Both the position numbers and the translations under genes were made by a program. A DNA stretch of 64,000 nucleotides from Flaviaestuariibacter sp. (lineage in GTDB: Bacteria > Bacteroidota > Bacteroidia > Chitinophagales > Chitinophagaceae): contig JAOQAI010000013.1 in the NCBI GenBank assembly GCA_025963645.1, positions 186,001 to 250,000 on the forward strand, in the 5' to 3' direction. Under the pieces are notes generated by a model. It was not told the origin of the DNA and ran no database searches. It saw nothing but the letters and a program-made list of their open reading frames with translations. Positions 1-64,000 of this stretch are shown here, piece after piece. Each line of letters starts with the position of its first letter. The stretch's first letter is position 1.

Positions 1-218
1 TGAATGCATTGACAGTACATCCACTCACAGAAGCACAGGAAAATGCATTGAAGATCGTTTTTGAAGCAATGGGGCTTTCTTATGAAGAAGAGCCATTGGT
101 AGATGCAACTGATCATTTAATGTCAACCGAAGCAAACCGGAATGCGTTAAACAAGAGCATGAAGCAGGCAGAAGAAGGGAAGGTTACCTCTGTAAAGATT
201 GAGGATTTGTGGAAATAG
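1..218 (+). CDS. Antitoxin of a YoeB-type toxin-antitoxin pair (5' end at window edge)
   Basis: Small acidic protein of about 70 residues, rich in Glu and Asp, ending in KIEDLW. It resembles the short antitoxins that precede YoeB/Txe toxins in Bacteroidota; the family is inferred from context and composition, not from a diagnostic motif. The frame is open to the window edge. The bases TG at 1-2 would complete an ATG if the preceding base is A, giving a start M-N-A-L-T-V; the first in-window alternative is TTG at 9. The next gene starts inside this one (GTG at 209), the usual overlap in such operons. The antitoxin frame itself is intact although the toxin is broken. Confidence 0.6.
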   Translation, partial: NALTVHPLTEAQENALKIVFEAMGLSYEEEPLVDATDHLMSTEANRNALNKSMKQAEEGKVTSVKIEDLWK

Positions 219-466
219 CATTTACAGAACAGGCACTTGATGAACTTCATTTCTGGAGACAATCAGGTTATAAAAGAATACAAAAGCGAATTCAACAACT
301 TCTTGTCTCAATCTCAGCAACACCTTATGAAGGTATTGGAAAACCTGAGCGACTTAAGCATTCTTTAGCAGGTAAATGGTCGCGGTGAATCAATAAGGAA
401 CACCGGTTAGTGTATGAAGTGGAAGAAGGACGGGTGATAATCCTACAAATGCGCTTTCATTATTAA
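209..466 (+). pseudogene. YoeB/Txe-like mRNA interferase toxin, broken by an in-frame stop
   Basis: Reading from GTG at 209 gives an 85-codon frame, the normal YoeB size (about 84 aa). It shows the family's landmarks: a charged helical N-terminus, a GKPERLKHSLAGKWSR segment, then INKEHRLVYEVE and a C-terminal RFHY. A TGA at 386-388 stands exactly where the family normally has Arg (WSRRIN). A single C-to-T change of CGA would explain it. Both halves remain in one frame with no indel, so the break is recent or a sequencing error. The missing part includes the C-terminal His-Tyr of the active site, so a product stopping at 386 should be inactive. The 3' end overlaps the convergent copper ATPase gene by 4 bp. 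Confidence 0.8.
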
Positions 467-2592
467 ATTACTTTCTTAAAAGACAGCCGCACTGAGTTAG
501 CAGCCAGCACCACATCACTAAGCCCCATCACCAGCGCTCCGAAAGTAGGAGTTAAGAAGCCTAATGCGGCAACAGGTATCGCTACAATATTGTAGAAGAA
601 AGCCCAGAAAAGATTTTGCTTGATGGTCAGATAAGTGTGCCTTCCCAGCCCCAATGCGGTAGGTAGTTTGGTTAATCCGCTATTCATTAATACTACCTGT
701 GCGCTTTGTACAGCAACCTGTGTGGCTTCACTCATCGAGATGCCGACGGTAGCTTTTGCCAATGCCGGCGCATCGTTGATGCCATCACCTACCATCACAG
801 TCGGTTGTTGTGCTGTTAATGCCGCCACCGTTTGCAGCTTTTGCTCCGGTGTTTGTTCGGCTATTACTTCATCAATCCCTAATGCATCACCAATGGCTTT
901 TGATTTTGCATAGCGGTCGCCACTGAGTAAAATGGTTTTGATGCCTTTGCTTCTTAAATAGTTGATAACTGAGCCTGCTTCTGGCCGTAGTTCGTCCTGC
1001 AGGTCAATCGTACCAATCAATTCGCCATTGCGCAGCACATACATATTGTGCAAATCATCCTGCGTTAATTCCGCAGCAATGGTGTACGAGCCCACGTGGT
1101 AGCGGACTCCGTTAGCATCGGTTGCCTGCATACCCAATCCCTTTATTTCTTCTATGTTTTTCCATCGAATTTCTGAGCCGACTTTCCAATGCGCCGCAAT
1201 GCTTTTCGCCAATGGATGCGTCGAGTATTTTTCAAGAGAGTAAACGATGCGTTTGAATTCCTCAGTATCAATGCTGGTTGTAAAATCAGCAATGGCAAAC
1301 TTTCCGGTTGTCAGCGTGCCGGTTTTATCAAACACCACCTGCCGGATGTCTTTAAATACTTCGAGGCTTTTGGCATTGCGAAACAAGATGCCGTTGCGGG
1401 CGGCTCTTCCCAATCCGACTGCAATAGCTGCCGGCGTCGCCAATCCCATGGCACAAGGGCAGGCAATCACCATAACGGCAATGCTGCGCATGAGGGCAGG
1501 TGTGAATTCACCTAATACAATCCAGTTGATCGCTAAGGTTAGAAGTGCAATGATCAATACGGCCGGGACAAAAATGGCGCTGATGCGATCGGCCATTTGC
1601 TGCACGGGCGGCTTCTCGCCTTGCGCCTGCTTTACCAGGTTTAGTATGTTCGATAAAACCGTATCGTTACCGACAGCCGTCACTTGCGCTTTGGCTGTTC
1701 CTTCTTCCACTAAGCTGCCGCCAATGAGTACGTCTTTCTTGGCTTTCGCTATTGGCAAGCTTTCACCGGTTAGTAAGGCTTCATTCACCTGCACATCACC
1801 CCATAATATCTTGCAATCTACCGGCACTTGCTCACCGGTTTTAATTAGGATAAGATCGCCAACTTTCAGCTGTGTATTTTCAATCGGGAAAATATGCTCC
1901 TGGTGCTGGTCGTCAAAAGCGATCATATTCGCCATTATCTTTTGCGACTTCACCAAGGCTTTGAGTGCCCGCTGGGTTGATTGCACGGACAGATGCTCCA
2001 AATGTTCACCCAAAAAAACAAGCGTGATGATGGTAGCTGCCGTTTCAAAAAAGAGATATTCATCGCCCATGCCACGCAGTGCGCCAATAAGACTATAAAG
2101 AAAAGCGGACGTTGCGCCAATGGAGATCAGCACATTCATATTAGGCACACCATTGCGCAGGCTTTTGATGGCTGATCTTCCGAAGTAACGCATGCCGACA
2201 ATAAACACCGGCAGCGTCAATGCCAGTTGCACCCACGGATTCATAATATAATGAAACGGTGACACATGGTGCAGCGCCGGGAACATGTGGAGAAGCAGTA
2301 TCGCCGTAAAAGGCACGCAAAAAAGAAATCGCTGGTAGTGGTTAGATAGAAACTTTTTCTTCTTCACCGGCTCGTTAGCGGCCTGTACGCCATAGCCCAA
2401 CGATTCAACGCCTTTAGCTAATTTTTGTGAGGTTGAAGCACCGTTCACGTCAAACGAAACATCGCCATTAATAACGCTCACTGCTACGTTCTTTGCCCCT
2501 TTGCCTTCGAGGTATTTGTGTACCGTAAGGGCACAATTAGAGCAGGTCATGCCATCCACTTTCCATTGCACCTTTTCCACGCTTTCGCTCAT
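463..2592 (-). CDS. copA: Copper-translocating P1B-type ATPase
   Basis: Inner-membrane pump of 709 aa that exports monovalent copper (or silver) from the cytoplasm using ATP. One N-terminal heavy-metal-associated domain carries GMTCSNC. Then come membrane segments, the TGES actuator motif, the transmembrane CPC metal site (IACPCAMGLA), the phosphorylated DKTGT loop and the GDGIND hinge. A longer frame begins at 2637, but the ATG at 2592 (MSESVEKVQW) sits just before the metal-binding domain and is preferred. The size fits single-HMA CopA proteins. Divergent from tsaE, with palindromes between the two genes that may bind a regulator. Specificity for copper rather than another soft metal is inferred from CPC. 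Confidence 0.93.
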   Translation of the reverse strand: MSESVEKVQWKVDGMTCSNCALTVHKYLEGKGAKNVAVSVINGDVSFDVNGASTSQKLAKGVESLGYGVQAANEPVKKKKFLSNHYQRFLFCVPFTAILLLHMFPALHHVSPFHYIMNPWVQLALTLPVFIVGMRYFGRSAIKSLRNGVPNMNVLISIGATSAFLYSLIGALRGMGDEYLFFETAATIITLVFLGEHLEHLSVQSTQRALKALVKSQKIMANMIAFDDQHQEHIFPIENTQLKVGDLILIKTGEQVPVDCKILWGDVQVNEALLTGESLPIAKAKKDVLIGGSLVEEGTAKAQVTAVGNDTVLSNILNLVKQAQGEKPPVQQMADRISAIFVPAVLIIALLTLAINWIVLGEFTPALMRSIAVMVIACPCAMGLATPAAIAVGLGRAARNGILFRNAKSLEVFKDIRQVVFDKTGTLTTGKFAIADFTTSIDTEEFKRIVYSLEKYSTHPLAKSIAAHWKVGSEIRWKNIEEIKGLGMQATDANGVRYHVGSYTIAAELTQDDLHNMYVLRNGELIGTIDLQDELRPEAGSVINYLRSKGIKTILLSGDRYAKSKAIGDALGIDEVIAEQTPEQKLQTVAALTAQQPTVMVGDGINDAPALAKATVGISMSEATQVAVQSAQVVLMNSGLTKLPTALGLGRHTYLTIKQNLFWAFFYNIVAIPVAALGFLTPTFGALVMGLSDVVLAANSVRLSFKKVI

Positions 2593-2624
2593 AGCGCAAA
2601 GGTAGAATGGGTTCGCTGCTGCTA

Positions 2625-2679
2625 AGTGTTGCAACACTGATTATCTTTTCAACACCGTTGCAAACGGGTGTTAAATTTG
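2625..2679. promoter_or_regulatory. Palindromes and -7 box between copA and tsaE
   Basis: A perfect 14-bp palindrome, AGTGTTGCAACACT, lies at 2625-2638, 33 bp upstream of the copA start. A second inverted repeat with AACACC/GGTGTT arms spans 2651-2672. It touches TAAATTTG at 2672-2679, which matches the Bacteroidota -7 box TAnnTTTG for tsaE, whose ATG follows within 5 bases (a nearly leaderless transcript). No good -33 box is seen for that promoter. The palindromes are direct observations; their role as operators is inferred. Confidence 0.4.
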
Positions 2680-2683
2680 CGGC

Positions 2684-3145
2684 ATGGAGTGGGAAGTTTC
2701 GTTGGATGGGCTGCATGCATTTGCGATTCAGTTTTGGCAGGCAGCAGGCAATGCAAAAGTCTTTGCATTTCATGGAGAAATGGGTGCCGGAAAAACAACC
2801 ACCATTGCCGCGCTCTGTAAAGCGAAGGGGGTTGTCGAGTCGCCTTCCAGTCCTACGTTTTCGGTCATTAATGAATACGGGTATAATGAAGCCGGTGTCT
2901 CCAAAAGCCTGTATCATATTGATCTGTATCGCTTGAAAGATGAAGCGGATATAAGCAGTACCGGAGTGGAGGATTGCATTTATAGTGGGGCTGTTTGCTT
3001 TGTGGAATGGCCGGAGAAGGCGCCTTATTTGTTTGATAGCGAAGCCTGCCATGTGGTCATCCGTGGTTTATCCGAAACCAGCCGGCAGGTAAGCGTTTTT
3101 TCGCATGAGGAGTTTGCCGCTTTTAGTCTCGAAGAACAATTGTAA
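2684..3145 (+). CDS. tsaE: tRNA threonylcarbamoyladenosine biosynthesis ATPase TsaE
   Basis: Cytoplasmic P-loop ATPase of 153 aa that works with TsaB and TsaD to make the t6A modification at position 37 of ANN-decoding tRNAs. Walker A is GEMGAGKTT near residue 32. The family motifs SSPTFSVINEY and HIDLYRL follow, then a VEWPEKAP segment near the C-terminus, in the typical order. Length is normal. It is followed closely by alanine dehydrogenase (36 bp gap), so the two are probably cotranscribed, a pairing common in Bacteroidota. Confidence 0.93.
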   Translation: MEWEVSLDGLHAFAIQFWQAAGNAKVFAFHGEMGAGKTTTIAALCKAKGVVESPSSPTFSVINEYGYNEAGVSKSLYHIDLYRLKDEADISSTGVEDCIYSGAVCFVEWPEKAPYLFDSEACHVVIRGLSETSRQVSVFSHEEFAAFSLEEQL

Positions 3146-3181
3146 TTTGTACTCTAATTCAGAAGCCACGATACGCTGCGT

Positions 3182-4396
3182 ATGTCTCAACAAAAGCCCA
3201 TTGTAAGCACCTCGTTCTCCTACGAAACCCTGGAGGAAACCTTAGATATTAAGCCGAAAGGCGCTCAGTTGCATATTGGCATCCCCAAGGAGACCGCCTA
3301 CCAGGAAAACCGCATTGGGCTTACGCCGGATGCCGTGAGTGTTCTGGTTAGTAATGGTCACCAAGTTACCATCGAGCACAATGCCGGTGAGGCGGCGCAT
3401 TTTGCCGACCGGGATTACAGCGAAGCAGGCGCCCGGATCGTTTATGAACGCGAAGAGGTTTACAAAGCCCCGATACTGGTGAAAAGCGCACCGGTAGTAG
3501 AAGAAGAACTACCGTTTTTGCAAATGAACCAGATGATTATTTCGCCGATTCATTTAACGATGATGAAAGCGGAGTTGCTGCAAAAAATGATGGAAAAGCG
3601 TATCACGGCCATCTCTTTTGAAAACCTGAAAGACGACAGCGGCGCTTACCCAATCGTTAGGAGCATGAGTGAGATCGCCGGCAGTGCGGTTATGTTGATC
3701 GCTGCGCAATACCTGGGTTCTGCCAATCACGGGAAAGGGGTATTGTTAGGCGGCGTTTGCGGCATTGCTCCAACCAAAGTGATCATTATCGGTGCCGGAA
3801 TTGTAGGCGAATATGCCGCCCGGGCAGCCGTGGCGCTGGGTGCCTCCGTCAAGGTGTTTGATAACAGCGTTTACCGGTTGAAACGATTGCAGAATAATAT
3901 CGGGCACCGCATCTGGACATCGGTTATCGAACCTCGAATGTTGGCGAAGCAATTAAAAACCTGCGAGGTAGCAGTTGGCGCTCTTAATTCAGAATCGGGC
4001 CGTACGCCTATCGTCGTTACCGAAGAAATGGTGGCGAATATGCGTCCCGGCAGCGTGGTGATTGATGTGAGCATCGACCGCGGCGGCTGTTTTGAAACCT
4101 CGGAGATCACGACGCATCAATCGCCCATTTTTACCAAGTACGGTGTGCTGCATTATTGTGTTCCGAATATTCCTTCCGGCTTTGCCCGCACGGCCTCGCA
4201 AGCCATTAGCAATGTGCTGATGCCACTGCTTTTAGAAGCAGGCGAAGATGGGGGCTTTGAGCGCATGGTCTGGCACCAGATCCATTTGCGCAGCGGTATT
4301 TATATGTTCAAAGGTTGCTTAACAAATTTTTACCTGAGTGAACGCTTTCATTTAAAGTATACTGATCTTAACTTGCTGATCGCCAGCCAACGCTAA
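3182..4396 (+). CDS. ald: Alanine dehydrogenase (AlaDH/PNT family)
   Basis: NAD-dependent enzyme interconverting L-alanine and pyruvate plus ammonium, 404 aa, cytoplasmic. The N-terminal domain has the family motif IGIPKE followed by ENRIGLTP. The central Rossmann domain has GAGIVGEYAARAA and a following acidic residue in VKVFD, which favours NAD over NADP. VIDVSIDRGGCFETS and the late HYCVPNIPSGFARTAS are also hallmarks of the family. An N-terminal extension of about 30 residues precedes the first motif; the ATG at 3182 is kept because it follows directly after tsaE. Transhydrogenase alpha subunits are related, but no beta subunit or membrane segment is present. Confidence 0.9.
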   Translation: MSQQKPIVSTSFSYETLEETLDIKPKGAQLHIGIPKETAYQENRIGLTPDAVSVLVSNGHQVTIEHNAGEAAHFADRDYSEAGARIVYEREEVYKAPILVKSAPVVEEELPFLQMNQMIISPIHLTMMKAELLQKMMEKRITAISFENLKDDSGAYPIVRSMSEIAGSAVMLIAAQYLGSANHGKGVLLGGVCGIAPTKVIIIGAGIVGEYAARAAVALGASVKVFDNSVYRLKRLQNNIGHRIWTSVIEPRMLAKQLKTCEVAVGALNSESGRTPIVVTEEMVANMRPGSVVIDVSIDRGGCFETSEITTHQSPIFTKYGVLHYCVPNIPSGFARTASQAISNVLMPLLLEAGEDGGFERMVWHQIHLRSGIYMFKGCLTNFYLSERFHLKYTDLNLLIASQR

Positions 4397-4419
4397 TTTT
4401 TAAAATAAAAAACGATTCT

Positions 4420-5172
4420 ATGGCACTTTTCAAATCCGGCAACCCGGTTATCAATGAAAAAATATTTCGAAACCTCGAAGCGACCGGCGACGAGGTAATG
4501 ACCATTGGGGGCACGATGAAAAAATTCGGCTTGATGCTGCTGATGCTGATCGGCGGTGCTGCCTTTACGTGGGATCTTTACTACAGTGGCGTAAACGTAA
4601 TGCCGTGGGCAATGGGCGCTGCTATTGGTGGATTCGTAGTAGCGCTGATAATCACCTTCAAAAAAACATGGGCGCCACAATTGGCCTTAGGATATGCCTT
4701 GTTAGAAGGCTTATTTCTGGGTGCTATTTCCGCAGTGTTGAATGCTGCTTTTGCTGAAAAATATCCCGGTCTTATCATGCAGGCGGTACTGTTAACTTTC
4801 GGCGTAGCTGTTTCTATGTTTGCGCTTTATTACTTCCGCGTATTGCAGGCTACGCAAACGTTTAAGAAAGTGGTTATTGCTGCCACCATGGGCATTGCGC
4901 TGTTTTACCTGGCGTCTATGGTGATGAATTTATTCGGCTCGCAAATGCCTTACCTGCATAGCAATGGACCAATCGGTATTGGTATCAGCTTATTTGTGGT
5001 AGCGATTGCAGCCTTAAATCTCATTATGGATTTCGACATGATCGAGCAAGGTGCTGCAGGCGGCGCTCCTAAGTACTTTGAGTGGTACAGTGCGTTTGGA
5101 TTAATGGTAACGATCGTGTGGTTATACCTCGAAATTCTTCGCCTGCTTTCGAAATTAGCTTCGCGTAAATAA
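4420..5172 (+). CDS. Bax inhibitor-1/YccA family membrane protein
   Basis: Integral membrane protein of 250 aa with about seven hydrophobic segments, beginning MALFKSGNP. The N-terminal cytoplasmic stretch (NPVINEKIF), the many small residues in the helices and the C-terminal DFDMIEQGAAGGAPKYFEWY segment are typical of the bacterial BI-1/YccA group (UPF0005). The biochemical role in bacteria is not settled; distant relatives act as calcium leak channels, but nothing here proves transport. Ends just before a strong terminator. Confidence 0.87.
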   Translation: MALFKSGNPVINEKIFRNLEATGDEVMTIGGTMKKFGLMLLMLIGGAAFTWDLYYSGVNVMPWAMGAAIGGFVVALIITFKKTWAPQLALGYALLEGLFLGAISAVLNAAFAEKYPGLIMQAVLLTFGVAVSMFALYYFRVLQATQTFKKVVIAATMGIALFYLASMVMNLFGSQMPYLHSNGPIGIGISLFVVAIAALNLIMDFDMIEQGAAGGAPKYFEWYSAFGLMVTIVWLYLEILRLLSKLASRK

Positions 5173-5190
5173 TTCAAGACTTTTCTTTGA

Positions 5191-5218
5191 AGCCCTGTTT
5201 CATCAACAGGGCTTTTTT
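5191..5218 (+). terminator. Rho-independent terminator after the BI-1 gene
   Basis: AGCCCTGTT and AACAGGGCT form a 9-bp perfect stem with a 5-base loop, followed by six T residues. It ends the tsaE-ald-BI-1 run and borders the convergent ABC ATPase gene. Confidence 0.9.
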
Positions 5219-5846
5219 ATGCGGGTATAGTAGCTTTAAAATCAGTCATGGAAAGATTGGTTTGGCAGAAGTCATACTCTACAGGATCGTTAGAGCAAAC
5301 AATCACTAACCGGTCTTTGCAATAATTTTCAATAAGAGAATGGTATAGTTCTATGCCTATATTATCTAAATTGCTGCACGGTTCATCCAGTAATAGAATT
5401 GGAGATGCAGAAAAGATAGCCTGCGCCAGTTTTACCCGCTGCTTCATACCAGAAGAATAATAGCGAATTTGTTTATTGCGGGCGCCCGTTAATCCAATAA
5501 TATGAATAATAGTATCAGTTGTGATTCCCGAAAGGAAGGGCTTGAATTGAGCATGAAAGTTTAGAAACTCCATTACCGTCATTTCTTCAATAACTTCTAA
5601 GTAAGGTGCACAGAGGGACAGCGATTTATAAACAGATTCCGGCGCTACTTCCTTTCCATCTTCAAAGCGAATATTCCCCTCGCTTAGTTGTGATAAGCCA
5701 CCAATGACTTGTAGTAGAGTAGATTTTCCCGACCCATTTGGTCCGGTGATAGCATAGGAAGTGCCTGATGTAAATTGAAGATTGGCATTGCGAAAGATCC
5801 AGTCGTAGTTAAAGCGTTTTCCGGCGGCGGACAACTCAATCTTCAT
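5217..5846 (-). CDS. ABC transporter ATP-binding protein, orphan, overlapping lpxA
   Basis: Cytoplasmic ABC ATPase of 209 aa. Walker A is GPNGSGKST, the signature is YYSSGMKQRV, and Walker B is LLLDEPCSNLD. Length and signature resemble single-domain CcmA-like exporters. A longer frame extends to 5921, but the ATG at 5846 (MKIELSAAGK) gives a normal N-terminus and an 11-bp overlap with the end of lpxA. No permease gene is nearby, so the transported substrate is unknown; the position in the lipid A operon suggests a link to envelope biogenesis, which is only an inference. Confidence 0.85.
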   Translation of the reverse strand: MKIELSAAGKRFNYDWIFRNANLQFTSGTSYAITGPNGSGKSTLLQVIGGLSQLSEGNIRFEDGKEVAPESVYKSLSLCAPYLEVIEEMTVMEFLNFHAQFKPFLSGITTDTIIHIIGLTGARNKQIRYYSSGMKQRVKLAQAIFSASPILLLDEPCSNLDNIGIELYHSLIENYCKDRLVIVCSNDPVEYDFCQTNLSMTDFKATIPA

Positions 5847-6630
5847 CCCCGGTTTTTGAGTACCGTTTGATGATGCCGGTCTTTGAACTTTCAATAAAGC
5901 CCAGGATCTCCTGACGAACATCTGATTCTTCCAGGTTGGTTTTGATCAATTCTACTGCTCGACTGATCGGGTGTTTTTCAACAAAAAGAATATGATAGAT
6001 AGCAGCGATCTGGTCGATCTTTTCTTTAGCGTAACCGGTGCGGGTTAGTCCAACCGAATTGACACCGATAAAGGAAAGCGGGTCGCGGGCTGCTTTCACG
6101 TAAGGTGGAATGTCTTTACGAATCAATATTTGTGCGCCAACGTAAGTATGAGCACCAATATGAATGAATTGGTGTACACCTGAATGTCCACCCAGGCGGG
6201 CATAATCATCAATCGTAACATGACCTGCCAATTGAACCGCATTCGCCAGGATAACATGGTTGCCGATAGTGCAATCGTGCGCCACATGTACATACGCCAT
6301 CAGCAGGCAATCGGTACCAATCTTCGTGGTCATGCGATCTTTCGTGCCGCGATGAATCGTGACACATTCTCTAACTGTCGTGCGGTCGCCGATTTCTACC
6401 GTTGTTTCCTCGCCAATAAATTTCAGATCCTGCGGCACCGCGCCGATAACCGCCCCCGGAAAAACGACGCATTCTTTACCGATCCGTGTGCCGTTGAACA
6501 CCGTAACATTAGGCATGATATGCGTACCGTCGCCAATTTCTACATCGTGGTAGATGACCGTGAAGGCATCAATGGTTACGTCCTTGCCAATCTTCGCGTC
6601 GGGATGTATCTGAGCTAAAGGACTAATCAT
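5836..6630 (-). CDS. lpxA: UDP-N-acetylglucosamine O-acyltransferase
   Basis: Catalyses the first step of lipid A synthesis, moving a 3-hydroxyacyl chain from ACP to UDP-GlcNAc. The protein of 264 aa is a left-handed beta helix built from hexapeptide repeats (for example IGKDVTIDA and IGNHVILAN). The segment HDCTIGNHVILAN, followed by LGGHSGVHQF, contains the conserved histidines including the catalytic one. Start ATG at 6630 overlaps the end of lpxC/fabZ by 8 bp, so translation is probably coupled. The 3' end overlaps the ABC ATPase gene. Confidence 0.95.
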   Translation of the reverse strand: MISPLAQIHPDAKIGKDVTIDAFTVIYHDVEIGDGTHIMPNVTVFNGTRIGKECVVFPGAVIGAVPQDLKFIGEETTVEIGDRTTVRECVTIHRGTKDRMTTKIGTDCLLMAYVHVAHDCTIGNHVILANAVQLAGHVTIDDYARLGGHSGVHQFIHIGAHTYVGAQILIRKDIPPYVKAARDPLSFIGVNSVGLTRTGYAKEKIDQIAAIYHILFVEKHPISRAVELIKTNLEESDVRQEILGFIESSKTGIIKRYSKTGDED

Positions 6631-8044
6631 TTTTCTTGGGTCTTTTTACAATTTGTGCAACGAGCTCGGCTTCGACGGCGATCTTGTTATTGACAAAAAT
6701 AGTTCCTTTCATTTCACAAATGCCACGACGCACCGGATTCATCAATTCCATCTTCAGGATAAGCGTATCACCGGGCACTACTTTCTGCTTGAACTTGCAG
6801 TTATCTATCTTAATAAAATAGGTATCATACAGTTCGTCAGGGTTGTCTTTCGGGATGGCCAAAATACCGCCACACTGTGCCAAAGCTTCTACCATCAACA
6901 CGCCGGGCATCACACAGTTGCCGGGGAAATGGCCCTGGAAGAAAGGTTCGTTGTACGTGACGTTCTTGATGCCCACCACGTATTGAGGCGTCATTTCAAT
7001 GATCTTATCGACCATTAGAAATGGAAACCGGTGCGGCAGAATCTTTTCAATGGCATGTACATCATAAAGGGGGGGCTGCTCCACATCGTAAACCGGTATA
7101 TCCGCCTTGAACTTATTCTTTTTAAGATGCTCTTTTATCTTTTTGGCAAAGGCTACGTTAGTGGCATGACCTGGCTTGTTAGCTATGATATGGGCTTTAA
7201 ACGGAATGCCAACTAATGCCAGGTCGCCAATCACATCCAGCAGCTTATGACGGGCGGGTTCATTATCGAAGCGCAGTATTTCGTTATTAAGATAACCGAT
7301 GCCTGTGGGGATATCAATATCATCTACATATTTCGATAGCTTTTCAATCTGTTCTTTGCTTACCACCTTATCTATAACAACTACCGCATTATTCTTATTC
7401 CCGCCTTTTATCAGGTTGTTGTCAAACAGATATTCCAGTTCGTGGAAAAAGCAAAAAGTGCGGCAGGAAGCGATCTGCTCATTAAAATCTTCAATACCTT
7501 TTACGGAAGCATGCTGGGTGCCTAATACTTCCGAATTGAAATCGATAAGCGTGTTGATCCGGTAGCCATCGTAAGGCATCGCTACCATTTCCACTTTCTT
7601 ATCATCATCTACAAAAACAATATTGTGCTGTAGCGTGTAATATACTTTTTTTGAAGACTGTTGCTGCTTTCCGGTCTTTAAAAGCACTTCCACAAACGGA
7701 GCCGCGCTTCCATCAAGGATAGGTACTTCCGCGCCGTCTATTTCGATCAACACATTGTCGATTTCGTTGGCGTAAAGCGCCGCCATTAAGTGTTCGATAG
7801 TGCTGATCCGGGCAGCGCCCACACCGATCGTCGTGCTGCGGGTTGTTTCCACTACATTATCTACATCCGCCTTAATTAACGGCTTGTCAGGAAGGTCCAC
7901 CCGCTGAAATACTACGCCTGTATTGGGCCCGGCAGGCTTCAACAATAGCTGCACCAGTTGACCGGAATGAATTCCAATACCATTTATGGAAACTTCGTGG
8001 GCAAGGGTGTGCTGAAATCCGGGGCAATTATTCTCCGATTGCAT
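6623..8044 (-). CDS. lpxC/fabZ: Bifunctional UDP-3-O-acyl-GlcNAc deacetylase / 3-hydroxyacyl-ACP dehydratase
   Basis: A 473-aa fusion typical of the Bacteroidota-Chlorobi group. Residues 1 to about 300 are LpxC, the zinc deacetylase committing the cell to lipid A; the metal histidines sit in IEHLMAAL and in [14 protein letters not shown]. The rest is FabZ, with the active-site [10 protein letters not shown] and [21 protein letters not shown] longer frame reaches 8140, but the ATG at 8044 ([10 protein letters not shown]) begins close to the LpxC core and avoids overlap with the divergent AraC gene. First gene of the lpxC/fabZ-lpxA-ABC run. Confidence 0.95.
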
Positions 8045-8118
8045 GCGGCGAAAGTAGGAAAATCTGCCAAATGGCAAGACTTTACACTTCATTGACACCT
8101 GTAGCCGGCGCTCCTGCT

Positions 8119-8126
8119 TACTTTTG
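8119..8126 (+). promoter_or_regulatory. Candidate -7 promoter box of the AraC regulator
   Basis: TACTTTTG matches TAnnTTTG. The ATG at 8135 follows 8 bases later, so the transcript would be almost leaderless. A TTG that could act as a -33 box lies at 8092-8094, with a rather long 24-base spacer. Confidence 0.4.
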
Positions 8127-8134
8127 CGGACTCG

Positions 8135-9067
8135 ATGCAAGAAACGTCTTCCATACTTTCATTAGTGACCGCCGCGGCTGCCTCTGGGTACGACCTGATC
8201 AGCGAAACCATCCAGCAAATACCGGATGCCGTTCAATACAGCATGAAACGCTTTATGCGTCCGCAAACCTGGTCGCACGATGACATGGGATTGCTGCATT
8301 ATGAATATGGTGCTGGCGGGAAGGGACAAAACCTGCAACTGCATTTTTGTCTTACAGGAAATACTTATTGTTCAAAAGTGGGCAAAGATTGTAAGGAATG
8401 CGCTGTTCACACTAACAGAGACTGCACCGGCAAGGCAGAAAGCCTGGACACATTAAGCTTTACATTCAGTCCTGCTTTCCTGTCACAGTTTTCAGGATTA
8501 AAAACGGAGACAACTACTATCAGCGAACGCATTCTTTCCTTTCGACATACAGCTTCTTTTTCTAAGGCGGTTCCACTTTGCAATAAAACAAGAGCGGTTT
8601 TGGAAGGGTTGTTGAACCACACTTACACAGGCAGCCTTGAGAATATTTATGTAAATGCGCAGATGCAAATGCTGTTGCTGTTCAGCCTGAATTGCATGCT
8701 TGGCGAGAAAGAGCCGGAAACTTTTGAATGCAAGTTCCTGGCAAACGTGGACGACCGCGAAAAGATCATGCGGGCACGGGAAGTTCTGCTGCAGCATATC
8801 GGCGAACCGATTACGATAAAGGAGCTTAGTCGGAAAGTAGCTATCAACGAATGTTACCTGAAGAAAGGGTTCAAGGAATTATTTGGCACTACTATTTTTG
8901 ACTTTTACCAGGGGCAGCGCATGGAGCATGCAAAATATTTGCTTTATGAAAAAGGACTTAACGTGACCGAAGTTTCCGCCATATTGGGCTATTCTTCTAT
9001 TTCACACTTCTCCACGGCGTTTAAAAAACAAACGGGCTTGAAGCCTTGCGAACTTCTTTTGAGATAA
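8135..9067 (+). CDS. AraC-family regulator with a cysteine cluster
   Basis: DNA-binding regulator of 310 aa. The C-terminal 100 residues form the double helix-turn-helix AraC domain (TIKELSRKVAINECYLKKGF, then VSAILGYSSISHFSTAFKK). The N-terminal sensor domain carries five cysteines at about residues 72, 79, 86, 89 and 97, within 26 residues, interspersed with Lys and His. Such clustering suggests a metal or redox site; this is inference. The following gene, 82 bp downstream on the same strand, encodes a histidine-rich membrane protein and could be its target. Shares a divergent promoter region with lpxC/fabZ. Confidence 0.85.
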   Translation: MQETSSILSLVTAAAASGYDLISETIQQIPDAVQYSMKRFMRPQTWSHDDMGLLHYEYGAGGKGQNLQLHFCLTGNTYCSKVGKDCKECAVHTNRDCTGKAESLDTLSFTFSPAFLSQFSGLKTETTTISERILSFRHTASFSKAVPLCNKTRAVLEGLLNHTYTGSLENIYVNAQMQMLLLFSLNCMLGEKEPETFECKFLANVDDREKIMRAREVLLQHIGEPITIKELSRKVAINECYLKKGFKELFGTTIFDFYQGQRMEHAKYLLYEKGLNVTEVSAILGYSSISHFSTAFKKQTGLKPCELLLR

Positions 9068-9149
9068 GCAATTGATTAGCTAAACTCAAATCTTCAACTG
9101 CTTTTCTTTTTACATTTTATATTTTGCATTCCACATTTTACATTTCCTG

Positions 9150-9767
9150 ATGTTCACCGTTATCGCCGGCACCGTCTTACTCGCCTTTGTTCATGCATTG
9201 ATTCCCAACCATTGGTTGCCTTTAGTAGCCGTTGCCCGCTCCGAAGGCTGGAAGGTGAAAGAAGTAACGACGATTACTTTTTTAGCAGCATTGGCCCATG
9301 TGTTGGGAACAGTAGCCTTAGGCTTTGTTCTAGGCATTATTGGTAAAGAATTGCAGGAAGAATATGGCCGGGCAATCTATGTTGCGTCTTCGGTGCTCCT
9401 TATCGTTTTTGGATTGATCTATTACACCGTTAATCTGCCTCATCACCACCACACATCCCAAAAAGATGTAGCCGTTGCCCGTCGCAGCAAACGCAAGTGG
9501 ATTCTCATCTTCATCGTTATGATGTTCCTGTCACCCTGCCTTGAAGTGGAAAGCCTTTTTCTTTCGGCTGGCGCTTATGGAATGGGACTTGTGACCTTAC
9601 TCTCTATATTATATGCCATTGTCAGTATCACAGGAATTATGATTCTTGTTCGATTAGGTTATAAGGGTACCAAGCTTTTGAGCGCCCATTTTATTGAGCA
9701 TAATGAGAAGCGGATCAGTGGTATTGTGTTGATCGTTGTAGGGATTGTTTCTTTCTTTTTGCATTAA
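9150..9767 (+). CDS. Polytopic membrane protein, possible metal transporter (NicO/HupE-like)
   Basis: Protein of 205 aa with about six hydrophobic helices. The first helix contains HALIPNHW, reminiscent of the histidine-rich first helix of nickel/cobalt transporters, and the loop after helix three carries four adjacent histidines (LPHHHHTS). A later helix has LSPCLEVESLFLSAG, with Cys and Glu in a membrane setting. These residues point to metal handling, but no motif proves the family. The preceding AraC regulator with a cysteine cluster suggests metal-responsive control. An A/T-rich stretch with repeats of ACATTTTA precedes the start. Confidence 0.6.
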   Translation: MFTVIAGTVLLAFVHALIPNHWLPLVAVARSEGWKVKEVTTITFLAALAHVLGTVALGFVLGIIGKELQEEYGRAIYVASSVLLIVFGLIYYTVNLPHHHHTSQKDVAVARRSKRKWILIFIVMMFLSPCLEVESLFLSAGAYGMGLVTLLSILYAIVSITGIMILVRLGYKGTKLLSAHFIEHNEKRISGIVLIVVGIVSFFLH

Positions 9768-9781
9768 ACACCGATTGCCTT

Positions 9782-9863
9782 TCGCGCAAAGGCGCAGAAG
9801 TTAAAGAGAAAAGCCGCAAAGAGTATTCATTCTTTGCGGCTTTTCTCTTTTGCGTCTTTGCGA
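9782..9863. terminator. Bidirectional terminator hairpin between convergent genes
   Basis: AAAGAGAAAAGCCGCAAAGA and its complement form a 20-bp stem (9803-9850), extended by weaker outer arms (TCGCGCAAAGGCGCA against TGCGTCTTTGCGA). It lies between the convergent membrane-protein gene and hemL. The CTTTGCG core also appears in the hemL-hemB gap, so it belongs to a repeat type spread through the chromosome. Confidence 0.75.
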
Positions 9864-9883
9864 GATATTCCTGTGCTAATCCT

Positions 9884-11173
9884 TTACAACACTTCTTTCA
9901 AGCTTTCTTCCGCCGCCCGTATAGTTGCATCTAATTCTTCCTGCGTCAACGCATTGCTAAGGAACCAGGTTTCATAAGCTGATGGCGGTAAGTAGATACC
10001 ACGCTTCAGCATCGCATGAAAGAAACGGTTGAACAAGGCATTATCGGCGGCGGCTGCGGAAGCAAAATCAACCACAGGCTGCTGGCTGAAATGAACAGAG
10101 ATCATCGAGCCCATTTGGTTAATCACAAAAGGCGTATGCGCGGCTTCCAACACTTTGTGTAAACCGTTTTTCAGGTAAGTCGTTTTTTCTTCCAGCTCTG
10201 TATAGATGGAAGGATTTTCTTTTAAATGTTGCAATAGTGTGTACCCAGCGATCATTGCCAAAGGGTTGCCACTTAATGTGCCAGCCTGGTACACATTTCC
10301 TAATGGTGCAATCTGCTGCATGATCTCCAGCTTCCCACCAAAAGCACCCACCGGCATACCGGCACCGATCACTTTTCCGTAGGTTACCAGATCGGCATCC
10401 ACATTCAGCCGCTCCTGCACACCGCCTTGTGCTAGTCGAAAGCCGGTCATCACTTCATCGAAAATGAAAACGATACCTTCTTCGTCGCAGATCTTCCGCA
10501 AGCCTTGGAGATAACCTTCCTGCGGTAAAATGCAGCCCATATTTCCTGCAACAGGTTCAATAATAATCGCTGCGATCTGATCTTTGTTTGCAGTCACTAA
10601 GCTTTTCACCGCATCCAGGTCATTATAGGCCGCAGTCAATGTATCGGCTGCTACACCTGCTGTAACACCCGGAACGGTTTGAATACCAAAAGTGGCGACT
10701 CCACTGCCTGCCTTTACTAAAAACGCATCGGCATGACCGTGATAGCAGCCTTCAAATTTGATGATCTTGTTTCTGCCGGTATAACCACGGGCAAGTCGCA
10801 CCGCACTCATGCACGCTTCTGTACCACTGCTCACCATGCGAATGAGATCTACATTCGGGACCATGCTTTTCACCAGTTCCGCCATCTCTACTTCCAGCTC
10901 CGTTGGTGCACCGAAAGAAGTGGAGTCTGCCGCTTTTTTTTGGATGGCTTCTACCACTGGTTCAAACGCATGGCCCATGATCATGGGCCCCCAGGAGTTG
11001 ATATAGTCGATGTATTTATTGTCGTCAACATCATAGAGATAAGCCCCTTTAGCTCTTTTTAAAAAGATAGGATTGCCGCCTACACTTTTAAAGGCCCGTA
11101 CGGGTGAATTAACACCACCCGGAATGCTGTTTTGTGCTCTGCTGAATAATTGTTCGCTTTTGGAAATATTCAT
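9884..11173 (-). CDS. hemL: Glutamate-1-semialdehyde 2,1-aminomutase
   Basis: PLP enzyme of 429 aa that converts glutamate-1-semialdehyde to 5-aminolevulinate, the second step of the C5 haem route. It shows [12 protein letters not shown] at the N-terminus, [16 protein letters not shown] for cofactor binding, FDEVMTGFR, and the PLP lysine in [17 protein letters not shown]. Start chosen at the ATG at 11173 ([10 protein letters not shown]); the longer frame begins with GTG inside a repeat. Last gene of the minus-strand haem run, separated from hemB by a palindromic repeat. Confidence 0.96.
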
Positions 11174-11186
11174 CTTGAGTTCTTTT

Positions 11187-11257
11187 GCCACAAAGACGCA
11201 AAGGCTCGAAGTTGCACAAAGACTTTGCGAATCTTTGCGTCTTTGTGTCTTTGTGGC
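11187..11257. repeat. Palindromic repeat between hemB and hemL
   Basis: GCCACAAAGACGCAAAG at 11187-11203 is the inverted counterpart of CTTTGCGTCTTTGTG with TCTTTGTGGC at 11233-11257. Such elements are common between Bacteroidota genes. Here it lies inside an operon-like run, so it may tune hemL expression. Confidence 0.7.
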
Positions 11258-11262
11258 TATGG

Positions 11263-12237
11263 TTAACTAATTAATTTGACAGCATCCTTAGCAAAATAAG
11301 TCGCGATCAAATCCCCACCCGCTCTTTTAATAGAAGTCAACGTTTCAATAATGGCTTTGTCTTCATTGATCCAACCCATTTTAGCCGCTGCTTTTATCAT
11401 TGCATATTCACCACTGATATTATAAACACTAACAGGAACATCAACCGCGTTTTTCACTTCCCGCACAATATCCAAATATGGAAGTCCAGGCTTCACCATC
11501 ACAATGTCGGCGCCTTCTTCCACATCCATCAGTGCTTCTTTGATCGCTTCGGTGCGGTTGGCAAAATCCATCTGGTAGGTCTTTTTATCGCCAAAGCCCG
11601 GCGCTGAATCCAGTGCATCGCGGAACGGCCCATAAAAGCAGGAAGCATATTTGGCGCTATAGGCCATAATACCGGTCTTTGTAAAGCCTGCATGTTCCAA
11701 TCCTTCCCGAATGGCACCAATACGGCCATCCATCATGTCGCTGGGCGCCACCATATCGGCACCGGCTTTTGCATGCGATATACTCATTTTTACAAGAGCT
11801 TCGACAGTTGGATCGTTCACGATCTCGCCATTTTCTACAATGCCATCATGGCCATAAGAGGAGTAAGGATCCAGGGCCACATCCGTCATCACATATATCT
11901 CCGGAACAGCCTCCTTAATAGCCCGAATGCTGCGTTGCATCAGGCCATCTTTATTCCAGGCTTCTTTGCCGGTGTTATCTTTCAGCTCGTCTTTGCATTT
12001 AATAAAAAGCAGCACACTTTTAATACCCATGCTCCATAATTCCTTCACTTCTTTTACGGTTCCGTCCAGGCTTCTACGGTAATAATTGGGCATGGAAGCG
12101 ATCTCGGTTTGCACGTTCTCGCCTTCATCAATAAAAAGCGGTGCAATGAAGTCACTAGGGGTGAGTATCGTTTCAGCCACCAAACTGCGGATGGCAGGTG
12201 TGGCTCTGAGTATGCGGTTTCTTCTTTGTAAGATCAT
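11263..12237 (-). CDS. hemB: Porphobilinogen synthase (ALA dehydratase)
   Basis: Condenses two 5-aminolevulinate molecules to porphobilinogen; 324 aa. The Schiff-base lysines lie in MAYSAKYAS and [10 protein letters not shown]. The metal-site loop reads [14 protein letters not shown], with no cysteines, so this is the Mg/K-type enzyme rather than the zinc type. RNRILR at the N-terminus is typical. Lies 59 bp downstream of hemF on the same strand. Confidence 0.96.
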
Positions 12238-12296
12238 TGATTATTGATTTTGGAAAGCGTGCCGTATAAATATAGTGCTATCGATGAAAGCTTTTG

Positions 12297-13262
12297 TCAA
12301 CAAGAATTGGAAGCTTTTGCCCAGGCTAACTTCTCTTCCTCAGTCACTATTGAAAGCCAGTCCCGGGGATGCAAGCACGCTTGCAATAATTCATCTTCCT
12401 TGCTGCCCGCAATTGGCTGGTAATTATATTCAAATCGAACCGTTGGTGGCAGGCTCATTAAAATGCTTTCGATACGGCCGTTGGTCTTCAGCCCGAATAA
12501 CGTACCGCGGTCATGCACTAAATTAAATTCTACATAACGTCCCCGGCGGATCTCCTGCCAGTGCTTGTTAGCTTCGGTGTAAGGCATATCCTTTCTCTTG
12601 TTAACGATTGGAATATAGGCTTGCATAAAAGCATTGCCGCAGCTCTTTGCCAAGCCTACCCAAAAGTCGACATCTCTATTCTCATCCGGTCGTTGGTAAT
12701 CGTAAAAGATACCGCCAATGCCACGCCGTTCGTTGTTACGGTGAAAGTTGACAAAATAATTGTCGCAGGTTTCTTTAAAGCTAGGATAGAAGTTCAAATC
12801 AAACTTATCGCATGCATCTTTATAGGTCTGGTGAAAATGCTTGGCGTCTTCTTCAAACAAATAATAAGGCGTAAGATCGGTGCCGCCACCAAACCAGCGA
12901 TCCATGACTTCACCGGCTTCATTATAAAGTTCAAACATCCGGTAGTTGCAATGCACTGTTGGTACAAACGGGTTTGATGGATGAATGACAAGCGATAACC
13001 CACAGGCAAACCAGCTATGACCATCAATTTTTAATTGGGTGCGCATGGCTTCCGTCACCTCGCCAAAAACAATAGAGGTATTCACCCCACCTTTTTCAAA
13101 CACCGCACCATTGGCAATCACTCTTGTTTTGCCGCCCCCACCTTCGGGGCGCTCCCACGCATCCTCTATGAATTTTGCAGTACCGTCCGCTTCTTCAAGC
13201 ACAGTGCAGATGCGATCCTGCAAGTCATGTATGTATGCGATCCAGGTTTCTTTGATGGTCAT
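12297..13262 (-). CDS. hemF: Oxygen-dependent coproporphyrinogen III oxidase
   Basis: Oxidative decarboxylation of coproporphyrinogen III to protoporphyrinogen IX with molecular oxygen; 321 aa. Recognised by the conserved segments FGGGTDLTPYYLFEED, GIGGIFYDYQ and RRGRYVEFNLVHDRGT, followed by GRIESILMSLPP. The use of hemF instead of hemN alone implies haem synthesis under aerobic conditions. Sits 47 bp from hemE. Confidence 0.96.
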   Translation of the reverse strand: MTIKETWIAYIHDLQDRICTVLEEADGTAKFIEDAWERPEGGGGKTRVIANGAVFEKGGVNTSIVFGEVTEAMRTQLKIDGHSWFACGLSLVIHPSNPFVPTVHCNYRMFELYNEAGEVMDRWFGGGTDLTPYYLFEEDAKHFHQTYKDACDKFDLNFYPSFKETCDNYFVNFHRNNERRGIGGIFYDYQRPDENRDVDFWVGLAKSCGNAFMQAYIPIVNKRKDMPYTEANKHWQEIRRGRYVEFNLVHDRGTLFGLKTNGRIESILMSLPPTVRFEYNYQPIAGSKEDELLQACLHPRDWLSIVTEEEKLAWAKASNSC

Positions 13263-13309
13263 GTGGCTTATGAGTTATGGATATTGTATCAATTCATAAT
13301 TCTGCATTC

Positions 13310-14344
13310 TTAATTTGTTTTGTATTCCTTTACCGCTTCTACAAATGCCTTTGCATGATCAACCGGCACGTTCGGTGTGATGCCATGTCCTAAATTGGCG
13401 ATGTAGTTTTGTGTGCCAAATCCATCAATCATTTCTTTCACCCAGGTCTTTATTTGCGGTATAGGCGCTAACAATTTAGCGGGATCAAAATTGCCCTGCA
13501 ACGTGATGCTATTGTTTGTTAACTCTCGTGCCATTTGCGGCGTGATGGTCCAATCGATGCCAATCCCGGAGGCGCTGCTTTTGCTCAAGTCACCTAATGC
13601 ATGCCAGGTGCCTTTCGGAAAAAGAATCACTGGGGCGTAAGGCGATACCGCATCTGAAATTTGTAATAAGTAAGGCTGTGCAAAGGTTTTAAAATCTGCT
13701 GGTGAGAGCGAGCCTGCCCAGCTATCGAACACCTGCACGGTATCGGCACCGGCTTGCACCTGTGCTTTTAAATAATCAATGGTAATAGTGGTGATCTTTT
13801 GCAGTAAAGCATGAGCCAACTCGGGTTGCGTGTAAGCAAACTGCTTTGCTTTGTCCCAAGTCTTGCTGCCTTTGCCTTCTACCATATAACAAAGGATGGT
13901 CCACGGCGCACCGGCAAAACCAATGAGCGGCACCCGGCCATTCAATTCTCTTTTTGTAAGACTTAAGGCATCTAATACATATTTCAAATGCGCTGCCGCA
14001 TCGGCTGTATTGAGCGCTTTAATATCAGCTGCGTTGGTGATGACCTTCGGCAGCGAAGGTCCTTTGCCTTCTTCCATCAGTACTTCCAAGCCCATCGCTT
14101 GCGGGATCACCAATATATCGGAGAAGATGATGGCTGCATCCACGCCTACCTGGTCAATTGGCTGCAGGGTAATTTCGGTTGCCAGTTCCGGTGTTTGCAC
14201 CCGGGTAAAGAAATCATATTTTGCTTTCAACTTCAGGTAGTCCGGTAAATAGCGGCCTGCCTGGCGCATCATCCATACAGGTGGGCGTTCTACTGCTTCT
14301 TTCCGAAGGGCTCTTAACAGGAGGTCGTTCTTTAATTCGCTCAT
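13310..14344 (-). CDS. hemE: Uroporphyrinogen decarboxylase
   Basis: Removes the four acetate carboxyls of uroporphyrinogen III to give coproporphyrinogen III; 344 aa. The signature [15 protein letters not shown] lies at the N-terminus, and [16 protein letters not shown] and the late [11 protein letters not shown] are present. Start ATG at 14344. Lies 29 bp downstream of hemD. Confidence 0.96.
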
Positions 14345-14373
14345 TTATTATTGTTTAATGACCACTGCCTGGT

Positions 14374-15081
14374 CTATGCGTTTTGGTTTGCCAGGAAGCT
14401 TACTGCTTCTCTTGCCATCTCTATCTTATCGGTTGTTCCGGCAATAATGATCTTCCGGTTTTGGTGTTGGCGGATGGCTTCGGCAGTTGTTTTACCAATC
14501 GCGAAAAGATGTGTTTTGGTGCTGATCTTGTTTGCGCTAAAAAAGCTTTGCACCGCACTCGGACTAAAGAATAAAATGCCATCATATTCTTTATCAAGCG
14601 GCGATGGCGTTTCAATCGTTTCATACACGATCACTTCTTCTACGGTGCCGCCTTCGGAGCGAAACTTATTCGGCAATTCATCGCGCCGGATATTGCCGCA
14701 AAAGAAAACCATAGCCCGAACACCATCATCTATCAGCTGAACACCCAATCGTTCTGCATTATCAGCTGCTGCTACCAATTTCGATTCGGGCAGCTTTTCT
14801 TCAATCAGCAGGCGTGTAGTGTTGCCAATGGAATAAATATTCCACTTCGGTGCTGTCTTTAATTGCCTGGCTACCGCTTCCACGGCATTCATACTGGTAA
14901 AGACAACCGTAACCTCCTGGCTCGCCAATTCATGGATGCGGTTGGTTACTGCTTCGTCCTGAATGGGAGTCGTTTGAATAAACGACAATTCATCAATGAT
15001 AACGCCTTGCGCTGCCGCTTCTTCGAGGAGCGATTTGGGCAGCGGACGGGTACTTAATAAGTGTCGCTTAGTTTTTTGCAT
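14374..15081 (-). CDS. hemD: Uroporphyrinogen-III synthase
   Basis: Cyclises hydroxymethylbilane with inversion of ring D; 235 aa. The family has low sequence conservation. Identification rests on the two-domain layout, the FTSMNAVEAV segment, the late GKTTAEAI segment and position directly after hemC. The longer frame reaches 15246, but the ATG at 15081 (MQKTKRHLLS) overlaps hemC by 14 bp and leaves a normal-size protein. Confidence 0.88.
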   Translation of the reverse strand: MQKTKRHLLSTRPLPKSLLEEAAAQGVIIDELSFIQTTPIQDEAVTNRIHELASQEVTVVFTSMNAVEAVARQLKTAPKWNIYSIGNTTRLLIEEKLPESKLVAAADNAERLGVQLIDDGVRAMVFFCGNIRRDELPNKFRSEGGTVEEVIVYETIETPSPLDKEYDGILFFSPSAVQSFFSANKISTKTHLFAIGKTTAEAIRQHQNRKIIIAGTTDKIEMAREAVSFLANQNA

Positions 15082-16057
15082 GGCGTATATCCTGAACAAT
15101 TTTAGCTGCGGAAGGTTGTGAAAGGAGTTCTTCGGCAGCGACTGTTCCCAGCGATGCTGCATCAGAAATATTGACCGCTTTTTCGATCTCGTATTTTTGC
15201 TTGCCGTCGGTCGAGCAGATATTGCCACGGAAAACGATCTGGGCATAATCCATTACGGCCAGTCCACTGATAGGAGTAGAGCAACCGCCCATTAGTCTGC
15301 GTAAAAAGTCACGTTCTATTTTGGTGCAAAGTGCTGTGATCGCATCATTGAATGCATGACAGGCATCGTAAGAAAAAGCATCTTCTTCGCGGCACACGAT
15401 CATAATAGCGCCTTGTGCCGGTGCTGGGAGCATCCAATCTAAGTCTACCGAAGTTTGGGGTCGCAGGTTGATCCGCTCTAATCCTGCCGCTGCGAAAATG
15501 GCGCCGTTCCAATGGTGCTCCTGCACTTTGCGCAGCCGTGTGTTTACATTGCCGCGAATATCTTCGATGCGATGTTTTGGGTAGCGGTGCAGCCATTGGG
15601 CAATACGTCGAACCGAACTCGTGGCAATAGTGAATGGTGAGTGGTGAGTGGTGAGATGTTCCAATTCATCATTCGATATTCCTTGTTCCTTGTTCGTCTG
15701 TTCAAGCGCCTTTTCGATATCTTCCTTCTCGCCTTTATAAACAAAAATGTCTTTGTAAGTAGCCCGTTTTACAACAGCCGCCTGGCGAATGCCTGCTGCC
15801 AATTGTGTCGGCACATCCTTCATGGAGTGTACCGCAATATCGATCCGTTTGCTGAGCAACGCCGCATCCAATGTTTTTGTGAAAACGCCTTGTACGCCTA
15901 ATTCGTATAACGGCGTCACAAGATCTATATCACCTTCGCTTTTGATGTAAACTAATTCAGAAGGAACGCCAATTTCTTCCAGCTGTTCTTTCACCAGCGT
16001 TGCTTGCCAAACCGCTAATTGGCTATCTCTTGTGCCGATACGTAAAGGATTTGCCAT
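15068..16057 (-). CDS. hemC: Hydroxymethylbilane synthase (porphobilinogen deaminase)
   Basis: Polymerises four porphobilinogen units; 329 aa. IGTRDSQLAVWQA opens the protein, and HSMKDVP and LERINLRP follow. The dipyrromethane cofactor cysteine is in GGCSTPISG. A 15- to 20-residue insertion around ISNDELEHLTTHHSPF is not typical and probably a loop extension. Start overlaps the hemA stop as TAATG, indicating coupled translation. Confidence 0.96.
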   Translation of the reverse strand: MANPLRIGTRDSQLAVWQATLVKEQLEEIGVPSELVYIKSEGDIDLVTPLYELGVQGVFTKTLDAALLSKRIDIAVHSMKDVPTQLAAGIRQAAVVKRATYKDIFVYKGEKEDIEKALEQTNKEQGISNDELEHLTTHHSPFTIATSSVRRIAQWLHRYPKHRIEDIRGNVNTRLRKVQEHHWNGAIFAAAGLERINLRPQTSVDLDWMLPAPAQGAIMIVCREEDAFSYDACHAFNDAITALCTKIERDFLRRLMGGCSTPISGLAVMDYAQIVFRGNICSTDGKQKYEIEKAVNISDAASLGTVAAEELLSQPSAAKIVQDIRHAKN

Positions 16058-17280
16058 TAATTCTTAGCGCTTATAAAGCCATTGAGGGCGGTAATGTATT
16101 GGCAGCCGCGGGTATTTTGTTCTTTGATCTTTCCGGCCGTTTCGTTCAGTACCCGTTGGATTTGCAGGTCCCGCGTTTTGCTGCAATCCGTGACATTATC
16201 ATATTGCGGATGTGCATACAGCTCTTTTAACTTTACTTTCAAATCGCGGAGCAGGGGCACATGTTGACGCATTTCTCTCCATTCTTCAAACTCCATCATT
16301 ACTTCACCAATAATGCGCTTTGCTTTGGGCACTTCCGCTTCCCGCATTTTAAGCGTTTCATCTTTCAGCTTTGAAAGTTCATCTACATTCACCAGTTGCA
16401 CATTTGGCAAAGCCTGTGCAGCAGCTTCAACATTATAAGGTATGGAAAGATCAATGATCAATTTCTCGCCTTTGTCTTCCAAATGCTTTTTAAGTATCGT
16501 TGGTGTGGTAGCATTCGTTGCTACAAGGATTACATCTGCCACTGCAATTTCTGTCTCCAGGTTTTGAATGGTAGCGAACCGTAACCCTAATGAATCCGCC
16601 AGTTCCACCGCCTTTTCCGGCGAGCGGTTGATGAGCGTAATATTTTGTGTGCCTAAATAATCCACGAGATTTTTGCAAGTGTTCCGACCGATCTTACCTA
16701 CACCTACCAACAGTATATTTTTAGTGGAAGGGTTTGTTATAATAGTACGGATATATTGCACGGCGGCAAAGGAAACGGAAACCGTTCCGCCACTCAGTTC
16801 TGTTTGATTCTTGATAACCTTAGATGCCTGTAATACAGAATTGATCAGCCGCTCGGTGAAAGCGCCAACGAAACCATGTTCCTTTGCAAATTTCACCGCC
16901 GTCTTTAATTGACCAACAATTTCATAATCACCCAATATTTGAGAATCCAGCCCGGCGCCAACGCTAAAAAGGTGTTGAACCGCAGCCTCTCCATTCTTTA
17001 TATAAGCGGCTTTCGTAAAAGTAGCTGCATCGCCGATCGTCTCCGCGCAAAGTAGTTCCACTAACTGGTGACTGCAATGTGCAAAACCATATATTTCCGT
17101 TCTGTTGCAGGTAGAAACAATGAACAATTCATTTAAACCCTGCAAAGCGGCCTTCTCTAAAATGGTGGAATATTGAGTGGAAGAAATAGCAAACTGCCCG
17201 CGGACAGCGGCATCCGACTTTTTATAGTTGATGCCGGCAACGAAGAAATTTGAAACGGTTTTGAACTGGTGTAGATCCAT
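16057..17280 (-). CDS. hemA: Glutamyl-tRNA reductase
   Basis: First committed enzyme of the C5 haem route, reducing glutamyl-tRNA to glutamate-1-semialdehyde; 407 aa. The nucleophilic cysteine is in STCNRTEIYG. The NADPH domain has LLVGVGKIGRNTCKNL and INRSPEKA. The start is the ATG at 17280 (MDLHQFKTV); the longer frame begins with TTG. First gene of the minus-strand run, divergent from hemH across about 190 bp. Confidence 0.96.
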   Translation of the reverse strand: MDLHQFKTVSNFFVAGINYKKSDAAVRGQFAISSTQYSTILEKAALQGLNELFIVSTCNRTEIYGFAHCSHQLVELLCAETIGDAATFTKAAYIKNGEAAVQHLFSVGAGLDSQILGDYEIVGQLKTAVKFAKEHGFVGAFTERLINSVLQASKVIKNQTELSGGTVSVSFAAVQYIRTIITNPSTKNILLVGVGKIGRNTCKNLVDYLGTQNITLINRSPEKAVELADSLGLRFATIQNLETEIAVADVILVATNATTPTILKKHLEDKGEKLIIDLSIPYNVEAAAQALPNVQLVNVDELSKLKDETLKMREAEVPKAKRIIGEVMMEFEEWREMRQHVPLLRDLKVKLKELYAHPQYDNVTDCSKTRDLQIQRVLNETAGKIKEQNTRGCQYITALNGFISAKN

Positions 17281-17440
17281 TATTTGTTTAGTCAACGCTC
17301 AGGTTGCAAAAGTAATTTGAGAACACCCCCGCTGCCTAACTTATGTGTCATGCATCTGTCATTTGCCCGCGCCACTTTTATCAGTTGTGGCATTTGAAGC
17401 ATCAAGCCATCTTTTTAGGGACTGGGTTGTTATCCCGTTT

Positions 17441-17448
17441 TACATTTG
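17441..17448 (+). promoter_or_regulatory. Candidate -7 box for hemH
   Basis: TACATTTG matches TAnnTTTG and lies 18 bases before the hemH ATG at 17467. No convincing -33 TTG at the usual spacing was found, so confidence is limited. The whole hemA-hemH gap (17281-17466) is the control region for both haem arms. Confidence 0.4.
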
Positions 17449-17466
17449 CCAGCCATCAATGTTATT

Positions 17467-18528
17467 ATGAAGCAAGCCGTCCTCTTAATGAACCTCGGTT
17501 CACCCGATTCTACTGAAATCAAAGATTTGAAGAAATACCTGGACGAATTCCTGATGGATGAGCGGGTGATTGACAAGCCTTACTGGCTGCGGGCTTTGCT
17601 GGTAAAAGGTATCATTGTCCCATTCCGGGCGCCGAAATCTGCGGAAGCGTACAAATCGATCTGGACGGACGAAGGTTCGCCGCTGATCGTGCTTAGCAAG
17701 CAATTGGAAAGAGCCTTGGACAAAGAAGTGGATCAATCGGTAGCATTGGCAATGCGTTATGGCAATCCTTCACCCAAGCAAGGCTTCGATGAACTGGTGG
17801 CTGCTAACCCCGACCTGGAAGAAGTGATCGCCGTGCCGCTTTACCCGCATTATGCAATGAGTTCTTACGAAACGGCGGTAGAATTTGCAAAAGAACATCA
17901 CCAGAAAGGAGGGTATAAGTTCAAGTTGTCGTTCATCAAGCCTTTTTATGATGATGCGGATTATATAGCTGCATTGGCCGAAAGCATTAAGCCCTATTTA
18001 GAAAATGAGTATGATCAGGTGTTGTTCTCTTACCACGGGATACCTGAACGGCATGTAACCAAGTGCGATCCAACCGGCAAGCATTGCTTAAAAATGGATA
18101 ACTGTTGCGAAGTGCCTTCCGAAGCACATGCCTATTGCTATCGGCATCAGTGCTGGACAACGACCCAACTGGTAGCTGATAAATTAGGCATCCCGAAAGA
18201 GAAGCGTGGCTTTTCTTTTCAATCACGCCTGGGCCGTGATCCATGGCTAAAGCCTTATACAGCTATGCGCTTAAAAGAATTACCAAATGAAGGCGTAAAG
18301 AAAGTTTTGGTAGTATGTCCTGCCTTTGTTTCCGATTGCCTGGAGACATTGGAAGAAATGGGCGAAGAAGGCAAAGAGTTTTTTCTGCATGCCGGTGGTG
18401 AGTCATTCCAATTGATCCCTTGTTTAAATGTGAACCCGCTTTGGGTAGGTGCGTTGGCAGGCTGGGTGAGAGAAATAGTAAACGGAAACGGCGAAAAGCT
18501 TTTTACGAAAGAATTGCAAAAGGTCTGA
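17467..18528 (+). CDS. hemH: Ferrochelatase
   Basis: Inserts ferrous iron into protoporphyrin IX; 353 aa. VLLMNLGSPDS opens the protein. SYHGIPERHV has the catalytic histidine, followed by a cysteine-rich stretch (KHCLKMDNCCEVP, then YCYRHQC) that may hold a cluster or metal. SRLGRDPWLKPYT and CPAFVSDCLETLEE complete the family pattern. The ATG at 17467 is used because it directly precedes the first motif; an upstream in-frame start at 17446 lies within the candidate promoter. Confidence 0.95.
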   Translation: MKQAVLLMNLGSPDSTEIKDLKKYLDEFLMDERVIDKPYWLRALLVKGIIVPFRAPKSAEAYKSIWTDEGSPLIVLSKQLERALDKEVDQSVALAMRYGNPSPKQGFDELVAANPDLEEVIAVPLYPHYAMSSYETAVEFAKEHHQKGGYKFKLSFIKPFYDDADYIAALAESIKPYLENEYDQVLFSYHGIPERHVTKCDPTGKHCLKMDNCCEVPSEAHAYCYRHQCWTTTQLVADKLGIPKEKRGFSFQSRLGRDPWLKPYTAMRLKELPNEGVKKVLVVCPAFVSDCLETLEEMGEEGKEFFLHAGGESFQLIPCLNVNPLWVGALAGWVREIVNGNGEKLFTKELQKV

Positions 18529-18533
18529 ATCAT

Positions 18534-18649
18534 CAAAATGTAAAACCGAAAAATCTAAAATGTAGAATGTAAAACTGGAGAACCCGATAGTGCAGGTTGC
18601 GTCAGGTATTTTACATTTTGAATTTTACATTTTAAATTCTACATTCCCT
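18534..18649. repeat. Inverted A/T-rich repeat between hemH and hemJ
   Basis: The left half has AAAATGTAAAAC twice and AAAATGTAGAATG; the right half has TTTTACATTTT and TTCTACATTCC as complements. Similar ACATTTTA repeats precede the gene at 9150, so this is a dispersed intergenic element. It may fold in the hemH-hemJ transcript. Confidence 0.65.
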
Positions 18650-18651
18650 TC

Positions 18652-19203
18652 ATGTACGCCTACCTCAAAGCCCTCCATATCACCTTCATCGTAACCTGGT
18701 TTGCTGGGCTGTTCTATATCGTTCGGTTGTTTATTTACAATACAGAGGCGAATGAAAAAGGCGAGCCGGAAAAGAGCATACTTCAGAAGCAGTTCGCTAT
18801 CATGATCAAGCGTCTATGGTTTGGTATCACCTGGCCTTCCGCTATACTGACCGCTATCCTTGGACCTGTTCTTCTTTTTCATCCCGATATTCAATGGTAC
18901 CGTTCATTAGAGAATGAGAGCGGACAGTGGCTGCTTATTAAACTGGCCTTTGTAGCAGGGTTGTACGTATACCATCTTTCTTTGCATTCCATCTACAAGC
19001 AAGAGATGCGGGGCGTTTTCAAATACACTTCGCAGCAGTTGCGGATCTGGAACGAAGTCGCTACCATCTTTCTCATTTTCATCGTAATGCTGGCAACGGT
19101 CAAGCAGTCCATAAGTTTTGTTTGGGGACTGGTTGGTCTGGTAGGATTTATCATCATCCTCATGAGCGCTATCCGCATTTATAAAGTGTTGCGCAATAAA
19201 TAG
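18652..19203 (+). CDS. hemJ: Protoporphyrinogen IX oxidase, HemJ type (CopD-like membrane protein)
   Basis: Membrane protein of 183 aa with four to five helices. Key residues of HemJ are visible: the histidine of KALHITFIVTWFAGLFY, the RLW stretch after the first loop, LLIKLAFVAGLYVYH with Lys, Tyr and His, and a final hydrophobic helix. HemJ performs the six-electron oxidation of protoporphyrinogen IX. This is the only step of the pathway without a classical gene (hemG/hemY) in the window, and its place next to hemH supports the call. A general CopD-domain protein is the alternative. Confidence 0.82.
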   Translation: MYAYLKALHITFIVTWFAGLFYIVRLFIYNTEANEKGEPEKSILQKQFAIMIKRLWFGITWPSAILTAILGPVLLFHPDIQWYRSLENESGQWLLIKLAFVAGLYVYHLSLHSIYKQEMRGVFKYTSQQLRIWNEVATIFLIFIVMLATVKQSISFVWGLVGLVGFIIILMSAIRIYKVLRNK

Positions 19204-19335
19204 TCCTCCTTTTCTCCTTCTCTCTGTGCGCTGATTCACAACTCTTTTCGCTTCCCGTAACTCCTTTTTCCGCATTGCGCAATCCTTTCTTTTTTCGACG
19301 GCGCACCTTTGCCGCGCAAATACGAAATGATTATG

Positions 19336-21561
19336 ATGAAGAGATGCCTGATAGCAACCGCACTAACACTTAGCATGGGCGCTTTTGCTCAAACGACACC
19401 TAAAAAAACATTCAATGATGACAGCACTGCGCCCAAAACCAAATACCTCTCCGAAATAACCGTGGTAGGCCATGGCTCCAAAAGCGATTACCAGCAACTT
19501 CCGGAGATCGTAGGCACCAGCATTTATGCCGGTAAAAAGAATGCCCTGATCGTATTGGATAATGTGCAGGGCAATGTGGTGATGAATAATATGCGCCAGG
19601 TGCTGGCGAAAGTGCCCGGCATTCATGTGTGGGAAAGCGACCCAAGCGGCATCCAGATCGGTATTGCTGCCCGTGGACTGAGCCCCAACCGCAGCTGGGA
19701 ATTCAACATCCGCCAGAATGGTTACGATATTGCTGCCGATCCTTTTGGTTACCCCGAAGCGTATTACAACCCGCAGCTGCAAGCCGTGCAGCGCATGGAA
19801 GTGGTGCGTGGACAAGGCTCCCTGCAATACGGTCCGCAGTTTGGCGGCATGGTGAACTACATCCTGCGCAATGGCAGCGAGATTAAAAAGCCGTATGAGC
19901 TGGAAACCCAGCAAACCGTGGGCAGCAACGGACTCTTTAACTCTTACAATGCGATTGGCGGCAACACGCAACGGGTGCATTACTACGGCTTCTTCGATCA
20001 CCGCTCCGGCGACGGCTGGAGAGACAATAGCCGCTTCTATACTAATGCCGGCTTTGGCACCGTTACCTATCGTTTCACACCAAAGTTTTCATTGACAGCA
20101 GAAGTGATGCACTCGCATATCCGCAGCCAGCAGGCAGGTGGATTGACCGATGCCCAGTTAAAAGCAGACGCACAGCAAAGCCTGCGGAGCCGCAACTGGT
20201 TTGATCTTCTCTGGACAACCCCGGCGATTACAGCAGATTTCCAGCTCAACGAAAAAACCCGCTGGACCACCAAGCTGTTTGCCACCATCGGCGACCGCAA
20301 CAGCGTGGGCTTCACACCTTCTATTACCGTAAAAGATTCCATCAACCGGACCACGCTGGACTATAATAACCGTACGCTTAACATTGACCGCTACCGCAAC
20401 TATGCGCTGGAAAGCCGTTTGCTGACCGATTATCGTTTGGGCGGCATGAATAACACGGTCTCCGGCGGTGTGCGCCTCTACACCGGCAGCACTCATCGCC
20501 TGGCTGAGGGCAAGGGCACCACCGGTTCGGACTACGACATGACGGTGATAGGCCAATACGGCCGGAACATCACCTTCACATCAAACAACGTAGCGGCATT
20601 TGCCGAGAATATTTTCCGGGTCGGAAAGAAAATTCTCCTGATTCCCGGCATTCGATACGAGTGGCTGGAAGGCAGCGCCTCCGGTCGTAATGGGTTTGCA
20701 TCGAATGGTTCTGCCATCATCCTGCAAACTATTTCCCGCAGCCGCAGCTTTGTGCTGGGTGGCATAGGTGGCGAATATCATATCACTAAAGCAACCGAGC
20801 TCTACGCCAACTGGGCGCAGGCTTACCGTCCCATCCAGTTTGCCAACCTCCAAGCACCGCCTACGACTGACGTAGTAGACCCCGCCCTCAAAGATGCCCG
20901 CGGCTACAACCTCGATCTTGGGTATCGCGGCAAGGTGAAGAATTTCCTACAATTTGACGTGAGTGGTTACCTCTTGCAATATAATAACCGTGTAGGCACC
21001 GTGACAGTAAATAATACAGCTACTACGCCAGCCACCTCTTACCGGTTGGTTACCAATGTGGGTGCCAGCACCAGCAAAGGTTTTGAAGGTTATGCCGAGT
21101 TTAACCCGGTGCGGGCTTTTACAAAAAGCGTGAATCATGATCTGATTCTTTTTGCTTCTTATAGTTATACGGATGCCCGGTACAGCGGCGATCACAAAGA
21201 TGCTGCTACCAAGGGTAAGAAGGTGGAGAATGCACCGGAGAATATTCTTCGGACCGGCGTCACGGCGGGCTATAAGGGCTTTTTGCTGACGGGGCAAGTA
21301 AGCTATGTAAGTGCTGCCTTTAGCGATGCGACCAATACCGTAGCGGCATCTGCTAATGGTCAAGTAGGTCTCATTCCAGCTTATACGGTTACCGATCTTA
21401 CCGCTACTTATAAGTTCTCGAAAGGACTGAACCTGAAAGCCGGTTTGAACAATCTTTTCAACGAACAATACTTCACCCGCCGCGCTGGTGGCTATCCCGG
21501 CCCGGGTGTGCTGCCCGGCGATGGACGAACCTTTTTTATATCCATAGGCGCTAAGTTGTAA
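19336..21561 (+). CDS. TonB-dependent outer-membrane receptor, FecA-like
   Basis: Signal peptide (MKRCLIATALTLSMGAFA) then a plug domain with VPGIHVWESDPSG and IAARGLSPNRSWEFN, and a 22-strand barrel ending in a phenylalanine-rich strand; 741 aa. The plug resembles iron(III) dicitrate receptors. Transport of a ferric chelate (or haem) into the periplasm, energised by TonB, is the expected role; the ligand cannot be read from sequence. An in-frame ATG at 19327 is an alternative start. It follows the haem genes and could feed iron to hemH. Confidence 0.85.
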   Translation: MKRCLIATALTLSMGAFAQTTPKKTFNDDSTAPKTKYLSEITVVGHGSKSDYQQLPEIVGTSIYAGKKNALIVLDNVQGNVVMNNMRQVLAKVPGIHVWESDPSGIQIGIAARGLSPNRSWEFNIRQNGYDIAADPFGYPEAYYNPQLQAVQRMEVVRGQGSLQYGPQFGGMVNYILRNGSEIKKPYELETQQTVGSNGLFNSYNAIGGNTQRVHYYGFFDHRSGDGWRDNSRFYTNAGFGTVTYRFTPKFSLTAEVMHSHIRSQQAGGLTDAQLKADAQQSLRSRNWFDLLWTTPAITADFQLNEKTRWTTKLFATIGDRNSVGFTPSITVKDSINRTTLDYNNRTLNIDRYRNYALESRLLTDYRLGGMNNTVSGGVRLYTGSTHRLAEGKGTTGSDYDMTVIGQYGRNITFTSNNVAAFAENIFRVGKKILLIPGIRYEWLEGSASGRNGFASNGSAIILQTISRSRSFVLGGIGGEYHITKATELYANWAQAYRPIQFANLQAPPTTDVVDPALKDARGYNLDLGYRGKVKNFLQFDVSGYLLQYNNRVGTVTVNNTATTPATSYRLVTNVGASTSKGFEGYAEFNPVRAFTKSVNHDLILFASYSYTDARYSGDHKDAATKGKKVENAPENILRTGVTAGYKGFLLTGQVSYVSAAFSDATNTVAASANGQVGLIPAYTVTDLTATYKFSKGLNLKAGLNNLFNEQYFTRRAGGYPGPGVLPGDGRTFFISIGAKL

Positions 21562-21573
21562 AGCGTGCTGGCT

Positions 21574-21611
21574 AAAACAAAAAACCTTCAGTGATGAAGG
21601 TTTTTTGTTTT
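21574..21611 (+). terminator. Terminator after the TonB receptor
   Basis: AAAACAAAAAACCTTCA and TGAAGGTTTTTTGTTTT form a 17-bp perfect stem with a four-base loop. The A/T run on both sides makes it active on either strand. Confidence 0.9.
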
Positions 21612-21715
21612 ACTCTTTTGTCTGAAAGAGCAACAGGAGCATTATTGATAATGAATTGTAATCAAGCCTGCCCACCAAATTTATAAGGCAAGTCTGGAAG
21701 CGGTAGAAACACTAT

Positions 21716-23272
21716 CTATTGTTTTGAAAAACGAAACGATACAGGTTCCCTTGTTGTCTTGGACGCTAGAGTGATTAAATAAATGCCGGAAGAGAGTTCT
21801 GTTACGGGTATAGAAATATCATTGACGCCTTTGGTTACTAAGATGCCGCCTTTCTTAAGGAGAATGCCTGTACTATTGCGTACTGCATAATCCATTTTTT
21901 CTTCAAAAGGCGCCTCGATTTTCAAATGCACGAAAGATGATACCGGGTTCTTTCCGATGGTAACAGGCAAGGCTTTGTCTTTTGCCAGAATTACGGGGGA
22001 GTAGCGCTTTTTACCATTTTTATCAACCAGGCACAAACGGTAATACATGGCCCCGTTGCCGACTGCCAGCATTCGCCTGAATATTGCCTCCCCACTGATG
22101 TCGGAACTGTAAAGCTCCTCCATATCGGTTTGATAACGGACACCATTAGCGCTGCTTTCGAGCATCCATTTGTGAAGGCTTTCGGCTTGAGAAATTTGCC
22201 ATTCAAAACTCCGAAATCCAGTGATGGCAGGAAGCGATTTAAAATATAGCAGCTGCGCATCTAACACCTGTGTGCAGGGCAGAATGTAGAAGGGAAAGGT
22301 TTTTAAGTTGCAGCCTTTGACCGAACTGACGGTGATGATATAATTGCCGGCTGTCAGGTCTGTAAGGTCAACGCTGTTGGGCGTGGAATCTGCGCCGTAA
22401 GTATACGTGTCCGTAAGGTCGAAAACGCCATTGTTGTCATCGTCGAAGGCAAGGATATAATTCATAGGGAAGTAAGACGGCATATTGGTGCCGCTAACGG
22501 CAATGCTGATGCTGCCACCAAAGCCATCACAAAGATCCATAGAGCGGATAATGCTGAATTGGTAGGTTACGTCAGCGGTGGAAGTGGAGTGGGTGTTGTT
22601 CGATGCATCGGCACTTATCTTAGGCTGCTTCTCCCAGCCACAGTCGCCATCAAGCTTTCGGGCAAAACTATTTTCAACACCCGTTGCCATGCCCAGGGTT
22701 TCATAATTAATAGACATCGTATCCAGGTCAAACTTAGCCACAACACAGTTGCCGCCCACCGAGGAAGTGGTGACAGGAATAGCGGGGTCGGTAGGAAGCT
22801 TCCGGGTCACGGCATCAATAATGGTGCGTTTAATATCAAAGAGTACGAGGTTCACATTAGCGCCGCCGCCGTCTTTCATAAAACCATCGCCGGTGGTAGG
22901 AATGGGCGCATTGGTGCAGCCGCAGGTGGACCAGTTGAGGTCCACGGTAACGGCGCTATCAATATTGCCACAATTGAGCGGCAAGGTGTTTTGCCCCGCT
23001 AACAAATAAAACTCCCCGGCCTGCAATACAGTGTTGGCAGGAATAGTGATAGAATATTTACCGTTAGTAAGCGTATAGCAACCAATATTCATGGGCCCGG
23101 GGCCGTAGTTGAGCAATTCTACAAATTCGGAAGTAGTGCCGCAGGCGTTGGACGGCCAAGGCATGTATTCGTTGATAACGACTTTGCCTTGCGAGTGGGC
23201 AATCATGCTTATCACCAGTGCGAAAAAGCTGGCAATAAAGCGAAGCCGGGGGCATGCTTTACCACTTTTCAT
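21716..23272 (-). CDS. Lamin-tail-domain secreted protein with T9SS sorting domain
   Basis: Exported protein of 518 aa. An N-terminal signal region (SFFALVISMIAHSQ) is followed by a lamin-tail-like domain: KVVINEYMPW, then EFVELLNYG and LQAGEFYLLAG. Several cysteines follow (SAVTVDLNWSTCGC), and a second beta-rich region. The last ~80 residues, with KNPVSSFVHLKIE, ending in SGIYLITLASKT, match the type A C-terminal domain of type IX secretion cargo. It should be placed on the cell surface or released. Substrate is unknown. Confidence 0.75.
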   Translation of the reverse strand: MKSGKACPRLRFIASFFALVISMIAHSQGKVVINEYMPWPSNACGTTSEFVELLNYGPGPMNIGCYTLTNGKYSITIPANTVLQAGEFYLLAGQNTLPLNCGNIDSAVTVDLNWSTCGCTNAPIPTTGDGFMKDGGGANVNLVLFDIKRTIIDAVTRKLPTDPAIPVTTSSVGGNCVVAKFDLDTMSINYETLGMATGVENSFARKLDGDCGWEKQPKISADASNNTHSTSTADVTYQFSIIRSMDLCDGFGGSISIAVSGTNMPSYFPMNYILAFDDDNNGVFDLTDTYTYGADSTPNSVDLTDLTAGNYIITVSSVKGCNLKTFPFYILPCTQVLDAQLLYFKSLPAITGFRSFEWQISQAESLHKWMLESSANGVRYQTDMEELYSSDISGEAIFRRMLAVGNGAMYYRLCLVDKNGKKRYSPVILAKDKALPVTIGKNPVSSFVHLKIEAPFEEKMDYAVRNSTGILLKKGGILVTKGVNDISIPVTELSSGIYLITLASKTTREPVSFRFSKQ

Positions 23273-23513
23273 GGGAGGGACGGTTTGGTTTATATAAAAT
23301 AATCCGCTATTAGCAGAAACCTAGCCAAATCCTGAGAAATTATGAAATCCCGCTAATTTAAACGGCTGCTCTGAGGGGCTATCCTTGGAAAAAAAAGGAA
23401 AACCCGCGGCTGTGCCGTAAAAAGGTAATACGTTTACGAAAGATAGAGTGGAGCTACCCACTGACCGCTCCGTGCAAAAGCACCCTCTACCCCTTAACCA
23501 ACCCTGTCTGACC

Positions 23514-24011
23514 ATGACTATTCTACAAAAAGCATTCCTTGGAATAATGCTGTCGGCGCTGGCACTGGCAAGCTGTGAAAAGGAAGAAACGCAGCAAGGC
23601 TATGCCAGCGTTTTTGTTGATGGCACCCAAACAGTATTTCTTTTTCCTTATATCAATCACAAAAAAACGGCGCCTTACCAATATAGCTTTTGGGCGCGGA
23701 ACGGGAGCGCCATACTGGCTGTGGAGCTACTATCCGATGCACCGATAGCGCCAGGACTTTTCACCACCAACAATGGCGCCGCCACCCGCTATGCCCACAT
23801 TAGCTATGCGCCGCCAGGCGCTGCCACTTTCACTCACGTCAACAACGGTTCCCAACCGCATCCCCTGGCAGTCCACCTCACCTCTGTCACTGCCAATTGG
23901 GTGGAAGGCACCCTTACCGCTGTACTGGAAAAAGAAAATGGGGCCGGCCCCGGGGCCCAACAGATTGCCCTGACGGAAGGGCGTTTTCGGATGCCGGCAC
24001 AAAAACCTTGA
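23514..24011 (+). CDS. Small lipoprotein, unknown function
   Basis: 165 aa. The ATG at 23514 gives a clean lipoprotein signal, ALALASC, cleaved before Cys. The mature part is rich in Ala, Thr and Gly, with no family I recognise; it looks beta-rich (YQYSFWARNGSAILAVELL). A longer frame starts at 23448 but would bury the signal peptide. No operon partner is evident. Confidence 0.6.
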   Translation: MTILQKAFLGIMLSALALASCEKEETQQGYASVFVDGTQTVFLFPYINHKKTAPYQYSFWARNGSAILAVELLSDAPIAPGLFTTNNGAATRYAHISYAPPGAATFTHVNNGSQPHPLAVHLTSVTANWVEGTLTAVLEKENGAGPGAQQIALTEGRFRMPAQKP

Positions 24012-24062
24012 AGCCACATTTGCCCGACCGTGGCATACTTATTTATAAACCGGAATGCGTTG

Positions 24063-24092
24063 TTGCACCCATCTTTTGCCTCCCTACATTTG
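24063..24092 (+). promoter_or_regulatory. Canonical Bacteroidota promoter of the gene at 24112
   Basis: -33 TTG at 24063-24065, spacer of 19 bases, -7 TACATTTG at 24085-24092, then ATG 20 bases later. All parts fit the consensus. Confidence 0.65.
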
Positions 24093-24111
24093 TAAAACTT
24101 TTATTGTAGAG

Positions 24112-24300
24112 ATGAACAAGCCCTTAACAGAAATGTCTTTACCTGAGTTGCAGAAGGAATACGTCCGGGTGACCAATGATTTCCTGGCAGCCCTGAGAAC
24201 GGGTAAGTCGTGGGAAGAACTGGACCGCTACCGCAACGAGGTGAAAGAGGTGATAAAAACAATGGAAGCAAAAGAATGGACAGATGCAAAAGCAAAATGA
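24112..24300 (+). CDS. Small helical protein, paralogue of the convergent gene at 24602
   Basis: 62 aa, MNKPLTEMSL start, no signal peptide. It aligns with the protein encoded at 24363-24602: both have a leucine-rich first helix, then the pattern DF/DL-x-x-AL-x-x-G-x-SW-x-E-x, then a charged second helix (WEELDRYRNEVKEV against WHEMKELRQDVTEL). Function unknown. It ends just before a hairpin shared with its convergent partner. Confidence 0.6.
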   Translation: MNKPLTEMSLPELQKEYVRVTNDFLAALRTGKSWEELDRYRNEVKEVIKTMEAKEWTDAKAK

Positions 24301-24329
24301 AGCCCTTTCACGGATCTCCTTTATAGAGT

Positions 24330-24360
24330 GCAAAAAACCCTTTCTGAAAAGGGTTTTTGC
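24330..24360. terminator. Bidirectional terminator between the two paralogues
   Basis: GCAAAAAACCCTTT and AAAGGGTTTTTGC form the stem; T runs occur on both strands. It serves the convergent genes at 24300 and 24363. Confidence 0.8.
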
Positions 24361-24362
24361 AT

Positions 24363-24602
24363 TCAGGAAAGCTGTGTTTCGTTCTGTCCCGTATCCCGGT
24401 TTTTATATTCGGCGGGATGCCGGTCTTCAGAACGGATCTTTTTATAAAGCGCTATTTCCAGTTCGGTAACGTCCTGGCGGAGTTCTTTCATCTCATGCCA
24501 GGAAGCGCCCTCCAGCAGGGCCTTTTTGAGGTCGGCAGCCGCGTTGGAATACATATTCTTTAAGGTATCGAGTTCTAATTGAATGAGTCGCTGATGTTCC
24601 AT
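24363..24602 (-). CDS. Small helical protein, paralogue of the gene at 24112
   Basis: 79 aa, MEHQRLIQLELDTL start. It has the same AL-x-x-G-x-SW core as its convergent neighbour, then a polar tail (KKIRSEDRHPAEYK). No known family recognised. Coding potential is supported by the paralogy, although the protein is small. Confidence 0.6.
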   Translation of the reverse strand: MEHQRLIQLELDTLKNMYSNAAADLKKALLEGASWHEMKELRQDVTELEIALYKKIRSEDRHPAEYKNRDTGQNETQLS

Positions 24603-25019
24603 CTGGTTAGGGCGTTAAGGTTAAGGGCAACAAATAAAAGTCAAACAAACGATATACCAATAAACGCAAAAAAGTTTTTATTATTTTCTGTTCCCAGCTG
24701 CGTTTTTCGGCAGCCGCCGCTTAACCTTTTCTTCCCCCAGGGGTCTCCCGCCTCAAGCTCTAATAAATAAAGGAAAAGAAAGTGCGGGGACCCATCGGTA
24801 GTGCGCCGATGGGTCCCCGCAAAGCCAGACGTTTCCTTTTCGGTTTGACTCCTGCCGGAGACCCATCGGGAAAGAAATAAAAAAAGATGGATGGGCAGTG
24901 CCACCTCTTGCCGCGAAACTTTACCGTGTGGTGCATAGATCCCCGAGAGATGACAAGCACGAGGCGGGCAGCACGGCGGCAGCTTGTTTAACGGATCCAA
25001 ACCCTTATTCTCCGATGGG
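24603..25019. other. Gene-free stretch with a strong hairpin
   Basis: No convincing gene. A perfect 15-bp stem, GCGGGGACCCATCGG (24784-24798) against its complement at 24806-24820, has a seven-base loop. Related GACCCATCGG and CCGATGGGTC fragments occur at about 24857 and 25011, so the region contains several copies of one short motif. A 146-codon minus-strand frame (24641-25081) crosses this, but has no family and overlaps the next gene, so I reject it. Confidence 0.5.
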
Positions 25020-25271
25020 TCAGGGATTTCCGCCCCGTAATGCTTCATTTCTTTTGATTTCTTCTGCAAGGGCGCCAGCATCCCTTATGACATAAGAAGG
25101 AAGAAGCTGCGGCAGCAATTGCCAGGCGCCATCCATCAGGCGCATCCGGAAGATCAGGTGCCGGTAGCTTTCGGCGATATGAATATGGTAGGTTAAAGGA
25201 AGTCCTTCGAGGAACATGCGCTTCAATAAATAGGTTTTCTCATTCACCTTTGCTTCAAATTCTTCCTGCAT
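25020..25271 (-). CDS. Hypothetical protein
   Basis: 83 aa, MQEEFEAKVNEKTYLL, no signal peptide, mixed helix and strand with a final helical tail (DAGALAEEIKRNEAL). No family recognised. Supported only by length and a clean ATG start. Confidence 0.4.
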   Translation of the reverse strand: MQEEFEAKVNEKTYLLKRMFLEGLPLTYHIHIAESYRHLIFRMRLMDGAWQLLPQLLPSYVIRDAGALAEEIKRNEALRGGNP

Positions 25272-25344
25272 GTAGTAGCTTATAGTTGGAAGCGCAATGT
25301 ACCGTGCGGGTTTGGATCGATTGATGAAATACTACGACGTAGAA

Positions 25345-25542
25345 TTACGATTCCTGCTCATTTTTTTTAGTATGGTCAACGATCTGGGCTTTCATGCTGA
25401 TAGCATGTTCCAGTTGTTCCTCATTTAGTTCAGCCGTAAGAACGCAGGTCTGGTAGTTGATCTCTGGTTTGTTGATGCCTAACTCAAACATGCATTCCGC
25501 CAACTCGTTTAAGGACTTGAATTGAAGTGATACTTGCTTCAT
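25345..25542 (-). CDS. Small hypothetical protein
   Basis: 65 aa, MKQVSLQFKSLNELAECMF start, with a predicted short beta-alpha-beta layout (VSLQFKS, helix, NYQTCVLTAELNEEQLEHA). Possibly a small cytoplasmic protein of the Bacteroidota type often annotated as hypothetical. The upstream ATG at 25563 would add seven residues and is not needed. No partner gene seen. Confidence 0.5.
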   Translation of the reverse strand: MKQVSLQFKSLNELAECMFELGINKPEINYQTCVLTAELNEEQLEHAISMKAQIVDHTKKNEQES

Positions 25543-25602
25543 ATTGGTATAAGGAGAGCGCAAAGATAAGAACCATTCAACTTATCCATTATCTTCAACC
25601 CC

Positions 25603-26997
25603 ATGACAGCGAGACCAAAACTGAAACTCTTCGACTTTACCATGATCGTGATCAGCCTGGTCATTGGCATGGGCATATTTCGCACACCGGTGAACGTGGC
25701 TAAGGACGCGCCTTCCACCTTCGTGTTCTTTGCCGCCTGGATTGCGGGCGGGCTGGTGGCCTTGTGCGGCGCCCTGACCTATGCCGAGATCGGTTCGCGC
25801 CTTCCCGTGACAGGCGGCTACTACAAGATCTTCTCGTACGCCTATCATCCGTCCATTGCGTTCGGGGTCAATTGCCTGATACTGGTTTCCAACGCGGCTT
25901 CGCTGGCAGGGGTGGCCATCATCGGCGGCGAATATATCACCGGCGTGTTTGTGCCGGCGATGAAAGACGCGGCGTATATGCAGGTGGCCGCCAACCAGCA
26001 ATACATACGAATGGTGCAGATGGCCATTGCCATTGCCGCCATCGTGATCTTTTACGGGGTCAACCTCCTGGGGCTAAAAATGAGTGCCCGAACGCAAAGC
26101 ATCTTAATGATGGTCAAGATCGTGCTCATCCTCTTATTGATCGCGCCGCTCTTCTTCGCCACCGGCGCCGATGTGGTAACGCCGGTCATCAGCACCATCA
26201 GCCCAACGATGAACGAATATGTAAAAGCCTTCGGGATCGGGTTGGTGGCGGTGAGCTTTACGTATGGCGGCTACCAGCAGACCATCAATTTTGGCGGCGA
26301 AGTGGATCGGAAAAATATTTCCCGCGGCATTTTCCTCGGCATCTCGGCGATCATTATCCTTTACCTCACTATCAACTATGCCTACATAAAGGTTATTGGC
26401 TTCGAGCAGTTAAAGACCAGCACCAATATCGCCGCCATCATGGCTTCCAAGATATTCGGACCGAACGCGGAGCGGGTTTTATCGGTGTTTCTTTTCCTGA
26501 GTGTGCTGGCTTATGTGAATGTGCTGCTGATGAGCAACCCGCGGGTGATGTATGCCATGAGCGAGGACCGCATTTTGCCGCCCGCTTTTCAGAAGCGGAA
26601 CGCAAAGACAGGAGCCCTGGTGATCTCGCTCACCGTGTTCGCATCCCTTTGTGCGCTCATTGTTTTTTGGGCGGAAGAATTTGATACCATTCTCAGTTTC
26701 TCCATTTTCCTTGACTGCTTTGGGATGATCCTTTCTGCCGGTAGCATTTTTATCCTGCGCAAAAAAACGGCGCATCTCAATGGCACTGGCATTTACCAGA
26801 TGAAATTGTATCCCCTGCTGCCCATCATCTTTATTTTAGCCTATGTATTTGTCGCTCTCAGTTTGCTGGTGAATGAAACGAAGCTTTCGCTGATTGGCAT
26901 TGGCGTACTCGCGGCTTTCGTACTTTTGTACTTTCTGCTTGCTAAACCCACTACTACCGACAATGCCCGAACACAGGAGGAGACACCGGCGTCATAG
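25603..26997 (+). CDS. Amino-acid permease, APC family
   Basis: 464 aa, about 12 hydrophobic helices. The first helix has IGMGIFRTP, the APC-family substrate-binding glycines, and helix 3 has LTYAEIGSRLPVTGGYY. Likely a proton-coupled transporter of amino acids in the inner membrane; substrate unknown. The 3' end overlaps the following small membrane-protein gene. Confidence 0.88.
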   Translation: MTARPKLKLFDFTMIVISLVIGMGIFRTPVNVAKDAPSTFVFFAAWIAGGLVALCGALTYAEIGSRLPVTGGYYKIFSYAYHPSIAFGVNCLILVSNAASLAGVAIIGGEYITGVFVPAMKDAAYMQVAANQQYIRMVQMAIAIAAIVIFYGVNLLGLKMSARTQSILMMVKIVLILLLIAPLFFATGADVVTPVISTISPTMNEYVKAFGIGLVAVSFTYGGYQQTINFGGEVDRKNISRGIFLGISAIIILYLTINYAYIKVIGFEQLKTSTNIAAIMASKIFGPNAERVLSVFLFLSVLAYVNVLLMSNPRVMYAMSEDRILPPAFQKRNAKTGALVISLTVFASLCALIVFWAEEFDTILSFSIFLDCFGMILSAGSIFILRKKTAHLNGTGIYQMKLYPLLPIIFILAYVFVALSLLVNETKLSLIGIGVLAAFVLLYFLLAKPTTTDNARTQEETPAS

Positions 26998-27193
26998 CCG
27001 CAGCTCAGGTCAAAAGCTTCGTCTTATTGATTTTCTTCTTCTGGTGTGGAGCATCGCTTCCCTGGCCGGGTTCTTTCTACTGCTGGATAAGGAAGACAGG
27101 GCACCGTTCTGGCAGATAGCGGCTCTTGCCGGCTCTACCCTGGTGGGATTGATTCTTTTCTTCAGCTTTGGATTAAGTACAAAAAAGAAATAA
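26963..27193 (+). CDS. Small two-helix membrane protein
   Basis: 76 aa. The ATG at 26963 gives a strongly basic start (MPEHRRRHRRHSRS), then two hydrophobic helices (LIDFLLLVWSIASLAGFFLL and IAALAGSTLVGLILFFSFGL). It overlaps the permease gene by 35 bp and ends in TAATG shared with the next start, so all three genes look like one operon. Function unknown. Confidence 0.55.
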   Translation: MPEHRRRHRRHSRSSGQKLRLIDFLLLVWSIASLAGFFLLLDKEDRAPFWQIAALAGSTLVGLILFFSFGLSTKKK

Positions 27194-28353
27194 TGGACCT
27201 CTCGTATATATTGACTGAATTAGGCGAAGAGCGGGAGCACTACTTTAATGCCGTAGCGCCGCCCATCATGCAGACCAGCAATTTCGCTTTTAAGACAGTA
27301 GCTGACCTGCGCAAGGCTTTCGAAGATGAAATGGGAGGCTACCTGTATAGCCGCGGGCTAAATCCTACGGTTGACATCCTGCGTAAAAAGCTGGCTGCCC
27401 TTGATGGCGCTGAAGATGCGCTGGTCTTTGCCAATGGCGCGGCCGCCATCTTTGCCGGCGTATTGGCCAACGTGAAAAGCGGGGATCATATCATCTCGGT
27501 AAGAGCGCCTTATAGCTGGGCGCAACGCATGTTCGATACTATCCTGCCGCGGTTTGGCGTAACCACGACTTACATTGACGGGCGAACGATCGAAGCCTTT
27601 GAAGCAGCCCGGCAACCGAACACTACTTTTATTTACCTCGAATCGCCCAACTCCTGGAGCTTTGAGCTGCAACCGATCGAAGCGGTAGCGCAGTTAGCGA
27701 AGAAGCATGGCATCACTACATTGATTGATAACAGTTACTGCACGCCGCTTTATCAAAAGCCGATTGAGCTGGGGATAGACCTTTGCATGCAAACCGCTAC
27801 CAAATATATTGGCGGCCACAGCGATACTTTAGGCGGCGTGCTCACCGGCTCGCAGCTGCGGATGAAAGGGATATTTGACAGCGAGTATTTGAATATCGGC
27901 AGCGGCATTTCTCCTTTTAATGCGTGGTTATTGCTTCGCGGGCTGCGGACATTGCCAGCCAGGCTGGATCGTATTTCTGTTACAACAAGTAAAGTCCTGG
28001 ATTTCTTAAAAGCGCACCCGAAAGTCGGGGGATCCATCTTTCCAATGGATGAAGGCTTCCCCCAGATCTCGTTGGCCAAAAAGCAAATGACCGGCGCCTG
28101 CGGTTTGATCACCTTTTGGCTTAAAGAAAGTTCCGTTGAATCCATAACGACGTTTTGCAATTCCCTGCAGCACATCCTGATGGCGGTAAGCTGGGGTGGT
28201 TACGAGTCGCTCATCATTCCGAAATGCGCTGGTATGCTCCCGGAAAGTTTTGACGGCACCGTTCCGGAACATAGTTGGATACGGTTGTACGTAGGTCTCG
28301 AAGAGCCGGATTATATCATCGCCGACCTGGAGCAGGCGCTCATCAAAATTTAA
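27193..28353 (+). CDS. Cys/Met metabolism PLP-dependent enzyme (cystathionine gamma-synthase/lyase-like)
   Basis: 386 aa. The PLP lysine is in TATKYIGGHSD. The Tyr/Arg site is in YLYSRGLNPTVDILRKKLAALD, and FANGAAAIFAGVLA follows. This is the trans-sulfuration family, acting on cystathionine, homocysteine, methionine or related sulfur amino acids. Exact activity cannot be assigned. Coupled to the preceding membrane protein through a TAATG junction, which suggests amino-acid use with the permease two genes upstream. Confidence 0.85.
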   Translation: MDLSYILTELGEEREHYFNAVAPPIMQTSNFAFKTVADLRKAFEDEMGGYLYSRGLNPTVDILRKKLAALDGAEDALVFANGAAAIFAGVLANVKSGDHIISVRAPYSWAQRMFDTILPRFGVTTTYIDGRTIEAFEAARQPNTTFIYLESPNSWSFELQPIEAVAQLAKKHGITTLIDNSYCTPLYQKPIELGIDLCMQTATKYIGGHSDTLGGVLTGSQLRMKGIFDSEYLNIGSGISPFNAWLLLRGLRTLPARLDRISVTTSKVLDFLKAHPKVGGSIFPMDEGFPQISLAKKQMTGACGLITFWLKESSVESITTFCNSLQHILMAVSWGGYESLIIPKCAGMLPESFDGTVPEHSWIRLYVGLEEPDYIIADLEQALIKI

Positions 28354-28388
28354 CAACACGGCATCTTTTTTCGATTATTTTTACGGCT

Positions 28389-29819
28389 ATGAACAAACTG
28401 CTTATTGGTGCCTGCAGCTTACTGCTGTGTGTTTCGGCATCTGCACAAGAAGCGTGGGACCTGCGGCGCAGCGTAGATTATGCACTGGCAAATAATATTT
28501 CCGTAAAACAGCAGGATATACAGGCCCGGTTGGCCAGGCTCACTTACGATCAAAGCAAGCTGTCGCAATACCCCAATCTTAATTTTTCTACCAACTTTGG
28601 TTTGAATACGGGTAGAAGCATTGACCGTACGACCAACCAGTTCACTACAGCCACTATCTTTTACAACACGTTCGGGCTGCAAACCGGCGTGGATGTCTTC
28701 AATTTCGGCACAAAGAAAAATACCATTGCCGCTTACCGGTTAGAATCGGAAGCTGCCCTTGCTTCGGTAGATAAGTTGAAAAACGATATTGCGCTGAATG
28801 TAGCCGGCACGTATTTGCAGGTGCTTCTTGCCAAGCAGCAGGTTGACCTGTCACGTATTAAATTAAGGCAGACCGAAGCGCAGTTGGCGAATACCCGTAA
28901 GCTGGTGAACGCTGGTTCTGTGCCGGAATTAAACGCTGCACAACTGGAAGCCCAATTGGCGCAAGACAGCTCTAATGTAGTAACGGCGAAGGCCGGGGAG
29001 ATACAGGCATTGTACCTGATGAAAGCCTTGCTGGCATTGGATGCTGCTGTTCCTTTCGATGTGGTAACACCGCCTGTCGGCTTGATCCCGGTAGAGCCCC
29101 TTGCTGACCTGCAACCCGCGTTAGTGTATCAAATGGCTTTGCAAAACCTGCCGCAACAACGGGTAAACAGCTTGCGCTTACAGGCAGCAAATAAGAACGT
29201 GGAAGTAGCACGGGGCAGCATGTATCCATCGCTTTCGGCGAATGCAGCCTTGCAGACCAACTATTCCAATTCAAAAAACCAGGCGGAACTTTTAGGTCTT
29301 ACGCCTAATGGATTCACACCAATAGGAGTGGTAAAAGGAACGAGTGATACGGTGCTGGCACCCAGGTTCAACCAGAACTATCGCTTCTTCAGCACACCCT
29401 ACGGCACACAGCTGAATAATAACCTAAGCAAAGGAATCGGCTTCGGGATCAACGTTCCTATTTTCAATGGTGGTTCTGCCCGCACGGCCTGGCAACGGGC
29501 AAAGCTCAATGTAAAAACCTTCGAGCTGCAGCAGCAACTGGATACCATGACCCTAAAGCAGGATATTTATAAAGCCTATACCGATGCCATTACGGCAATG
29601 GAAAAGTTCAATGCTTCCACGAAAGCGGTTGAGACCTCAGCAAAAGCTTTTGACTTTGCACAGAAGCGCTATAACATCGGTTTGCTCAGCACGATAGAAT
29701 ACCTCACCACACAATCCAACTTATTCTCGGCCCAGCTTTCCCGCAGCCTGGCGCAGTTTGAATATGTTTTCAAGATGAAAGTGCTGGAGTTTTATAAAGG
29801 GCAGGGGCTGAAATTATAA
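28389..29819 (+). CDS. TolC-family outer-membrane efflux protein
   Basis: 476 aa with a signal peptide (LLIGACSLLLCVSASAQ) and the long coiled alpha-barrel repeats of TolC proteins. QEAWDLRRSVDYALANN opens the mature part, and a second repeat runs near residue 250. The ATG at 28389 is used because upstream codons do not encode a signal. Forms the outer-membrane channel for the HlyD/MacA-type adaptor encoded next. Confidence 0.88.
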   Translation: MNKLLIGACSLLLCVSASAQEAWDLRRSVDYALANNISVKQQDIQARLARLTYDQSKLSQYPNLNFSTNFGLNTGRSIDRTTNQFTTATIFYNTFGLQTGVDVFNFGTKKNTIAAYRLESEAALASVDKLKNDIALNVAGTYLQVLLAKQQVDLSRIKLRQTEAQLANTRKLVNAGSVPELNAAQLEAQLAQDSSNVVTAKAGEIQALYLMKALLALDAAVPFDVVTPPVGLIPVEPLADLQPALVYQMALQNLPQQRVNSLRLQAANKNVEVARGSMYPSLSANAALQTNYSNSKNQAELLGLTPNGFTPIGVVKGTSDTVLAPRFNQNYRFFSTPYGTQLNNNLSKGIGFGINVPIFNGGSARTAWQRAKLNVKTFELQQQLDTMTLKQDIYKAYTDAITAMEKFNASTKAVETSAKAFDFAQKRYNIGLLSTIEYLTTQSNLFSAQLSRSLAQFEYVFKMKVLEFYKGQGLKL

Positions 29820-29867
29820 ACGATACCAAATACAATAACTTATCAATCATCACACATAATTGCACTC

Positions 29868-31232
29868 ATGAATAAGACACTGAAATGGATACTGCTTGGA
29901 CTGGGATTGGTCATAGCGATCGTCGTCATTGCCAAAGTGGCCGGCGGACCATCCGATACCGGGATTAAAGTGGCCGTAGAAAAAGTTGAGAAGCGGACGA
30001 TCACCGAAACGGTTAATGCCAGCGGCAAGGTTTACCCCGAAGTGGAGGTGAAGGTCAGTCCTGATATTTCGGGAGAGATCACCGAACTTACCATTGCCGA
30101 AGGCGACAGCGTTCGCAAGGGGCAGATACTGGCCCGCATTTATGCAGATGTCTATTCTTCCCAACGGGATCAGGCAGCCGCACAGGTAGCGCAATCGCAA
30201 GCTACGGTTTCTAACAGTTCCGCCGCTATCGAAGCGCTGAAAGCCCAGTTGGATCAAGACCGCACCGCCTACAACCGTAATAAAGAATTGTTTGATCAGA
30301 AGGTCATATCCAAAGCAGAATTGGAGCAGTTTGAAGTAAGGGTGCGTTCCTCACAGGCGCAATACAATGCGGCACAGCAGAATATCCGCGGCTTGCAGGC
30401 CGGTGTGCAAAGCACCCGTACGCAGTTGGTGATGGCCAATAAGAATTTGGGACGGGCTACCATTGTAGCGCCCATGGATGGCATTGTTTCCATGCTGAAT
30501 GTGAAGAAGGGCGAAAGAGTGGTAGGAACCGCACAGATGGCAGGTACGGAGATGTTGCGGGTAGCCAATATGAGCATGCTCGAAGTGCGGGTAGATGTGG
30601 GTGAGAACGATGTGGTGAAAGTAGGGATCGGCGATAGCGCCGATGTGGAAGTCGATGCGTATAACAACCGTAAATTTAAAGGTGTGGTGACACAGATCGC
30701 CAGCAGTACAAAAAGCGCTACGGTATCCGCCGGTAATGATGTAACGAATTACGAGGTACACATCCGCTTGGACCCTTCATCTTATGCCGACCTGATGGAT
30801 CCAACCAAGCCACGCCGGTTTCCTTTCCGGCCGGGTATGAATGCCAGTGCCGATATTAAAACCCGCCGGGTAAGCGATGCATTAGCAATTCCCATCACCT
30901 CGGTAGCGGCGCGGGTCAAAGGCAGCGACCAGAACATGGACGAAGCGAAAAAAGAAAAAAAGCGGGAAGGCAGTGAAGAAGAGGAAGAGGCGATCATAGC
31001 TGCGGCAGGCGATGACCTGGAAGAGGTAACCTTTGTATTAAAGACAGATGGCACTGTAGAGAAGCGGGTCGTGAAAACAGGCATACAGGATATCAATTAC
31101 ATTGAAGTGCTAAGTGGTTTAAAGCCGGGCGAGCAGATCGTTTCCGGACCTTATACCGCTATCAGCAAAACCCTTCGTTCCGGCAAAAAAGTAACCGTGG
31201 TAAGCAAGGATGAATTATTCGAAAAGAAGTAG
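29868..31232 (+). CDS. Periplasmic adaptor subunit of an efflux pump (HlyD/MacA type)
   Basis: 454 aa. An N-terminal membrane anchor (WILLGLGLVIAIVVIAKV) is followed by a biotinyl-lipoyl domain split by a coiled-coil hairpin, and a beta-barrel and MP domain after that (NVKKGERVVGT, then GIGDSADVEVDAY). A highly charged stretch, EEEEEAIIAAAGDDLEEVT, sits near residue 370. No inner-membrane pump (RND or MacB) follows, so the partner is encoded elsewhere. Confidence 0.85.
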   Translation: MNKTLKWILLGLGLVIAIVVIAKVAGGPSDTGIKVAVEKVEKRTITETVNASGKVYPEVEVKVSPDISGEITELTIAEGDSVRKGQILARIYADVYSSQRDQAAAQVAQSQATVSNSSAAIEALKAQLDQDRTAYNRNKELFDQKVISKAELEQFEVRVRSSQAQYNAAQQNIRGLQAGVQSTRTQLVMANKNLGRATIVAPMDGIVSMLNVKKGERVVGTAQMAGTEMLRVANMSMLEVRVDVGENDVVKVGIGDSADVEVDAYNNRKFKGVVTQIASSTKSATVSAGNDVTNYEVHIRLDPSSYADLMDPTKPRRFPFRPGMNASADIKTRRVSDALAIPITSVAARVKGSDQNMDEAKKEKKREGSEEEEEAIIAAAGDDLEEVTFVLKTDGTVEKRVVKTGIQDINYIEVLSGLKPGEQIVSGPYTAISKTLRSGKKVTVVSKDELFEKK

Positions 31233-31323
31233 GATCACGCCATTAGGCGGTGAACTCTTAATAGCGGGCATAAGTTAAATGCTTTACAACAGGCGTACAT
31301 TCGCCGTCAGTAAAAAAGCAACA

Positions 31324-32373
31324 ATGCAGGAAGACCTGAGGTTTGGTGTTATTGGAAGTGGTAGCTGGGCTACGGCCTTGGTAAAGATTCTTACGGACAA
31401 TGGGCAGCAAGTGTCCTGGTGGGTGCGGAATGCGACCCAGGCAGCATACATAAAAGCCCGGCGTCACAACCCGCAATACCTGAACAGTGCTTACCTGAAT
31501 GTATCCCTACTGCAGATCATGGAGGACCCTAAAGAGATCGTACAAGCCTCCGATGTTTTGGTGCTCGCAGTGCCTTCGGCCTATATCAAAGAGGTGCTGG
31601 CGCAATTGGACAGCGGGTCTTTAAAAGAGAAGAAAATAGTATCGGCTATCAAAGGCATTGTTCCGGGACCGGATGTTTTGCTTAATGAATATTTACAACA
31701 GCATTACGAAATTTCACTACAAAATTACTTTGCGCTTTTAGGTCCTTGTCATGCGGAGGAAGTGGCCTCCGAAAAGCTGTCCTATCTTACCTTTTCCGGT
31801 GTGGATGCGGGAATGACAGAACGTATCAGCACTTACTTTAAAACACCTTATATCAATACCGTCACAAATGGTGATATCCTGGGAGTGCAATACGCCGCGG
31901 TGTTGAAGAACATCTATGCGTTAGGCGCCGGGATAGCCCATGGGTTGGAATACGGTGATAATTTCCTGAGCGTTTATATTGCGAATGCTGCCGATGAAAT
32001 GGCGGGCTTTTTACAGAAAGTAGGCATACAGCATATCGTTGTGGGAGAGCATCAATTGACACATACACCGGCTCATAAAAAGGACATCAACTATGCCGCG
32101 TCTGTGTATCTCGGCGACCTGCTGGTGACCTGCTATTCCCCGTACAGCCGCAACCGTACATTCGGCGCCATGATCGGCAAGGGCTACACTGTTCAGTCTG
32201 CCCAACTGGAAATGAATATGGTGGCGGAAGGATACAATGCCTGCAAATGCATGTACCATATCAATCAAACTATCGGTGCCGACATGCCCATTGCCACTAC
32301 GGTCTACCGCATTCTTTGGGAGCGCTTATCGGCACGGAGGGGCTTCGAGGAGATCGAGGAAGTGCTGATTTAA
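31324..32373 (+). CDS. gpsA: Glycerol-3-phosphate dehydrogenase [NAD(P)+]
   Basis: 349 aa, cytoplasmic; makes sn-glycerol-3-phosphate for phospholipids. GVIGSGSWATALVKIL is the nucleotide-binding motif. LGPCHAEEVA, QYAAVLKNIYALGAGIAHG (with the catalytic Lys) and GDLLVTCYSPYSRNRTFG follow. The ATG at 31324 is used; the longer frame starts 45 bp upstream and adds no motif. A 92-bp gap separates it from the adaptor gene. Confidence 0.92.
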   Translation: MQEDLRFGVIGSGSWATALVKILTDNGQQVSWWVRNATQAAYIKARRHNPQYLNSAYLNVSLLQIMEDPKEIVQASDVLVLAVPSAYIKEVLAQLDSGSLKEKKIVSAIKGIVPGPDVLLNEYLQQHYEISLQNYFALLGPCHAEEVASEKLSYLTFSGVDAGMTERISTYFKTPYINTVTNGDILGVQYAAVLKNIYALGAGIAHGLEYGDNFLSVYIANAADEMAGFLQKVGIQHIVVGEHQLTHTPAHKKDINYAASVYLGDLLVTCYSPYSRNRTFGAMIGKGYTVQSAQLEMNMVAEGYNACKCMYHINQTIGADMPIATTVYRILWERLSARRGFEEIEEVLI

Positions 32374-32457
32374 TCGAAAGCTGGCAGCTAATGTTACCCG
32401 TGGCATTGGCTAGATGTTTTCAAAGAAGCAATCAGTATCTTGCAGTTAACTGCTGTT

Positions 32458-33825
32458 ATGAGAAAACTGTTTGCAATACTTTGTTTGCTTTTATTGATAG
32501 ATCAGAATAGGGCTGTTGGGCAAAATTATACGCTCCCAATTGATGTTATTGCACTGCGCTATTTTAATGGTGAAGTAGGCGGTGGTCCGCAAAAGCATTT
32601 GTTGGGTTTGCAGGTAAGTGCATCAAGAGCAGCTACGAGTAAAAGGCTTATCACAGAGGCTTCTTTATCTGGGCAAACTCCTGCCTATTACGAAGTATAT
32701 GAATTTGTTTGGTTCATAACTGTTGAAAATACAGGACCGTATGATGTAGCCGTTTTCGATTGGGCGTTTAAGGCTATTTGCCCTGAAGATAATATGGGGC
32801 GAGAGTGGGATGCTACTTCTTCGGTTAATGTTATCACTCCTTATATCCCAGGCGATATTTATTTAGTTATGAAGCCAGGAGAGAAAAAGCGTTTCTTTTC
32901 CGGCAAAACAGATTTTTTCTGGTGCCTTCCCAGAGATAAAAGCTCACTTGATAAGCGGGATCGGTTTTTCCAGGCCCTTATAACTTGCGCAGCTTTGGTC
33001 CCACCTTTAGTGTCCCCTCCTGTGGGTAAGAAGAAGCAAGGCAAGTTTAACCCGCCTTACACACCTCCGGTTCAACCGGCTAAACCACCGCTGGATCCCG
33101 AACTTGTAAAATTGATCAACGAGCATAATAAAGCTGCTGCGAATGGGAACTCGGCAAAGGCCGATGAATTAAAAGCACTCCTGATTGAACTGGTGCAGCG
33201 CTCTTTCCCTGAACGTGGGCAGGAAGTAGTTAAACTATTAAAGCCCGTCTGGAAGCCTACTATCAAACCCGGAAAACCTTATGTAACGGCTGCCCCGGAG
33301 AAAGCAACAAAGCCGGTTGCAAAGCCGGTGGTAGCAAAGGGCGCGAAAAGCAACCTTCTTTTTAGCGACTGGTATTTCATGCAATCGGATAAGGCGGTTC
33401 AATATTCCCTGGCCCTGGTGCGGCAGGTAAAAGATACCGGCTACCTGCGCATGCGGCTTCGTATCAATAAAGGAGACGCTATCTGGTGTAGTAACGAGCA
33501 ATGTCTTGGATACCGCATCTTTCTTGGTTACGACATGCCTGACATGGCTACCTCACAGCAGCACCATTACAAATTTTATAACTCCTATGCAAAACCATAC
33601 TACGAGTTGCCCTTTGATATACCGGTGCTGCTTCGGACCTATGAAGATGGGAGTAAGCGCTATTGGGATACGGAGATCCGGAAGGTGATGTACCATGTGC
33701 CGTCGAACGGGCAAAAAGGCATGGTCAATTTTCTTTCGGTTTGTGTAGATGATATATTAGCAAGTTCGGGCAGGCACCGCTGTACTACATTATTCAATGA
33801 GGCTGCAGCCCAGCCTATAGAATAA
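32458..33825 (+). CDS. Secreted protein with proline/lysine-rich middle
   Basis: 455 aa. Signal peptide (LFAILCLLLLIDQNRAVG). The N-terminal part is beta-rich (YTLPIDVIALRYFNGE). A low-complexity stretch around residues 200-300 is full of Pro, Lys and Val-Ala-Lys (KPVWKPTIKPGKP, PVAKPVVAKGAK), then a second globular part with aromatic strands. No known family recognised; the linker suggests two domains exposed outside the cytoplasm. Confidence 0.6.
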   Translation: MRKLFAILCLLLLIDQNRAVGQNYTLPIDVIALRYFNGEVGGGPQKHLLGLQVSASRAATSKRLITEASLSGQTPAYYEVYEFVWFITVENTGPYDVAVFDWAFKAICPEDNMGREWDATSSVNVITPYIPGDIYLVMKPGEKKRFFSGKTDFFWCLPRDKSSLDKRDRFFQALITCAALVPPLVSPPVGKKKQGKFNPPYTPPVQPAKPPLDPELVKLINEHNKAAANGNSAKADELKALLIELVQRSFPERGQEVVKLLKPVWKPTIKPGKPYVTAAPEKATKPVAKPVVAKGAKSNLLFSDWYFMQSDKAVQYSLALVRQVKDTGYLRMRLRINKGDAIWCSNEQCLGYRIFLGYDMPDMATSQQHHYKFYNSYAKPYYELPFDIPVLLRTYEDGSKRYWDTEIRKVMYHVPSNGQKGMVNFLSVCVDDILASSGRHRCTTLFNEAAAQPIE

Positions 33826-33886
33826 TAATATAACCCGGGGCATCCGGTTGTTGTTCCAGGTGGTGGTAGGTTAGCTATTGTCAATG

Positions 33887-34927
33887 CTATTTGCAGGCCA
33901 CCTGGCGGTAGTAACCAGCTGCCCTATTTATTGCAGCTTCCGAAATCTTCACATGACTTATACTTTCTTTCGCTGACCGTTGCAGCAGCGTTTTATTTTG
34001 CTCAAAACTTAAAGGGGCAAATAAACGGCTGATCTGACCACCCTCCGGATTGCCCAGGTCAAAATATAGGGAAGTGTTATTGCAATCGAAATTGAAGTCT
34101 TTCAGCGAAAGGCGTTTGCGGTCTCCTTTGGTAATAAAATGCACCTCGCGGTTCGTGATGTCATAAACAATGCGCCATTTGGTAAAATCACCTTGCGCTA
34201 CTTTGTCTAATATGGAAAAGGAATAATCCACGGGGTTCTCATTCGCCGGCGCTTGCTGAAATCCTTCCACCATCCGGCAAGCCGTGGCAAAACGGTCAAG
34301 CGAATTATCGCCATAGCTACTGCCATTTCCTCTTTTAATCCTTCCGATCGCTTCGCCATAAGCGGTGTTGGTAAGCACGGGAGCCGGAAGGTCTGCGCCT
34401 TTATGAACCACCATTTTACCACCAATGAACTCGATCGTAGCCGCGTTTCCAGCCGCATCGGCTACGAGGTAGTGCAGCGGCACCGCATCCTGGTGATTGA
34501 TGCGAAGCAGCTTGTCACTGGCGATCACTTGCTCCACGGTTGTATGATTGTCCAGCTGGTATTGTATCCACTGCAATTCGTTGAGAGTACCGCGTTGGTC
34601 TGCCTGCGGATAGACCGTTTCGGAGAGCCACATCAGTTCTACCACCAGCCCTTTTTCGTTTATGCCGCCATGCGGAAATTCCTTGCCGTATTGGTTGAAG
34701 GTGATGCTGCCACAGTCTGAAACCCATGTCACGGGCTTCTCTCCGCCGGTTGTGTAAGAAGTCTTTTTTACGCCGCGGGCATTCACCAGCACCATGCCAT
34801 TGCCCGTTACCCAATCATAGTTTCGTCCAAAAAAATGTTGCCCGTTTCTGCTAAGCAGGAAAGTGGAGCAGGCAAATGTAGAGCCCGCATATAGTACCAG
34901 GAAGGTGAAGGCAACCAGCTTTTTCAT
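33887..34927 (-). CDS. Choloylglycine-hydrolase-like / linear amide C-N hydrolase (Ntn family)
   Basis: 346 aa. A signal peptide is followed by FACSTFLL: after cleavage the cysteine becomes the N-terminal nucleophile, the hallmark of the Ntn hydrolases that include bile-salt hydrolases and penicillin V acylases. FGRNYDWV and a strand with NEKGLVVELMWL also fit. Here the enzyme is periplasmic or secreted. Substrate unknown; N-acyl homoserine lactones or penicillin-type amides are possibilities in this family. Confidence 0.85.
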   Translation of the reverse strand: MKKLVAFTFLVLYAGSTFACSTFLLSRNGQHFFGRNYDWVTGNGMVLVNARGVKKTSYTTGGEKPVTWVSDCGSITFNQYGKEFPHGGINEKGLVVELMWLSETVYPQADQRGTLNELQWIQYQLDNHTTVEQVIASDKLLRINHQDAVPLHYLVADAAGNAATIEFIGGKMVVHKGADLPAPVLTNTAYGEAIGRIKRGNGSSYGDNSLDRFATACRMVEGFQQAPANENPVDYSFSILDKVAQGDFTKWRIVYDITNREVHFITKGDRKRLSLKDFNFDCNNTSLYFDLGNPEGGQISRLFAPLSFEQNKTLLQRSAKESISHVKISEAAINRAAGYYRQVACK

Positions 34928-35240
34928 GCTTCAATTTACAAACTGATAAAAGAAAGGAAATGCAAAATGTGATGAAGGGAAAGCTATTAAGGGTTAGATG
35001 CTGAGCGTGGAGTAGGAGTTTCTATGCCATCTGTTCTCTTCTCAACTTTTTATCGTTTAGGAAGGAAGAATCGGAAAAAAGACTTCAAGGGCTGCTTTTT
35101 TTTTCGATGGATCGGGTTAACAAGGTTCGGATGAGGACTTTGCCTTTTCTGGTCGTTAACAAGGGCGATCATTCCATTGGTGTTGTTGTAAAAAATTATT
35201 CTGCATCCAGGATATTGTCACGAAGTACGACCATGCTTTT
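34928..35240. other. Gene-free stretch upstream of the Ntn hydrolase
   Basis: 313 bp without a gene. It holds the direct repeat GTTAACAAGG at about 35107 and 35155, near the end of the response-regulator gene. I see no clear terminator or promoter. Confidence 0.4.
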
Positions 35241-35888
35241 TTACACCTTATAATACCCATGCTTAATGGCGAATACGGCAATACCCGCAATATTCTTGGC
35301 GCCTGTTTTTTCAAACACCCGTTCCCGGTAGCCCTCTACTGTCCGAACGCTCATGTTTAGTTCTTTTGCAATATCGGTATTTAGCTTTTCCTGGCAGATC
35401 AGCTGCATGATCAGGGTTTCTTTCTCCGTGAACTGGGTTCTTGGCTTGGTACGGTAAGGATTGAATTTGCTCATGCCTATTAGGCAGGCAAGCTTGGCGG
35501 TGGTGGCCGCGCAGAAATAAGTGCCTCCGTGGTATACGGCGTGTACGGCCTCTGCTAATTCATTTTTATTCGTATTCTTCAATAAATACCCCTGGGCGCC
35601 TGCCTCCAGCATATCAATAACCAGGTGGTCTTCGTTAAACATCGTGAGGGCAATAACACCGATATGCGGGTATTCCTGTTTGATTTGCCGGGTGGCTTCT
35701 ATGCCATCCATCAGGGGCATCATGATGTCGGTAATAACGATATCGGGTTCAAGGTCCCGCACTTTTTGCAGTAGTTCTTTACCATCCTGGGCTTCACCCG
35801 CTATCTGTATCTGCTCCTGTTTGCGGAGCAATACATGAAACCCTTGGCGAATAAGCTCGTGGTCATCGGCAATAATGATCTTAATCAT
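35241..35888 (-). CDS. LuxR/NarL-type response regulator, signalling cassette 1
   Basis: 215 aa. N-terminal receiver with acidic pocket (IIADDHELIRQG), the phospho-acceptor aspartate in DIVITDIMMPLMDG and the lysine in YLLKNTN. The C-terminal NarL/LuxR helix-turn-helix reads TEKETLIMQLIC and SVRTVEGYRERVF. It ends KNIAGIAVFAIKHGYYKV, nearly identical in pattern to the regulator of cassette 2 (58355-59008). The start is the ATG at 35888 because the longer frame starts with TTG. Partner is the kinase upstream. Confidence 0.9.
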   Translation of the reverse strand: MIKIIIADDHELIRQGFHVLLRKQEQIQIAGEAQDGKELLQKVRDLEPDIVITDIMMPLMDGIEATRQIKQEYPHIGVIALTMFNEDHLVIDMLEAGAQGYLLKNTNKNELAEAVHAVYHGGTYFCAATTAKLACLIGMSKFNPYRTKPRTQFTEKETLIMQLICQEKLNTDIAKELNMSVRTVEGYRERVFEKTGAKNIAGIAVFAIKHGYYKV

Positions 35889-35890
35889 GG

Positions 35891-36646
35891 TCAACTCTTT
35901 TCTATAGGTATGGTAAATAAATATTGGGTGCCCTTACCGGGCTGCGAAGCGATTTTTACCTTTCCGCCGATAAGGCCCACACGGCTACGCAGGTTATTTA
36001 ATCCCAGGCCTTGTCCCGCTGATTCTGTATCGTCATAATGAAACCCGGTACCATCGTCCTCGCACAGGATCTGTAGGCTGGTGTCTGTCGTCGTTATGCG
36101 GATGGCAAGCCGCTTTGCCTTGGCATGCTTTAAAGTGTTTTGGATCACCTCCTGCAACATCCGGAAGATCGCAATGCTTTGCGCTTTTTCAATGGGAAGG
36201 GTAGCCGGCAGGTACAGGTCCATCTGCAATGGGGTGCTTTGGTTTAGCAGTGCGGCAAGCTCTTCCAGCGCCTCTCCCAAACCCTTTCGCGATAGCGAGC
36301 TGGGCATCAGGTCGTGTGCAATGCTGCGTACTTTATCTACCGCGTCGTTCAGGCGGGCGGCCGAATCCTGGAGAACAGCCCGGTCATCCTCATCTGCGGC
36401 ATCCACGCTCTCTATCTGGAATTTTATAAAGGATAAAGTCGGTCCCAGGTCATCATGCAGGTCGGCTGCCATACGTGTCCTTTCTCTTTCCAGGGTGGTC
36501 ATTTCCGTCAGCAGGTTTTGTTGTTGCAGGTGCAGGTTGCGCCGTTGCTGCTTCACAATGGAGGCGGCAAAAAAAATGAGGATGCTGAAAATCACGGCAC
36601 CTGTGATCAGGACAGCAAAATAAATCTGGGTCTGGCGGGCATCCAT
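35891..36646 (-). CDS. Sensor histidine kinase, HisKA_3 type, signalling cassette 1
   Basis: 251 aa. One N-terminal transmembrane helix (FAVLITGAVIFSILIFFAAS), then the dimerisation domain with the phospho-acceptor histidine in RTRMAADLHDDLGP. The ATP domain has NTLKHAKAKRL, EDDGTGF and GLGLNNLRSRVGL. There is no sensor domain outside the membrane, so signal input probably comes from the membrane protein upstream, whose gene overlaps by 40 bp. It ends 2 bp before the response regulator. Confidence 0.9.
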   Translation of the reverse strand: MDARQTQIYFAVLITGAVIFSILIFFAASIVKQQRRNLHLQQQNLLTEMTTLERERTRMAADLHDDLGPTLSFIKFQIESVDAADEDDRAVLQDSAARLNDAVDKVRSIAHDLMPSSLSRKGLGEALEELAALLNQSTPLQMDLYLPATLPIEKAQSIAIFRMLQEVIQNTLKHAKAKRLAIRITTTDTSLQILCEDDGTGFHYDDTESAGQGLGLNNLRSRVGLIGGKVKIASQPGKGTQYLFTIPIEKS

Positions 36647-37257
36647 ACAACAGCTAAAGCATAAAGGAGGTTAGCAAATAAGTTGGCATAACGTAAAATT
36701 CGTTGAATATTTGAGGCAAACGCGGAACTTTCATTCAAACCATAAAGCCAGAAAATTTCCGTCAGGATCGCTAATGTAAAATAGATGATAAAGGCGATGC
36801 AGATCAAAAAAATTGAGTTCGTCAATAAGTGAATGCTCTCATTAACGATAAGACGGTTTAGCATGCTTATGCTAAATAGCACAATAAAAAAGGAATGAGC
36901 TACGATGAAGTACGAACAAAATCTGTTGATGCTTGAAAAAATGAGTATCTCTGAAAGCCAACCGGCACTCAATAGGGCAAGGAGTATAGGAAACAAGTGT
37001 TTTTGCCCGAAAAGTTTCAGGTTATTGAATTGCCAGGTAATAATTAGCGCTTGTAATAAAAAGAAAATATTGTTGTTAATCACATTATTCCGGATAGTAT
37101 AGGCCAACAGCACACTTAAGCACTCATTAAAAAAGGACAACCATATGAATAGTAAAAACGGCTGGTAAGGCTGATCGATTTTTTTAAAACGGATCAAACC
37201 TGTAACAGCCGCAATGACAATTGAAAAAGTACAAATAAGCGTGATGGTATAATTCAT
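36607..37257 (-). CDS. Polytopic membrane protein of the signalling cassette, copy 1
   Basis: 216 aa, six to seven hydrophobic helices. The start is ATG at 37257 (the longer frame begins with TTG). Its counterpart in cassette 2 (59706-60359) shares ALIITWQF/ALLINWQF, FIIYF and the end VVWMPARPRFI/FLWIPMKPRYI. The C-terminus overlaps the kinase start by exactly 40 bp in both copies. Function unknown; a sensor or input module for the kinase is likely. Confidence 0.75.
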   Translation of the reverse strand: MNYTITLICTFSIVIAAVTGLIRFKKIDQPYQPFLLFIWLSFFNECLSVLLAYTIRNNVINNNIFFLLQALIITWQFNNLKLFGQKHLFPILLALLSAGWLSEILIFSSINRFCSYFIVAHSFFIVLFSISMLNRLIVNESIHLLTNSIFLICIAFIIYFTLAILTEIFWLYGLNESSAFASNIQRILRYANLFANLLYALAVVWMPARPRFILLS

Positions 37258-37296
37258 CAAAGCTAAAATAATGAACTATCGGTTTTGGCAATCAAA

Positions 37297-37650
37297 CTAT
37301 GAGTTCAAAGCCGAAGAGGGCGGGCAATCCGATGGACATCGGGCCCCTGTTTCAATGATCTGCTCATCGGTAGCGCTCGACTTTGCCGGTATCATATCCG
37401 CATCGTTCGAATCAACCCCTACAATGATCGCATGCACCTTATACGAGTTGTCCATACCAAAGTAGATACGTAAACCCTGGCAATCGTTCTGCGCCAATAC
37501 CGTATCAAACGCAGCCCGGTCAAAGGTCTCGCAGATTGCTAGAATATTCTGTCCGCGAAAAGCGGTGGCTAGCACATTTTCTTTCTGCTGCCGGTAAGTG
37601 GTGGTCATCGTTACCGCATCGGCTAATGGAATAAAGTGATTGGTTGGCAT
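37297..37650 (-). CDS. Conserved small protein heading signalling cassette 1
   Basis: 117 aa, no signal peptide. Compared with the 122-aa copy at 60374-60742 it shares NHFI-x-LA, the block CETFDRAAFDT, GLRIYFGMD, VHAIIVG and the C-terminal RCPSDCPP followed by S-x-LN. The two conserved cysteines flanking the prolines suggest a binding or redox tail; this is inference. No known family recognised. First gene of the operon on the minus strand, with CCGTGC-type palindromes upstream. Confidence 0.65.
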   Translation of the reverse strand: MPTNHFIPLADAVTMTTTYRQQKENVLATAFRGQNILAICETFDRAAFDTVLAQNDCQGLRIYFGMDNSYKVHAIIVGVDSNDADMIPAKSSATDEQIIETGARCPSDCPPSSALNS

Positions 37651-37714
37651 ACTGCTTAAAAATTTTATTTGTTTGGAAAGAGGGCAATTTGCAGGGCTAT
37701 TACGGTAATAAAAA

Positions 37715-37751
37715 GGGTGCTGCCACGGTAAAAAAATCCGTGTTGATACGG
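37715..37751. promoter_or_regulatory. CCGTGC-type palindromes upstream of cassette 1
   Basis: GGGTGCTGCCACGG at 37715-37728 (on the minus strand CCGTGGCAGCACCC) and CCGTGTTGATACGG at 37738-37751 are 14-bp inverted repeats of the type CCGT(G)...(C)ACGG, 23 bp apart. On the minus strand the first is followed by CTTTTTATT, as at the VKOR gene. They are 65-100 bp upstream of the gene at 37650, so they probably control cassette 1. Confidence 0.55.
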
Positions 37752-37839
37752 TTGTTTTTCTAATGGATTTGTTTTATAGCGTTTACTTTTTTAACACGGT
37801 TCACGCATAGCCCTTTATCCCTGTATTAGGCCTCCTTTA

Positions 37840-37875
37840 TCGTACTGGCACGGTCATTTTTCCGTGCTGGCACGG
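37840..37875. promoter_or_regulatory. Tandem CCGTGC palindromes, 22 bp apart
   Basis: TCGTACTGGCACGG (37840-37853) and the perfect CCGTGCTGGCACGG (37862-37875) have starts spaced exactly 22 bp, two helical turns. The second directly touches the -33 TTG at 37876. This layout suits a dimeric regulator acting on the promoter of the HExxH lipoprotein. Confidence 0.6.
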
Positions 37876-37905
37876 TTGTTTTTATAAGGGGCGGCCATAA
37901 AATTG
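37876..37905 (+). promoter_or_regulatory. Promoter of the HExxH lipoprotein gene
   Basis: -33 TTG at 37876-37878, 19-base spacer, -7 TAAAATTG at 37898-37905 (one mismatch to TAnnTTTG). The ATG lies 38 bases further on. Confidence 0.55.
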
Positions 37906-37943
37906 TGCTGTCAATCACAGGTCTATTGTCTAATACCAAAACT

Positions 37944-38579
37944 ATGCTTTCGCATCATCCAGCCTGGAGTTGTGCTCCACCTTATCGCTCCATCGTTTGG
38001 GTCGCCTTCTTCCTGGTCGCCACTGCCTGCGTTTCAGGTCTACAGACGCAACGGGTACGGGTAGTTCCGGTCCGCGTCGATAGCAGTTTCGATAGCCAGT
38101 CCCTGGCCAAGTTGGAACAAGCCGTGCGGCTGTTGGATAGCGTTATCAATTCACCTGCCTTCGAAAGCCGGGTGCTGTCCACTTCCTTCAGCGTCGGTAC
38201 CCACGGTCTGTCGGCAGGAGCCATTCTTGATCTCATCCGCTCCGGTAAGGACAACTACACTGGCAAACCCGCCGATGGCACTATCGATCTCCGGCTCGCT
38301 GTCTACGATCGTTATGCCGGCGGCGGCGAATTCGGCGTCACTGGTATGACCACTCGTATCACGTCCACCTATCGCTGCTACATCCTGCAAAACAGCGTAC
38401 GGTGCTATGTATCGCATTTAGCTCACGAGTACATGCACCAAATCGGCTTCTACGACGAGCGTACTTGGCTATTCGGTACAAAAACGCACAGCGTACCATA
38501 TAAGATAGGCAATATCGTTGACGACCTGCTGAACAATGATAATTCTTGCCTCGCACAGCACGACACCTGTCCCAAATAA
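37944..38579 (+). CDS. Lipoprotein with a HExxH zinc-peptidase-like motif
   Basis: 211 aa from ATG at 37944. The leader ends in VATAC (Cys29), a lipobox. HEYMHQIGF at residues 161-169 matches HExxHxxGF, the zinc-binding motif of metzincin-type peptidases, and the next Asp (FYDE) could be the third ligand. Its substrate is unknown; peptidase activity is inferred from motif only. It is divergent from signalling cassette 1 and preceded by tandem palindromes, which suggests regulated expression. A barrel-like protein follows. Confidence 0.6.
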   Translation: MLSHHPAWSCAPPYRSIVWVAFFLVATACVSGLQTQRVRVVPVRVDSSFDSQSLAKLEQAVRLLDSVINSPAFESRVLSTSFSVGTHGLSAGAILDLIRSGKDNYTGKPADGTIDLRLAVYDRYAGGGEFGVTGMTTRITSTYRCYILQNSVRCYVSHLAHEYMHQIGFYDERTWLFGTKTHSVPYKIGNIVDDLLNNDNSCLAQHDTCPK

Positions 38580-38607
38580 TAAACACAAAAGCTTAAAACG
38601 GAAACAC

Positions 38608-39423
38608 ATGAAACAGTTTACAATCTTCATTGCCTTCTGCATTAGCCTTCTGTCTGCGCAAGCCCAGGACAGGGATATAAGAGAAGGGATTCACGTATTC
38701 AACTTTGCGGCTAACCTCACACAATGTGACGCAACCGGCACTTCTATTATGGCAGGCAATCCGGCGACCGCTGTCGTAAAACGGGTCGAAGGAAACTGGC
38801 GTTTCAAGATATATGATATGGTGGGCGCTAATTATATTATCAATATTCTGGAGTTTCCAACGGGTTATGGAAACGAGGCGACACTTAATAACAGTTTTGT
38901 CGAGGCATCGAACCAAACAGTCTATTTCCTATTACCGGCAACGACATATAATCAGGTGGCAGAACGCTTCAAGTCACCCCATAGCTTTACGGTCGGTGCT
39001 GCCACGACGCTGATCAAAATACGCCCCGGCAGCAAAGAGCCCATAGATGGCAAGTGGCCGGTGTATTTCGACTTCGCCAATGATTTTAACATCGGAGTGC
39101 TCTTTGGCTACAAGTACAAACCATGGCGCAAAATCGATTTTGCGAGTAACTTTCTGGCGGGCATCAGTGTCACCTCCATAGGTATTGATAGCTTGACCAC
39201 GAAGGGGATTGCCAAATCACCTTCCAACAGCTCGGGCCTTACGTTTTCATTGGGCTATGTAGCGGAATTTAATAAGTTCCAGTTTGGGGTTTTTTCAGGT
39301 CTTGATATGCTTACCGGCGAGGTCGGTCGTAACTGGGTCTATCGGAACCGTCCTTGGATTGGACTGACCTTGGGCTATTCAATCTTTAGAACGCAGGGTA
39401 GTCCGGAATCACAAAGCAAATAG
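38608..39423 (+). CDS. Secreted beta-rich protein, possible outer-membrane protein
   Basis: 271 aa from ATG at 38608, with a signal peptide (QFTIFIAFCISLLSAQA). The N-terminal half is a soluble domain. The C-terminal half alternates polar and hydrophobic residues (FGYKYKPWRKIDFASNFLA, LTFSLGYVAEFNKFQ, GLTLGYSIF), a pattern of outer-membrane strands. No family recognised. It follows the HExxH lipoprotein by 28 bp and is probably cotranscribed. Confidence 0.6.
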   Translation: MKQFTIFIAFCISLLSAQAQDRDIREGIHVFNFAANLTQCDATGTSIMAGNPATAVVKRVEGNWRFKIYDMVGANYIINILEFPTGYGNEATLNNSFVEASNQTVYFLLPATTYNQVAERFKSPHSFTVGAATTLIKIRPGSKEPIDGKWPVYFDFANDFNIGVLFGYKYKPWRKIDFASNFLAGISVTSIGIDSLTTKGIAKSPSNSSGLTFSLGYVAEFNKFQFGVFSGLDMLTGEVGRNWVYRNRPWIGLTLGYSIFRTQGSPESQSK

Positions 39424-39446
39424 ATTACCAACTATCCTTTTAAAGC

Positions 39447-39498
39447 TTCTGCTTCCTAAGTAGCCTCTGGATCACCAGGGAAGCAGAAAACATTTTTT
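39447..39498 (+). terminator. Terminator after the barrel-like gene
   Basis: TTCTGCTTCC (39447-39456) pairs perfectly with GGAAGCAGAA (39479-39488), with an inner CTGG/CCAG stem, followed by AAACATTTTTT. Confidence 0.7.
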
Positions 39499-39526
39499 AC
39501 AACAGGACAACAACCAAAAAATAATC

Positions 39527-40054
39527 ATGATAGCTAAATGGGCCTATATACTAATTGGTGACGATCAAACCGGTAAAACCACCTTCCAAAAATGGCTGAT
39601 CTGGCATTTATGCCATATCAATAAGTTCGATCGCCTGCATGTCAATCAGGTGCATCCTATAGCGCACCGCGATGCACCGCGCAAATTTAAAACCCTGTTC
39701 ACCATGAACCGCAGTGTGCAGGAAAAAATGGCAGATACCTATCTCAGCATGGAAAACTTTTTTACGTCCCATTTCCACGATGCCGATGTCTGCATTCTTT
39801 CCTCGCATGCACACGGGCAGTCCATCAACGATATCTCCTTTATGATAAATGCGCTGGGAGATAGGTATTACAACATTGGAGCTGTGTTCTTTTCCAATCA
39901 TTTAAATGCGAACACGCAGGCCATTGCCCGTCTCCCCTGGCAGGAACGGATTTCAGTACGAAACCCAACCAATTCCGAAGGGTGGGAGGATCAGGTAGAT
40001 GAAGCGGCCCATTATTTTTCCGAAATGCTGATTCGCAAAGCAATTCATTACTAG
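39527..40054 (+). CDS. P-loop NTPase-like protein of the accessory island
   Basis: 175 aa. GDDQTGKTT (residues 11-19) is a Walker A motif near the N-terminus, and CILSSHAH near residue 90 could be the Walker B region. The size is that of a small nucleotide kinase or GTPase-like protein, but no family is clear. Its N-terminus (KWAYILIG) resembles that of the next protein (KWADYIITG). Confidence 0.6.
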   Translation: MIAKWAYILIGDDQTGKTTFQKWLIWHLCHINKFDRLHVNQVHPIAHRDAPRKFKTLFTMNRSVQEKMADTYLSMENFFTSHFHDADVCILSSHAHGQSINDISFMINALGDRYYNIGAVFFSNHLNANTQAIARLPWQERISVRNPTNSEGWEDQVDEAAHYFSEMLIRKAIHY

Positions 40055-40182
40055 GTTAGTAGCGATGCTTTTTTAGACGAGTGAAATAGATGGTGATTAC
40101 CAAGTGAAGCAAGTGTACGAAGTGTAAATAGGATTCTAATTACTTAACCTTTTTAATAAGCTAATCGTTTAAAGAAATTATT

Positions 40183-40503
40183 ATGTCTAAATGGGCGGAC
40201 TACATTATTACCGGCGTTTGGTATGCAGATGGTCATATCTCTCATGTGTTCCTGCATCCTGATAATGGTGAGAAACATATGACAACAGGCTCTAAAAAAA
40301 CGCGGCAGCAGGTGATTAATCTGTTGAAAGCAGGTCATACGGTAATGACTGGTAAGTGGGCGTATGTTTCTCATGAATGGACTCGTGGTGTTCAGGTCGA
40401 TCATTACACCCGGAACAACGTTGAATACTTGAGAACACATCCTGATGAAACAAAAAGTGACAATCTGGAAAACATGCTCCCGCTAAGTGAGTTCGGTTTG
40501 TAG
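40183..40503 (+). CDS. DUF3892-like protein
   Basis: 106 aa. The sequence KWADYIITGVWYADGHISHVFLH and the following GHTVMTGKWAYVSHEWTRG resemble the small DUF3892 domain. That domain occurs next to phage and accessory genes; its activity is not known. Recognition is from memory, so moderate confidence. Confidence 0.55.
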   Translation: MSKWADYIITGVWYADGHISHVFLHPDNGEKHMTTGSKKTRQQVINLLKAGHTVMTGKWAYVSHEWTRGVQVDHYTRNNVEYLRTHPDETKSDNLENMLPLSEFGL

Positions 40504-40577
40504 TTGATGCCTGCTTCACTTGCTCTCTGTAAAATTAGTTGCTACGTTAAATCTTTTCCGTAAACGCTAATTCTTAT

Positions 40578-42392
40578 ATGAGGGTTAAATCGTCTTTTTT
40601 GACTCTTGCTAAAAGGATAAAAAAAATTGAAATGGAGAATCGGATAAATATAACAGAGAATGCATACTTCTATCTAATCCATCGACCTGTTTCGAGAAGA
40701 TTGATTGATAGGCTCATAACAGAAGCAACCGATCATAAAAACGGGAATTTTGTTTATAAAAATATTCGCGAAGTACAGTCAGAGAGGGGTAAGACATTTA
40801 CAACAACATTTGTCGTGTTTAAATATCTTTCTTACCCAAGTTTCCTGACGCGTGGCACAGAAAAGGAAATAAAATATGGTTACCTCCTGCTGATTGAATA
40901 TGGAAGCTATTTGATAGTTAGTAAGAGAGGTACTAATGATTTCTCTAAGCTTCTTGACCTGTATGTTTCAGAACTGCCCTATGAGACTTTAGCCAAGTTT
41001 CGTGTCAGTGCAGATACGTTATTTAAAAAATTGTCAGTCTCCAGCGTAGAGGTAAGTAAGAATGTAGTGCGCAGGCAGCAGGTGGAAGCGGATGATATAA
41101 AAGGTATCTATTCAACGGTCACATCAAGTAGTAAAGTGGTTAATTCCGTAAGGCTTAAAAACACCGATCATGAAACCGCAATAGCGGTAAGCACTTCAAG
41201 AATTAACCAGTTTGGTAAAAAAGCTGTGTTTGCAGGGTTCTGCTGGTGGGTTGCCGAAATATGTGATGCGATTGATAGCTATGTTCCCGCAACTAACTTT
41301 ATCGACAACTTTGCTGAACCATTGCCATTTGCAACTACTATTACCAGTCTCACCCCTGTCTCCATGCTCTTCAACCTTTATCAATTGGCAGATGATATTT
41401 CCACCGGGGTGGTTGATAAGATTATTTATAACTCCCGAAATGGTAACAGCCGGGAGTTGAGTATTGCCAGCTTATTGGAGTTGAATGATCATTGTCATGC
41501 TGTCAATCCTACCGCTGATCCGAAGGTTTTCCGTATCGAAAATAAAACAGACAAGTCACTAAGGCTTCGGATCAATCCAAAATCGATTGAGCTGCAAAGT
41601 TCAAAGCTGGGAAGAATTGATATTTGTTATGCTACTGGTGAAGTCCAGAACCTGAGAAGCTACATAAGTAAGGAAGGACTTTTTCTGGTGGCTTTCAATA
41701 ACTCAGAAATTCGGTATACGGCAAAAGCGCTTTACAGGGATTCTAAGCTGCTGGGCAACATTGATTATTTCCTGAACTTTATTCATACAGAGGCGTTTCT
41801 GGCAACGGCAACTTCGGAAAAGGGAAGCATTACGCCAGCGTCTGCAGCATTCGATCCCACCTGCTTGTTTGCAATGATTGAGTCGAATTTGGCAACGGAT
41901 TGCGATTATCTTATGTGCGATGATCTGGGCGATGAGTGGGCGGATTATATCGGTTTTAGGAAGAATAATTTCATCCGGTTTTATCATGCCAAAGCAAGCG
42001 ATAAAATATTTTCCGCTTCTGCGTTTCATGATTTGGTAGCCCAGGCACTGAAAAATATTGGCCATTTTGATTTTAATAAGGATTTGACTGCTAAACAGGC
42101 AAGCATTACTAATCCCTATTCTAATTGTGGGATCAACCGACTAAGAAAAGGGGATACGGTAGCCAACTGTATGCGTTACCTGAAGGAAACATATAACAGT
42201 CCCAATGTTGAGAAAGAGGTCGTATTGGTGATCAATTTTTTAAGCAAAGCTAGGCTGACAACTGAGCTTACGAATCTGAAAAGTGGGGCTGCTACGGCCA
42301 GGCAAACCATCCAGCTACTTTGGCAATTATCCACGCTGATCTGTGCCTGCATAGAAAAAGGAGTGAAGCTAAAGATTATTACAAAGCCATAA
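40578..42392 (+). CDS. Large island protein with a nuclease-like C-terminal motif
   Basis: 604 aa from ATG at 40578; a second candidate start, ATG at 40632, lies after a purine-rich stretch. No signal peptide. Around residues 445-490 the sequence LMCDDLGDEWADYIGF is followed by FYHAKAS and SAFHDLVAQALKNIG. This resembles the DD-x-E-x-ADFI...H-x-K pattern seen in nuclease domains of phage-defence proteins of the PD-(D/E)XK type. The function is inferred. The rest is long and unrecognised. Codon usage is A/T-rich like the rest of the island. Confidence 0.55.
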   Translation: MRVKSSFLTLAKRIKKIEMENRINITENAYFYLIHRPVSRRLIDRLITEATDHKNGNFVYKNIREVQSERGKTFTTTFVVFKYLSYPSFLTRGTEKEIKYGYLLLIEYGSYLIVSKRGTNDFSKLLDLYVSELPYETLAKFRVSADTLFKKLSVSSVEVSKNVVRRQQVEADDIKGIYSTVTSSSKVVNSVRLKNTDHETAIAVSTSRINQFGKKAVFAGFCWWVAEICDAIDSYVPATNFIDNFAEPLPFATTITSLTPVSMLFNLYQLADDISTGVVDKIIYNSRNGNSRELSIASLLELNDHCHAVNPTADPKVFRIENKTDKSLRLRINPKSIELQSSKLGRIDICYATGEVQNLRSYISKEGLFLVAFNNSEIRYTAKALYRDSKLLGNIDYFLNFIHTEAFLATATSEKGSITPASAAFDPTCLFAMIESNLATDCDYLMCDDLGDEWADYIGFRKNNFIRFYHAKASDKIFSASAFHDLVAQALKNIGHFDFNKDLTAKQASITNPYSNCGINRLRKGDTVANCMRYLKETYNSPNVEKEVVLVINFLSKARLTTELTNLKSGAATARQTIQLLWQLSTLICACIEKGVKLKIITKP

Positions 42393-42431
42393 AATATAAG
42401 GCATACTTGTATATAAATAGACAAAACACTT

Positions 42432-42590
42432 ATGACCAATCAGCAATATACCGAAGCATTGGATTATCTTCTTTCCGGGCTACGCAATCAAAATGCGATG
42501 GATGTCATTAATGACATCAATGCACGTATTCGTCGGGGCAAGACGGTGAACGTAAACGATAGCGCAGATCTGAAGGCAGCTAAAATTAAA
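42432..42590 (+). pseudogene. Truncated island gene, fused to an antisense fragment
   Basis: The plus-strand frame starts MTNQQYTEALDYLLSGL and reads plausibly for about 53 codons to about 42590. Beyond that (to a stop at 42779) it is the complement of a different, minus-strand gene, so only the first 53 codons are likely original. Unknown function. Confidence 0.45.
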
Positions 42591-42758
42591 ATCACTTCGC
42601 TGGTCATTTGCTTCTTTGCCAATAAACAAGACCTTCACTGGCTGTTGACTATACAAAACATCATCAACAATTCCATCGCTAATAAAACACCTCTGGTATT
42701 CTTCATTACTATTGCGCCATTCTATATAGAGGTTGTCCAGCTCTTCGCTTTTTGTCAT
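42581..42758 (-). pseudogene. N-terminal fragment of a KEAND-type protein
   Basis: Reading back from 42758: MTKSEELDNLYIEWRNSNEE, ending with VLFIGKEANDQRSDFNF. The sequence FIGKEAND with the preceding DGIVDD is typical of a family of about 200-250 aa, often annotated as hypothetical or uracil-DNA-glycosylase-like. Only about 59 residues match before the frame turns into unrelated sequence at about 42581. So this is a 5' fragment whose remainder is gone, meeting the plus-strand gene tail to tail. Confidence 0.5.
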
Positions 42759-42815
42759 AATCTATCTGAGCCTACGTAAAAAAATAGTCAGTTCATAAAA
42801 TAAGTAATTCGAAAC

Positions 42816-43823
42816 CTAATTACAATAACTGTGATCCACATACACCTTATTGCCGCTTGAGGTTAAATAATAACACCCTCCCCTCGGCCCAGTAATATAA
42901 TTTCTGGCGGAGCTATAAACCTTTTTTCCGGAGCTGCTTTGCTTCGGGCTGGAACTCCGGGGCGCCACTTCGGTTGCAGAAGCAGTTTTTTGTTCAGCAG
43001 GTGCATAATCATAATTCGGCTCATATTTATAGTACCGCCTGCTTTTATAAGTAGTGAGGTCGGCTTGCGTGGCTTGTATCTTGTTTAGATCATCTTCCAG
43101 TTCATCACGTTTCATAAAACCTTCTACATCCTCCAGGGTCACCTTTACATAGCCGGTGCTCTCGCTATAGCCTTTGATCTGTACATAGCTTCCTTTATAC
43201 ACCCTTCCCTTGGTCTGGCTTTTCTCCGATGGCTTTTCTTTTAGCAGGATGCTCTCCTTCGCTACAAAATGATAGCCTTCCATGCGCTGCGCATAAACCA
43301 GGCTGTCCGCCTGCTTTTGCCGAATAGCAGTCAGGCTGTCACTAATTCTTTTTTGCTCTTGCCGGGCCATCAGGTCTGCGCTGTCTTTAGATCGGCGCTC
43401 TTGCAGGTTCAGTGCTTTTTCATAACCCTTGTAGGCTGCCAGCTCTTTTTCATAATAATGTACAGGCCAATCCTTATCACTGCTTTTGATAAAAGCGATG
43501 TCATCATTATAGGAGGGTATATCAACATGCTTGGCTGCCTTGTAAAGGGCACCATAAGCATCCAACTGCTCCTGCACCCGAACAATAAAGCCCTTTACCG
43601 GGCTAATGATCTTTTCTTCTGCTACACGCAATACAGTTATCTTATTGCCATCGATTTCTGTTTCAGAAAGCGAGGCTTGAATGATCTTAGCTTTCTTCTT
43701 ATCCTGTAATCCACCCAGCAGGTTTTTGCCAAGCCCCGCTCCGGCTTGTAGCACCTGTGTGTTTATTTGCGCGGAAGAGGATAAAAAGTTCAGGCACAAA
43801 TAGAATAAAATGATATAGCGCAT
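42816..43823 (-). CDS. SH3-domain secreted protein with a C-terminal basic adaptor-like motif
   Basis: 335 aa from ATG at 43823. Signal peptide (YIILFYLCLNFLSSSA). A coiled central region is followed by an SH3-like domain: HFVAKESILLKEKPS, then YKGSYVQIKGYSESTGYVKVTLEDVEGFMKR. The end, ITGPRGGCYYLTSSGNKVYV followed by DHSYC, matches the PBCV-basic-adaptor type motif (GPRGGCYY...NKVYVDHSYC). A CCGTGC-type palindrome lies upstream. Function unknown. Confidence 0.65.
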   Translation of the reverse strand: MRYIILFYLCLNFLSSSAQINTQVLQAGAGLGKNLLGGLQDKKKAKIIQASLSETEIDGNKITVLRVAEEKIISPVKGFIVRVQEQLDAYGALYKAAKHVDIPSYNDDIAFIKSSDKDWPVHYYEKELAAYKGYEKALNLQERRSKDSADLMARQEQKRISDSLTAIRQKQADSLVYAQRMEGYHFVAKESILLKEKPSEKSQTKGRVYKGSYVQIKGYSESTGYVKVTLEDVEGFMKRDELEDDLNKIQATQADLTTYKSRRYYKYEPNYDYAPAEQKTASATEVAPRSSSPKQSSSGKKVYSSARNYITGPRGGCYYLTSSGNKVYVDHSYCN

Positions 43824-43874
43824 AGTGTTGGTCAGTTTGGGTGCATATATAAGGCTTTTATGTCGTCCAAAAAA

Positions 43875-43888
43875 GGGTGCCAGCACGG
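43875..43888. promoter_or_regulatory. CCGTGC-type palindrome upstream of the SH3 gene
   Basis: GGGTGCCAGCACGG on the plus strand (CCGTGCTGGCACCC on the minus), 52 bp before the ATG at 43823. On the minus strand it is followed by CTTTTTTGG, then TATATATG (one mismatch to a -7 box) about 16 bases later. It is the same 14-bp site as those near the cassettes. Confidence 0.55.
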
Positions 43889-43973
43889 TTTTCTATTTCG
43901 AAAATAAAACTCACATTAGCGCCCTTTAGCTCATCGCTATATTGCCACTAGCCAAAACTGCATTATACTAAAT

Positions 43974-44276
43974 ATGAAATATTGCACATTCTCATTTCAA
44001 GTATTTTACAACGATGGTAAAAGCATACAGGGTATGGTTCCCTTTCGAGGAAAGAAAATAAATACAGACGCTCTCCAAAGTTTTATAAGATCATATTTCG
44101 CAGGACCTAAACCAATATGGCAAATAGAGATTTCAGATATTGTAGAATATACTGACGTCAAGAAATGGATAACTACCGTTAGAAACTGGGAATCATTCCA
44201 AAGCCTAAACAAGATGATAGGATTCGCCGGTGATGTGTTACACAAGTATTTTCCCGATGAAATAGACGTAAAGTAA
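43974..44276 (+). CDS. Hypothetical protein of the island
   Basis: 100 aa, MKYCTFSFQVFYNDGKSIQG start; no signal peptide. The protein is mixed alpha/beta, ending in the acidic VLHKYFPDEIDVK. No family recognised. A/T-rich like its neighbours. Confidence 0.45.
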   Translation: MKYCTFSFQVFYNDGKSIQGMVPFRGKKINTDALQSFIRSYFAGPKPIWQIEISDIVEYTDVKKWITTVRNWESFQSLNKMIGFAGDVLHKYFPDEIDVK

Positions 44277-44326
44277 GGTGTTAGCCATCCTAACTAATTT
44301 TTTTAGTAATTTTAACCGTGTTAGTA

Positions 44327-45451
44327 ATGAACTCCCAAACAAATCTGCTGGATCATTCGGAAGCTAAGGTGCTGCTATATAGTAGATATTTAGCTATTTA
44401 CCTGAATGTATTAAGCCGTAGTGCGATAAAGAAAATTTACTTGTTTGACTTGTTTTGCGGTGAAGGTATCTATGAAGATGGAGGGAAGGGAAGTCCTATT
44501 GCAGCATTGGAGTGTATTAAAAATCACTATTATGCTAATGGCGAGAAATGCCCAAATTTATTTGTGACATTTAATGATTCTGAAAAGTCGAAGATTGATA
44601 AAGAAAAGTATAAGATTGAACGAGTGGAGGGATTTGCTAAAAATATCTTTACTCCGCCAAATGTTAAGGTCGGTTATTCCAAAATCGATTATAAGGACTT
44701 GGTTCCTAAAGTAATTGAAAGAACAAATAAGTTGGCTTCAGATGAAAGAGCTTTGATCTTTATTGATCCTTGGGGTTATAAAGAAATTGATCCGCTTGAA
44801 CTGAAAGGACTTTTAGAGAATGGCAAGACAGAATTGCTTCTCTTCTTGCCTACTTATTTTATGTCACGCTTTGCTAACAAATCCAAGAAGGATTTAGATT
44901 ATAAAGGTGGTGAAGCATTACGAAAGTTCATGGGTAAGCTGTTTAATGGTTTGGATAAAGTGCCTCATATTGAAAATCAAAAGAAATTTATTTACCTGAT
45001 TCAGCAGCAGTTTAAAGCTTATCTGGGTGTGGAATATGTAGACTCTTTCAAGATTGAAAGAGACAATGATAACAATTGGTTTTGTGTTTTCTTTTTCACC
45101 AATAATAAAAAAGGATTTCACAAAATGCTGGAAGCCAAATGGAGTATCGACAAGAAAAAAGGTGCTGAATTTAAAATAGGTGATGAGGTAAAAGTGGAAA
45201 TGTTTGATGAAGCGCAGATTATAGCATATGATCAAAAAGTACTGGAGTTTTTGTTACGAAATGAGGGCGCTACGAATCATGAACTGGTCGACTTCGGTTT
45301 AAGTCATAACTTTTTACCTAAACACACTAAGTCAGAATTAGATAAAATTAAAAAGGAACGTCCGATAGAATTGATTTCATTAGATGGTAAGCCTGCTAGC
45401 AGCTACTATTTAGGAAACGATGAGAGAACCGTCAAAATAAAAATTCTTTAG
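44327..45451 (+). CDS. tcmP: Three-Cys-motif partner protein TcmP
   Basis: 374 aa from the ATG at 44327. DLFCGEGIY (residues 41-49) and FIDPWGYKEIDPLEL resemble a methyltransferase-like fold with glycine-rich loop and D-P motif. The next gene encodes the three-Cys protein, with a 2-bp gap, exactly as the TcmP name implies. Their biochemical role is unknown; the pair is sporadic and found in genome islands, so mobile or defence roles are inferred. Confidence 0.85.
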   Translation: MNSQTNLLDHSEAKVLLYSRYLAIYLNVLSRSAIKKIYLFDLFCGEGIYEDGGKGSPIAALECIKNHYYANGEKCPNLFVTFNDSEKSKIDKEKYKIERVEGFAKNIFTPPNVKVGYSKIDYKDLVPKVIERTNKLASDERALIFIDPWGYKEIDPLELKGLLENGKTELLLFLPTYFMSRFANKSKKDLDYKGGEALRKFMGKLFNGLDKVPHIENQKKFIYLIQQQFKAYLGVEYVDSFKIERDNDNNWFCVFFFTNNKKGFHKMLEAKWSIDKKKGAEFKIGDEVKVEMFDEAQIIAYDQKVLEFLLRNEGATNHELVDFGLSHNFLPKHTKSELDKIKKERPIELISLDGKPASSYYLGNDERTVKIKIL

Positions 45452-45453
45452 TA

Positions 45454-46182
45454 ATGGCACAATCAAGTATCGAATGGACCGAAATGACCTGGAACCCCAC
45501 CACCGGTTGCGACAAGCTCTCTGCTGGCTGCAAGCATTGCTATGCCGAAGTGATGGCAAAGCGTCTGCAAGCGATGGGCATAGAAAAATACAAAGATGGC
45601 TTTAAGATACGAACGCACGAATCGGCTTTACATACTCCCTATACTTGGAAAGGGCAGCGGGTGGTCTTTGTGAATTCCATGAGCGACCTCTTTCATAAAA
45701 AAGTGCCGCTGGAGTTCATCCAAAAAGTGTTCAAGACGATGAACGAAACACAGCATGTCTACCAAGTGCTCACTAAGCGGGCTGACCTTCTCCTAGATTA
45801 TGACAAGCAGTTAAAATGGGCACACAATATTTGGATGGGCGTGTCGGTAGAGAACTCAAAAGTGATGCACCGCATAGACCTGCTTCGGCAAACAGCTGCC
45901 AAAGTAAAATTCCTTTCTTGCGAGCCGCTGATAGGTCCATTGCCTAACATAAACTTGGAAGGTATCGATTGGGTAATAGTCGGTGGTGAAAGTGGTCGTA
46001 AGCCCCGCCGGATGGATGTAGATTGGGTACTGGATATTCAACAGCAATGCGAAGAGGCAGGAGTTAAGTTCTTTTTTAAACAATGGGGGGGTACAAATAA
46101 AAAGAAAACGGGTAGAGAGTTGAATGGCAGAACATACGATGAAATGCCAAGTATTGAACAATTAGAGGCAGTCAAGCTTTGA
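45454..46182 (+). CDS. Phage Gp37/Gp68 family protein with a three-Cys motif
   Basis: 242 aa. GCDKLSAGCKHCYAE holds Cys19, Cys26 and Cys29, spaced C-x6-C-x2-C, as in radical-SAM-like [4Fe-4S] proteins. IEWTEMTWNPTTG and VIVGGESGRKPR are other hallmarks of the DUF5131 group. It acts with TcmP. The exact reaction is not known. Confidence 0.87.
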   Translation: MAQSSIEWTEMTWNPTTGCDKLSAGCKHCYAEVMAKRLQAMGIEKYKDGFKIRTHESALHTPYTWKGQRVVFVNSMSDLFHKKVPLEFIQKVFKTMNETQHVYQVLTKRADLLLDYDKQLKWAHNIWMGVSVENSKVMHRIDLLRQTAAKVKFLSCEPLIGPLPNINLEGIDWVIVGGESGRKPRRMDVDWVLDIQQQCEEAGVKFFFKQWGGTNKKKTGRELNGRTYDEMPSIEQLEAVKL

Positions 46183-46240
46183 TCTGTTAATTTGCCGGAA
46201 GGTAGCCCAGAAGTGTCACAAGTAATTTAATAAAACATCT

Positions 46241-46663
46241 ATGTCCGAGAATCAAACCTTACCAAGACCTAACCTTATAGAATACCAATCACATTTAAAA
46301 GAGCTGGTAAACAAAAGCCAGGAGTCTTTTGAGAAGCAGTTATCTTATATAAGTGCAGGCTCATTGTCTATTTCGATGGGCTTTATTAAGAACGTGGTTG
46401 GTGAATTAAGTAAGTCGAAGTATGAAGGGTTTATAATTGGAAGTTGGTCTTTAATGGGTGTGACGCTTTTGATAAACTTATTATCACATGTTTTCACTTC
46501 TAATTGCCACAACAAAACAATTGAAGAAATTGGTGATGGGCAATATGATTACATAAATGCCCTGTGTAGGCACAATGACATAAAAAAACTAAACTATGTT
46601 TCAATAGCGACGCTTATTTTGGGGATTGCATTTCTTTTAATTTTTATTAGTCTAAATATTTAA
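46241..46663 (+). CDS. Membrane protein of the island
   Basis: 140 aa. Hydrophobic segments lie around residues 66-86 (WSLMGVTLLINLLSHVF) and 118-140 (VSIATLILGIAFLLIFISLN), with a polar cysteine-containing part between. No signal peptide and no family. It follows the TcmP pair by 58 bp and precedes the Pro-rich gene by 2 bp, so all may be one operon. Confidence 0.55.
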   Translation: MSENQTLPRPNLIEYQSHLKELVNKSQESFEKQLSYISAGSLSISMGFIKNVVGELSKSKYEGFIIGSWSLMGVTLLINLLSHVFTSNCHNKTIEEIGDGQYDYINALCRHNDIKKLNYVSIATLILGIAFLLIFISLNI

Positions 46664-46665
46664 TT

Positions 46666-46863
46666 ATGTCAGAAAAAGAACAACCTAAAACAGACAGGCC
46701 CAAACCGGATAACATTCCCCAAAAGAGAGAAGGGGATTACTTCGAAAAAGGTCAACAGGGCATTACTCCACCAAAGCCAATTTCCCCTCAAGGGCCGGGA
46801 CCAGGTGAAGGTGGCATGAATGAAGGCGCTCCTGGCTGGACTCCGCCCAAAAGCGACGATTAA
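46666..46863 (+). CDS. Proline-rich small protein
   Basis: 65 aa, nearly all polar, with many Pro and Gly residues (PKTDRPKPDNIPQKREGDYF, ISPQGPGPGEGG). It is probably disordered. Spacing of 2 bp to the previous gene implies cotranslation. Whether it is functional is unclear. Confidence 0.5.
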   Translation: MSEKEQPKTDRPKPDNIPQKREGDYFEKGQQGITPPKPISPQGPGPGEGGMNEGAPGWTPPKSDD

Positions 46864-46942
46864 TCATTCAATAAGCAGAGGGTTAATCATTAGCTCTCTG
46901 CTCTTAACACTCTATCTTATAATCATACATTTGTGTCTGATT

Positions 46943-47791
46943 ATGAAAACGTCCCTGTCTCACCTCCCCGATAATAAACAACAGGAACTCCAACGAGTCA
47001 CTAAACTCATTGTTGAAACCGTTGACCCGGAGAAGATCATCCTGTTTGGCAGCCATGCCACCAATACCTGGGTAGAAGACCAATACACCGAGGGGCACAT
47101 AACTTATGAGTACACTAGCGATTACGACCTATTAGTAGTAACAAAGGAAGGCGAAAGAAAAGCAGATTACGAAATAACAGATCAAATAGAAAACCGCTTG
47201 CGCTTTCGCACACCCGTAAACGTTATTACACATGACATCGGGTATGTGAATAAGCAATTGGAGGAAGGGCAGTATTTCTTCTCTGATATTCAGAAAGAAG
47301 GCATCATGTTGTTTGATGCGGGTAACATGCCTTTGTCTGAAAGGAGGGAGTTAGCGCCTGCTGAAATAAAGGATCGGGCTCAAAAGGATTTTGATAAATG
47401 GTTTAGTAGTGCAAATGCTTTCTTGAAAAGTGTTTCATTTAACTTACAAGAGAAAGAATATAAGATTGCTGCTTTTGAATTACATCAAGCTGCTGAAAGA
47501 ACCTATAATGCCATTATCCTTGTCTTTACAGGATATAAACCCAAAACACATAATCTAGAAAAGCTTAGTCGGCTTTCTAAAAGCTTTTCTAAAAAGGTTG
47601 CAAATGTATTCCCTAAGAATACCCCTCAAGAAGAGCATTTGTTTGGTCTTTTGCTTAAAGGCTATCTAGATGCGAGATATAAAGATGATTATACTATTAC
47701 TGAATCAGAATTAGTTGAGCTGATTGAACGAGTAAAAAAACTTCAACAAATTGGAGAAGAGGCATGTGCTCAAAAGATTTCTTCTTTTTAA
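46943..47791 (+). CDS. MNT nucleotidyltransferase-HEPN fusion
   Basis: 282 aa from ATG at 46943. Residues about 25-65 carry the minimal nucleotidyltransferase motif, LFGSHAT (G36, S37) and SDYDLLVV (D60, D62). The C-terminal part (DKWFSSANAFLKS, YKIAAFELHQAAERTYNAII) has the HEPN helical pattern. In standard toxin-antitoxin pairs the two are separate proteins; here they are one chain. I cannot find the canonical R-x4-6-H motif in the HEPN part, so toxicity is uncertain. A good -7 box (TACATTTG at 46926-46933) precedes it. Confidence 0.75.
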   Translation: MKTSLSHLPDNKQQELQRVTKLIVETVDPEKIILFGSHATNTWVEDQYTEGHITYEYTSDYDLLVVTKEGERKADYEITDQIENRLRFRTPVNVITHDIGYVNKQLEEGQYFFSDIQKEGIMLFDAGNMPLSERRELAPAEIKDRAQKDFDKWFSSANAFLKSVSFNLQEKEYKIAAFELHQAAERTYNAIILVFTGYKPKTHNLEKLSRLSKSFSKKVANVFPKNTPQEEHLFGLLLKGYLDARYKDDYTITESELVELIERVKKLQQIGEEACAQKISSF

Positions 47792-48180
47792 ATCTTTTTG
47801 TTCAGCAACTCCATTAATTGAATGTTTTGTTGGCGTAGGTATTCTATCTCTTTGCTTAAGTTTTTTATTGATTCTTTATATGCCTCTGCTTCACCTTCAG
47901 TGCAAACCCTATTATCATTTATAGTTGTATTGTGATTGAATCCAACTTGATGAGCATTGTTGACCGATTGAATGTTTAGCTGCTCAGGTATATTTAGAAT
48001 ATCTTGAACAGTTACTTCAAGCACTTCAGCTATTTCTTCTAATCTCTCAAAACTTAAGCTACTATCATTCCGCTCTATGTTACCATAGGCTGTTACACTG
48101 AGTCCTAACTTGCCTGCTACATACTCTTGCTTTAGTCCTTTCAGCTCTCTAACTTTTCGTATTTTATCGCCGATGTTCAT
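47788..48180 (-). CDS. XRE-family transcriptional regulator with coiled-coil tail
   Basis: 130 aa. Residues 5-60 form a helix-turn-helix (KIRKVRELKGLKQEYVAGKL, GLSVTAYGNIERNDS). The C-terminal 30 residues form a leucine-rich helix, probably for dimerisation. Convergent with the MNT-HEPN gene, overlapping by 4 bp. It may regulate island genes. Confidence 0.85.
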   Translation of the reverse strand: MNIGDKIRKVRELKGLKQEYVAGKLGLSVTAYGNIERNDSSLSFERLEEIAEVLEVTVQDILNIPEQLNIQSVNNAHQVGFNHNTTINDNRVCTEGEAEAYKESIKNLSKEIEYLRQQNIQLMELLNKKI

Positions 48181-48293
48181 AACAGTTTGTTTTTATAATT
48201 AGAGTCAATAAAAGTAATCAAAAGATGCACAATGCTGCTAATCTAGTAGGGTGTAAAATAGTAAAGAAAGCCGGTAAATTACTGGCATAGCAG

Positions 48294-48836
48294 TTAGAAG
48301 TCGATTATGTTCCCTTCCTCCAGGCTGATTTTATACTTATCCAAGAAAAGTGCCCGTTGTGTGTTTAAAGAGGCGCGTATAGGCGAAGTATCATTGCGCT
48401 TAAAACAGATAATGGCCCTTGCCTCATAAGTGGTAAGATCAATACCGGCTGCACGTAAGGTTTCAATAGTGGCAGCCAGTTGTACAACCGCCCTTTGCCT
48501 TTTATTACTTCTGCCGCCCGGTGAACTGGTTTTAATTTCTACAAGAAATGCTTTTTGGTCATTAAATAAGAGGCAGTCACACTTTGAAACTTCATCCGTA
48601 AAAAGACATTTATCTGTTTTAACGAACCAGACAGCACTTTCTGCTGGGTTATTTACGGTAAGTTGAAAATCTTCATCTGCTGAAACAATGCGGGAAGGTT
48701 GCGTGCTTGTCGGATCAGGGCTATCATAAACAAAGAATTGAGGAGCACTTACCGGCTCATAAGAACTTCTAACATTACAAAGAGATGTAGCTGGCCGCTT
48801 ACAATCCCCAAAGCTGGCTTGTAAAAGGGCTTGCAT
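48294..48836 (-). CDS. Putative PD-(D/E)XK-like nuclease partner of an ATPase
   Basis: 180 aa. A segment CDCLLFNDQKAFLVEIKT (D87, E100, K102) fits the D-x(n)-E-x-K nuclease core of the PD-(D/E)XK fold. The helical segment VVQLAATIETLRAAGI, at residues about 115-130, would then be the expected alpha helix. Start overlaps the ATPase stop as TAATG, so both are translated together. Family not recognised; nuclease activity is inference. Confidence 0.5.
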   Translation of the reverse strand: MQALLQASFGDCKRPATSLCNVRSSYEPVSAPQFFVYDSPDPTSTQPSRIVSADEDFQLTVNNPAESAVWFVKTDKCLFTDEVSKCDCLLFNDQKAFLVEIKTSSPGGRSNKRQRAVVQLAATIETLRAAGIDLTTYEARAIICFKRNDTSPIRASLNTQRALFLDKYKISLEEGNIIDF

Positions 48837-50158
48837 TAGTTCAATTGATTCATTAGCTCCATTAAAGCATCAAAATCATCTGCAATGGCGTCAGATGCAT
48901 TGTCAATAAAATTGTCTTGAATCAAGCCGGTTTGTGCATCGAAGATGGATTCAGCTTTACCATTTGATATTTGATAAGCAGTAAAATAATAAGGATTGAT
49001 ATGATGAGGAATAATTTGTTTTAGTTGTTCCTCAGCCTTATTTTTTTCATTGATGTTGTTTAGGGTCTTGATTTTTACTAAAACTTTATTGGCGTATAAT
49101 AAATTATTAATAGCTGACAATATATACGGACTATGGGTAGTATAAGTATGAATGGTTCCATAATCTTCCCAATAACTTTCTTTCCGGCTGGATTCTAACT
49201 GTTTAATTAGTTTGTATTGTGCAATTGGAAATAGGTTTAATTCAGGCTCTTCAATTACAAAAGAGCGGTGTGCTGAGATCGTCCTATGCGATAAAATTGG
49301 TAATAAGATGGGAATCACACTTTGAATGCCAGAAGCTGCTTCGGTTAATTTTATACTGTTATTAGCGCCAGTAAAAATTCGGTCTTCTCCATCAACGCTT
49401 TTATATCTAAGGTTTTCTTGCAGAAAGCTTAAGTCTATATCTTTCAATCCTGCTTTTTCAACTTCGGCACCAAAACTTAATATGTGTTTTGGTATTGGAA
49501 CATTATTCAACAATAAATTAAGGGAAGCATTCTTAATAATGTTAATGAAGTTTCTTTCAGCAGGTATATATAAGGCTGCATTTGTACTTAAGTTGTTTTC
49601 AATTTTCCTGATGCTCTTTAGTATGGTCTCAAAATTATCTTCATCAATATTTTGAATATTCTCAATTGTAGTAATGCCTACTGGCTCATCAGTTTCTCTT
49701 CGTAAAGCTGAGAATACATCAAAGTTGAAAAGTAGAAAGTTGTTTGTAAAATCTAAAACTATTTTTTTAATCTCTTCGAGATTTGCAGAAAAGCTCTCCT
49801 TTAAGGAAGATAGTTGTTCAATTCGTTGTAAAAGCTTGGGAGTATATTCTAATTTTCCATTCTTATAACATAAAGAATGTAATTCTGAGGTAAATGTAAT
49901 TTCGGTGTCTTTCCTCAGAAATGAAGCAACATTATACTCTTCAAGTACAAGATTAAAAATCAACTCAGTTGCTGGCTCACTGAAAACATTACTCTTAATA
50001 TCATTAAGAAACTTCCTAGGCGCTTTGAAAATAGTATAGATTTTAGCTAACGCACTTTTCCCACTCGCTTGTGGGCCTATAAAAACATTGACGTTCCTTA
50101 GGTTAAGGTCGACATATTCGATAGGACCAAAGTTTTTAACGATCAGTTGCGATTGCAT
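48836..50158 (-). CDS. AAA/ABC-like ATPase of a two-gene defence-like module
   Basis: 440 aa, RecF/OLD/SMC-like. Walker A is GPQASGKSA (residues 28-36). The LTEAASGIQS signature is near residue 274, Walker B with IEEPELNLFP near residue 300 and the THSPYIL H-loop near residue 345. The middle is helical. Such ATPases are partners of nucleases in systems like Septu, PARIS or Gabija, but this 440-aa plus 180-aa pairing does not match one I can name. It is the last gene of the island; no operon partner lies upstream. Confidence 0.75.
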   Translation of the reverse strand: MQSQLIVKNFGPIEYVDLNLRNVNVFIGPQASGKSALAKIYTIFKAPRKFLNDIKSNVFSEPATELIFNLVLEEYNVASFLRKDTEITFTSELHSLCYKNGKLEYTPKLLQRIEQLSSLKESFSANLEEIKKIVLDFTNNFLLFNFDVFSALRRETDEPVGITTIENIQNIDEDNFETILKSIRKIENNLSTNAALYIPAERNFINIIKNASLNLLLNNVPIPKHILSFGAEVEKAGLKDIDLSFLQENLRYKSVDGEDRIFTGANNSIKLTEAASGIQSVIPILLPILSHRTISAHRSFVIEEPELNLFPIAQYKLIKQLESSRKESYWEDYGTIHTYTTHSPYILSAINNLLYANKVLVKIKTLNNINEKNKAEEQLKQIIPHHINPYYFTAYQISNGKAESIFDAQTGLIQDNFIDNASDAIADDFDALMELMNQLN

Positions 50159-50836
50159 TAATTCTATAATATTTGGCCCGAAAATACAGTTAAAATAAGT
50201 TTCAAGTCAAATGGCTCATTTGTGAGGTTTTTAATCCTATGATAGTATCAACTCTTCTTTAATACTCAAATTATATACACTACGCTTTGATTGTTTTACA
50301 AACTAACACTTAAACATCATCTAACCAATTCATTTAACCATAGATTTTTTGTCAAAAAGTTGACAATCATCTTATTGTCAAGTATGAACTATAACGTTTC
50401 TAAATTGACTAATAAAATATTAAGTAAGACTTGAACAAGTATCAAGTCAGAAATTTCTTAAGGTTAGCCAAAAAGTCAATCTTTATTGGCTTAAAGTCTT
50501 CGTCACCGAAACCTGAGAAATTTCGAAAAAGACTATCAGTTTTACCTTGTATCACCGCATTGCGCAGGAACAACTCACTTACGATAGTCTGGCATTCTCA
50601 GGGCCGAGGTGACGGTAAGCGAGCCTGCGCAATTTTTGCAGCTCCTTGCTAAGACTTTCCAAAACAGGCTTTATGGAAAGGATTTACATCAATGGCGCCC
50701 TTCATCTGCTTAAAACGCAGTGGTGTAAAAAGCCCAAAAATCCGGTTTAACTATGGCGCCATCCGCTCACGGCTACCGGTTACAGCGGTAGCTGCATTTC
50801 TACATTCCTTTTCCCTCACTTTTCAACAACCAAAAA
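50159..50836. other. Gene-free boundary of the island with a structured element
   Basis: 678 bp without a convincing gene; a 73-codon plus-strand frame from 50431 has no family and is rejected. The first part is very A/T-rich. Positions 50501-50633 contain interleaved complementary arms (described separately). The last part leads into the TlpA gene. It could mark the insertion border of the island. Confidence 0.5.
50501..50633 (+). ncRNA. Pseudoknot-forming structured element (possible ncRNA or attenuator)
   Basis: Arm A (CGTCACCGAAACCTGAGAA, 50501-50519) pairs with TTCTCAGGGCCGAGGTGACG (50595-50614). Arm B (AGACTATC, 50530-50537) pairs with GATAGTCT (50583-50590). Arm C (ATTGCGCAGG, 50559-50568, and CTCACTTAC, 50574-50582) pairs with GTAAGCGAG (50615-50623) and CCTGCGCAAT (50624-50633). 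The order A-B-C-B'-A'-C' is a pseudoknot, and C is followed by TTTT. Direct observation; an RNA role is inferred. Confidence 0.45.
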
Positions 50837-52195
50837 ATGAAACATCATTTGGCTGTTATGGTCATCTTGTTGCCCTTACTGTCCGTTGCCCAAACCGGAA
50901 AGGGGCAGGTAGAGCCGCTCACCATTGGGCAGGCTTTGCCGCCGGAGCTTCGGTCCCGTTTGCTTCGGGTCGCTGCGCCCCTGCGTAGCACTGATCTGCA
51001 AAAAGACCTGCTTATACTGGATTTCTGGAGCCCTTCCTGCGGCTCCTGCCTCACTGCTTTTCCGCTTATCAATAGCCTCAGCCGTCAATACGGGGCCTGG
51101 CTGCAGGTCGTGGCCATTACCGAAGCCCCGGCCGGGCGGGTCCGTTCCGTATTCGCGGGTCGCAAGGCGCTGCAAGGATTGGGGCTTCCTTCGGTTACAG
51201 ACGATACGCTTTTCCGTCAATACTTTCCGCATGTCATGGTGCCCCACCTCGTTTGGATCGATGGCGGCGGCACCATCCGCGCCATCACCGGTGGCGAGTA
51301 CCTCACCGTGCCCAATATCGTCAAGGTCCTCCGTCACGGCTTTCCGCCGGGCTGGCCCGTTAAGCGCGATGTGCAGGATTGGGATCCCGCCAGGCCCCTC
51401 CTTGTCGCCAACAATGGCGGCGTCGATGGTCGCTTTCTTTATCGCTCCCTCATCACGCCGCATATCACCGGCCTCCCCGCCCGTATGGAGCGGGTGATGG
51501 ATACCGCCGTTGGCACCGTTCGCCTCGTCGCCACCAACGCCACCGTCCCCGAGCTTTATGCCCTTGCCTTTCCGGGAGCTGCCAACTGGCCGCGGTCCCG
51601 GCGCCTTTGGGAAGGCGTCACGCCGCAAACTTTTATCCCACCTACCGATCCCGATAGCCTCGCCGCCTGGCGGGATGCTAACCTCTATTGCTACGAGCTC
51701 ACCCTGCCTGTGGGCAGGGAAGGCGATATGAATAGGACTTTAGCGCAGGACCTCGATCGCTTCTTCAGCCTGCGGGGCCGCATCGAGCGCCGTTCCCTAA
51801 CCTGCTCTGTCCTGGTCCGCACCGATACGGCTGTTAACGTAAAGAGCAGGGGCGGCAAGCCCGCCCACAACCTCGGCGGCGAGGGACCCAAATTTCTCCG
51901 CAACCGCCCGCTTTCCATGCTGCTGTCCTACCTCGGGGCCCATAGTCTGCTGCCGGTTATCGATCAAACCGGCGTCCGTGGCGGCGTCGATCTCGAACTG
52001 CCACCCAACCTCTACGACAGCTCCACCCTCGCCAAGGCCTTGGCTGCGAAAGGGCTCGCCCTGGTTCAAAAGGTCTGCGATATCGACGTCTTTGTCCTCT
52101 CCGCCACCCCGTCCGGCCCAAAGCCACTCGGAAGACCAGAGGTACAGAAACCAAAAGCCGCAGATCGCTTACCCGTCGCTACAAACACGGAGTGA
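50837..52195 (+). CDS. TlpA-like thioredoxin-fold protein preceding SusC
   Basis: 452 aa. Signal peptide (HLAVMVILLPLLSVAQ). A thioredoxin fold follows with FWSPSCGSCLTAFP, Cys68-x2-Cys71. The C-terminal ~250 residues are a second domain with LPVIDQTGVRGGVDLELPP, similar in pattern to DUF3738-like domains; this part of the call is tentative. TlpA-SusC-SusD operons are a frequent Bacteroidota arrangement. Base composition is much more G/C-rich than the island. Confidence 0.8.
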   Translation: MKHHLAVMVILLPLLSVAQTGKGQVEPLTIGQALPPELRSRLLRVAAPLRSTDLQKDLLILDFWSPSCGSCLTAFPLINSLSRQYGAWLQVVAITEAPAGRVRSVFAGRKALQGLGLPSVTDDTLFRQYFPHVMVPHLVWIDGGGTIRAITGGEYLTVPNIVKVLRHGFPPGWPVKRDVQDWDPARPLLVANNGGVDGRFLYRSLITPHITGLPARMERVMDTAVGTVRLVATNATVPELYALAFPGAANWPRSRRLWEGVTPQTFIPPTDPDSLAAWRDANLYCYELTLPVGREGDMNRTLAQDLDRFFSLRGRIERRSLTCSVLVRTDTAVNVKSRGGKPAHNLGGEGPKFLRNRPLSMLLSYLGAHSLLPVIDQTGVRGGVDLELPPNLYDSSTLAKALAAKGLALVQKVCDIDVFVLSATPSGPKPLGRPEVQKPKAADRLPVATNTE

Positions 52196-52230
52196 CCGTT
52201 GATGCGCTGCTTATCGCAGAAGGCTGGTTG

Positions 52231-52275
52231 TCACTCTGAGCCCAGTTTCCCCTGAGCCTTGACGAAGGGAAGGGT
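52231..52275. repeat. Dispersed intergenic repeat (TGTCA...GAAGG type)
   Basis: TGTCACTCTGAGCCCAG followed by TTGACGAAGGGAAGG is a relative of the TCATCCTGAGC...GAAGGA repeats at 57563 and 58293. These are dispersed intergenic elements. Confidence 0.5.
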
Positions 52276-52339
52276 CTTATAGCACCTCTGCCACCTAAAC
52301 AACCCCAAACCCCAAACTCAAAAACCAAACACACTTAAT

Positions 52340-55300
52340 ATGAAACAGCTTCTATTCCTCCTCCTCCTGGCGCCCTTCTTGGGCATAGGCCAAACCGTTA
52401 CCGGCAAGGTTACTACCCACACCGGCAACCCCATTCCCGGTGCCACCGTCACCAACCGTACAATAAGTACTCAGACCGCCACTACTGGCGCCTTCACTAT
52501 TGCCGCCTCCCTCGGAGACACCCTCCACATCACCCACACCGGTTATGAACCGGCTGTTGCTGTCATCCGTCAAATAGTATCCGTTATCTCCATCACCCTT
52601 ACCTCTGCCGACCAAACTCTCGCCGCCGTCACGGTCGCCACTGGCTACCAGCGCCTGCCCCGAGAACGCGCCACCGGCTCCTTCTCTGTCGTGGGTGAGG
52701 GCCTGCTCAACCGCTCCGTCACCACCGACGTGTTGTCGCGCCTCGAAGGCACGGCCCCCGGCCTCTTCTTCGACAAGCGCCTGCCTGGTGCCACGCTTAG
52801 CATACGGGGGCGCAGCACCATTTATGCGGGCCGCGATCCGCTGGTCATCGTCGATAACTTCCCCTATGAAGGCGACATCGCCAATATCAACCCCGCCGAT
52901 GTCGAATCCGTTACCCTTCTCAAAGACGCCGCTGCCGCTTCCATCTGGGGCACCCGTGCCGCCAATGGCGTCATCGTTATCAGTACCCGGAAGGGGCGGG
53001 TAGGGGCGGCGCCTTCGCTGTCCGTCACCGCCAACGCCACCGTGCAGGATAAGCCGGACCTTTTTGCCCTTCCGCAAATGAGCGCCGCCTCCTTTATCGA
53101 AGTGGAGCGCTTCCTCTTTGCTAAAGGGTTTTACAACAGCCAGGAAACTTCTCCTAACAGGCTTCCCCTCTCACCCGTAGTGGAGCTGCTCATTCGGGCT
53201 CGTTCAGGCGCCTTATCGGCTGCGGCGCTTGAAGCCGAACTGGTCAATTTGTATACGGTCGATGTCCGCCGAGATATGGATCGCTATCTCTATCAGCGCG
53301 CCATCAGGCAGCAATACGCCGCCACGCTTACAGGTGGAGGCACGGCCCATGCCTATGGCCTTTCCTTGGGTTATGATCGAAATTGGGATAACCTGGCAGC
53401 TACTTTTGGGCGCTACACTGCTCGCCTTTCCAACTCCTGGCAATGGAGCCGCCGGGGTTCACTGGAAGCGGCCGTGGTTTATACGCAAACAGCCGCCCGA
53501 ACAGGTAGGCCGTCTTACAGTAACATCACACCGGCCGCTGCCAAAGACCTCTATCCCTATGCTAGGCTCGCCGATAGCGCGGGCAATGCCCTGCCGGTGC
53601 TCAAAGACTACCGTGGCTCCTACATCACCGCCGCCAAGGCCGCGGGCCTGCTCGATTGGAGCTACATACCTTTGGAAGATTATAAGCATACCGATAACCG
53701 CACCGCATCCCGCGACCTCGTGCTCAATCTCGGTGCCACCTATAAGCTCACCAGTGCACTATCCCTCGAAGCCCGCTACCAATACGAAGGAGCCAATACG
53801 GAGGCGGGGAACCAACAGGGGCTCGGCAGCTACAACACCCGGAATACCGTTAATCGTTATACCCAGTCCGTCGGTGGCACGCTTTCCTACCCGGTTCCGG
53901 TAGGCGCCATCCTCGATCTCGAAAGCAGCACCCTTTCAGCCCATGCAGGCCGGGGCCAACTGTCCTACAACAAGGCATGGAGTAAGGGTTCGCTTACCGC
54001 TATTGCAGGGGGCGAGGTCCGGGAGTCGGCTCTCTCTGGTTCCTTCAACCGTGTCTATGGCTACGATGGTGAGATTCTTACCTACACCAATGTAAACTAC
54101 GATTCATCCTATCGGCTCTATTACAACAATAGCCTGCGGTCCACGATTGCCCCTTCCACCGGCTTCCGCGAAACCGTCAACCGCTATGTATCTTCCTTCG
54201 CCAATGCCGCTTATACGTGGCGGGGGCGCTATACCGTCTCGGCTTCCCTTCGCCGCGATGCCTCCAACCTCTTTGGCGTGGCCACCAACCAGAAAGGCGT
54301 GCCGCTGTGGTCGGCAGGCGCTTCCTGGTCACTGGATAAGGAGTCCTTCTACCGTTGGTCTGCTGTGCCCCGCCTGAAGCTGCGCGCTACCTATGGGCAT
54401 AATGGTAATGTCGACAATAGCCTCTCTGCTTATACAACCATTTCTTATTTCAATTCCGGCAATTCGTTTATCACCGGGGCCTATGCGGGGGTCAGTCGCC
54501 CCGCTAATCCCGATCTCCGCTGGGAGCGGGTCGGTACCCTCAATGCGGGAATCGATTTCGAAGGGCGCATTCTCACGGGCTCGGTCGAATATTACCGCAA
54601 AGAGGCAGCCGATCTTATTGGCGATGCCCCTGTCGATCCTACGGTGGGCTGGCCATCCGGAAAGCTGCGGCGCAATATTGGTGCTATGATAAACCGGGGC
54701 GTGGATGTTGAGTTGACAGCCAGGGTGGTGAACAGCGCTTTTGGTTGGTCAGTTACCCTCCTCGGCTCTTGGAACAGCGCCCGGCTTACGGAATACGATA
54801 GCATTAGTTCGGCAGCTTCTGCCTACCTAACGTCGGGCATTTCCACGGTTCCGGCAGTGGGCAAGCCGCTCAATAATATTTTCAGCTATCCTTGGGCAGG
54901 CCTCGACGCCGCAGGCGATCCCCTCGGCATTGTCAACGGGCAGCCTTCCAAAGATTACCTGGCCATCAGCCGCACACCGGTGTCCGGTTTGGTCTATCAT
55001 GGCTCCGCTACCCCTGTCGTATTTGGCTGGCTGCGCAACACGTTCAATTGGCGGGGAATCGAGCTGTCCGCTAACCTGTCCTATCGCTTTGGCTACTACT
55101 TCCGCCGCGCCTCCGTCAACTACAATAACCTTTTTAATAGCTGGCGGGGGCATAGTGATTATGATAGACGCTGGCAGTCACCGGGCGATGAAGCGTTCAC
55201 TTCTGTTCCGTCCATGGTCTATCCGGTCAACACCCGCCGTGAGTCCTTCTATGAAAACGCCTCGGTCTTGGTCGAAAAAGGCGATAACATCCGTCTCCAC

Positions 55301-55495
55301 GACATCCGCTTGGGATATACCTTGAAAAAGGCAAAGGCGGGCTGGCTTCCCGTAAGGTCAGTGCAGTTCTATGGGTTTGCCCAGAATATTGGCATACTCT
55401 GGCGGGCCAATAGGCACGGTCTCGATCCCGACTACTATGCCACCAACCTTCCCGCACCCCTGGCTCTCACGCTTGGACTTAAAGCCACTTTTTAA
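52340..55495 (+). CDS. SusC/RagA-type TonB-linked outer-membrane transporter
   Basis: 1051 aa. A signal peptide (QLLFLLLLAPFLGIG) is followed by a carboxypeptidase-regulatory-like domain (VTGKVTTHTGNPIPGATVTN), a plug domain (RGRSTIYAGRDPLVIVDNFP, LKDAAAASIWGTRAANGVIV) and a large beta-barrel. It imports a bound nutrient, glycan or peptide, with the SusD partner encoded next; substrate unknown. Confidence 0.92.
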   Translation: MKQLLFLLLLAPFLGIGQTVTGKVTTHTGNPIPGATVTNRTISTQTATTGAFTIAASLGDTLHITHTGYEPAVAVIRQIVSVISITLTSADQTLAAVTVATGYQRLPRERATGSFSVVGEGLLNRSVTTDVLSRLEGTAPGLFFDKRLPGATLSIRGRSTIYAGRDPLVIVDNFPYEGDIANINPADVESVTLLKDAAAASIWGTRAANGVIVISTRKGRVGAAPSLSVTANATVQDKPDLFALPQMSAASFIEVERFLFAKGFYNSQETSPNRLPLSPVVELLIRARSGALSAAALEAELVNLYTVDVRRDMDRYLYQRAIRQQYAATLTGGGTAHAYGLSLGYDRNWDNLAATFGRYTARLSNSWQWSRRGSLEAAVVYTQTAARTGRPSYSNITPAAAKDLYPYARLADSAGNALPVLKDYRGSYITAAKAAGLLDWSYIPLEDYKHTDNRTASRDLVLNLGATYKLTSALSLEARYQYEGANTEAGNQQGLGSYNTRNTVNRYTQSVGGTLSYPVPVGAILDLESSTLSAHAGRGQLSYNKAWSKGSLTAIAGGEVRESALSGSFNRVYGYDGEILTYTNVNYDSSYRLYYNNSLRSTIAPSTGFRETVNRYVSSFANAAYTWRGRYTVSASLRRDASNLFGVATNQKGVPLWSAGASWSLDKESFYRWSAVPRLKLRATYGHNGNVDNSLSAYTTISYFNSGNSFITGAYAGVSRPANPDLRWERVGTLNAGIDFEGRILTGSVEYYRKEAADLIGDAPVDPTVGWPSGKLRRNIGAMINRGVDVELTARVVNSAFGWSVTLLGSWNSARLTEYDSISSAASAYLTSGISTVPAVGKPLNNIFSYPWAGLDAAGDPLGIVNGQPSKDYLAISRTPVSGLVYHGSATPVVFGWLRNTFNWRGIELSANLSYRFGYYFRRASVNYNNLFNSWRGHSDYDRRWQSPGDEAFTSVPSMVYPVNTRRESFYENASVLVEKGDNIRLHDIRLGYTLKKAKAGWLPVRSVQFYGFAQNIGILWRANRHGLDPDYYATNLPAPLALTLGLKATF

Positions 55496-55574
55496 AGGAG
55501 TCCTTTGTGAACCTTCGCGCCTTCGGGTTTTAGTGACTCAAATTCAAAATTTCAAATTTCAAATCATAAATTCC

Positions 55575-56915
55575 ATGTCACGTATCATCATACTTCTGCT
55601 GCTCCTCACCGGCATCTCCTGCAAAAAATACCTCGATCTCCGTCCTGATAAAAAGCAGGTCGTTGCCCACAGTCTCAAAGACTACAGCGCCCTCCTTGAT
55701 GGTGCCCGCTTCATCAATATCGCCTACCCCGATGCCGGCGAAATTGCCTCTGACAATCTCTGGCTCACCGCCGTCGATTATGCGGCCCTTCCCGACCGCA
55801 CGGGCCAGAACCTTTACACTTGGGGCACCGATGTATTCAACGACAATGAAACCAACGACTGGACGATACCTTACCAGGCCGTCCTTTATGCCAATACGGT
55901 GCTGGAAGGATTGGGAGAGATAGTTCCCGACACTGCGTCCACGGGGGAGTGGAACCGGCTGAAAGGGGCGGCTCTCTTTTTCCGCGGCTTGGCTTATTAC
56001 AACCTGGCGCAGCAGTTCTGTGCGCCCTATAACAGCGCCACTGCAACAACGGATCAGGGCATCGTCCTGCGGCAGACAGCAGCTATTTCAGAAGTTTCGG
56101 TACGGGCTTCCGTAGCGGCTACTTATACGCAGATAGAAATGGACTTAACGGAAGCGGCTGCCTTGTTACCCGTAGCGCAGCTCTATAAAACCCGTCCTTC
56201 TAAAGCCGCTGCTTTCGCGGCATTGACCAGGATGGCACTCAGTCGCGAAAGCTATGTCGAGGCAAAGCGGTGGTGCGATAGTGCGCTCACTTACAACAAC
56301 AGGTTGCTGGACTATAATACCCTCAACCCTTCGGCAGCCAATCCGGTGCCCCGCTTTAATGAGGAAGTGTTGTTTCATGCTACGGGAGGCCGCGGCATGC
56401 TCGTACCGCCTGTGGGCAAGGTAGACTCCCTTCTGTACCGGTCTTATGCCGCCAACGACCTGCGTCGGTCTATCTTCTTTAAGGCAGCGGGCACAGGCGT
56501 AGGCTTTTATGGCAGCTACGATGCCAGCACCTATCTTTTTATGGGCCTGGCTACAGACGAAGTGTATATAACCAGGGCGGAGTGCTTGGCTCGTGGTGGC
56601 AATGTTTCCGCAGCTATGACCGACCTGAATGCGGTATTGATAAAGCGTTTCCGGGCAGGTACTTTCATTCCCTATACTGCCGCCAATGTACAGGAAGCAT
56701 TGGATAAGATTATTGCGGAGCGGCGCAAGGAATTGTTGTTTCGGGGCCTTCGCTGGACCGACCTCCGCCGGTTGAATAGGGATCCACGCTACCGGGTTAC
56801 GCTGAAGCGGGTGATAGGCAATCAGGTTTATACATTGGAGTGGAACAGCCCGCGCTATATTTTCCCTATCCCCGAGAATGTGATCAGGCGTTCCGGTATT
56901 CCGCAAAATCCTTAG
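55575..56915 (+). CDS. SusD/RagB-type nutrient-binding lipoprotein
   Basis: 446 aa from ATG at 55575. The leader ends in LLTGISC, a lipobox. A helical SusD fold follows, with YLDLRPDKKQ, LKGAALFFRGLAYYNLAQQF and ERRKELLFRGLRWTDLRR, the family's C-terminal hallmark. It works with the SusC protein as a lid. No polysaccharide hydrolase is adjacent. Confidence 0.92.
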   Translation: MSRIIILLLLLTGISCKKYLDLRPDKKQVVAHSLKDYSALLDGARFINIAYPDAGEIASDNLWLTAVDYAALPDRTGQNLYTWGTDVFNDNETNDWTIPYQAVLYANTVLEGLGEIVPDTASTGEWNRLKGAALFFRGLAYYNLAQQFCAPYNSATATTDQGIVLRQTAAISEVSVRASVAATYTQIEMDLTEAAALLPVAQLYKTRPSKAAAFAALTRMALSRESYVEAKRWCDSALTYNNRLLDYNTLNPSAANPVPRFNEEVLFHATGGRGMLVPPVGKVDSLLYRSYAANDLRRSIFFKAAGTGVGFYGSYDASTYLFMGLATDEVYITRAECLARGGNVSAAMTDLNAVLIKRFRAGTFIPYTAANVQEALDKIIAERRKELLFRGLRWTDLRRLNRDPRYRVTLKRVIGNQVYTLEWNSPRYIFPIPENVIRRSGIPQNP

Positions 56916-56932
56916 TGCAGTAAGAAAAAATA

Positions 56933-56962
56933 AAAGGCGAACGGGTGTTACCGTTCGCCTTT
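56933..56962 (+). terminator. Terminator after susD
   Basis: AAAGGCGAACGG pairs with CCGTTCGCCTTT (12 bp) around a six-base loop. Confidence 0.85.
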
Positions 56963-56982
56963 AAATCAGCCTTCAGATGATT

Positions 56983-57282
56983 TTATTGCCGTTTCTTGAT
57001 ATTGCCTGGCTCCACATCTTCAAGGGCTTCCAGTTGCGGTTGGGTGGGCTCATTCGGGTCGGGCAGCACAAAGGCGGCGCAACGTACTCCGGCACCGCCG
57101 CAGTTAGGTTCGCCACCTGTTGACAGTTGATAATACGCCGGGTCATTGATATGGCTGTCATCGGTTCCGTTATACATGAACCACTGTTCCTGCAAAGCGG
57201 GTTTGGCCGGACGGAAAGCGAAAAGGGAAATGCTCAGTACGGCAACCAATGCCAGGCTTAGCAGTAAAGAAAAACGTTTCAT
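56983..57282 (-). CDS. DUF6520-like small exported peptide
   Basis: 99 aa. A signal or anchor helix (FSLLLSLALVAVLSISLFAF), then an extended part with EQWFMYNGTDDSH and CGGAGVRCAAFVLP, two cysteines. The pattern W-x-Y-x-G ... CG...CA fits the DUF6520 family of Bacteroidota, recalled from memory. Function unknown. Convergent with the SusD gene. Confidence 0.6.
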   Translation of the reverse strand: MKRFSLLLSLALVAVLSISLFAFRPAKPALQEQWFMYNGTDDSHINDPAYYQLSTGGEPNCGGAGVRCAAFVLPDPNEPTQPQLEALEDVEPGNIKKRQ

Positions 57283-57299
57283 AAAATTGGATTGCTTTT

Positions 57300-57850
57300 A
57301 TAAGCGCAAAAAGCAAACGAAAAACTTTAAGGATAAATAATACGCCTACTCGTTTTTACAGGTTTTCGGCTACGCCTGTTTATTGCAATAAAAATTTGGT
57401 CATTTATTTTCACCTATCAACCTCCCTTCCTTTCAACAGTCGATATTTCTTCTTCCTTGTTCATCTGTTCAATTGCCTCTTCACTAAAACCTTGAATATT
57501 GAACATTGAGCATTGAATATTCTTTCCTGCTTCTCACTCGCAATAGACTATTCATTATTCACTCTCTTGTCATCCTGAGCTCCAACGAAGGACACTAAAA
57601 AAGGAGCGCGGCTCAGGCAATGCTGGCAGCGGCGAAGCAGCAGCCACCCGGCCGGCTCCCGTACCGTTAGTGTTTATGGTAGGCAAGGAAGCTTACCATA
57701 GCAAAAAGAAGTTTGAAATCAGGATTCATGATAGTAACATTTATCGCCGCTGCTACTATGGTTTTAAATAACAGTATAAAGTTCAGCCGGTAAATAGCCC
57801 TCGCCAAATGGAAAGGATATGCCAGGCGGCCAAAATGGTATGCTGCTTGG
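57300..57850. repeat. Gene-free stretch with dispersed repeats
   Basis: No gene. It holds the GAATATTGAACATTGAGCAT palindrome-like repeat near 57493-57525, and CTCTTGTCATCCTGAGC with TCCAACGAAGGAC at 57563-57593. It also has an inverted repeat around 57674-57699 (TATGGTA...TACCATA). These are intergenic elements, not coding. Confidence 0.55.
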
Positions 57851-58201
57851 CTAAAATTCGAAACTGCTTTTGCGTACTTGTCCGGCCGTACGCCCCCAGT
57901 AAAGCTTAAAAGCCAGCATAAAGTTTTTAGTGTACCGGAAGCCTACCGCAAAAGAAATTTCCTTAATGGGTTGGTCCGTGTGCCGCAGCAGGAAAAGCGC
58001 CATCGACATACGGCAGGCGGCTATAAACCGCATGGGTCGCTGGTCCAGAAAATGGATGCAGCCTTCGTTAAGTTTATGGGCATTCATGCCGCTGCGCCGG
58101 CAAAGGTCCGTCATCGTAAAAGAGGTGTGGAGATGGTGCTCGATATGGTGCGCTAATAGCTCTATCTGCTTCTTTTCTGGTGTGGTAAAACGGTAACGCA
58201 T
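57851..58201 (-). CDS. Stand-alone AraC-type DNA-binding domain
   Basis: 116 aa from ATG at 58201 (MRYRFTTPEKK). It is only the AraC DNA-binding half: FTMTDLCRRSGMNAHKLNEG then ISFAVGFRYTKNFMLAFK. There is no ligand domain. Flanked by two related repeats (57563 and 58293), so it may have come in with them or be a remnant. The longer frame (58261) would add 20 residues with no clear motif. Confidence 0.75.
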   Translation of the reverse strand: MRYRFTTPEKKQIELLAHHIEHHLHTSFTMTDLCRRSGMNAHKLNEGCIHFLDQRPMRFIAACRMSMALFLLRHTDQPIKEISFAVGFRYTKNFMLAFKLYWGRTAGQVRKSSFEF

Positions 58202-58292
58202 AAAACCGGTTAAAAGGTTTAAATAATGCGCCGCTGCAATAAAGAAGGATAAGGCGGGCACCCGGGCCCACGCTTATCTGGTGTCTTGCATT

Positions 58293-58323
58293 TCTCTTGT
58301 CATCCTAAGCTCCGGTGAAGGAT
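58293..58323. repeat. Second copy of the CTCTTGTCATCCT repeat
   Basis: CTCTTGTCATCCTAAGC with TCCGGTGAAGGA, about 30 bp, differs from the copy at 57563 at a few positions. The two copies are direct and flank the AraC gene at 57851. Confidence 0.6.
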
Positions 58324-58354
58324 CTCTAGTCCCATTAAACCCCAAACCATATCC

Positions 58355-59008
58355 TCATATCCGGTAAAAGCCATTCTTAATGGCATAGATCACGATGCCC
58401 GCCACGTTCTTCGAGCCCGTTTTATCCATGATCCGGTCGCGGTATTTTTCCACGGTCCGGTGCGTAAGGCTCGTCAGGTCGGCTATCTGCTTGCTCGCAT
58501 GTTGGTCGCAGATAAGCCGTATGATCTCGATCTCTTTCTCACTGAACAGCGGAACGGTCGGGTACAGAAGTGGGCTGCGGCTCTCCGCGATCAGTTTCGA
58601 CAGCCGCAGGCTGGTTTGGTTGCAGAAATAATTATAGCCGTCATACACGCTCCGCACTGCTTTCAGCAATTCCGTTTTCGAGGTGCTTTTCAACAGGTAG
58701 CCGCTGGCGCCTGCCTCCAGCATATCCACGATCAGTTGTTCCTCGTTGAACATGGTGAGCGCGATCACTTTCACATCCGGGGCCCGCTCCCGCAAGGCCT
58801 TCGTAGCGGTTATGCCGTCCATTTGCGGCATTTGAATATCGGTGATCACCACATCCGGCCGGCAGCCTGCCACGCGTTGCAGCAGCTGTTCTCCGTTAGC
58901 CGCTTCCCCTACGATGCGCACTTCCTCTTCCTGCCCGAGCAGCAAGTGCAGCCCTTCCAGGAAGAGCGGGTAATCATCGGCAATAACGAGGCGCAGGGGT
59001 TGTATCAT
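58355..59008 (-). CDS. LuxR/NarL-type response regulator, signalling cassette 2
   Basis: 217 aa. Receiver with IADDYPLFLEG, the phospho-acceptor in DVVITDIQMPQMDG and lysine in YLLKSTS. LuxR helix-turn-helix SEKEIEIIRLIC and THRTVEKYRDRIM. It ends KNVAGIVIYAIKNGFYRI, matching the regulator of cassette 1. The ATG overlaps the kinase stop by 4 bp. Confidence 0.9.
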   Translation of the reverse strand: MIQPLRLVIADDYPLFLEGLHLLLGQEEEVRIVGEAANGEQLLQRVAGCRPDVVITDIQMPQMDGITATKALRERAPDVKVIALTMFNEEQLIVDMLEAGASGYLLKSTSKTELLKAVRSVYDGYNYFCNQTSLRLSKLIAESRSPLLYPTVPLFSEKEIEIIRLICDQHASKQIADLTSLTHRTVEKYRDRIMDKTGSKNVAGIVIYAIKNGFYRI

Positions 59009-59745
59009 AAGGACAGGGGTATTTCAAAAAAATAATCGGTGCCCGCAGGCGTAGTGGTGCATTGCAGCTGCCCGCCGGCGATCTCCGCACGGTTATGCAG
59101 GCTGGCCAGACCGATGCCTTTGTCCGTTGCGGCGGTAGCAAAGCCGCACCCATCGTCTTTGCAAGAAATGTAAAGATGTCGTCCTTGTGCTTTTAAATGA
59201 AGATCGATTATGCGGGCGCCGGAGTGTTTTACCGCGTTATGCACGGTCTCCTGCACCAGGCGGTACACCAGCAGGCGCTGGTCTTTCGACAAGGGCTGGT
59301 TCACAGTATAGGTCAGTCGGAACTGGATCGGTGAAACGGCCTGGTATTGGTCAATGAACTCCTCCAGCGCGGTTTGCAGTCCCTTTGTCACAAGGGCCTT
59401 TGGTGTCAGGTTGCGGGCAATGCCACCCAGCCGTTCTATCACGGTGAGTATATTGTTTTCAGCCTTTTGCAGGTAATCGTGTTCTCCGGCCGGTTGCTGC
59501 GCTGCTTTACTGATCTGGATGCGCGTCACCGATAGCAGGGGCCCCAGTTCATCGTGCAGGTCATGTGCAATACGGGTGCGTTCCTTTTCCAGCAGCCCGA
59601 TCTCTTGGATCAGCAGGCTTCGCTTCCGGGCAAAATGTTGCCGTTGGATGCGCACCACCGAAATGGCAAAATAAGTGATCACGGCACCAAGCACTAGGCA
59701 GGTGATCAGGACTGCATGATATATCGTGGTTTCATAGGGATCCAT
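59005..59745 (-). CDS. Sensor histidine kinase, HisKA_3 type, signalling cassette 2
   Basis: 246 aa. One membrane helix (HAVLITCLVLGAVITYFAIS), RTRIAHDLHDELGPLLS with the phospho-acceptor histidine, then NAVKHSGARII, CKDDGCGFA and GIGLASLHNRAEI. Same architecture as the kinase of cassette 1, with no extracytoplasmic sensor; the two share the unusual N-terminal layout. Confidence 0.9.
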   Translation of the reverse strand: MDPYETTIYHAVLITCLVLGAVITYFAISVVRIQRQHFARKRSLLIQEIGLLEKERTRIAHDLHDELGPLLSVTRIQISKAAQQPAGEHDYLQKAENNILTVIERLGGIARNLTPKALVTKGLQTALEEFIDQYQAVSPIQFRLTYTVNQPLSKDQRLLVYRLVQETVHNAVKHSGARIIDLHLKAQGRHLYISCKDDGCGFATAATDKGIGLASLHNRAEIAGGQLQCTTTPAGTDYFFEIPLSL

Positions 59746-60359
59746 AAAAAAGCCAGTGCATAAATCAGGTTAGTGAACAAATTGATATAAGAAAGGATCT
59801 GGTAAATACCCACCCTGAAAGATTGACTTTGCGTGAGCCCGAATAGCCAGAAAGTTTCCACCAGAACCGCATAGATAAAGTAAATAATCAACCCCATGCA
59901 AATAAGAAAACGGGAATTCCGTAGCAGGCTTCTCGATTCCCGGAAAATAGTTCGGTTGATGAGGGTAATGCTCATAAGCACGATAAGAAAAGAATAGCCG
60001 ATTATAAAATACGAAAAGAAACGCAGCAGGCTTTGCTGCAGGGCCAGTTCGCAAAGCCACACGGTTACCATTAGGCATTGCAGCCTGTGATAGCCTTGGG
60101 GGTGCTTTTCGAAAAGCTGCCAGCGGCTGAATTGCCAGTTGATTAATAGAGCCTCAAAGAGCGAGAAAAGGTTATAGCTGGCGGCATTCGAATACCCCGC
60201 TTTCAGTAGCAGTATGCTGAGGATTTCATGCAGGAAGCCCAGCGTCACCAGCAGGAGAAAAGGAAAGAAGGCTGGATCCGACTTTTTATATCGGACCCAG
60301 CCTATCAGGGCGCTAAAGCCTACCGAAAGGCTGAACAGGGCATTGACAAAAAAACTCAT
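59706..60359 (-). CDS. Polytopic membrane protein of the signalling cassette, copy 2
   Basis: 217 aa from ATG at 60359 (MSFFVNALFSLSVG); the longer frame to 60416 overlaps the preceding gene and is not needed. Six to seven helices, homologous to the protein at 36607-37257. Its end overlaps the kinase gene by 40 bp, as in cassette 1. Likely the input module for the kinase. Confidence 0.75.
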   Translation of the reverse strand: MSFFVNALFSLSVGFSALIGWVRYKKSDPAFFPFLLLVTLGFLHEILSILLLKAGYSNAASYNLFSLFEALLINWQFSRWQLFEKHPQGYHRLQCLMVTVWLCELALQQSLLRFFSYFIIGYSFLIVLMSITLINRTIFRESRSLLRNSRFLICMGLIIYFIYAVLVETFWLFGLTQSQSFRVGIYQILSYINLFTNLIYALAFLWIPMKPRYIMQS

Positions 60360-60373
60360 AAAAAAGGTGGCGC

Positions 60374-60742
60374 TTAAATATTTAGGGGCGACTCCGGCGG
60401 GCAAATGTCGGGACATCGGTTACCCTTCTCGATAATTTCTTCCACGGGTTCTGCCGCCGAAGAAAGGCCGGAAGTGTTGGCGGTGGTCAGCATGTCCTCT
60501 CCGGCTTCATTCGTGCCTACAATGATAGCATGAATTTTTAGTGCTTCGTCCATGCCGTAATAGATCCGTAGCCCGGTGCATCCCGGCTTCGATAAAAGCG
60601 TGTCAAAGGGAGCACGGTCAAAACTTTCACACAGCGGTAAGATCCCGTCACCTTCAAATTCGGGTTTTAAAATGGTTTGGTAGGATGTGCGGTACTGTCC
60701 GGTCATCTGTTCCGCCAGGGCAAGAGAAATAAAATGGTTCAT
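60374..60742 (-). CDS. Conserved small protein heading signalling cassette 2
   Basis: 122 aa, homologue of the gene at 37297-37650. Shared motifs: NHFI-x-LA, CESFDRAPFDT, GLRIYYGMD, IHAIIVG and the C-terminal RCPDICPP followed by S-x-LN. No family recognised. First gene of the minus-strand operon. Confidence 0.65.
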   Translation of the reverse strand: MNHFISLALAEQMTGQYRTSYQTILKPEFEGDGILPLCESFDRAPFDTLLSKPGCTGLRIYYGMDEALKIHAIIVGTNEAGEDMLTTANTSGLSSAAEPVEEIIEKGNRCPDICPPESPLNI

Positions 60743-60799
60743 TAGTAAATTCTTTTAGAACGGTGAAAGTGCTGTTTCAATCCTTACCGGAAAACCATG

Positions 60800-60831
60800 T
60801 TTCCACGACATCATGCATGTATTTCCACGAC
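60800..60831. promoter_or_regulatory. Direct repeats TTTCCACGAC, 22 bp apart, upstream of cassette 2
   Basis: TTTCCACGAC occurs at 60800-60809 and 60822-60831, same strand, starts 22 bp apart, within 60-90 bp of the cassette 2 start. This matches the 22-bp spacing of the CCGTGC pairs. Likely regulator binding sites. Confidence 0.5.
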
Positions 60832-60970
60832 TATGACATAGAAGCTGCCTGCTCTCCCCTTCTAATAGGAGGAGCAGTTCTGTAAATACATGGTATTGAT
60901 CGGGTTTTTACACTTGCAAGGCTTAAAAGGGATTTTAAATTTTGTAGTACTGGCTGTTTAAACAAAGTGT

Positions 60971-61171
60971 ATGGCTACCATCCCTAACCGTATTGTTGTT
61001 TACGCAAAAGACATAATGAACATTACGGGCCGCCGCGAACGCGCCGCCCGTAAACTGCTCGCCCAGATACGCAAAAGAGCGAAAAAGAAGAAGGGCAGCT
61101 TCGTCTCTGTCGAAGAGTTCTGTAACTACACGGGTCTCCGCCCCGAGCACGTTTCCGTCTTCCTCGTCTGA
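60971..61171 (+). CDS. Small basic protein, possible DNA-binding
   Basis: 66 aa, MATIPNRIVVYAKDIMNITG. It is rich in Arg and Lys (GRRERAARKLLAQIRKRAKK), then a short helical domain (VSVEEFCNYTGLRPEHV). No family is certain; a nucleic-acid-binding role is inferred from charge. Divergent from cassette 2. Confidence 0.5.
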   Translation: MATIPNRIVVYAKDIMNITGRRERAARKLLAQIRKRAKKKKGSFVSVEEFCNYTGLRPEHVSVFLV

Positions 61172-61400
61172 AGTACGGCCTAGGCGGCAACCAAAATAAA
61201 CAATACAGCTAAAAATAAAATACGATCTGCATTCCCGAATTCAGCGGTTTGATGAAGCCGCTTTTCTTTAATATCTGGAGCTTTGCCCGAGACCCATGTT
61301 CGAGATCATCCTGCCTAAATATTTTGCAGGGGAAGAAAAAAGAGTTGTTATGAACGCATTCATACGCAAACTGCGCTCCCGTAAATTTACGATCCAGGTA
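61172..61400. other. Intergenic stretch before the VKOR operon
   Basis: 229 bp with no convincing gene; several short frames have no family. The VKOR control region follows. Confidence 0.4.
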
Positions 61401-61436
61401 CCGTGCCGCCACGGTCAAAATACCGTACCGGCACCC
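61401..61436. promoter_or_regulatory. Tandem CCGTGC palindromes upstream of the VKOR gene
   Basis: CCGTGCCGCCACGG (61401-61414) and CCGTACCGGCACCC (61423-61436), starts 22 bp apart. The second is followed by TTTTTATTTCG; CAGCTTTG at 61460-61467 could be a -7 box (one mismatch), and the ATG is at 61510. A weaker relative, CCGTACGGGTACCA (63165-63178), lies before the peptide gene. Confidence 0.6.
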
Positions 61437-61509
61437 TTTTTATTTCGTATTTATCTCCTCAGCTTTGGAGGATTACCACGATTATTCCAACCGTTCCAAA
61501 GCTTGCCTT

Positions 61510-63129
61510 ATGTTTTTCCAGAATTGGCTAGAAAAAAAATCATCAAGTAACGCCGCACAGGTAACCCTTCAATTGCTCAGGAATATTAAAGTGCCGGTTA
61601 CAGCCACAGAGGTTATAGACAAGCTGGAACATCATCCCGATTTCCCAAGTCTCTACAGTATTAGCGATAGCCTAAAAGGCTGGAAAGTAGACAATCTCGC
61701 TTTGCAGGTAGAACCCGAAAAATTGGATCACCTTCCGGTGCCTTTTATCACCCATCGAAAGAAAAAAAACGATTTCGTACTGGTTCGTTCTGTTAATGGA
61801 GCAGTTGAATATGTAAACAGCAAGGGTAAGCTGGCAAAAGCTTCACGAAGTGATTTCGAGGCGAACTGGGGTGGTGTAGTGCTACTGGCAGAAGGTAGCA
61901 GGAACTCGGGTCAGTTGGACTATACCAGATCTCGCCGGAAGGAATGGGTTTCCGTCTTACGCATACCATTGTTAGTTGGTATAGGTATAGGCGGCGTACT
62001 GGCATTTGCCCTGGTCACCGGAATACTCTGGCCTACTCTTTTTCTCGCATTGAGTTTGGCGGGTACTGTCATTGCAGGTTTGCTATTATGGTTTGAAGTT
62101 GATAAGTCAAATCCCTTTTTACAGCAGGTTTGTTCCGGGGGCGCCAACACCAATTGTTCAGCGGTGCTGGCTTCAAAAGGCGCCAAACTTTTTAGCTGGC
62201 TAAGCTGGAGTGAAGTTGGGTTCTTTTATTTCACGGGAAGCTTCATAATGCTCCTAGTAAGTTTGGGAAATGGGCTTGTGCCTGCCTTTGAATTACTCTC
62301 GTTACTAAGCCTTTTGGCTACGCCCTACATACTATTTTCAATAAGTTACCAGGCTAAAGTGGCTAAGCAATGGTGCCCTCTATGTTTGGGGGTTCAGGCA
62401 GTCCTGCTGATGCAGGCAGTGGTGGGGTTTTCCAACCTTCGGGAGGCAGGTTGGAAAAGGTCTTTTATATCATCGCTATCGGGCGTAGAGCTTACCCTTA
62501 TGCTATTTTCTTTTGCCCTGCCGGTAATTTTCTGGATGATGGCAAAAGCACCTTTCAAGGCTGTTCAGGCAGAGCAGAAAACAGGCAAGGAACTGAGGCG
62601 GCTGAAATACAACAAAGAAATTTTTGAGGCGTTGTTGGCAAAGCAAAAAAGGGTCACTGTTTCACCGGATGGATTGGGTATCATACTCGGCAACCCTCAG
62701 GCAGCTACTACGATCATTAAAGTTTGCAATCCCTACTGTGGTCCATGTGCCAAAGCACATGAAGTGCTTGAAGAGTTGCTAAGGGAGCGCGACAATATTA
62801 AACTTCAAATAATATTTTCAGCAACCACTGGTGCCAATGACAGGAAGGCTCTTCCTGTAAAACATTTTATGGGACTTGATGCGGGCGGTTCCGGTAAACT
62901 CATTCAAAAAGCATTGCATGAATGGTACATTTCCACGGATAAAAACTATGAGACGTTTGCATCTCAGTATCCGCTTACTCAAGATATTCTTGCCGCTCAG
63001 GAAGCAGGTCTGGTGGCTATGGGGGAATGGTATCTTGAAAATGAAATAAATTTTACACCCACAATATTTGTAAATAACTATCAGCTTCCGGATATCTATT
63101 CCGTAAAGGATTTGAAGTATTTGCTATAA
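61510..63129 (+). CDS. C39-like/VKOR/thioredoxin fusion protein
   Basis: 539 aa from ATG at 61510. Residues 1-130 resemble a C39 peptidase domain (VIDKLEHHPDFPSLYSISD), but I see no catalytic cysteine. Four to five helices follow, of the vitamin K epoxide reductase (VKOR) type, with Cys208, Cys216 and the active-site CPLC (289-292). The C-terminal thioredoxin domain has CNPYCGPC (active CGPC at 410-413). A fusion of this kind should make disulfide bonds in the periplasm, re-oxidised through quinone. The next gene encodes a cysteine-rich peptide, a logical substrate. Confidence 0.85.
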   Translation: MFFQNWLEKKSSSNAAQVTLQLLRNIKVPVTATEVIDKLEHHPDFPSLYSISDSLKGWKVDNLALQVEPEKLDHLPVPFITHRKKKNDFVLVRSVNGAVEYVNSKGKLAKASRSDFEANWGGVVLLAEGSRNSGQLDYTRSRRKEWVSVLRIPLLVGIGIGGVLAFALVTGILWPTLFLALSLAGTVIAGLLLWFEVDKSNPFLQQVCSGGANTNCSAVLASKGAKLFSWLSWSEVGFFYFTGSFIMLLVSLGNGLVPAFELLSLLSLLATPYILFSISYQAKVAKQWCPLCLGVQAVLLMQAVVGFSNLREAGWKRSFISSLSGVELTLMLFSFALPVIFWMMAKAPFKAVQAEQKTGKELRRLKYNKEIFEALLAKQKRVTVSPDGLGIILGNPQAATTIIKVCNPYCGPCAKAHEVLEELLRERDNIKLQIIFSATTGANDRKALPVKHFMGLDAGGSGKLIQKALHEWYISTDKNYETFASQYPLTQDILAAQEAGLVAMGEWYLENEINFTPTIFVNNYQLPDIYSVKDLKYLL

Positions 63130-63215
63130 CCGCTTTGTGTGCACAACAAAACCGTAGCCGAGTTCCGTACGGGTACCAAACCGGAACCATAATTTAAAGT
63201 ATAAAAACGAGTCTG

Positions 63216-63440
63216 ATGAAAAAATTTCAAAGTTTAGGAAGAAGCCTGAGTGGATCAGAAATGCGAATGATCCTTGGTGGCGATGAGCCGGTTTCCATCA
63301 TTGGCGAAGGCGACAGCACTTGTAACGCCTATTGCGGAAGTGGTTCAGGTGTTACATGCAGCGGGCGTTGCGTTACTTGTGGCGATGCAGGCAATGCTTC
63401 TAACCCCAATGTTAGAGGGGGCGATAAAATCTGTTCTTAA
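63216..63440 (+). CDS. Cysteine-rich peptide precursor with a double-glycine leader
   Basis: 74 aa. A leader, MKKFQSLGRSLSGSEMRMIL-GG, ends in GG at residues 21-22, like the leaders of bacteriocin and RiPP precursors exported by C39-containing transporters. The core of 52 residues has six cysteines (36, 40, 48, 52, 55, 73), many Gly and Ser. Three disulfides are possible. It sits just after a VKOR-thioredoxin gene and before a hairpin. Function is unknown; an antimicrobial or signalling peptide is inferred. Confidence 0.7.
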   Translation: MKKFQSLGRSLSGSEMRMILGGDEPVSIIGEGDSTCNAYCGSGSGVTCSGRCVTCGDAGNASNPNVRGGDKICS

Positions 63441-63447
63441 TCAGTAT

Positions 63448-63473
63448 ATAACCGGGGGCATCTCCCCGGTTAT
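63448..63473 (+). terminator. Hairpin after the peptide gene
   Basis: ATAACCGGGG (63448-63457) and CCCCGGTTAT (63464-63473) form a 10-bp stem with a six-base loop, followed by TTCTATATTTC. A weak terminator or attenuator that would keep the peptide mRNA more abundant than the downstream gene. Confidence 0.6.
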
Positions 63474-63488
63474 TTCTATATTTCAGGT

Positions 63489-64000
63489 ATGCGTTTCATT
63501 CTTTTTACTTTTTTTATTGTGCTTTTATGGAATTCAGATGCTGTTTCCCAATCCCTTAAAACGGAAAGCGATTCATTTCATCTTACCGGAATACTTAAAG
63601 GCAGGGATACGGGTACCATGGTGCTTTGGTATCCCCAGTTCGGGCAGTTTATAAGGGATACATGCGTATTAAAAAAAGGCAGGTTTCTGTTTTCAGGGCT
63701 CATTACGGAACCGGCTTTTTCCTGGCTAAAGGGGTCGGCAGCAGATGGGAATTCAACAAATATTTTTATTGAAAAAGGTAAACAGCACATCATTCTTGAA
63801 GAGAATAGCTTCGATGAATTCCACATGTCCGGTTCTTATACACAAAGGCAGGATGATACGCTGAGAAGAGTAAAAAAACAGATTGATCTTAAATATAAAA
63901 AGTGGAGAGGGGAGTACGCAGGTTTAGTGGATACGTTGCCAAAGATCAGCGACTCTATTTATAAGGTTGCCGTGATGAATCGCATCACTCACATCGCCGA
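63489..64000 (+). CDS. N-terminal part of a TlpA/DUF4369-type secreted protein, cut by the window edge
   Basis: Open frame from ATG at 63489 to the window end (170 codons), MRFILFTFFIVLLWNSDAVS as signal peptide. FHLTGILKGRDTGTMVLW, then VLKKGRFLFSGLITEPAF and NIFIEKGKQHIILEE match the DUF4369 domain that usually precedes a TlpA thioredoxin domain in Bacteroidota. No redox motif is visible yet. It lies directly after the peptide gene and could complete a disulfide-handling operon. Confidence 0.7.
   Translation, partial: MRFILFTFFIVLLWNSDAVSQSLKTESDSFHLTGILKGRDTGTMVLWYPQFGQFIRDTCVLKKGRFLFSGLITEPAFSWLKGSAADGNSTNIFIEKGKQHIILEENSFDEFHMSGSYTQRQDDTLRRVKKQIDLKYKKWRGEYAGLVDTLPKISDSIYKVAVMNRITHIA

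Follow-up and report, generated by a model that had tools for sequence, protein, structure and literature searches.

Cassette Organization

The window, that is, the whole 64-kb stretch of DNA that was analyzed, contains two four-gene cassettes, cassette 1 (37650-35241) and cassette 2 (60742-58355), with all eight genes on the minus strand. In both, as a sequence-only reading of this DNA had noted, the order is small protein (S), membrane protein (M), kinase (K), and response regulator (R):

37297-37650, minus strand: S1, small protein of 117 aa with the conserved tail RCPxxCPPxSxLN
36607-37257, minus strand: M1, 216 aa from ATG, with seven transmembrane helices in the structure model
35891-36646, minus strand: K1, HisKA_3 histidine kinase of 251 aa, overlapping M1 by 40 bp
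35241-35894, minus strand: R1, 217 aa from TTG, receiver and GerE domains (LuxR/NarL type), overlapping K1 by 4 bp
60374-60742, minus strand: S2, small protein of 122 aa
59706-60359, minus strand: M2, 217 aa from ATG, with the start set by alignment with relatives (the longest open reading frame begins at 60416)
59005-59745, minus strand: K2, HisKA_3 histidine kinase of 246 aa, overlapping M2 by 40 bp
58355-59008, minus strand: R2, receiver and GerE response regulator of 217 aa, overlapping K2 by 4 bp

In each cassette, M and K share exactly 40 bp and K and R share 4 bp, and the motifs FDRAxFDT, GLRIYxGMD, HAIIVG, and RCPxxCPP, reported from the sequence, are found in both S1 and S2. Identity between the two cassettes is 51% for S, 45% for M, 35% for K, and 50% for R.

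K1 and K2 match HisKA_3 and HATPase_c above the curated cut-offs, and R1 and R2 match receiver and GerE domains above cut-offs; with each R gene adjoining its K gene at a 4-bp overlap, K and R fit the HisKA_3/NarL-type two-component systems by domains and adjacency. A single N-terminal hydrophobic stretch, by our reading, lies ahead of HisKA_3, and HisKA_3 and HATPase_c are the only domains detected in K, which bears out the earlier remark that the kinases have no external sensor; the input must therefore come from elsewhere. The match of K1 to the LiaS model is far below cut-off.

Distribution in Chitinophagaceae and Bacteroidota

Six S genes were found in the genome of the window (2.57 Mb, 63% complete), all of them with M, K, and R next in line; of two other genomes of the genus, one has a single S gene and the other none. 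S was found at E ≤ 0.001 in 56 of 147 family genomes. Within these 147 genomes, M adjoins 54 of the 61 S genes found at E ≤ 1e-6 and 3 of the 13 weaker ones, and S lies directly 5′ of 55 of the 58 M genes scoring at least 100 bits; one of the three M genes with no adjacent S (G035) has an S by the wider profile. All 45 distinct Chitinophagaceae-type loci that were read, the window's two included, have the order S-M-K-R, which held at every locus of the two sets read (20/20 and 30/30). Because the order is kept at all of these 20 and 30 loci and S and M are nearly one-to-one neighbors, the arrangement is not attributable to chance. At L103 the kinase is in two open reading frames, and at L115 the contig stops within S.

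Where S is long, 18 of 20 loci have all four genes (L148 stops at a contig edge; S and M of L152 were not refound). Loci with a remoter S (n = 20, 17 of them outside the family) have both K and R in 16 cases, K only at L122, and neither at L120, L128, and L129. S was detected, at the sensitivity of the wider profile, in 31 of 395 genomes drawn from the phylum. Thirty named loci, from a scan that picks up close relatives only, are labeled as Chitinophagaceae genera, Chitinophagales, Sphingobacteriales, or Bacteroidetes, with one exception, a MAG labeled Williamsia; Terrimonas ferruginea, Niabella drilacis, Parafilimonas terrae, and Lacibacter luteus are among the names on these records. The profile search and count of linked genes, called for in the sequence-only reading, show that S accompanies M, K, and R in different genera, and that a diverged S does so across the phylum. 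A literature search, with most subscription journals outside its scope, found no published description of the S-M-K-R cassette.

Relationship of the Two Cassettes

The cassette had been described as duplicated; two copies are indeed present, among six in the genome, but a recent duplication is rejected by a tree of M+K+R from 79 cassettes. The tree joins cassette 1 to L037 (70% identity) and cassette 2 to L036 (78% identity), both on contig C1 of the same genome, and the two pairs stand far apart in it. Since their nearest relatives are L037 and L036 and not each other, the cassettes of the window are old paralogs.

The matching overlap has the same explanation: its equal length in both cassettes is due to common descent. 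A 40-bp M/K overlap counted from an ATG occurs in 26 of 48 close cassettes, including all six of this genome; of the remainder, 19 have an in-frame ATG that gives 28–55 bp in the same frame, and three have none. The overlap encodes both the end of M (LWMPxK...) and the start of K (MDAxET...). An independent origin of the 40 bp was rejected, because relatives share this coding stretch and its length varies among them in steps of three.

Mean identity is 43% for M, 47% for S, 59% for K, and 70% for R over 119 non-independent pairs, one of which consists of the two S-M pairs of the single L117 cassette, where S-M is doubled ahead of one kinase. Extra S-M copies are present at L117 and L122 and extra M copies at L120 and L135. 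A look for diversifying selection on M in ten chosen pairs found synonymous sites largely saturated in the diverged pairs and no excess in the very close ones. Distances of S and M are correlated beyond those of K and R (partial r 0.41 overall, with 0 of 300 permutations as high); the correlation is also seen within lipoprotein-type cassettes, and is 0.09 in those with a leaderless S (51 of 300 permutations as high). The correlation is not taken as proof of contact between S and M.

The Small Protein

S was said to be undescribed, and it matches no known family in the libraries searched (Pfam, NCBIfam, PHROGs, and PDB). Neither S nor M gave anything beyond chance level in Pfam or NCBIfam, or any match in PHROGs; 31 S proteins compared with Pfam one by one gave two marginal matches, each in a single member, and PDB gave two chance-level matches only (E 0.1). 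In the predicted structure of S the core is well ordered, a linker is poorly ordered (block mean 60), and the conserved tail is ordered (81–88); this tail is among the most conserved parts of an alignment of 31 sequences. No fold match to the model was found at E ≤ 0.001, and S as a known fold was rejected on this basis.

The N-terminus of S was classified by a hydropathy rule, with correction by eye for two ORF extensions. A signal or anchor is predicted in 23 of 85 S proteins, 20 in the family (lipoprotein-like) and 3 outside it; of 19 long S proteins, a strict lipobox pattern matches 13, and in the others a cysteine after the hydrophobic stretch is seen by eye. The other 62, including S1 and S2, have neither signal nor anchor (one of them, L115, is without its N-terminus); no export signal was found in S1, S2, or the 59 other such proteins with the N-terminus in view. 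On the M+K+R tree, the N-terminal state of S must have changed at least three times. Because of the lipoprotein-like or anchor N-termini and these repeated changes, S probably acts outside the cytoplasm; the leaderless majority is the main unexplained point for this placement.

The Membrane Protein

The structure model of M (pLDDT 95, pTM 0.90) has eight helical elements; with the first two taken as one bent helix, M is predicted with high confidence to be a seven-helix protein. Our reading of the charged loops suggests an N-terminus outside and a C-terminus inside, and the protein ends soon after helix 7. Compared with Pfam one by one, 56 M proteins matched no family at E ≤ 0.01, and M had no match in PDB. 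Among the 50 Foldseek matches listed for M, 49 fall among seven-helix rhodopsins, GPCRs, and GPCR-like proteins, the remaining one being a zinc transporter; TM-scores normalized by M are 0.30–0.57, and these matches are not significant because the best E is 0.068. The resemblance of the model to rhodopsins and GPCRs is thus to be taken as a likeness of shape, not as proof of kinship. In microbial rhodopsins, a lysine in helix 7 binds retinal; helix 7 of M1 (178–204) contains no lysine, and a role of M as a light receptor was rejected for this reason. No M among the matches listed lies in an open frame of more than 280 codons, and every locus read has M and K as separate genes. We infer that M may sense or relay the signal, as proposed from the sequence, and the seven-helix model lends support to this role.

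Operator-Like Repeats and Putative Targets

Tandem repeats that resemble operators precede both S genes of the window, and one type recurs ahead of an export operon next to cassette 2:

37694-37751, minus strand: putative operator-like sites of cassette 1, three CCGT-type sites 23 bp apart, before S1
37841-37876, minus strand: second putative operator-like pair of cassette 1, 22 bp apart
60798-60831, minus strand: putative operator-like pair of cassette 2, GTCGTGGAAA twice, 22 bp apart, before S2
61401-61434, plus strand: putative tandem operator of the cassette-1 type, before the export operon at 61465
61465-63129, plus strand: protein with peptidase C39, VKOR, and thioredoxin parts, first gene of the putative target operon
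63216-63440, plus strand: small peptide with a double-glycine-type leader (by eye) and no Pfam or NCBIfam match

CCGT-type sites recur at steps of 22–23 bp in front of both S1 and the S gene of its sister cassette L037. A strict tandem pattern was drawn from these two promoters with the L036 stretch in view, and only one of its four matches in the 2.57-Mb genome, the window site at 61401, is wholly new; the others lie before S1, before the L037 S, and at L036:10703 before a plus-strand gene. The reversed-pattern control gave 0, and ~0.08 sites are expected by chance according to our base-counting arithmetic. The sites at L036:10703 and 61401 have a longer pattern in common with the S1 site; searched through the genome, it returned those three (0, 0, and 2 mismatches, by construction) and two with 3 mismatches, against two in the control. 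Further operator matches with two mismatches, at C1:262, C1:239660, C15:11816, and C18:51054, were set aside (control 1); the C1:262 and C15:11816 matches have identical 36-base sequences, within a 184-bp stretch that is 84% alike at the two places. Elsewhere in the genome, the GTCGTGGAAA pair occurs only before the S of the sister L036, with 3 mismatches, and such pairs precede S in three other genomes. When 45 S promoters were tested for direct repeats, the highest score fell at a spacing of 22 bp (z 4.2), with 21 bp at 3.5 and 23 bp at 2.2; spacings of 12, 14, 16, 31, and 32 bp also reach z 2.0–2.6 in the same test. The tandem repeats at 22–23 bp before S genes make it probable that R binds in tandem and regulates the operon to which it belongs.

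Besides the C39/VKOR/thioredoxin protein, the operon at 61465 encodes a C39-ABC transporter, an HlyD-like protein (match below cut-off), and two small peptides whose leaders are, by eye, of the double-glycine type. That at L036:10703 begins with a secreted protein without family match, followed by genes read as RHS-like, one of which has DUF6443 and a Tlde1 match below cut-off. Judging from the sites, the cassette-1 type probably also controls this bacteriocin-type export operon and the RHS-like operon in this genome.

Gene Neighborhood

Two neighbors of cassette 2 belong to kinds that recur at other loci:

57851-58261, minus strand: AraC-type regulator downstream of cassette 2, recurring in 19 of 45 loci
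52340-55495, plus strand: SusC/RagA outer-membrane protein, convergent with cassette 2 (SusC-type at 19 of 45 loci)

Neighbors at the 45 loci include SusD-like (22), SusC-type (19), AraC-type (19), TlpA-like (13), and MauE/DoxX-like (10) genes, where the labels TlpA, MauE, and SusD are tentative and in part rest on weak matches. Cassette 2 has this kind of neighborhood and cassette 1 does not. PF07980 counts in eight chosen genomes give about one SusD per 159 kb, and the excess of SusD near the cassettes is only approximate since PF07980 may miss the SusD type found there. Export or weapon genes adjoining the cassette are not general among the 45 loci, and, by neighbor clusters at these loci, no gene recurs directly 5′ of S on the S strand.

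Proposed Mechanism and Alternatives

The S-M-K-R cassette is proposed to be a four-component, self-regulated sensory operon, with S and M as input and K and R as output, a reading to which we give about an even chance. Gene order, adjacency, the domains of K and R, and the positions of the operator-like repeats are read directly from the DNA; the folds of S and M and the lipoprotein-like N-termini of many S are predictions. M would be a receptor-like seven-helix protein of the inner membrane, and S its partner outside the cytoplasm, either a ligand or a stimulus-binding part, so that leaderless S would have to be exported. A change at S/M would pass, through contact of S with M and coupling of M to K, within the membrane to K, which has one membrane helix and no sensor domain; K would phosphorylate R, and R would bind tandem sites ~22 bp apart and control its own operon and a few targets. 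The order of genes (45/45 and 18/20 loci), the adjacency of S and M, the K and R domains, the seven-helix model, the N-termini of S (23/85, at least three changes), the doubled S-M pair of L117, the tandem operators, and the 22-bp peak all speak for the sensory operon. Against it stand the leaderless S without export signal or known export route, the missing S-M distance signal in leaderless cassettes, the other spacings that reach z 2.0–2.6, an operator pattern drawn in part from sites that it then matched, and the 4 of 20 remoter loci without full K and R.

The leaderless proteins are central to the first alternative, in which leaderless S would stay in the cytoplasm and modulate K or R, as a feedback inhibitor or an adaptor, with M as the sole sensor and lipoprotein-like S as a derived form. 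This would account for the 62 of 85 S proteins without signal or anchor, the window's two among them, and for the lack of a distance signal within leaderless cassettes, but the switch between leaderless and signal-bearing S, made at least three times beside the same M-K-R partners, is easier to understand if S is always outside; we regard the modulator as rather unlikely. A signaling role between cells is possible for the cassette. S would then be a secreted protein pheromone and M its receptor, for quorum sensing with several channels per cell. The order signal gene, receptor, kinase, and regulator resembles comX-comP-comA as set out in the passages on that locus (PMC4008528), and self-regulation, a bacteriocin-type operon as likely target, two operator types within one genome, and the faster change of M and S than of K and R would all suit a pheromone; yet the S tail is strongly conserved, unlike the variable ComX, many S are lipoprotein-like and would not diffuse, a processing site or exporter for S was not recognized, and weapon genes are not a general neighbor. 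We regard a pheromone as unlikely. Equally doubtful is a hormone-like circuit, in which exported S would be the agonist of a stand-alone seven-helix M that acts on separate K and R, as cell-to-cell signaling in Bacteroidota that would switch on the bacteriocin-type and RHS-like genes, the paralogous channels of a cell being separated by their different operators. That S stands outside the signaling line as a co-transcribed effector (it is the first gene and may simply be the operon's output, the cassette being known from genes alone) is very improbable given the nearly one-to-one adjacency of S and M over the family and its conservation over the phylum.

The sensory operon would place two undescribed families, S and M, on the input side of a recurrent Bacteroidota kinase-regulator pair, an arrangement that recurs six times in one partial genome, and it yields concrete predictions of partners, operators, and targets. 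If it holds, the cassette would show a seven-helix receptor and its histidine kinase occurring in nature as two separate proteins.

Comparison with Known Systems

With rhodopsins and GPCRs, M has a likeness of fold only, and the retinal lysine is missing in M1 (178–204). In RocA-CsrS, RocA has seven transmembrane segments and acts by binding and modulating a membrane kinase that is a separate protein, as suggested here for M and K; RocA also has a cytoplasmic domain, whereas M ends soon after helix 7, and the abstract passage mentions no small partner protein, which the cassette has in S (PMC6635533). ComQXPA, as described in the passages on its organization, resembles the cassette in having a signal gene directly 5′ of the receptor, a HisKA_3 kinase, a LuxR-type regulator, and characteristic gene overlaps (PMC4008528). 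It differs in that the receptor helices and the kinase form one protein while M and K are separate genes, and in that ComX is variable whereas the S tail is conserved (31 sequences). ComQ modifies ComX; in the neighbor clusters of the cassette no gene recurs as an apparent ComQ equivalent. ComQXPA loci are reported there only in Firmicutes (PMC4008528). LiaFSR with LiaX, as outlined in the relevant passages, shares the HisKA_3-type kinase and the LuxR/NarL-type regulator, and its kinase and regulator are modulated by a separate membrane protein and a surface protein in a self-regulated system, like the proposed cassette (PMC10269926). LiaF, however, has a C-terminal extracellular PF09922, which M lacks (no Pfam match in 56 members), and LiaX is a larger two-domain protein, unlike S (PMC10269926). 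On our best reading, the cassette works like LiaFSR-LiaX or ComXPA, yet fails defining features of each.

Genes Adjoining the Cassettes

Directly 3′ of cassette 1 lies a gene for a choloylglycine-hydrolase family protein (CBAH; window 33887-34927). A weak match to the predicted operator-like site of cassette 1, with three mismatches, occurs at 43863-43889, 5′ of a gene (42816-43886) whose likely ATG start yields a secreted protein; the gene is a possible further target of cassette-1-type control. At 44318-46182 lie two genes whose products presumably resemble, in one case, a three-Cys-motif partner protein and, in the other, a phage protein of the Gp37/Gp68 type.

Near cassette 2, TlpA-like, SusC and SusD-like genes are convergent with an AraC-type regulator gene and a gene for a small secreted protein (the whole set at 50837-58261), an arrangement also found at L036, the sister locus of cassette 2, and at L038. 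A 66-aa ORF (60971-61171), divergent from the small-protein gene S2, has no match in NCBIfam or Pfam; similar small ORFs lie close to the cassette in five further loci. A bacteriocin-type export operon, which starts at 61465 and runs through 64000 into L143:1466-9453, encodes a C39/VKOR/thioredoxin protein, two small peptides (both with double-glycine leaders, as judged by eye), a C39 ABC transporter and an HlyD-like protein. The sister of cassette 2 on contig C1 adjoins a large RHS-like operon (L036:10788-19001 and L142:1-16191), including a 2971-aa protein matching DUF6443 and, below threshold, Tlde1.

At 10 of the 45 cassette loci, two small hydrophobic ORFs accompany a recurring protein of roughly 250 aa (MAKQKGIIKL...) that matches no family, for example:

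L143:10274-11029, ~250-aa protein
L038:11222-11977, ~250-aa protein
L048:6735-7562, ~250-aa protein

Small-protein and membrane-protein genes, the latter in three copies in L120, are present in L120, L128 and L129 with neither kinase nor response regulator nearby; thus, the two genes can also occur away from the kinase.
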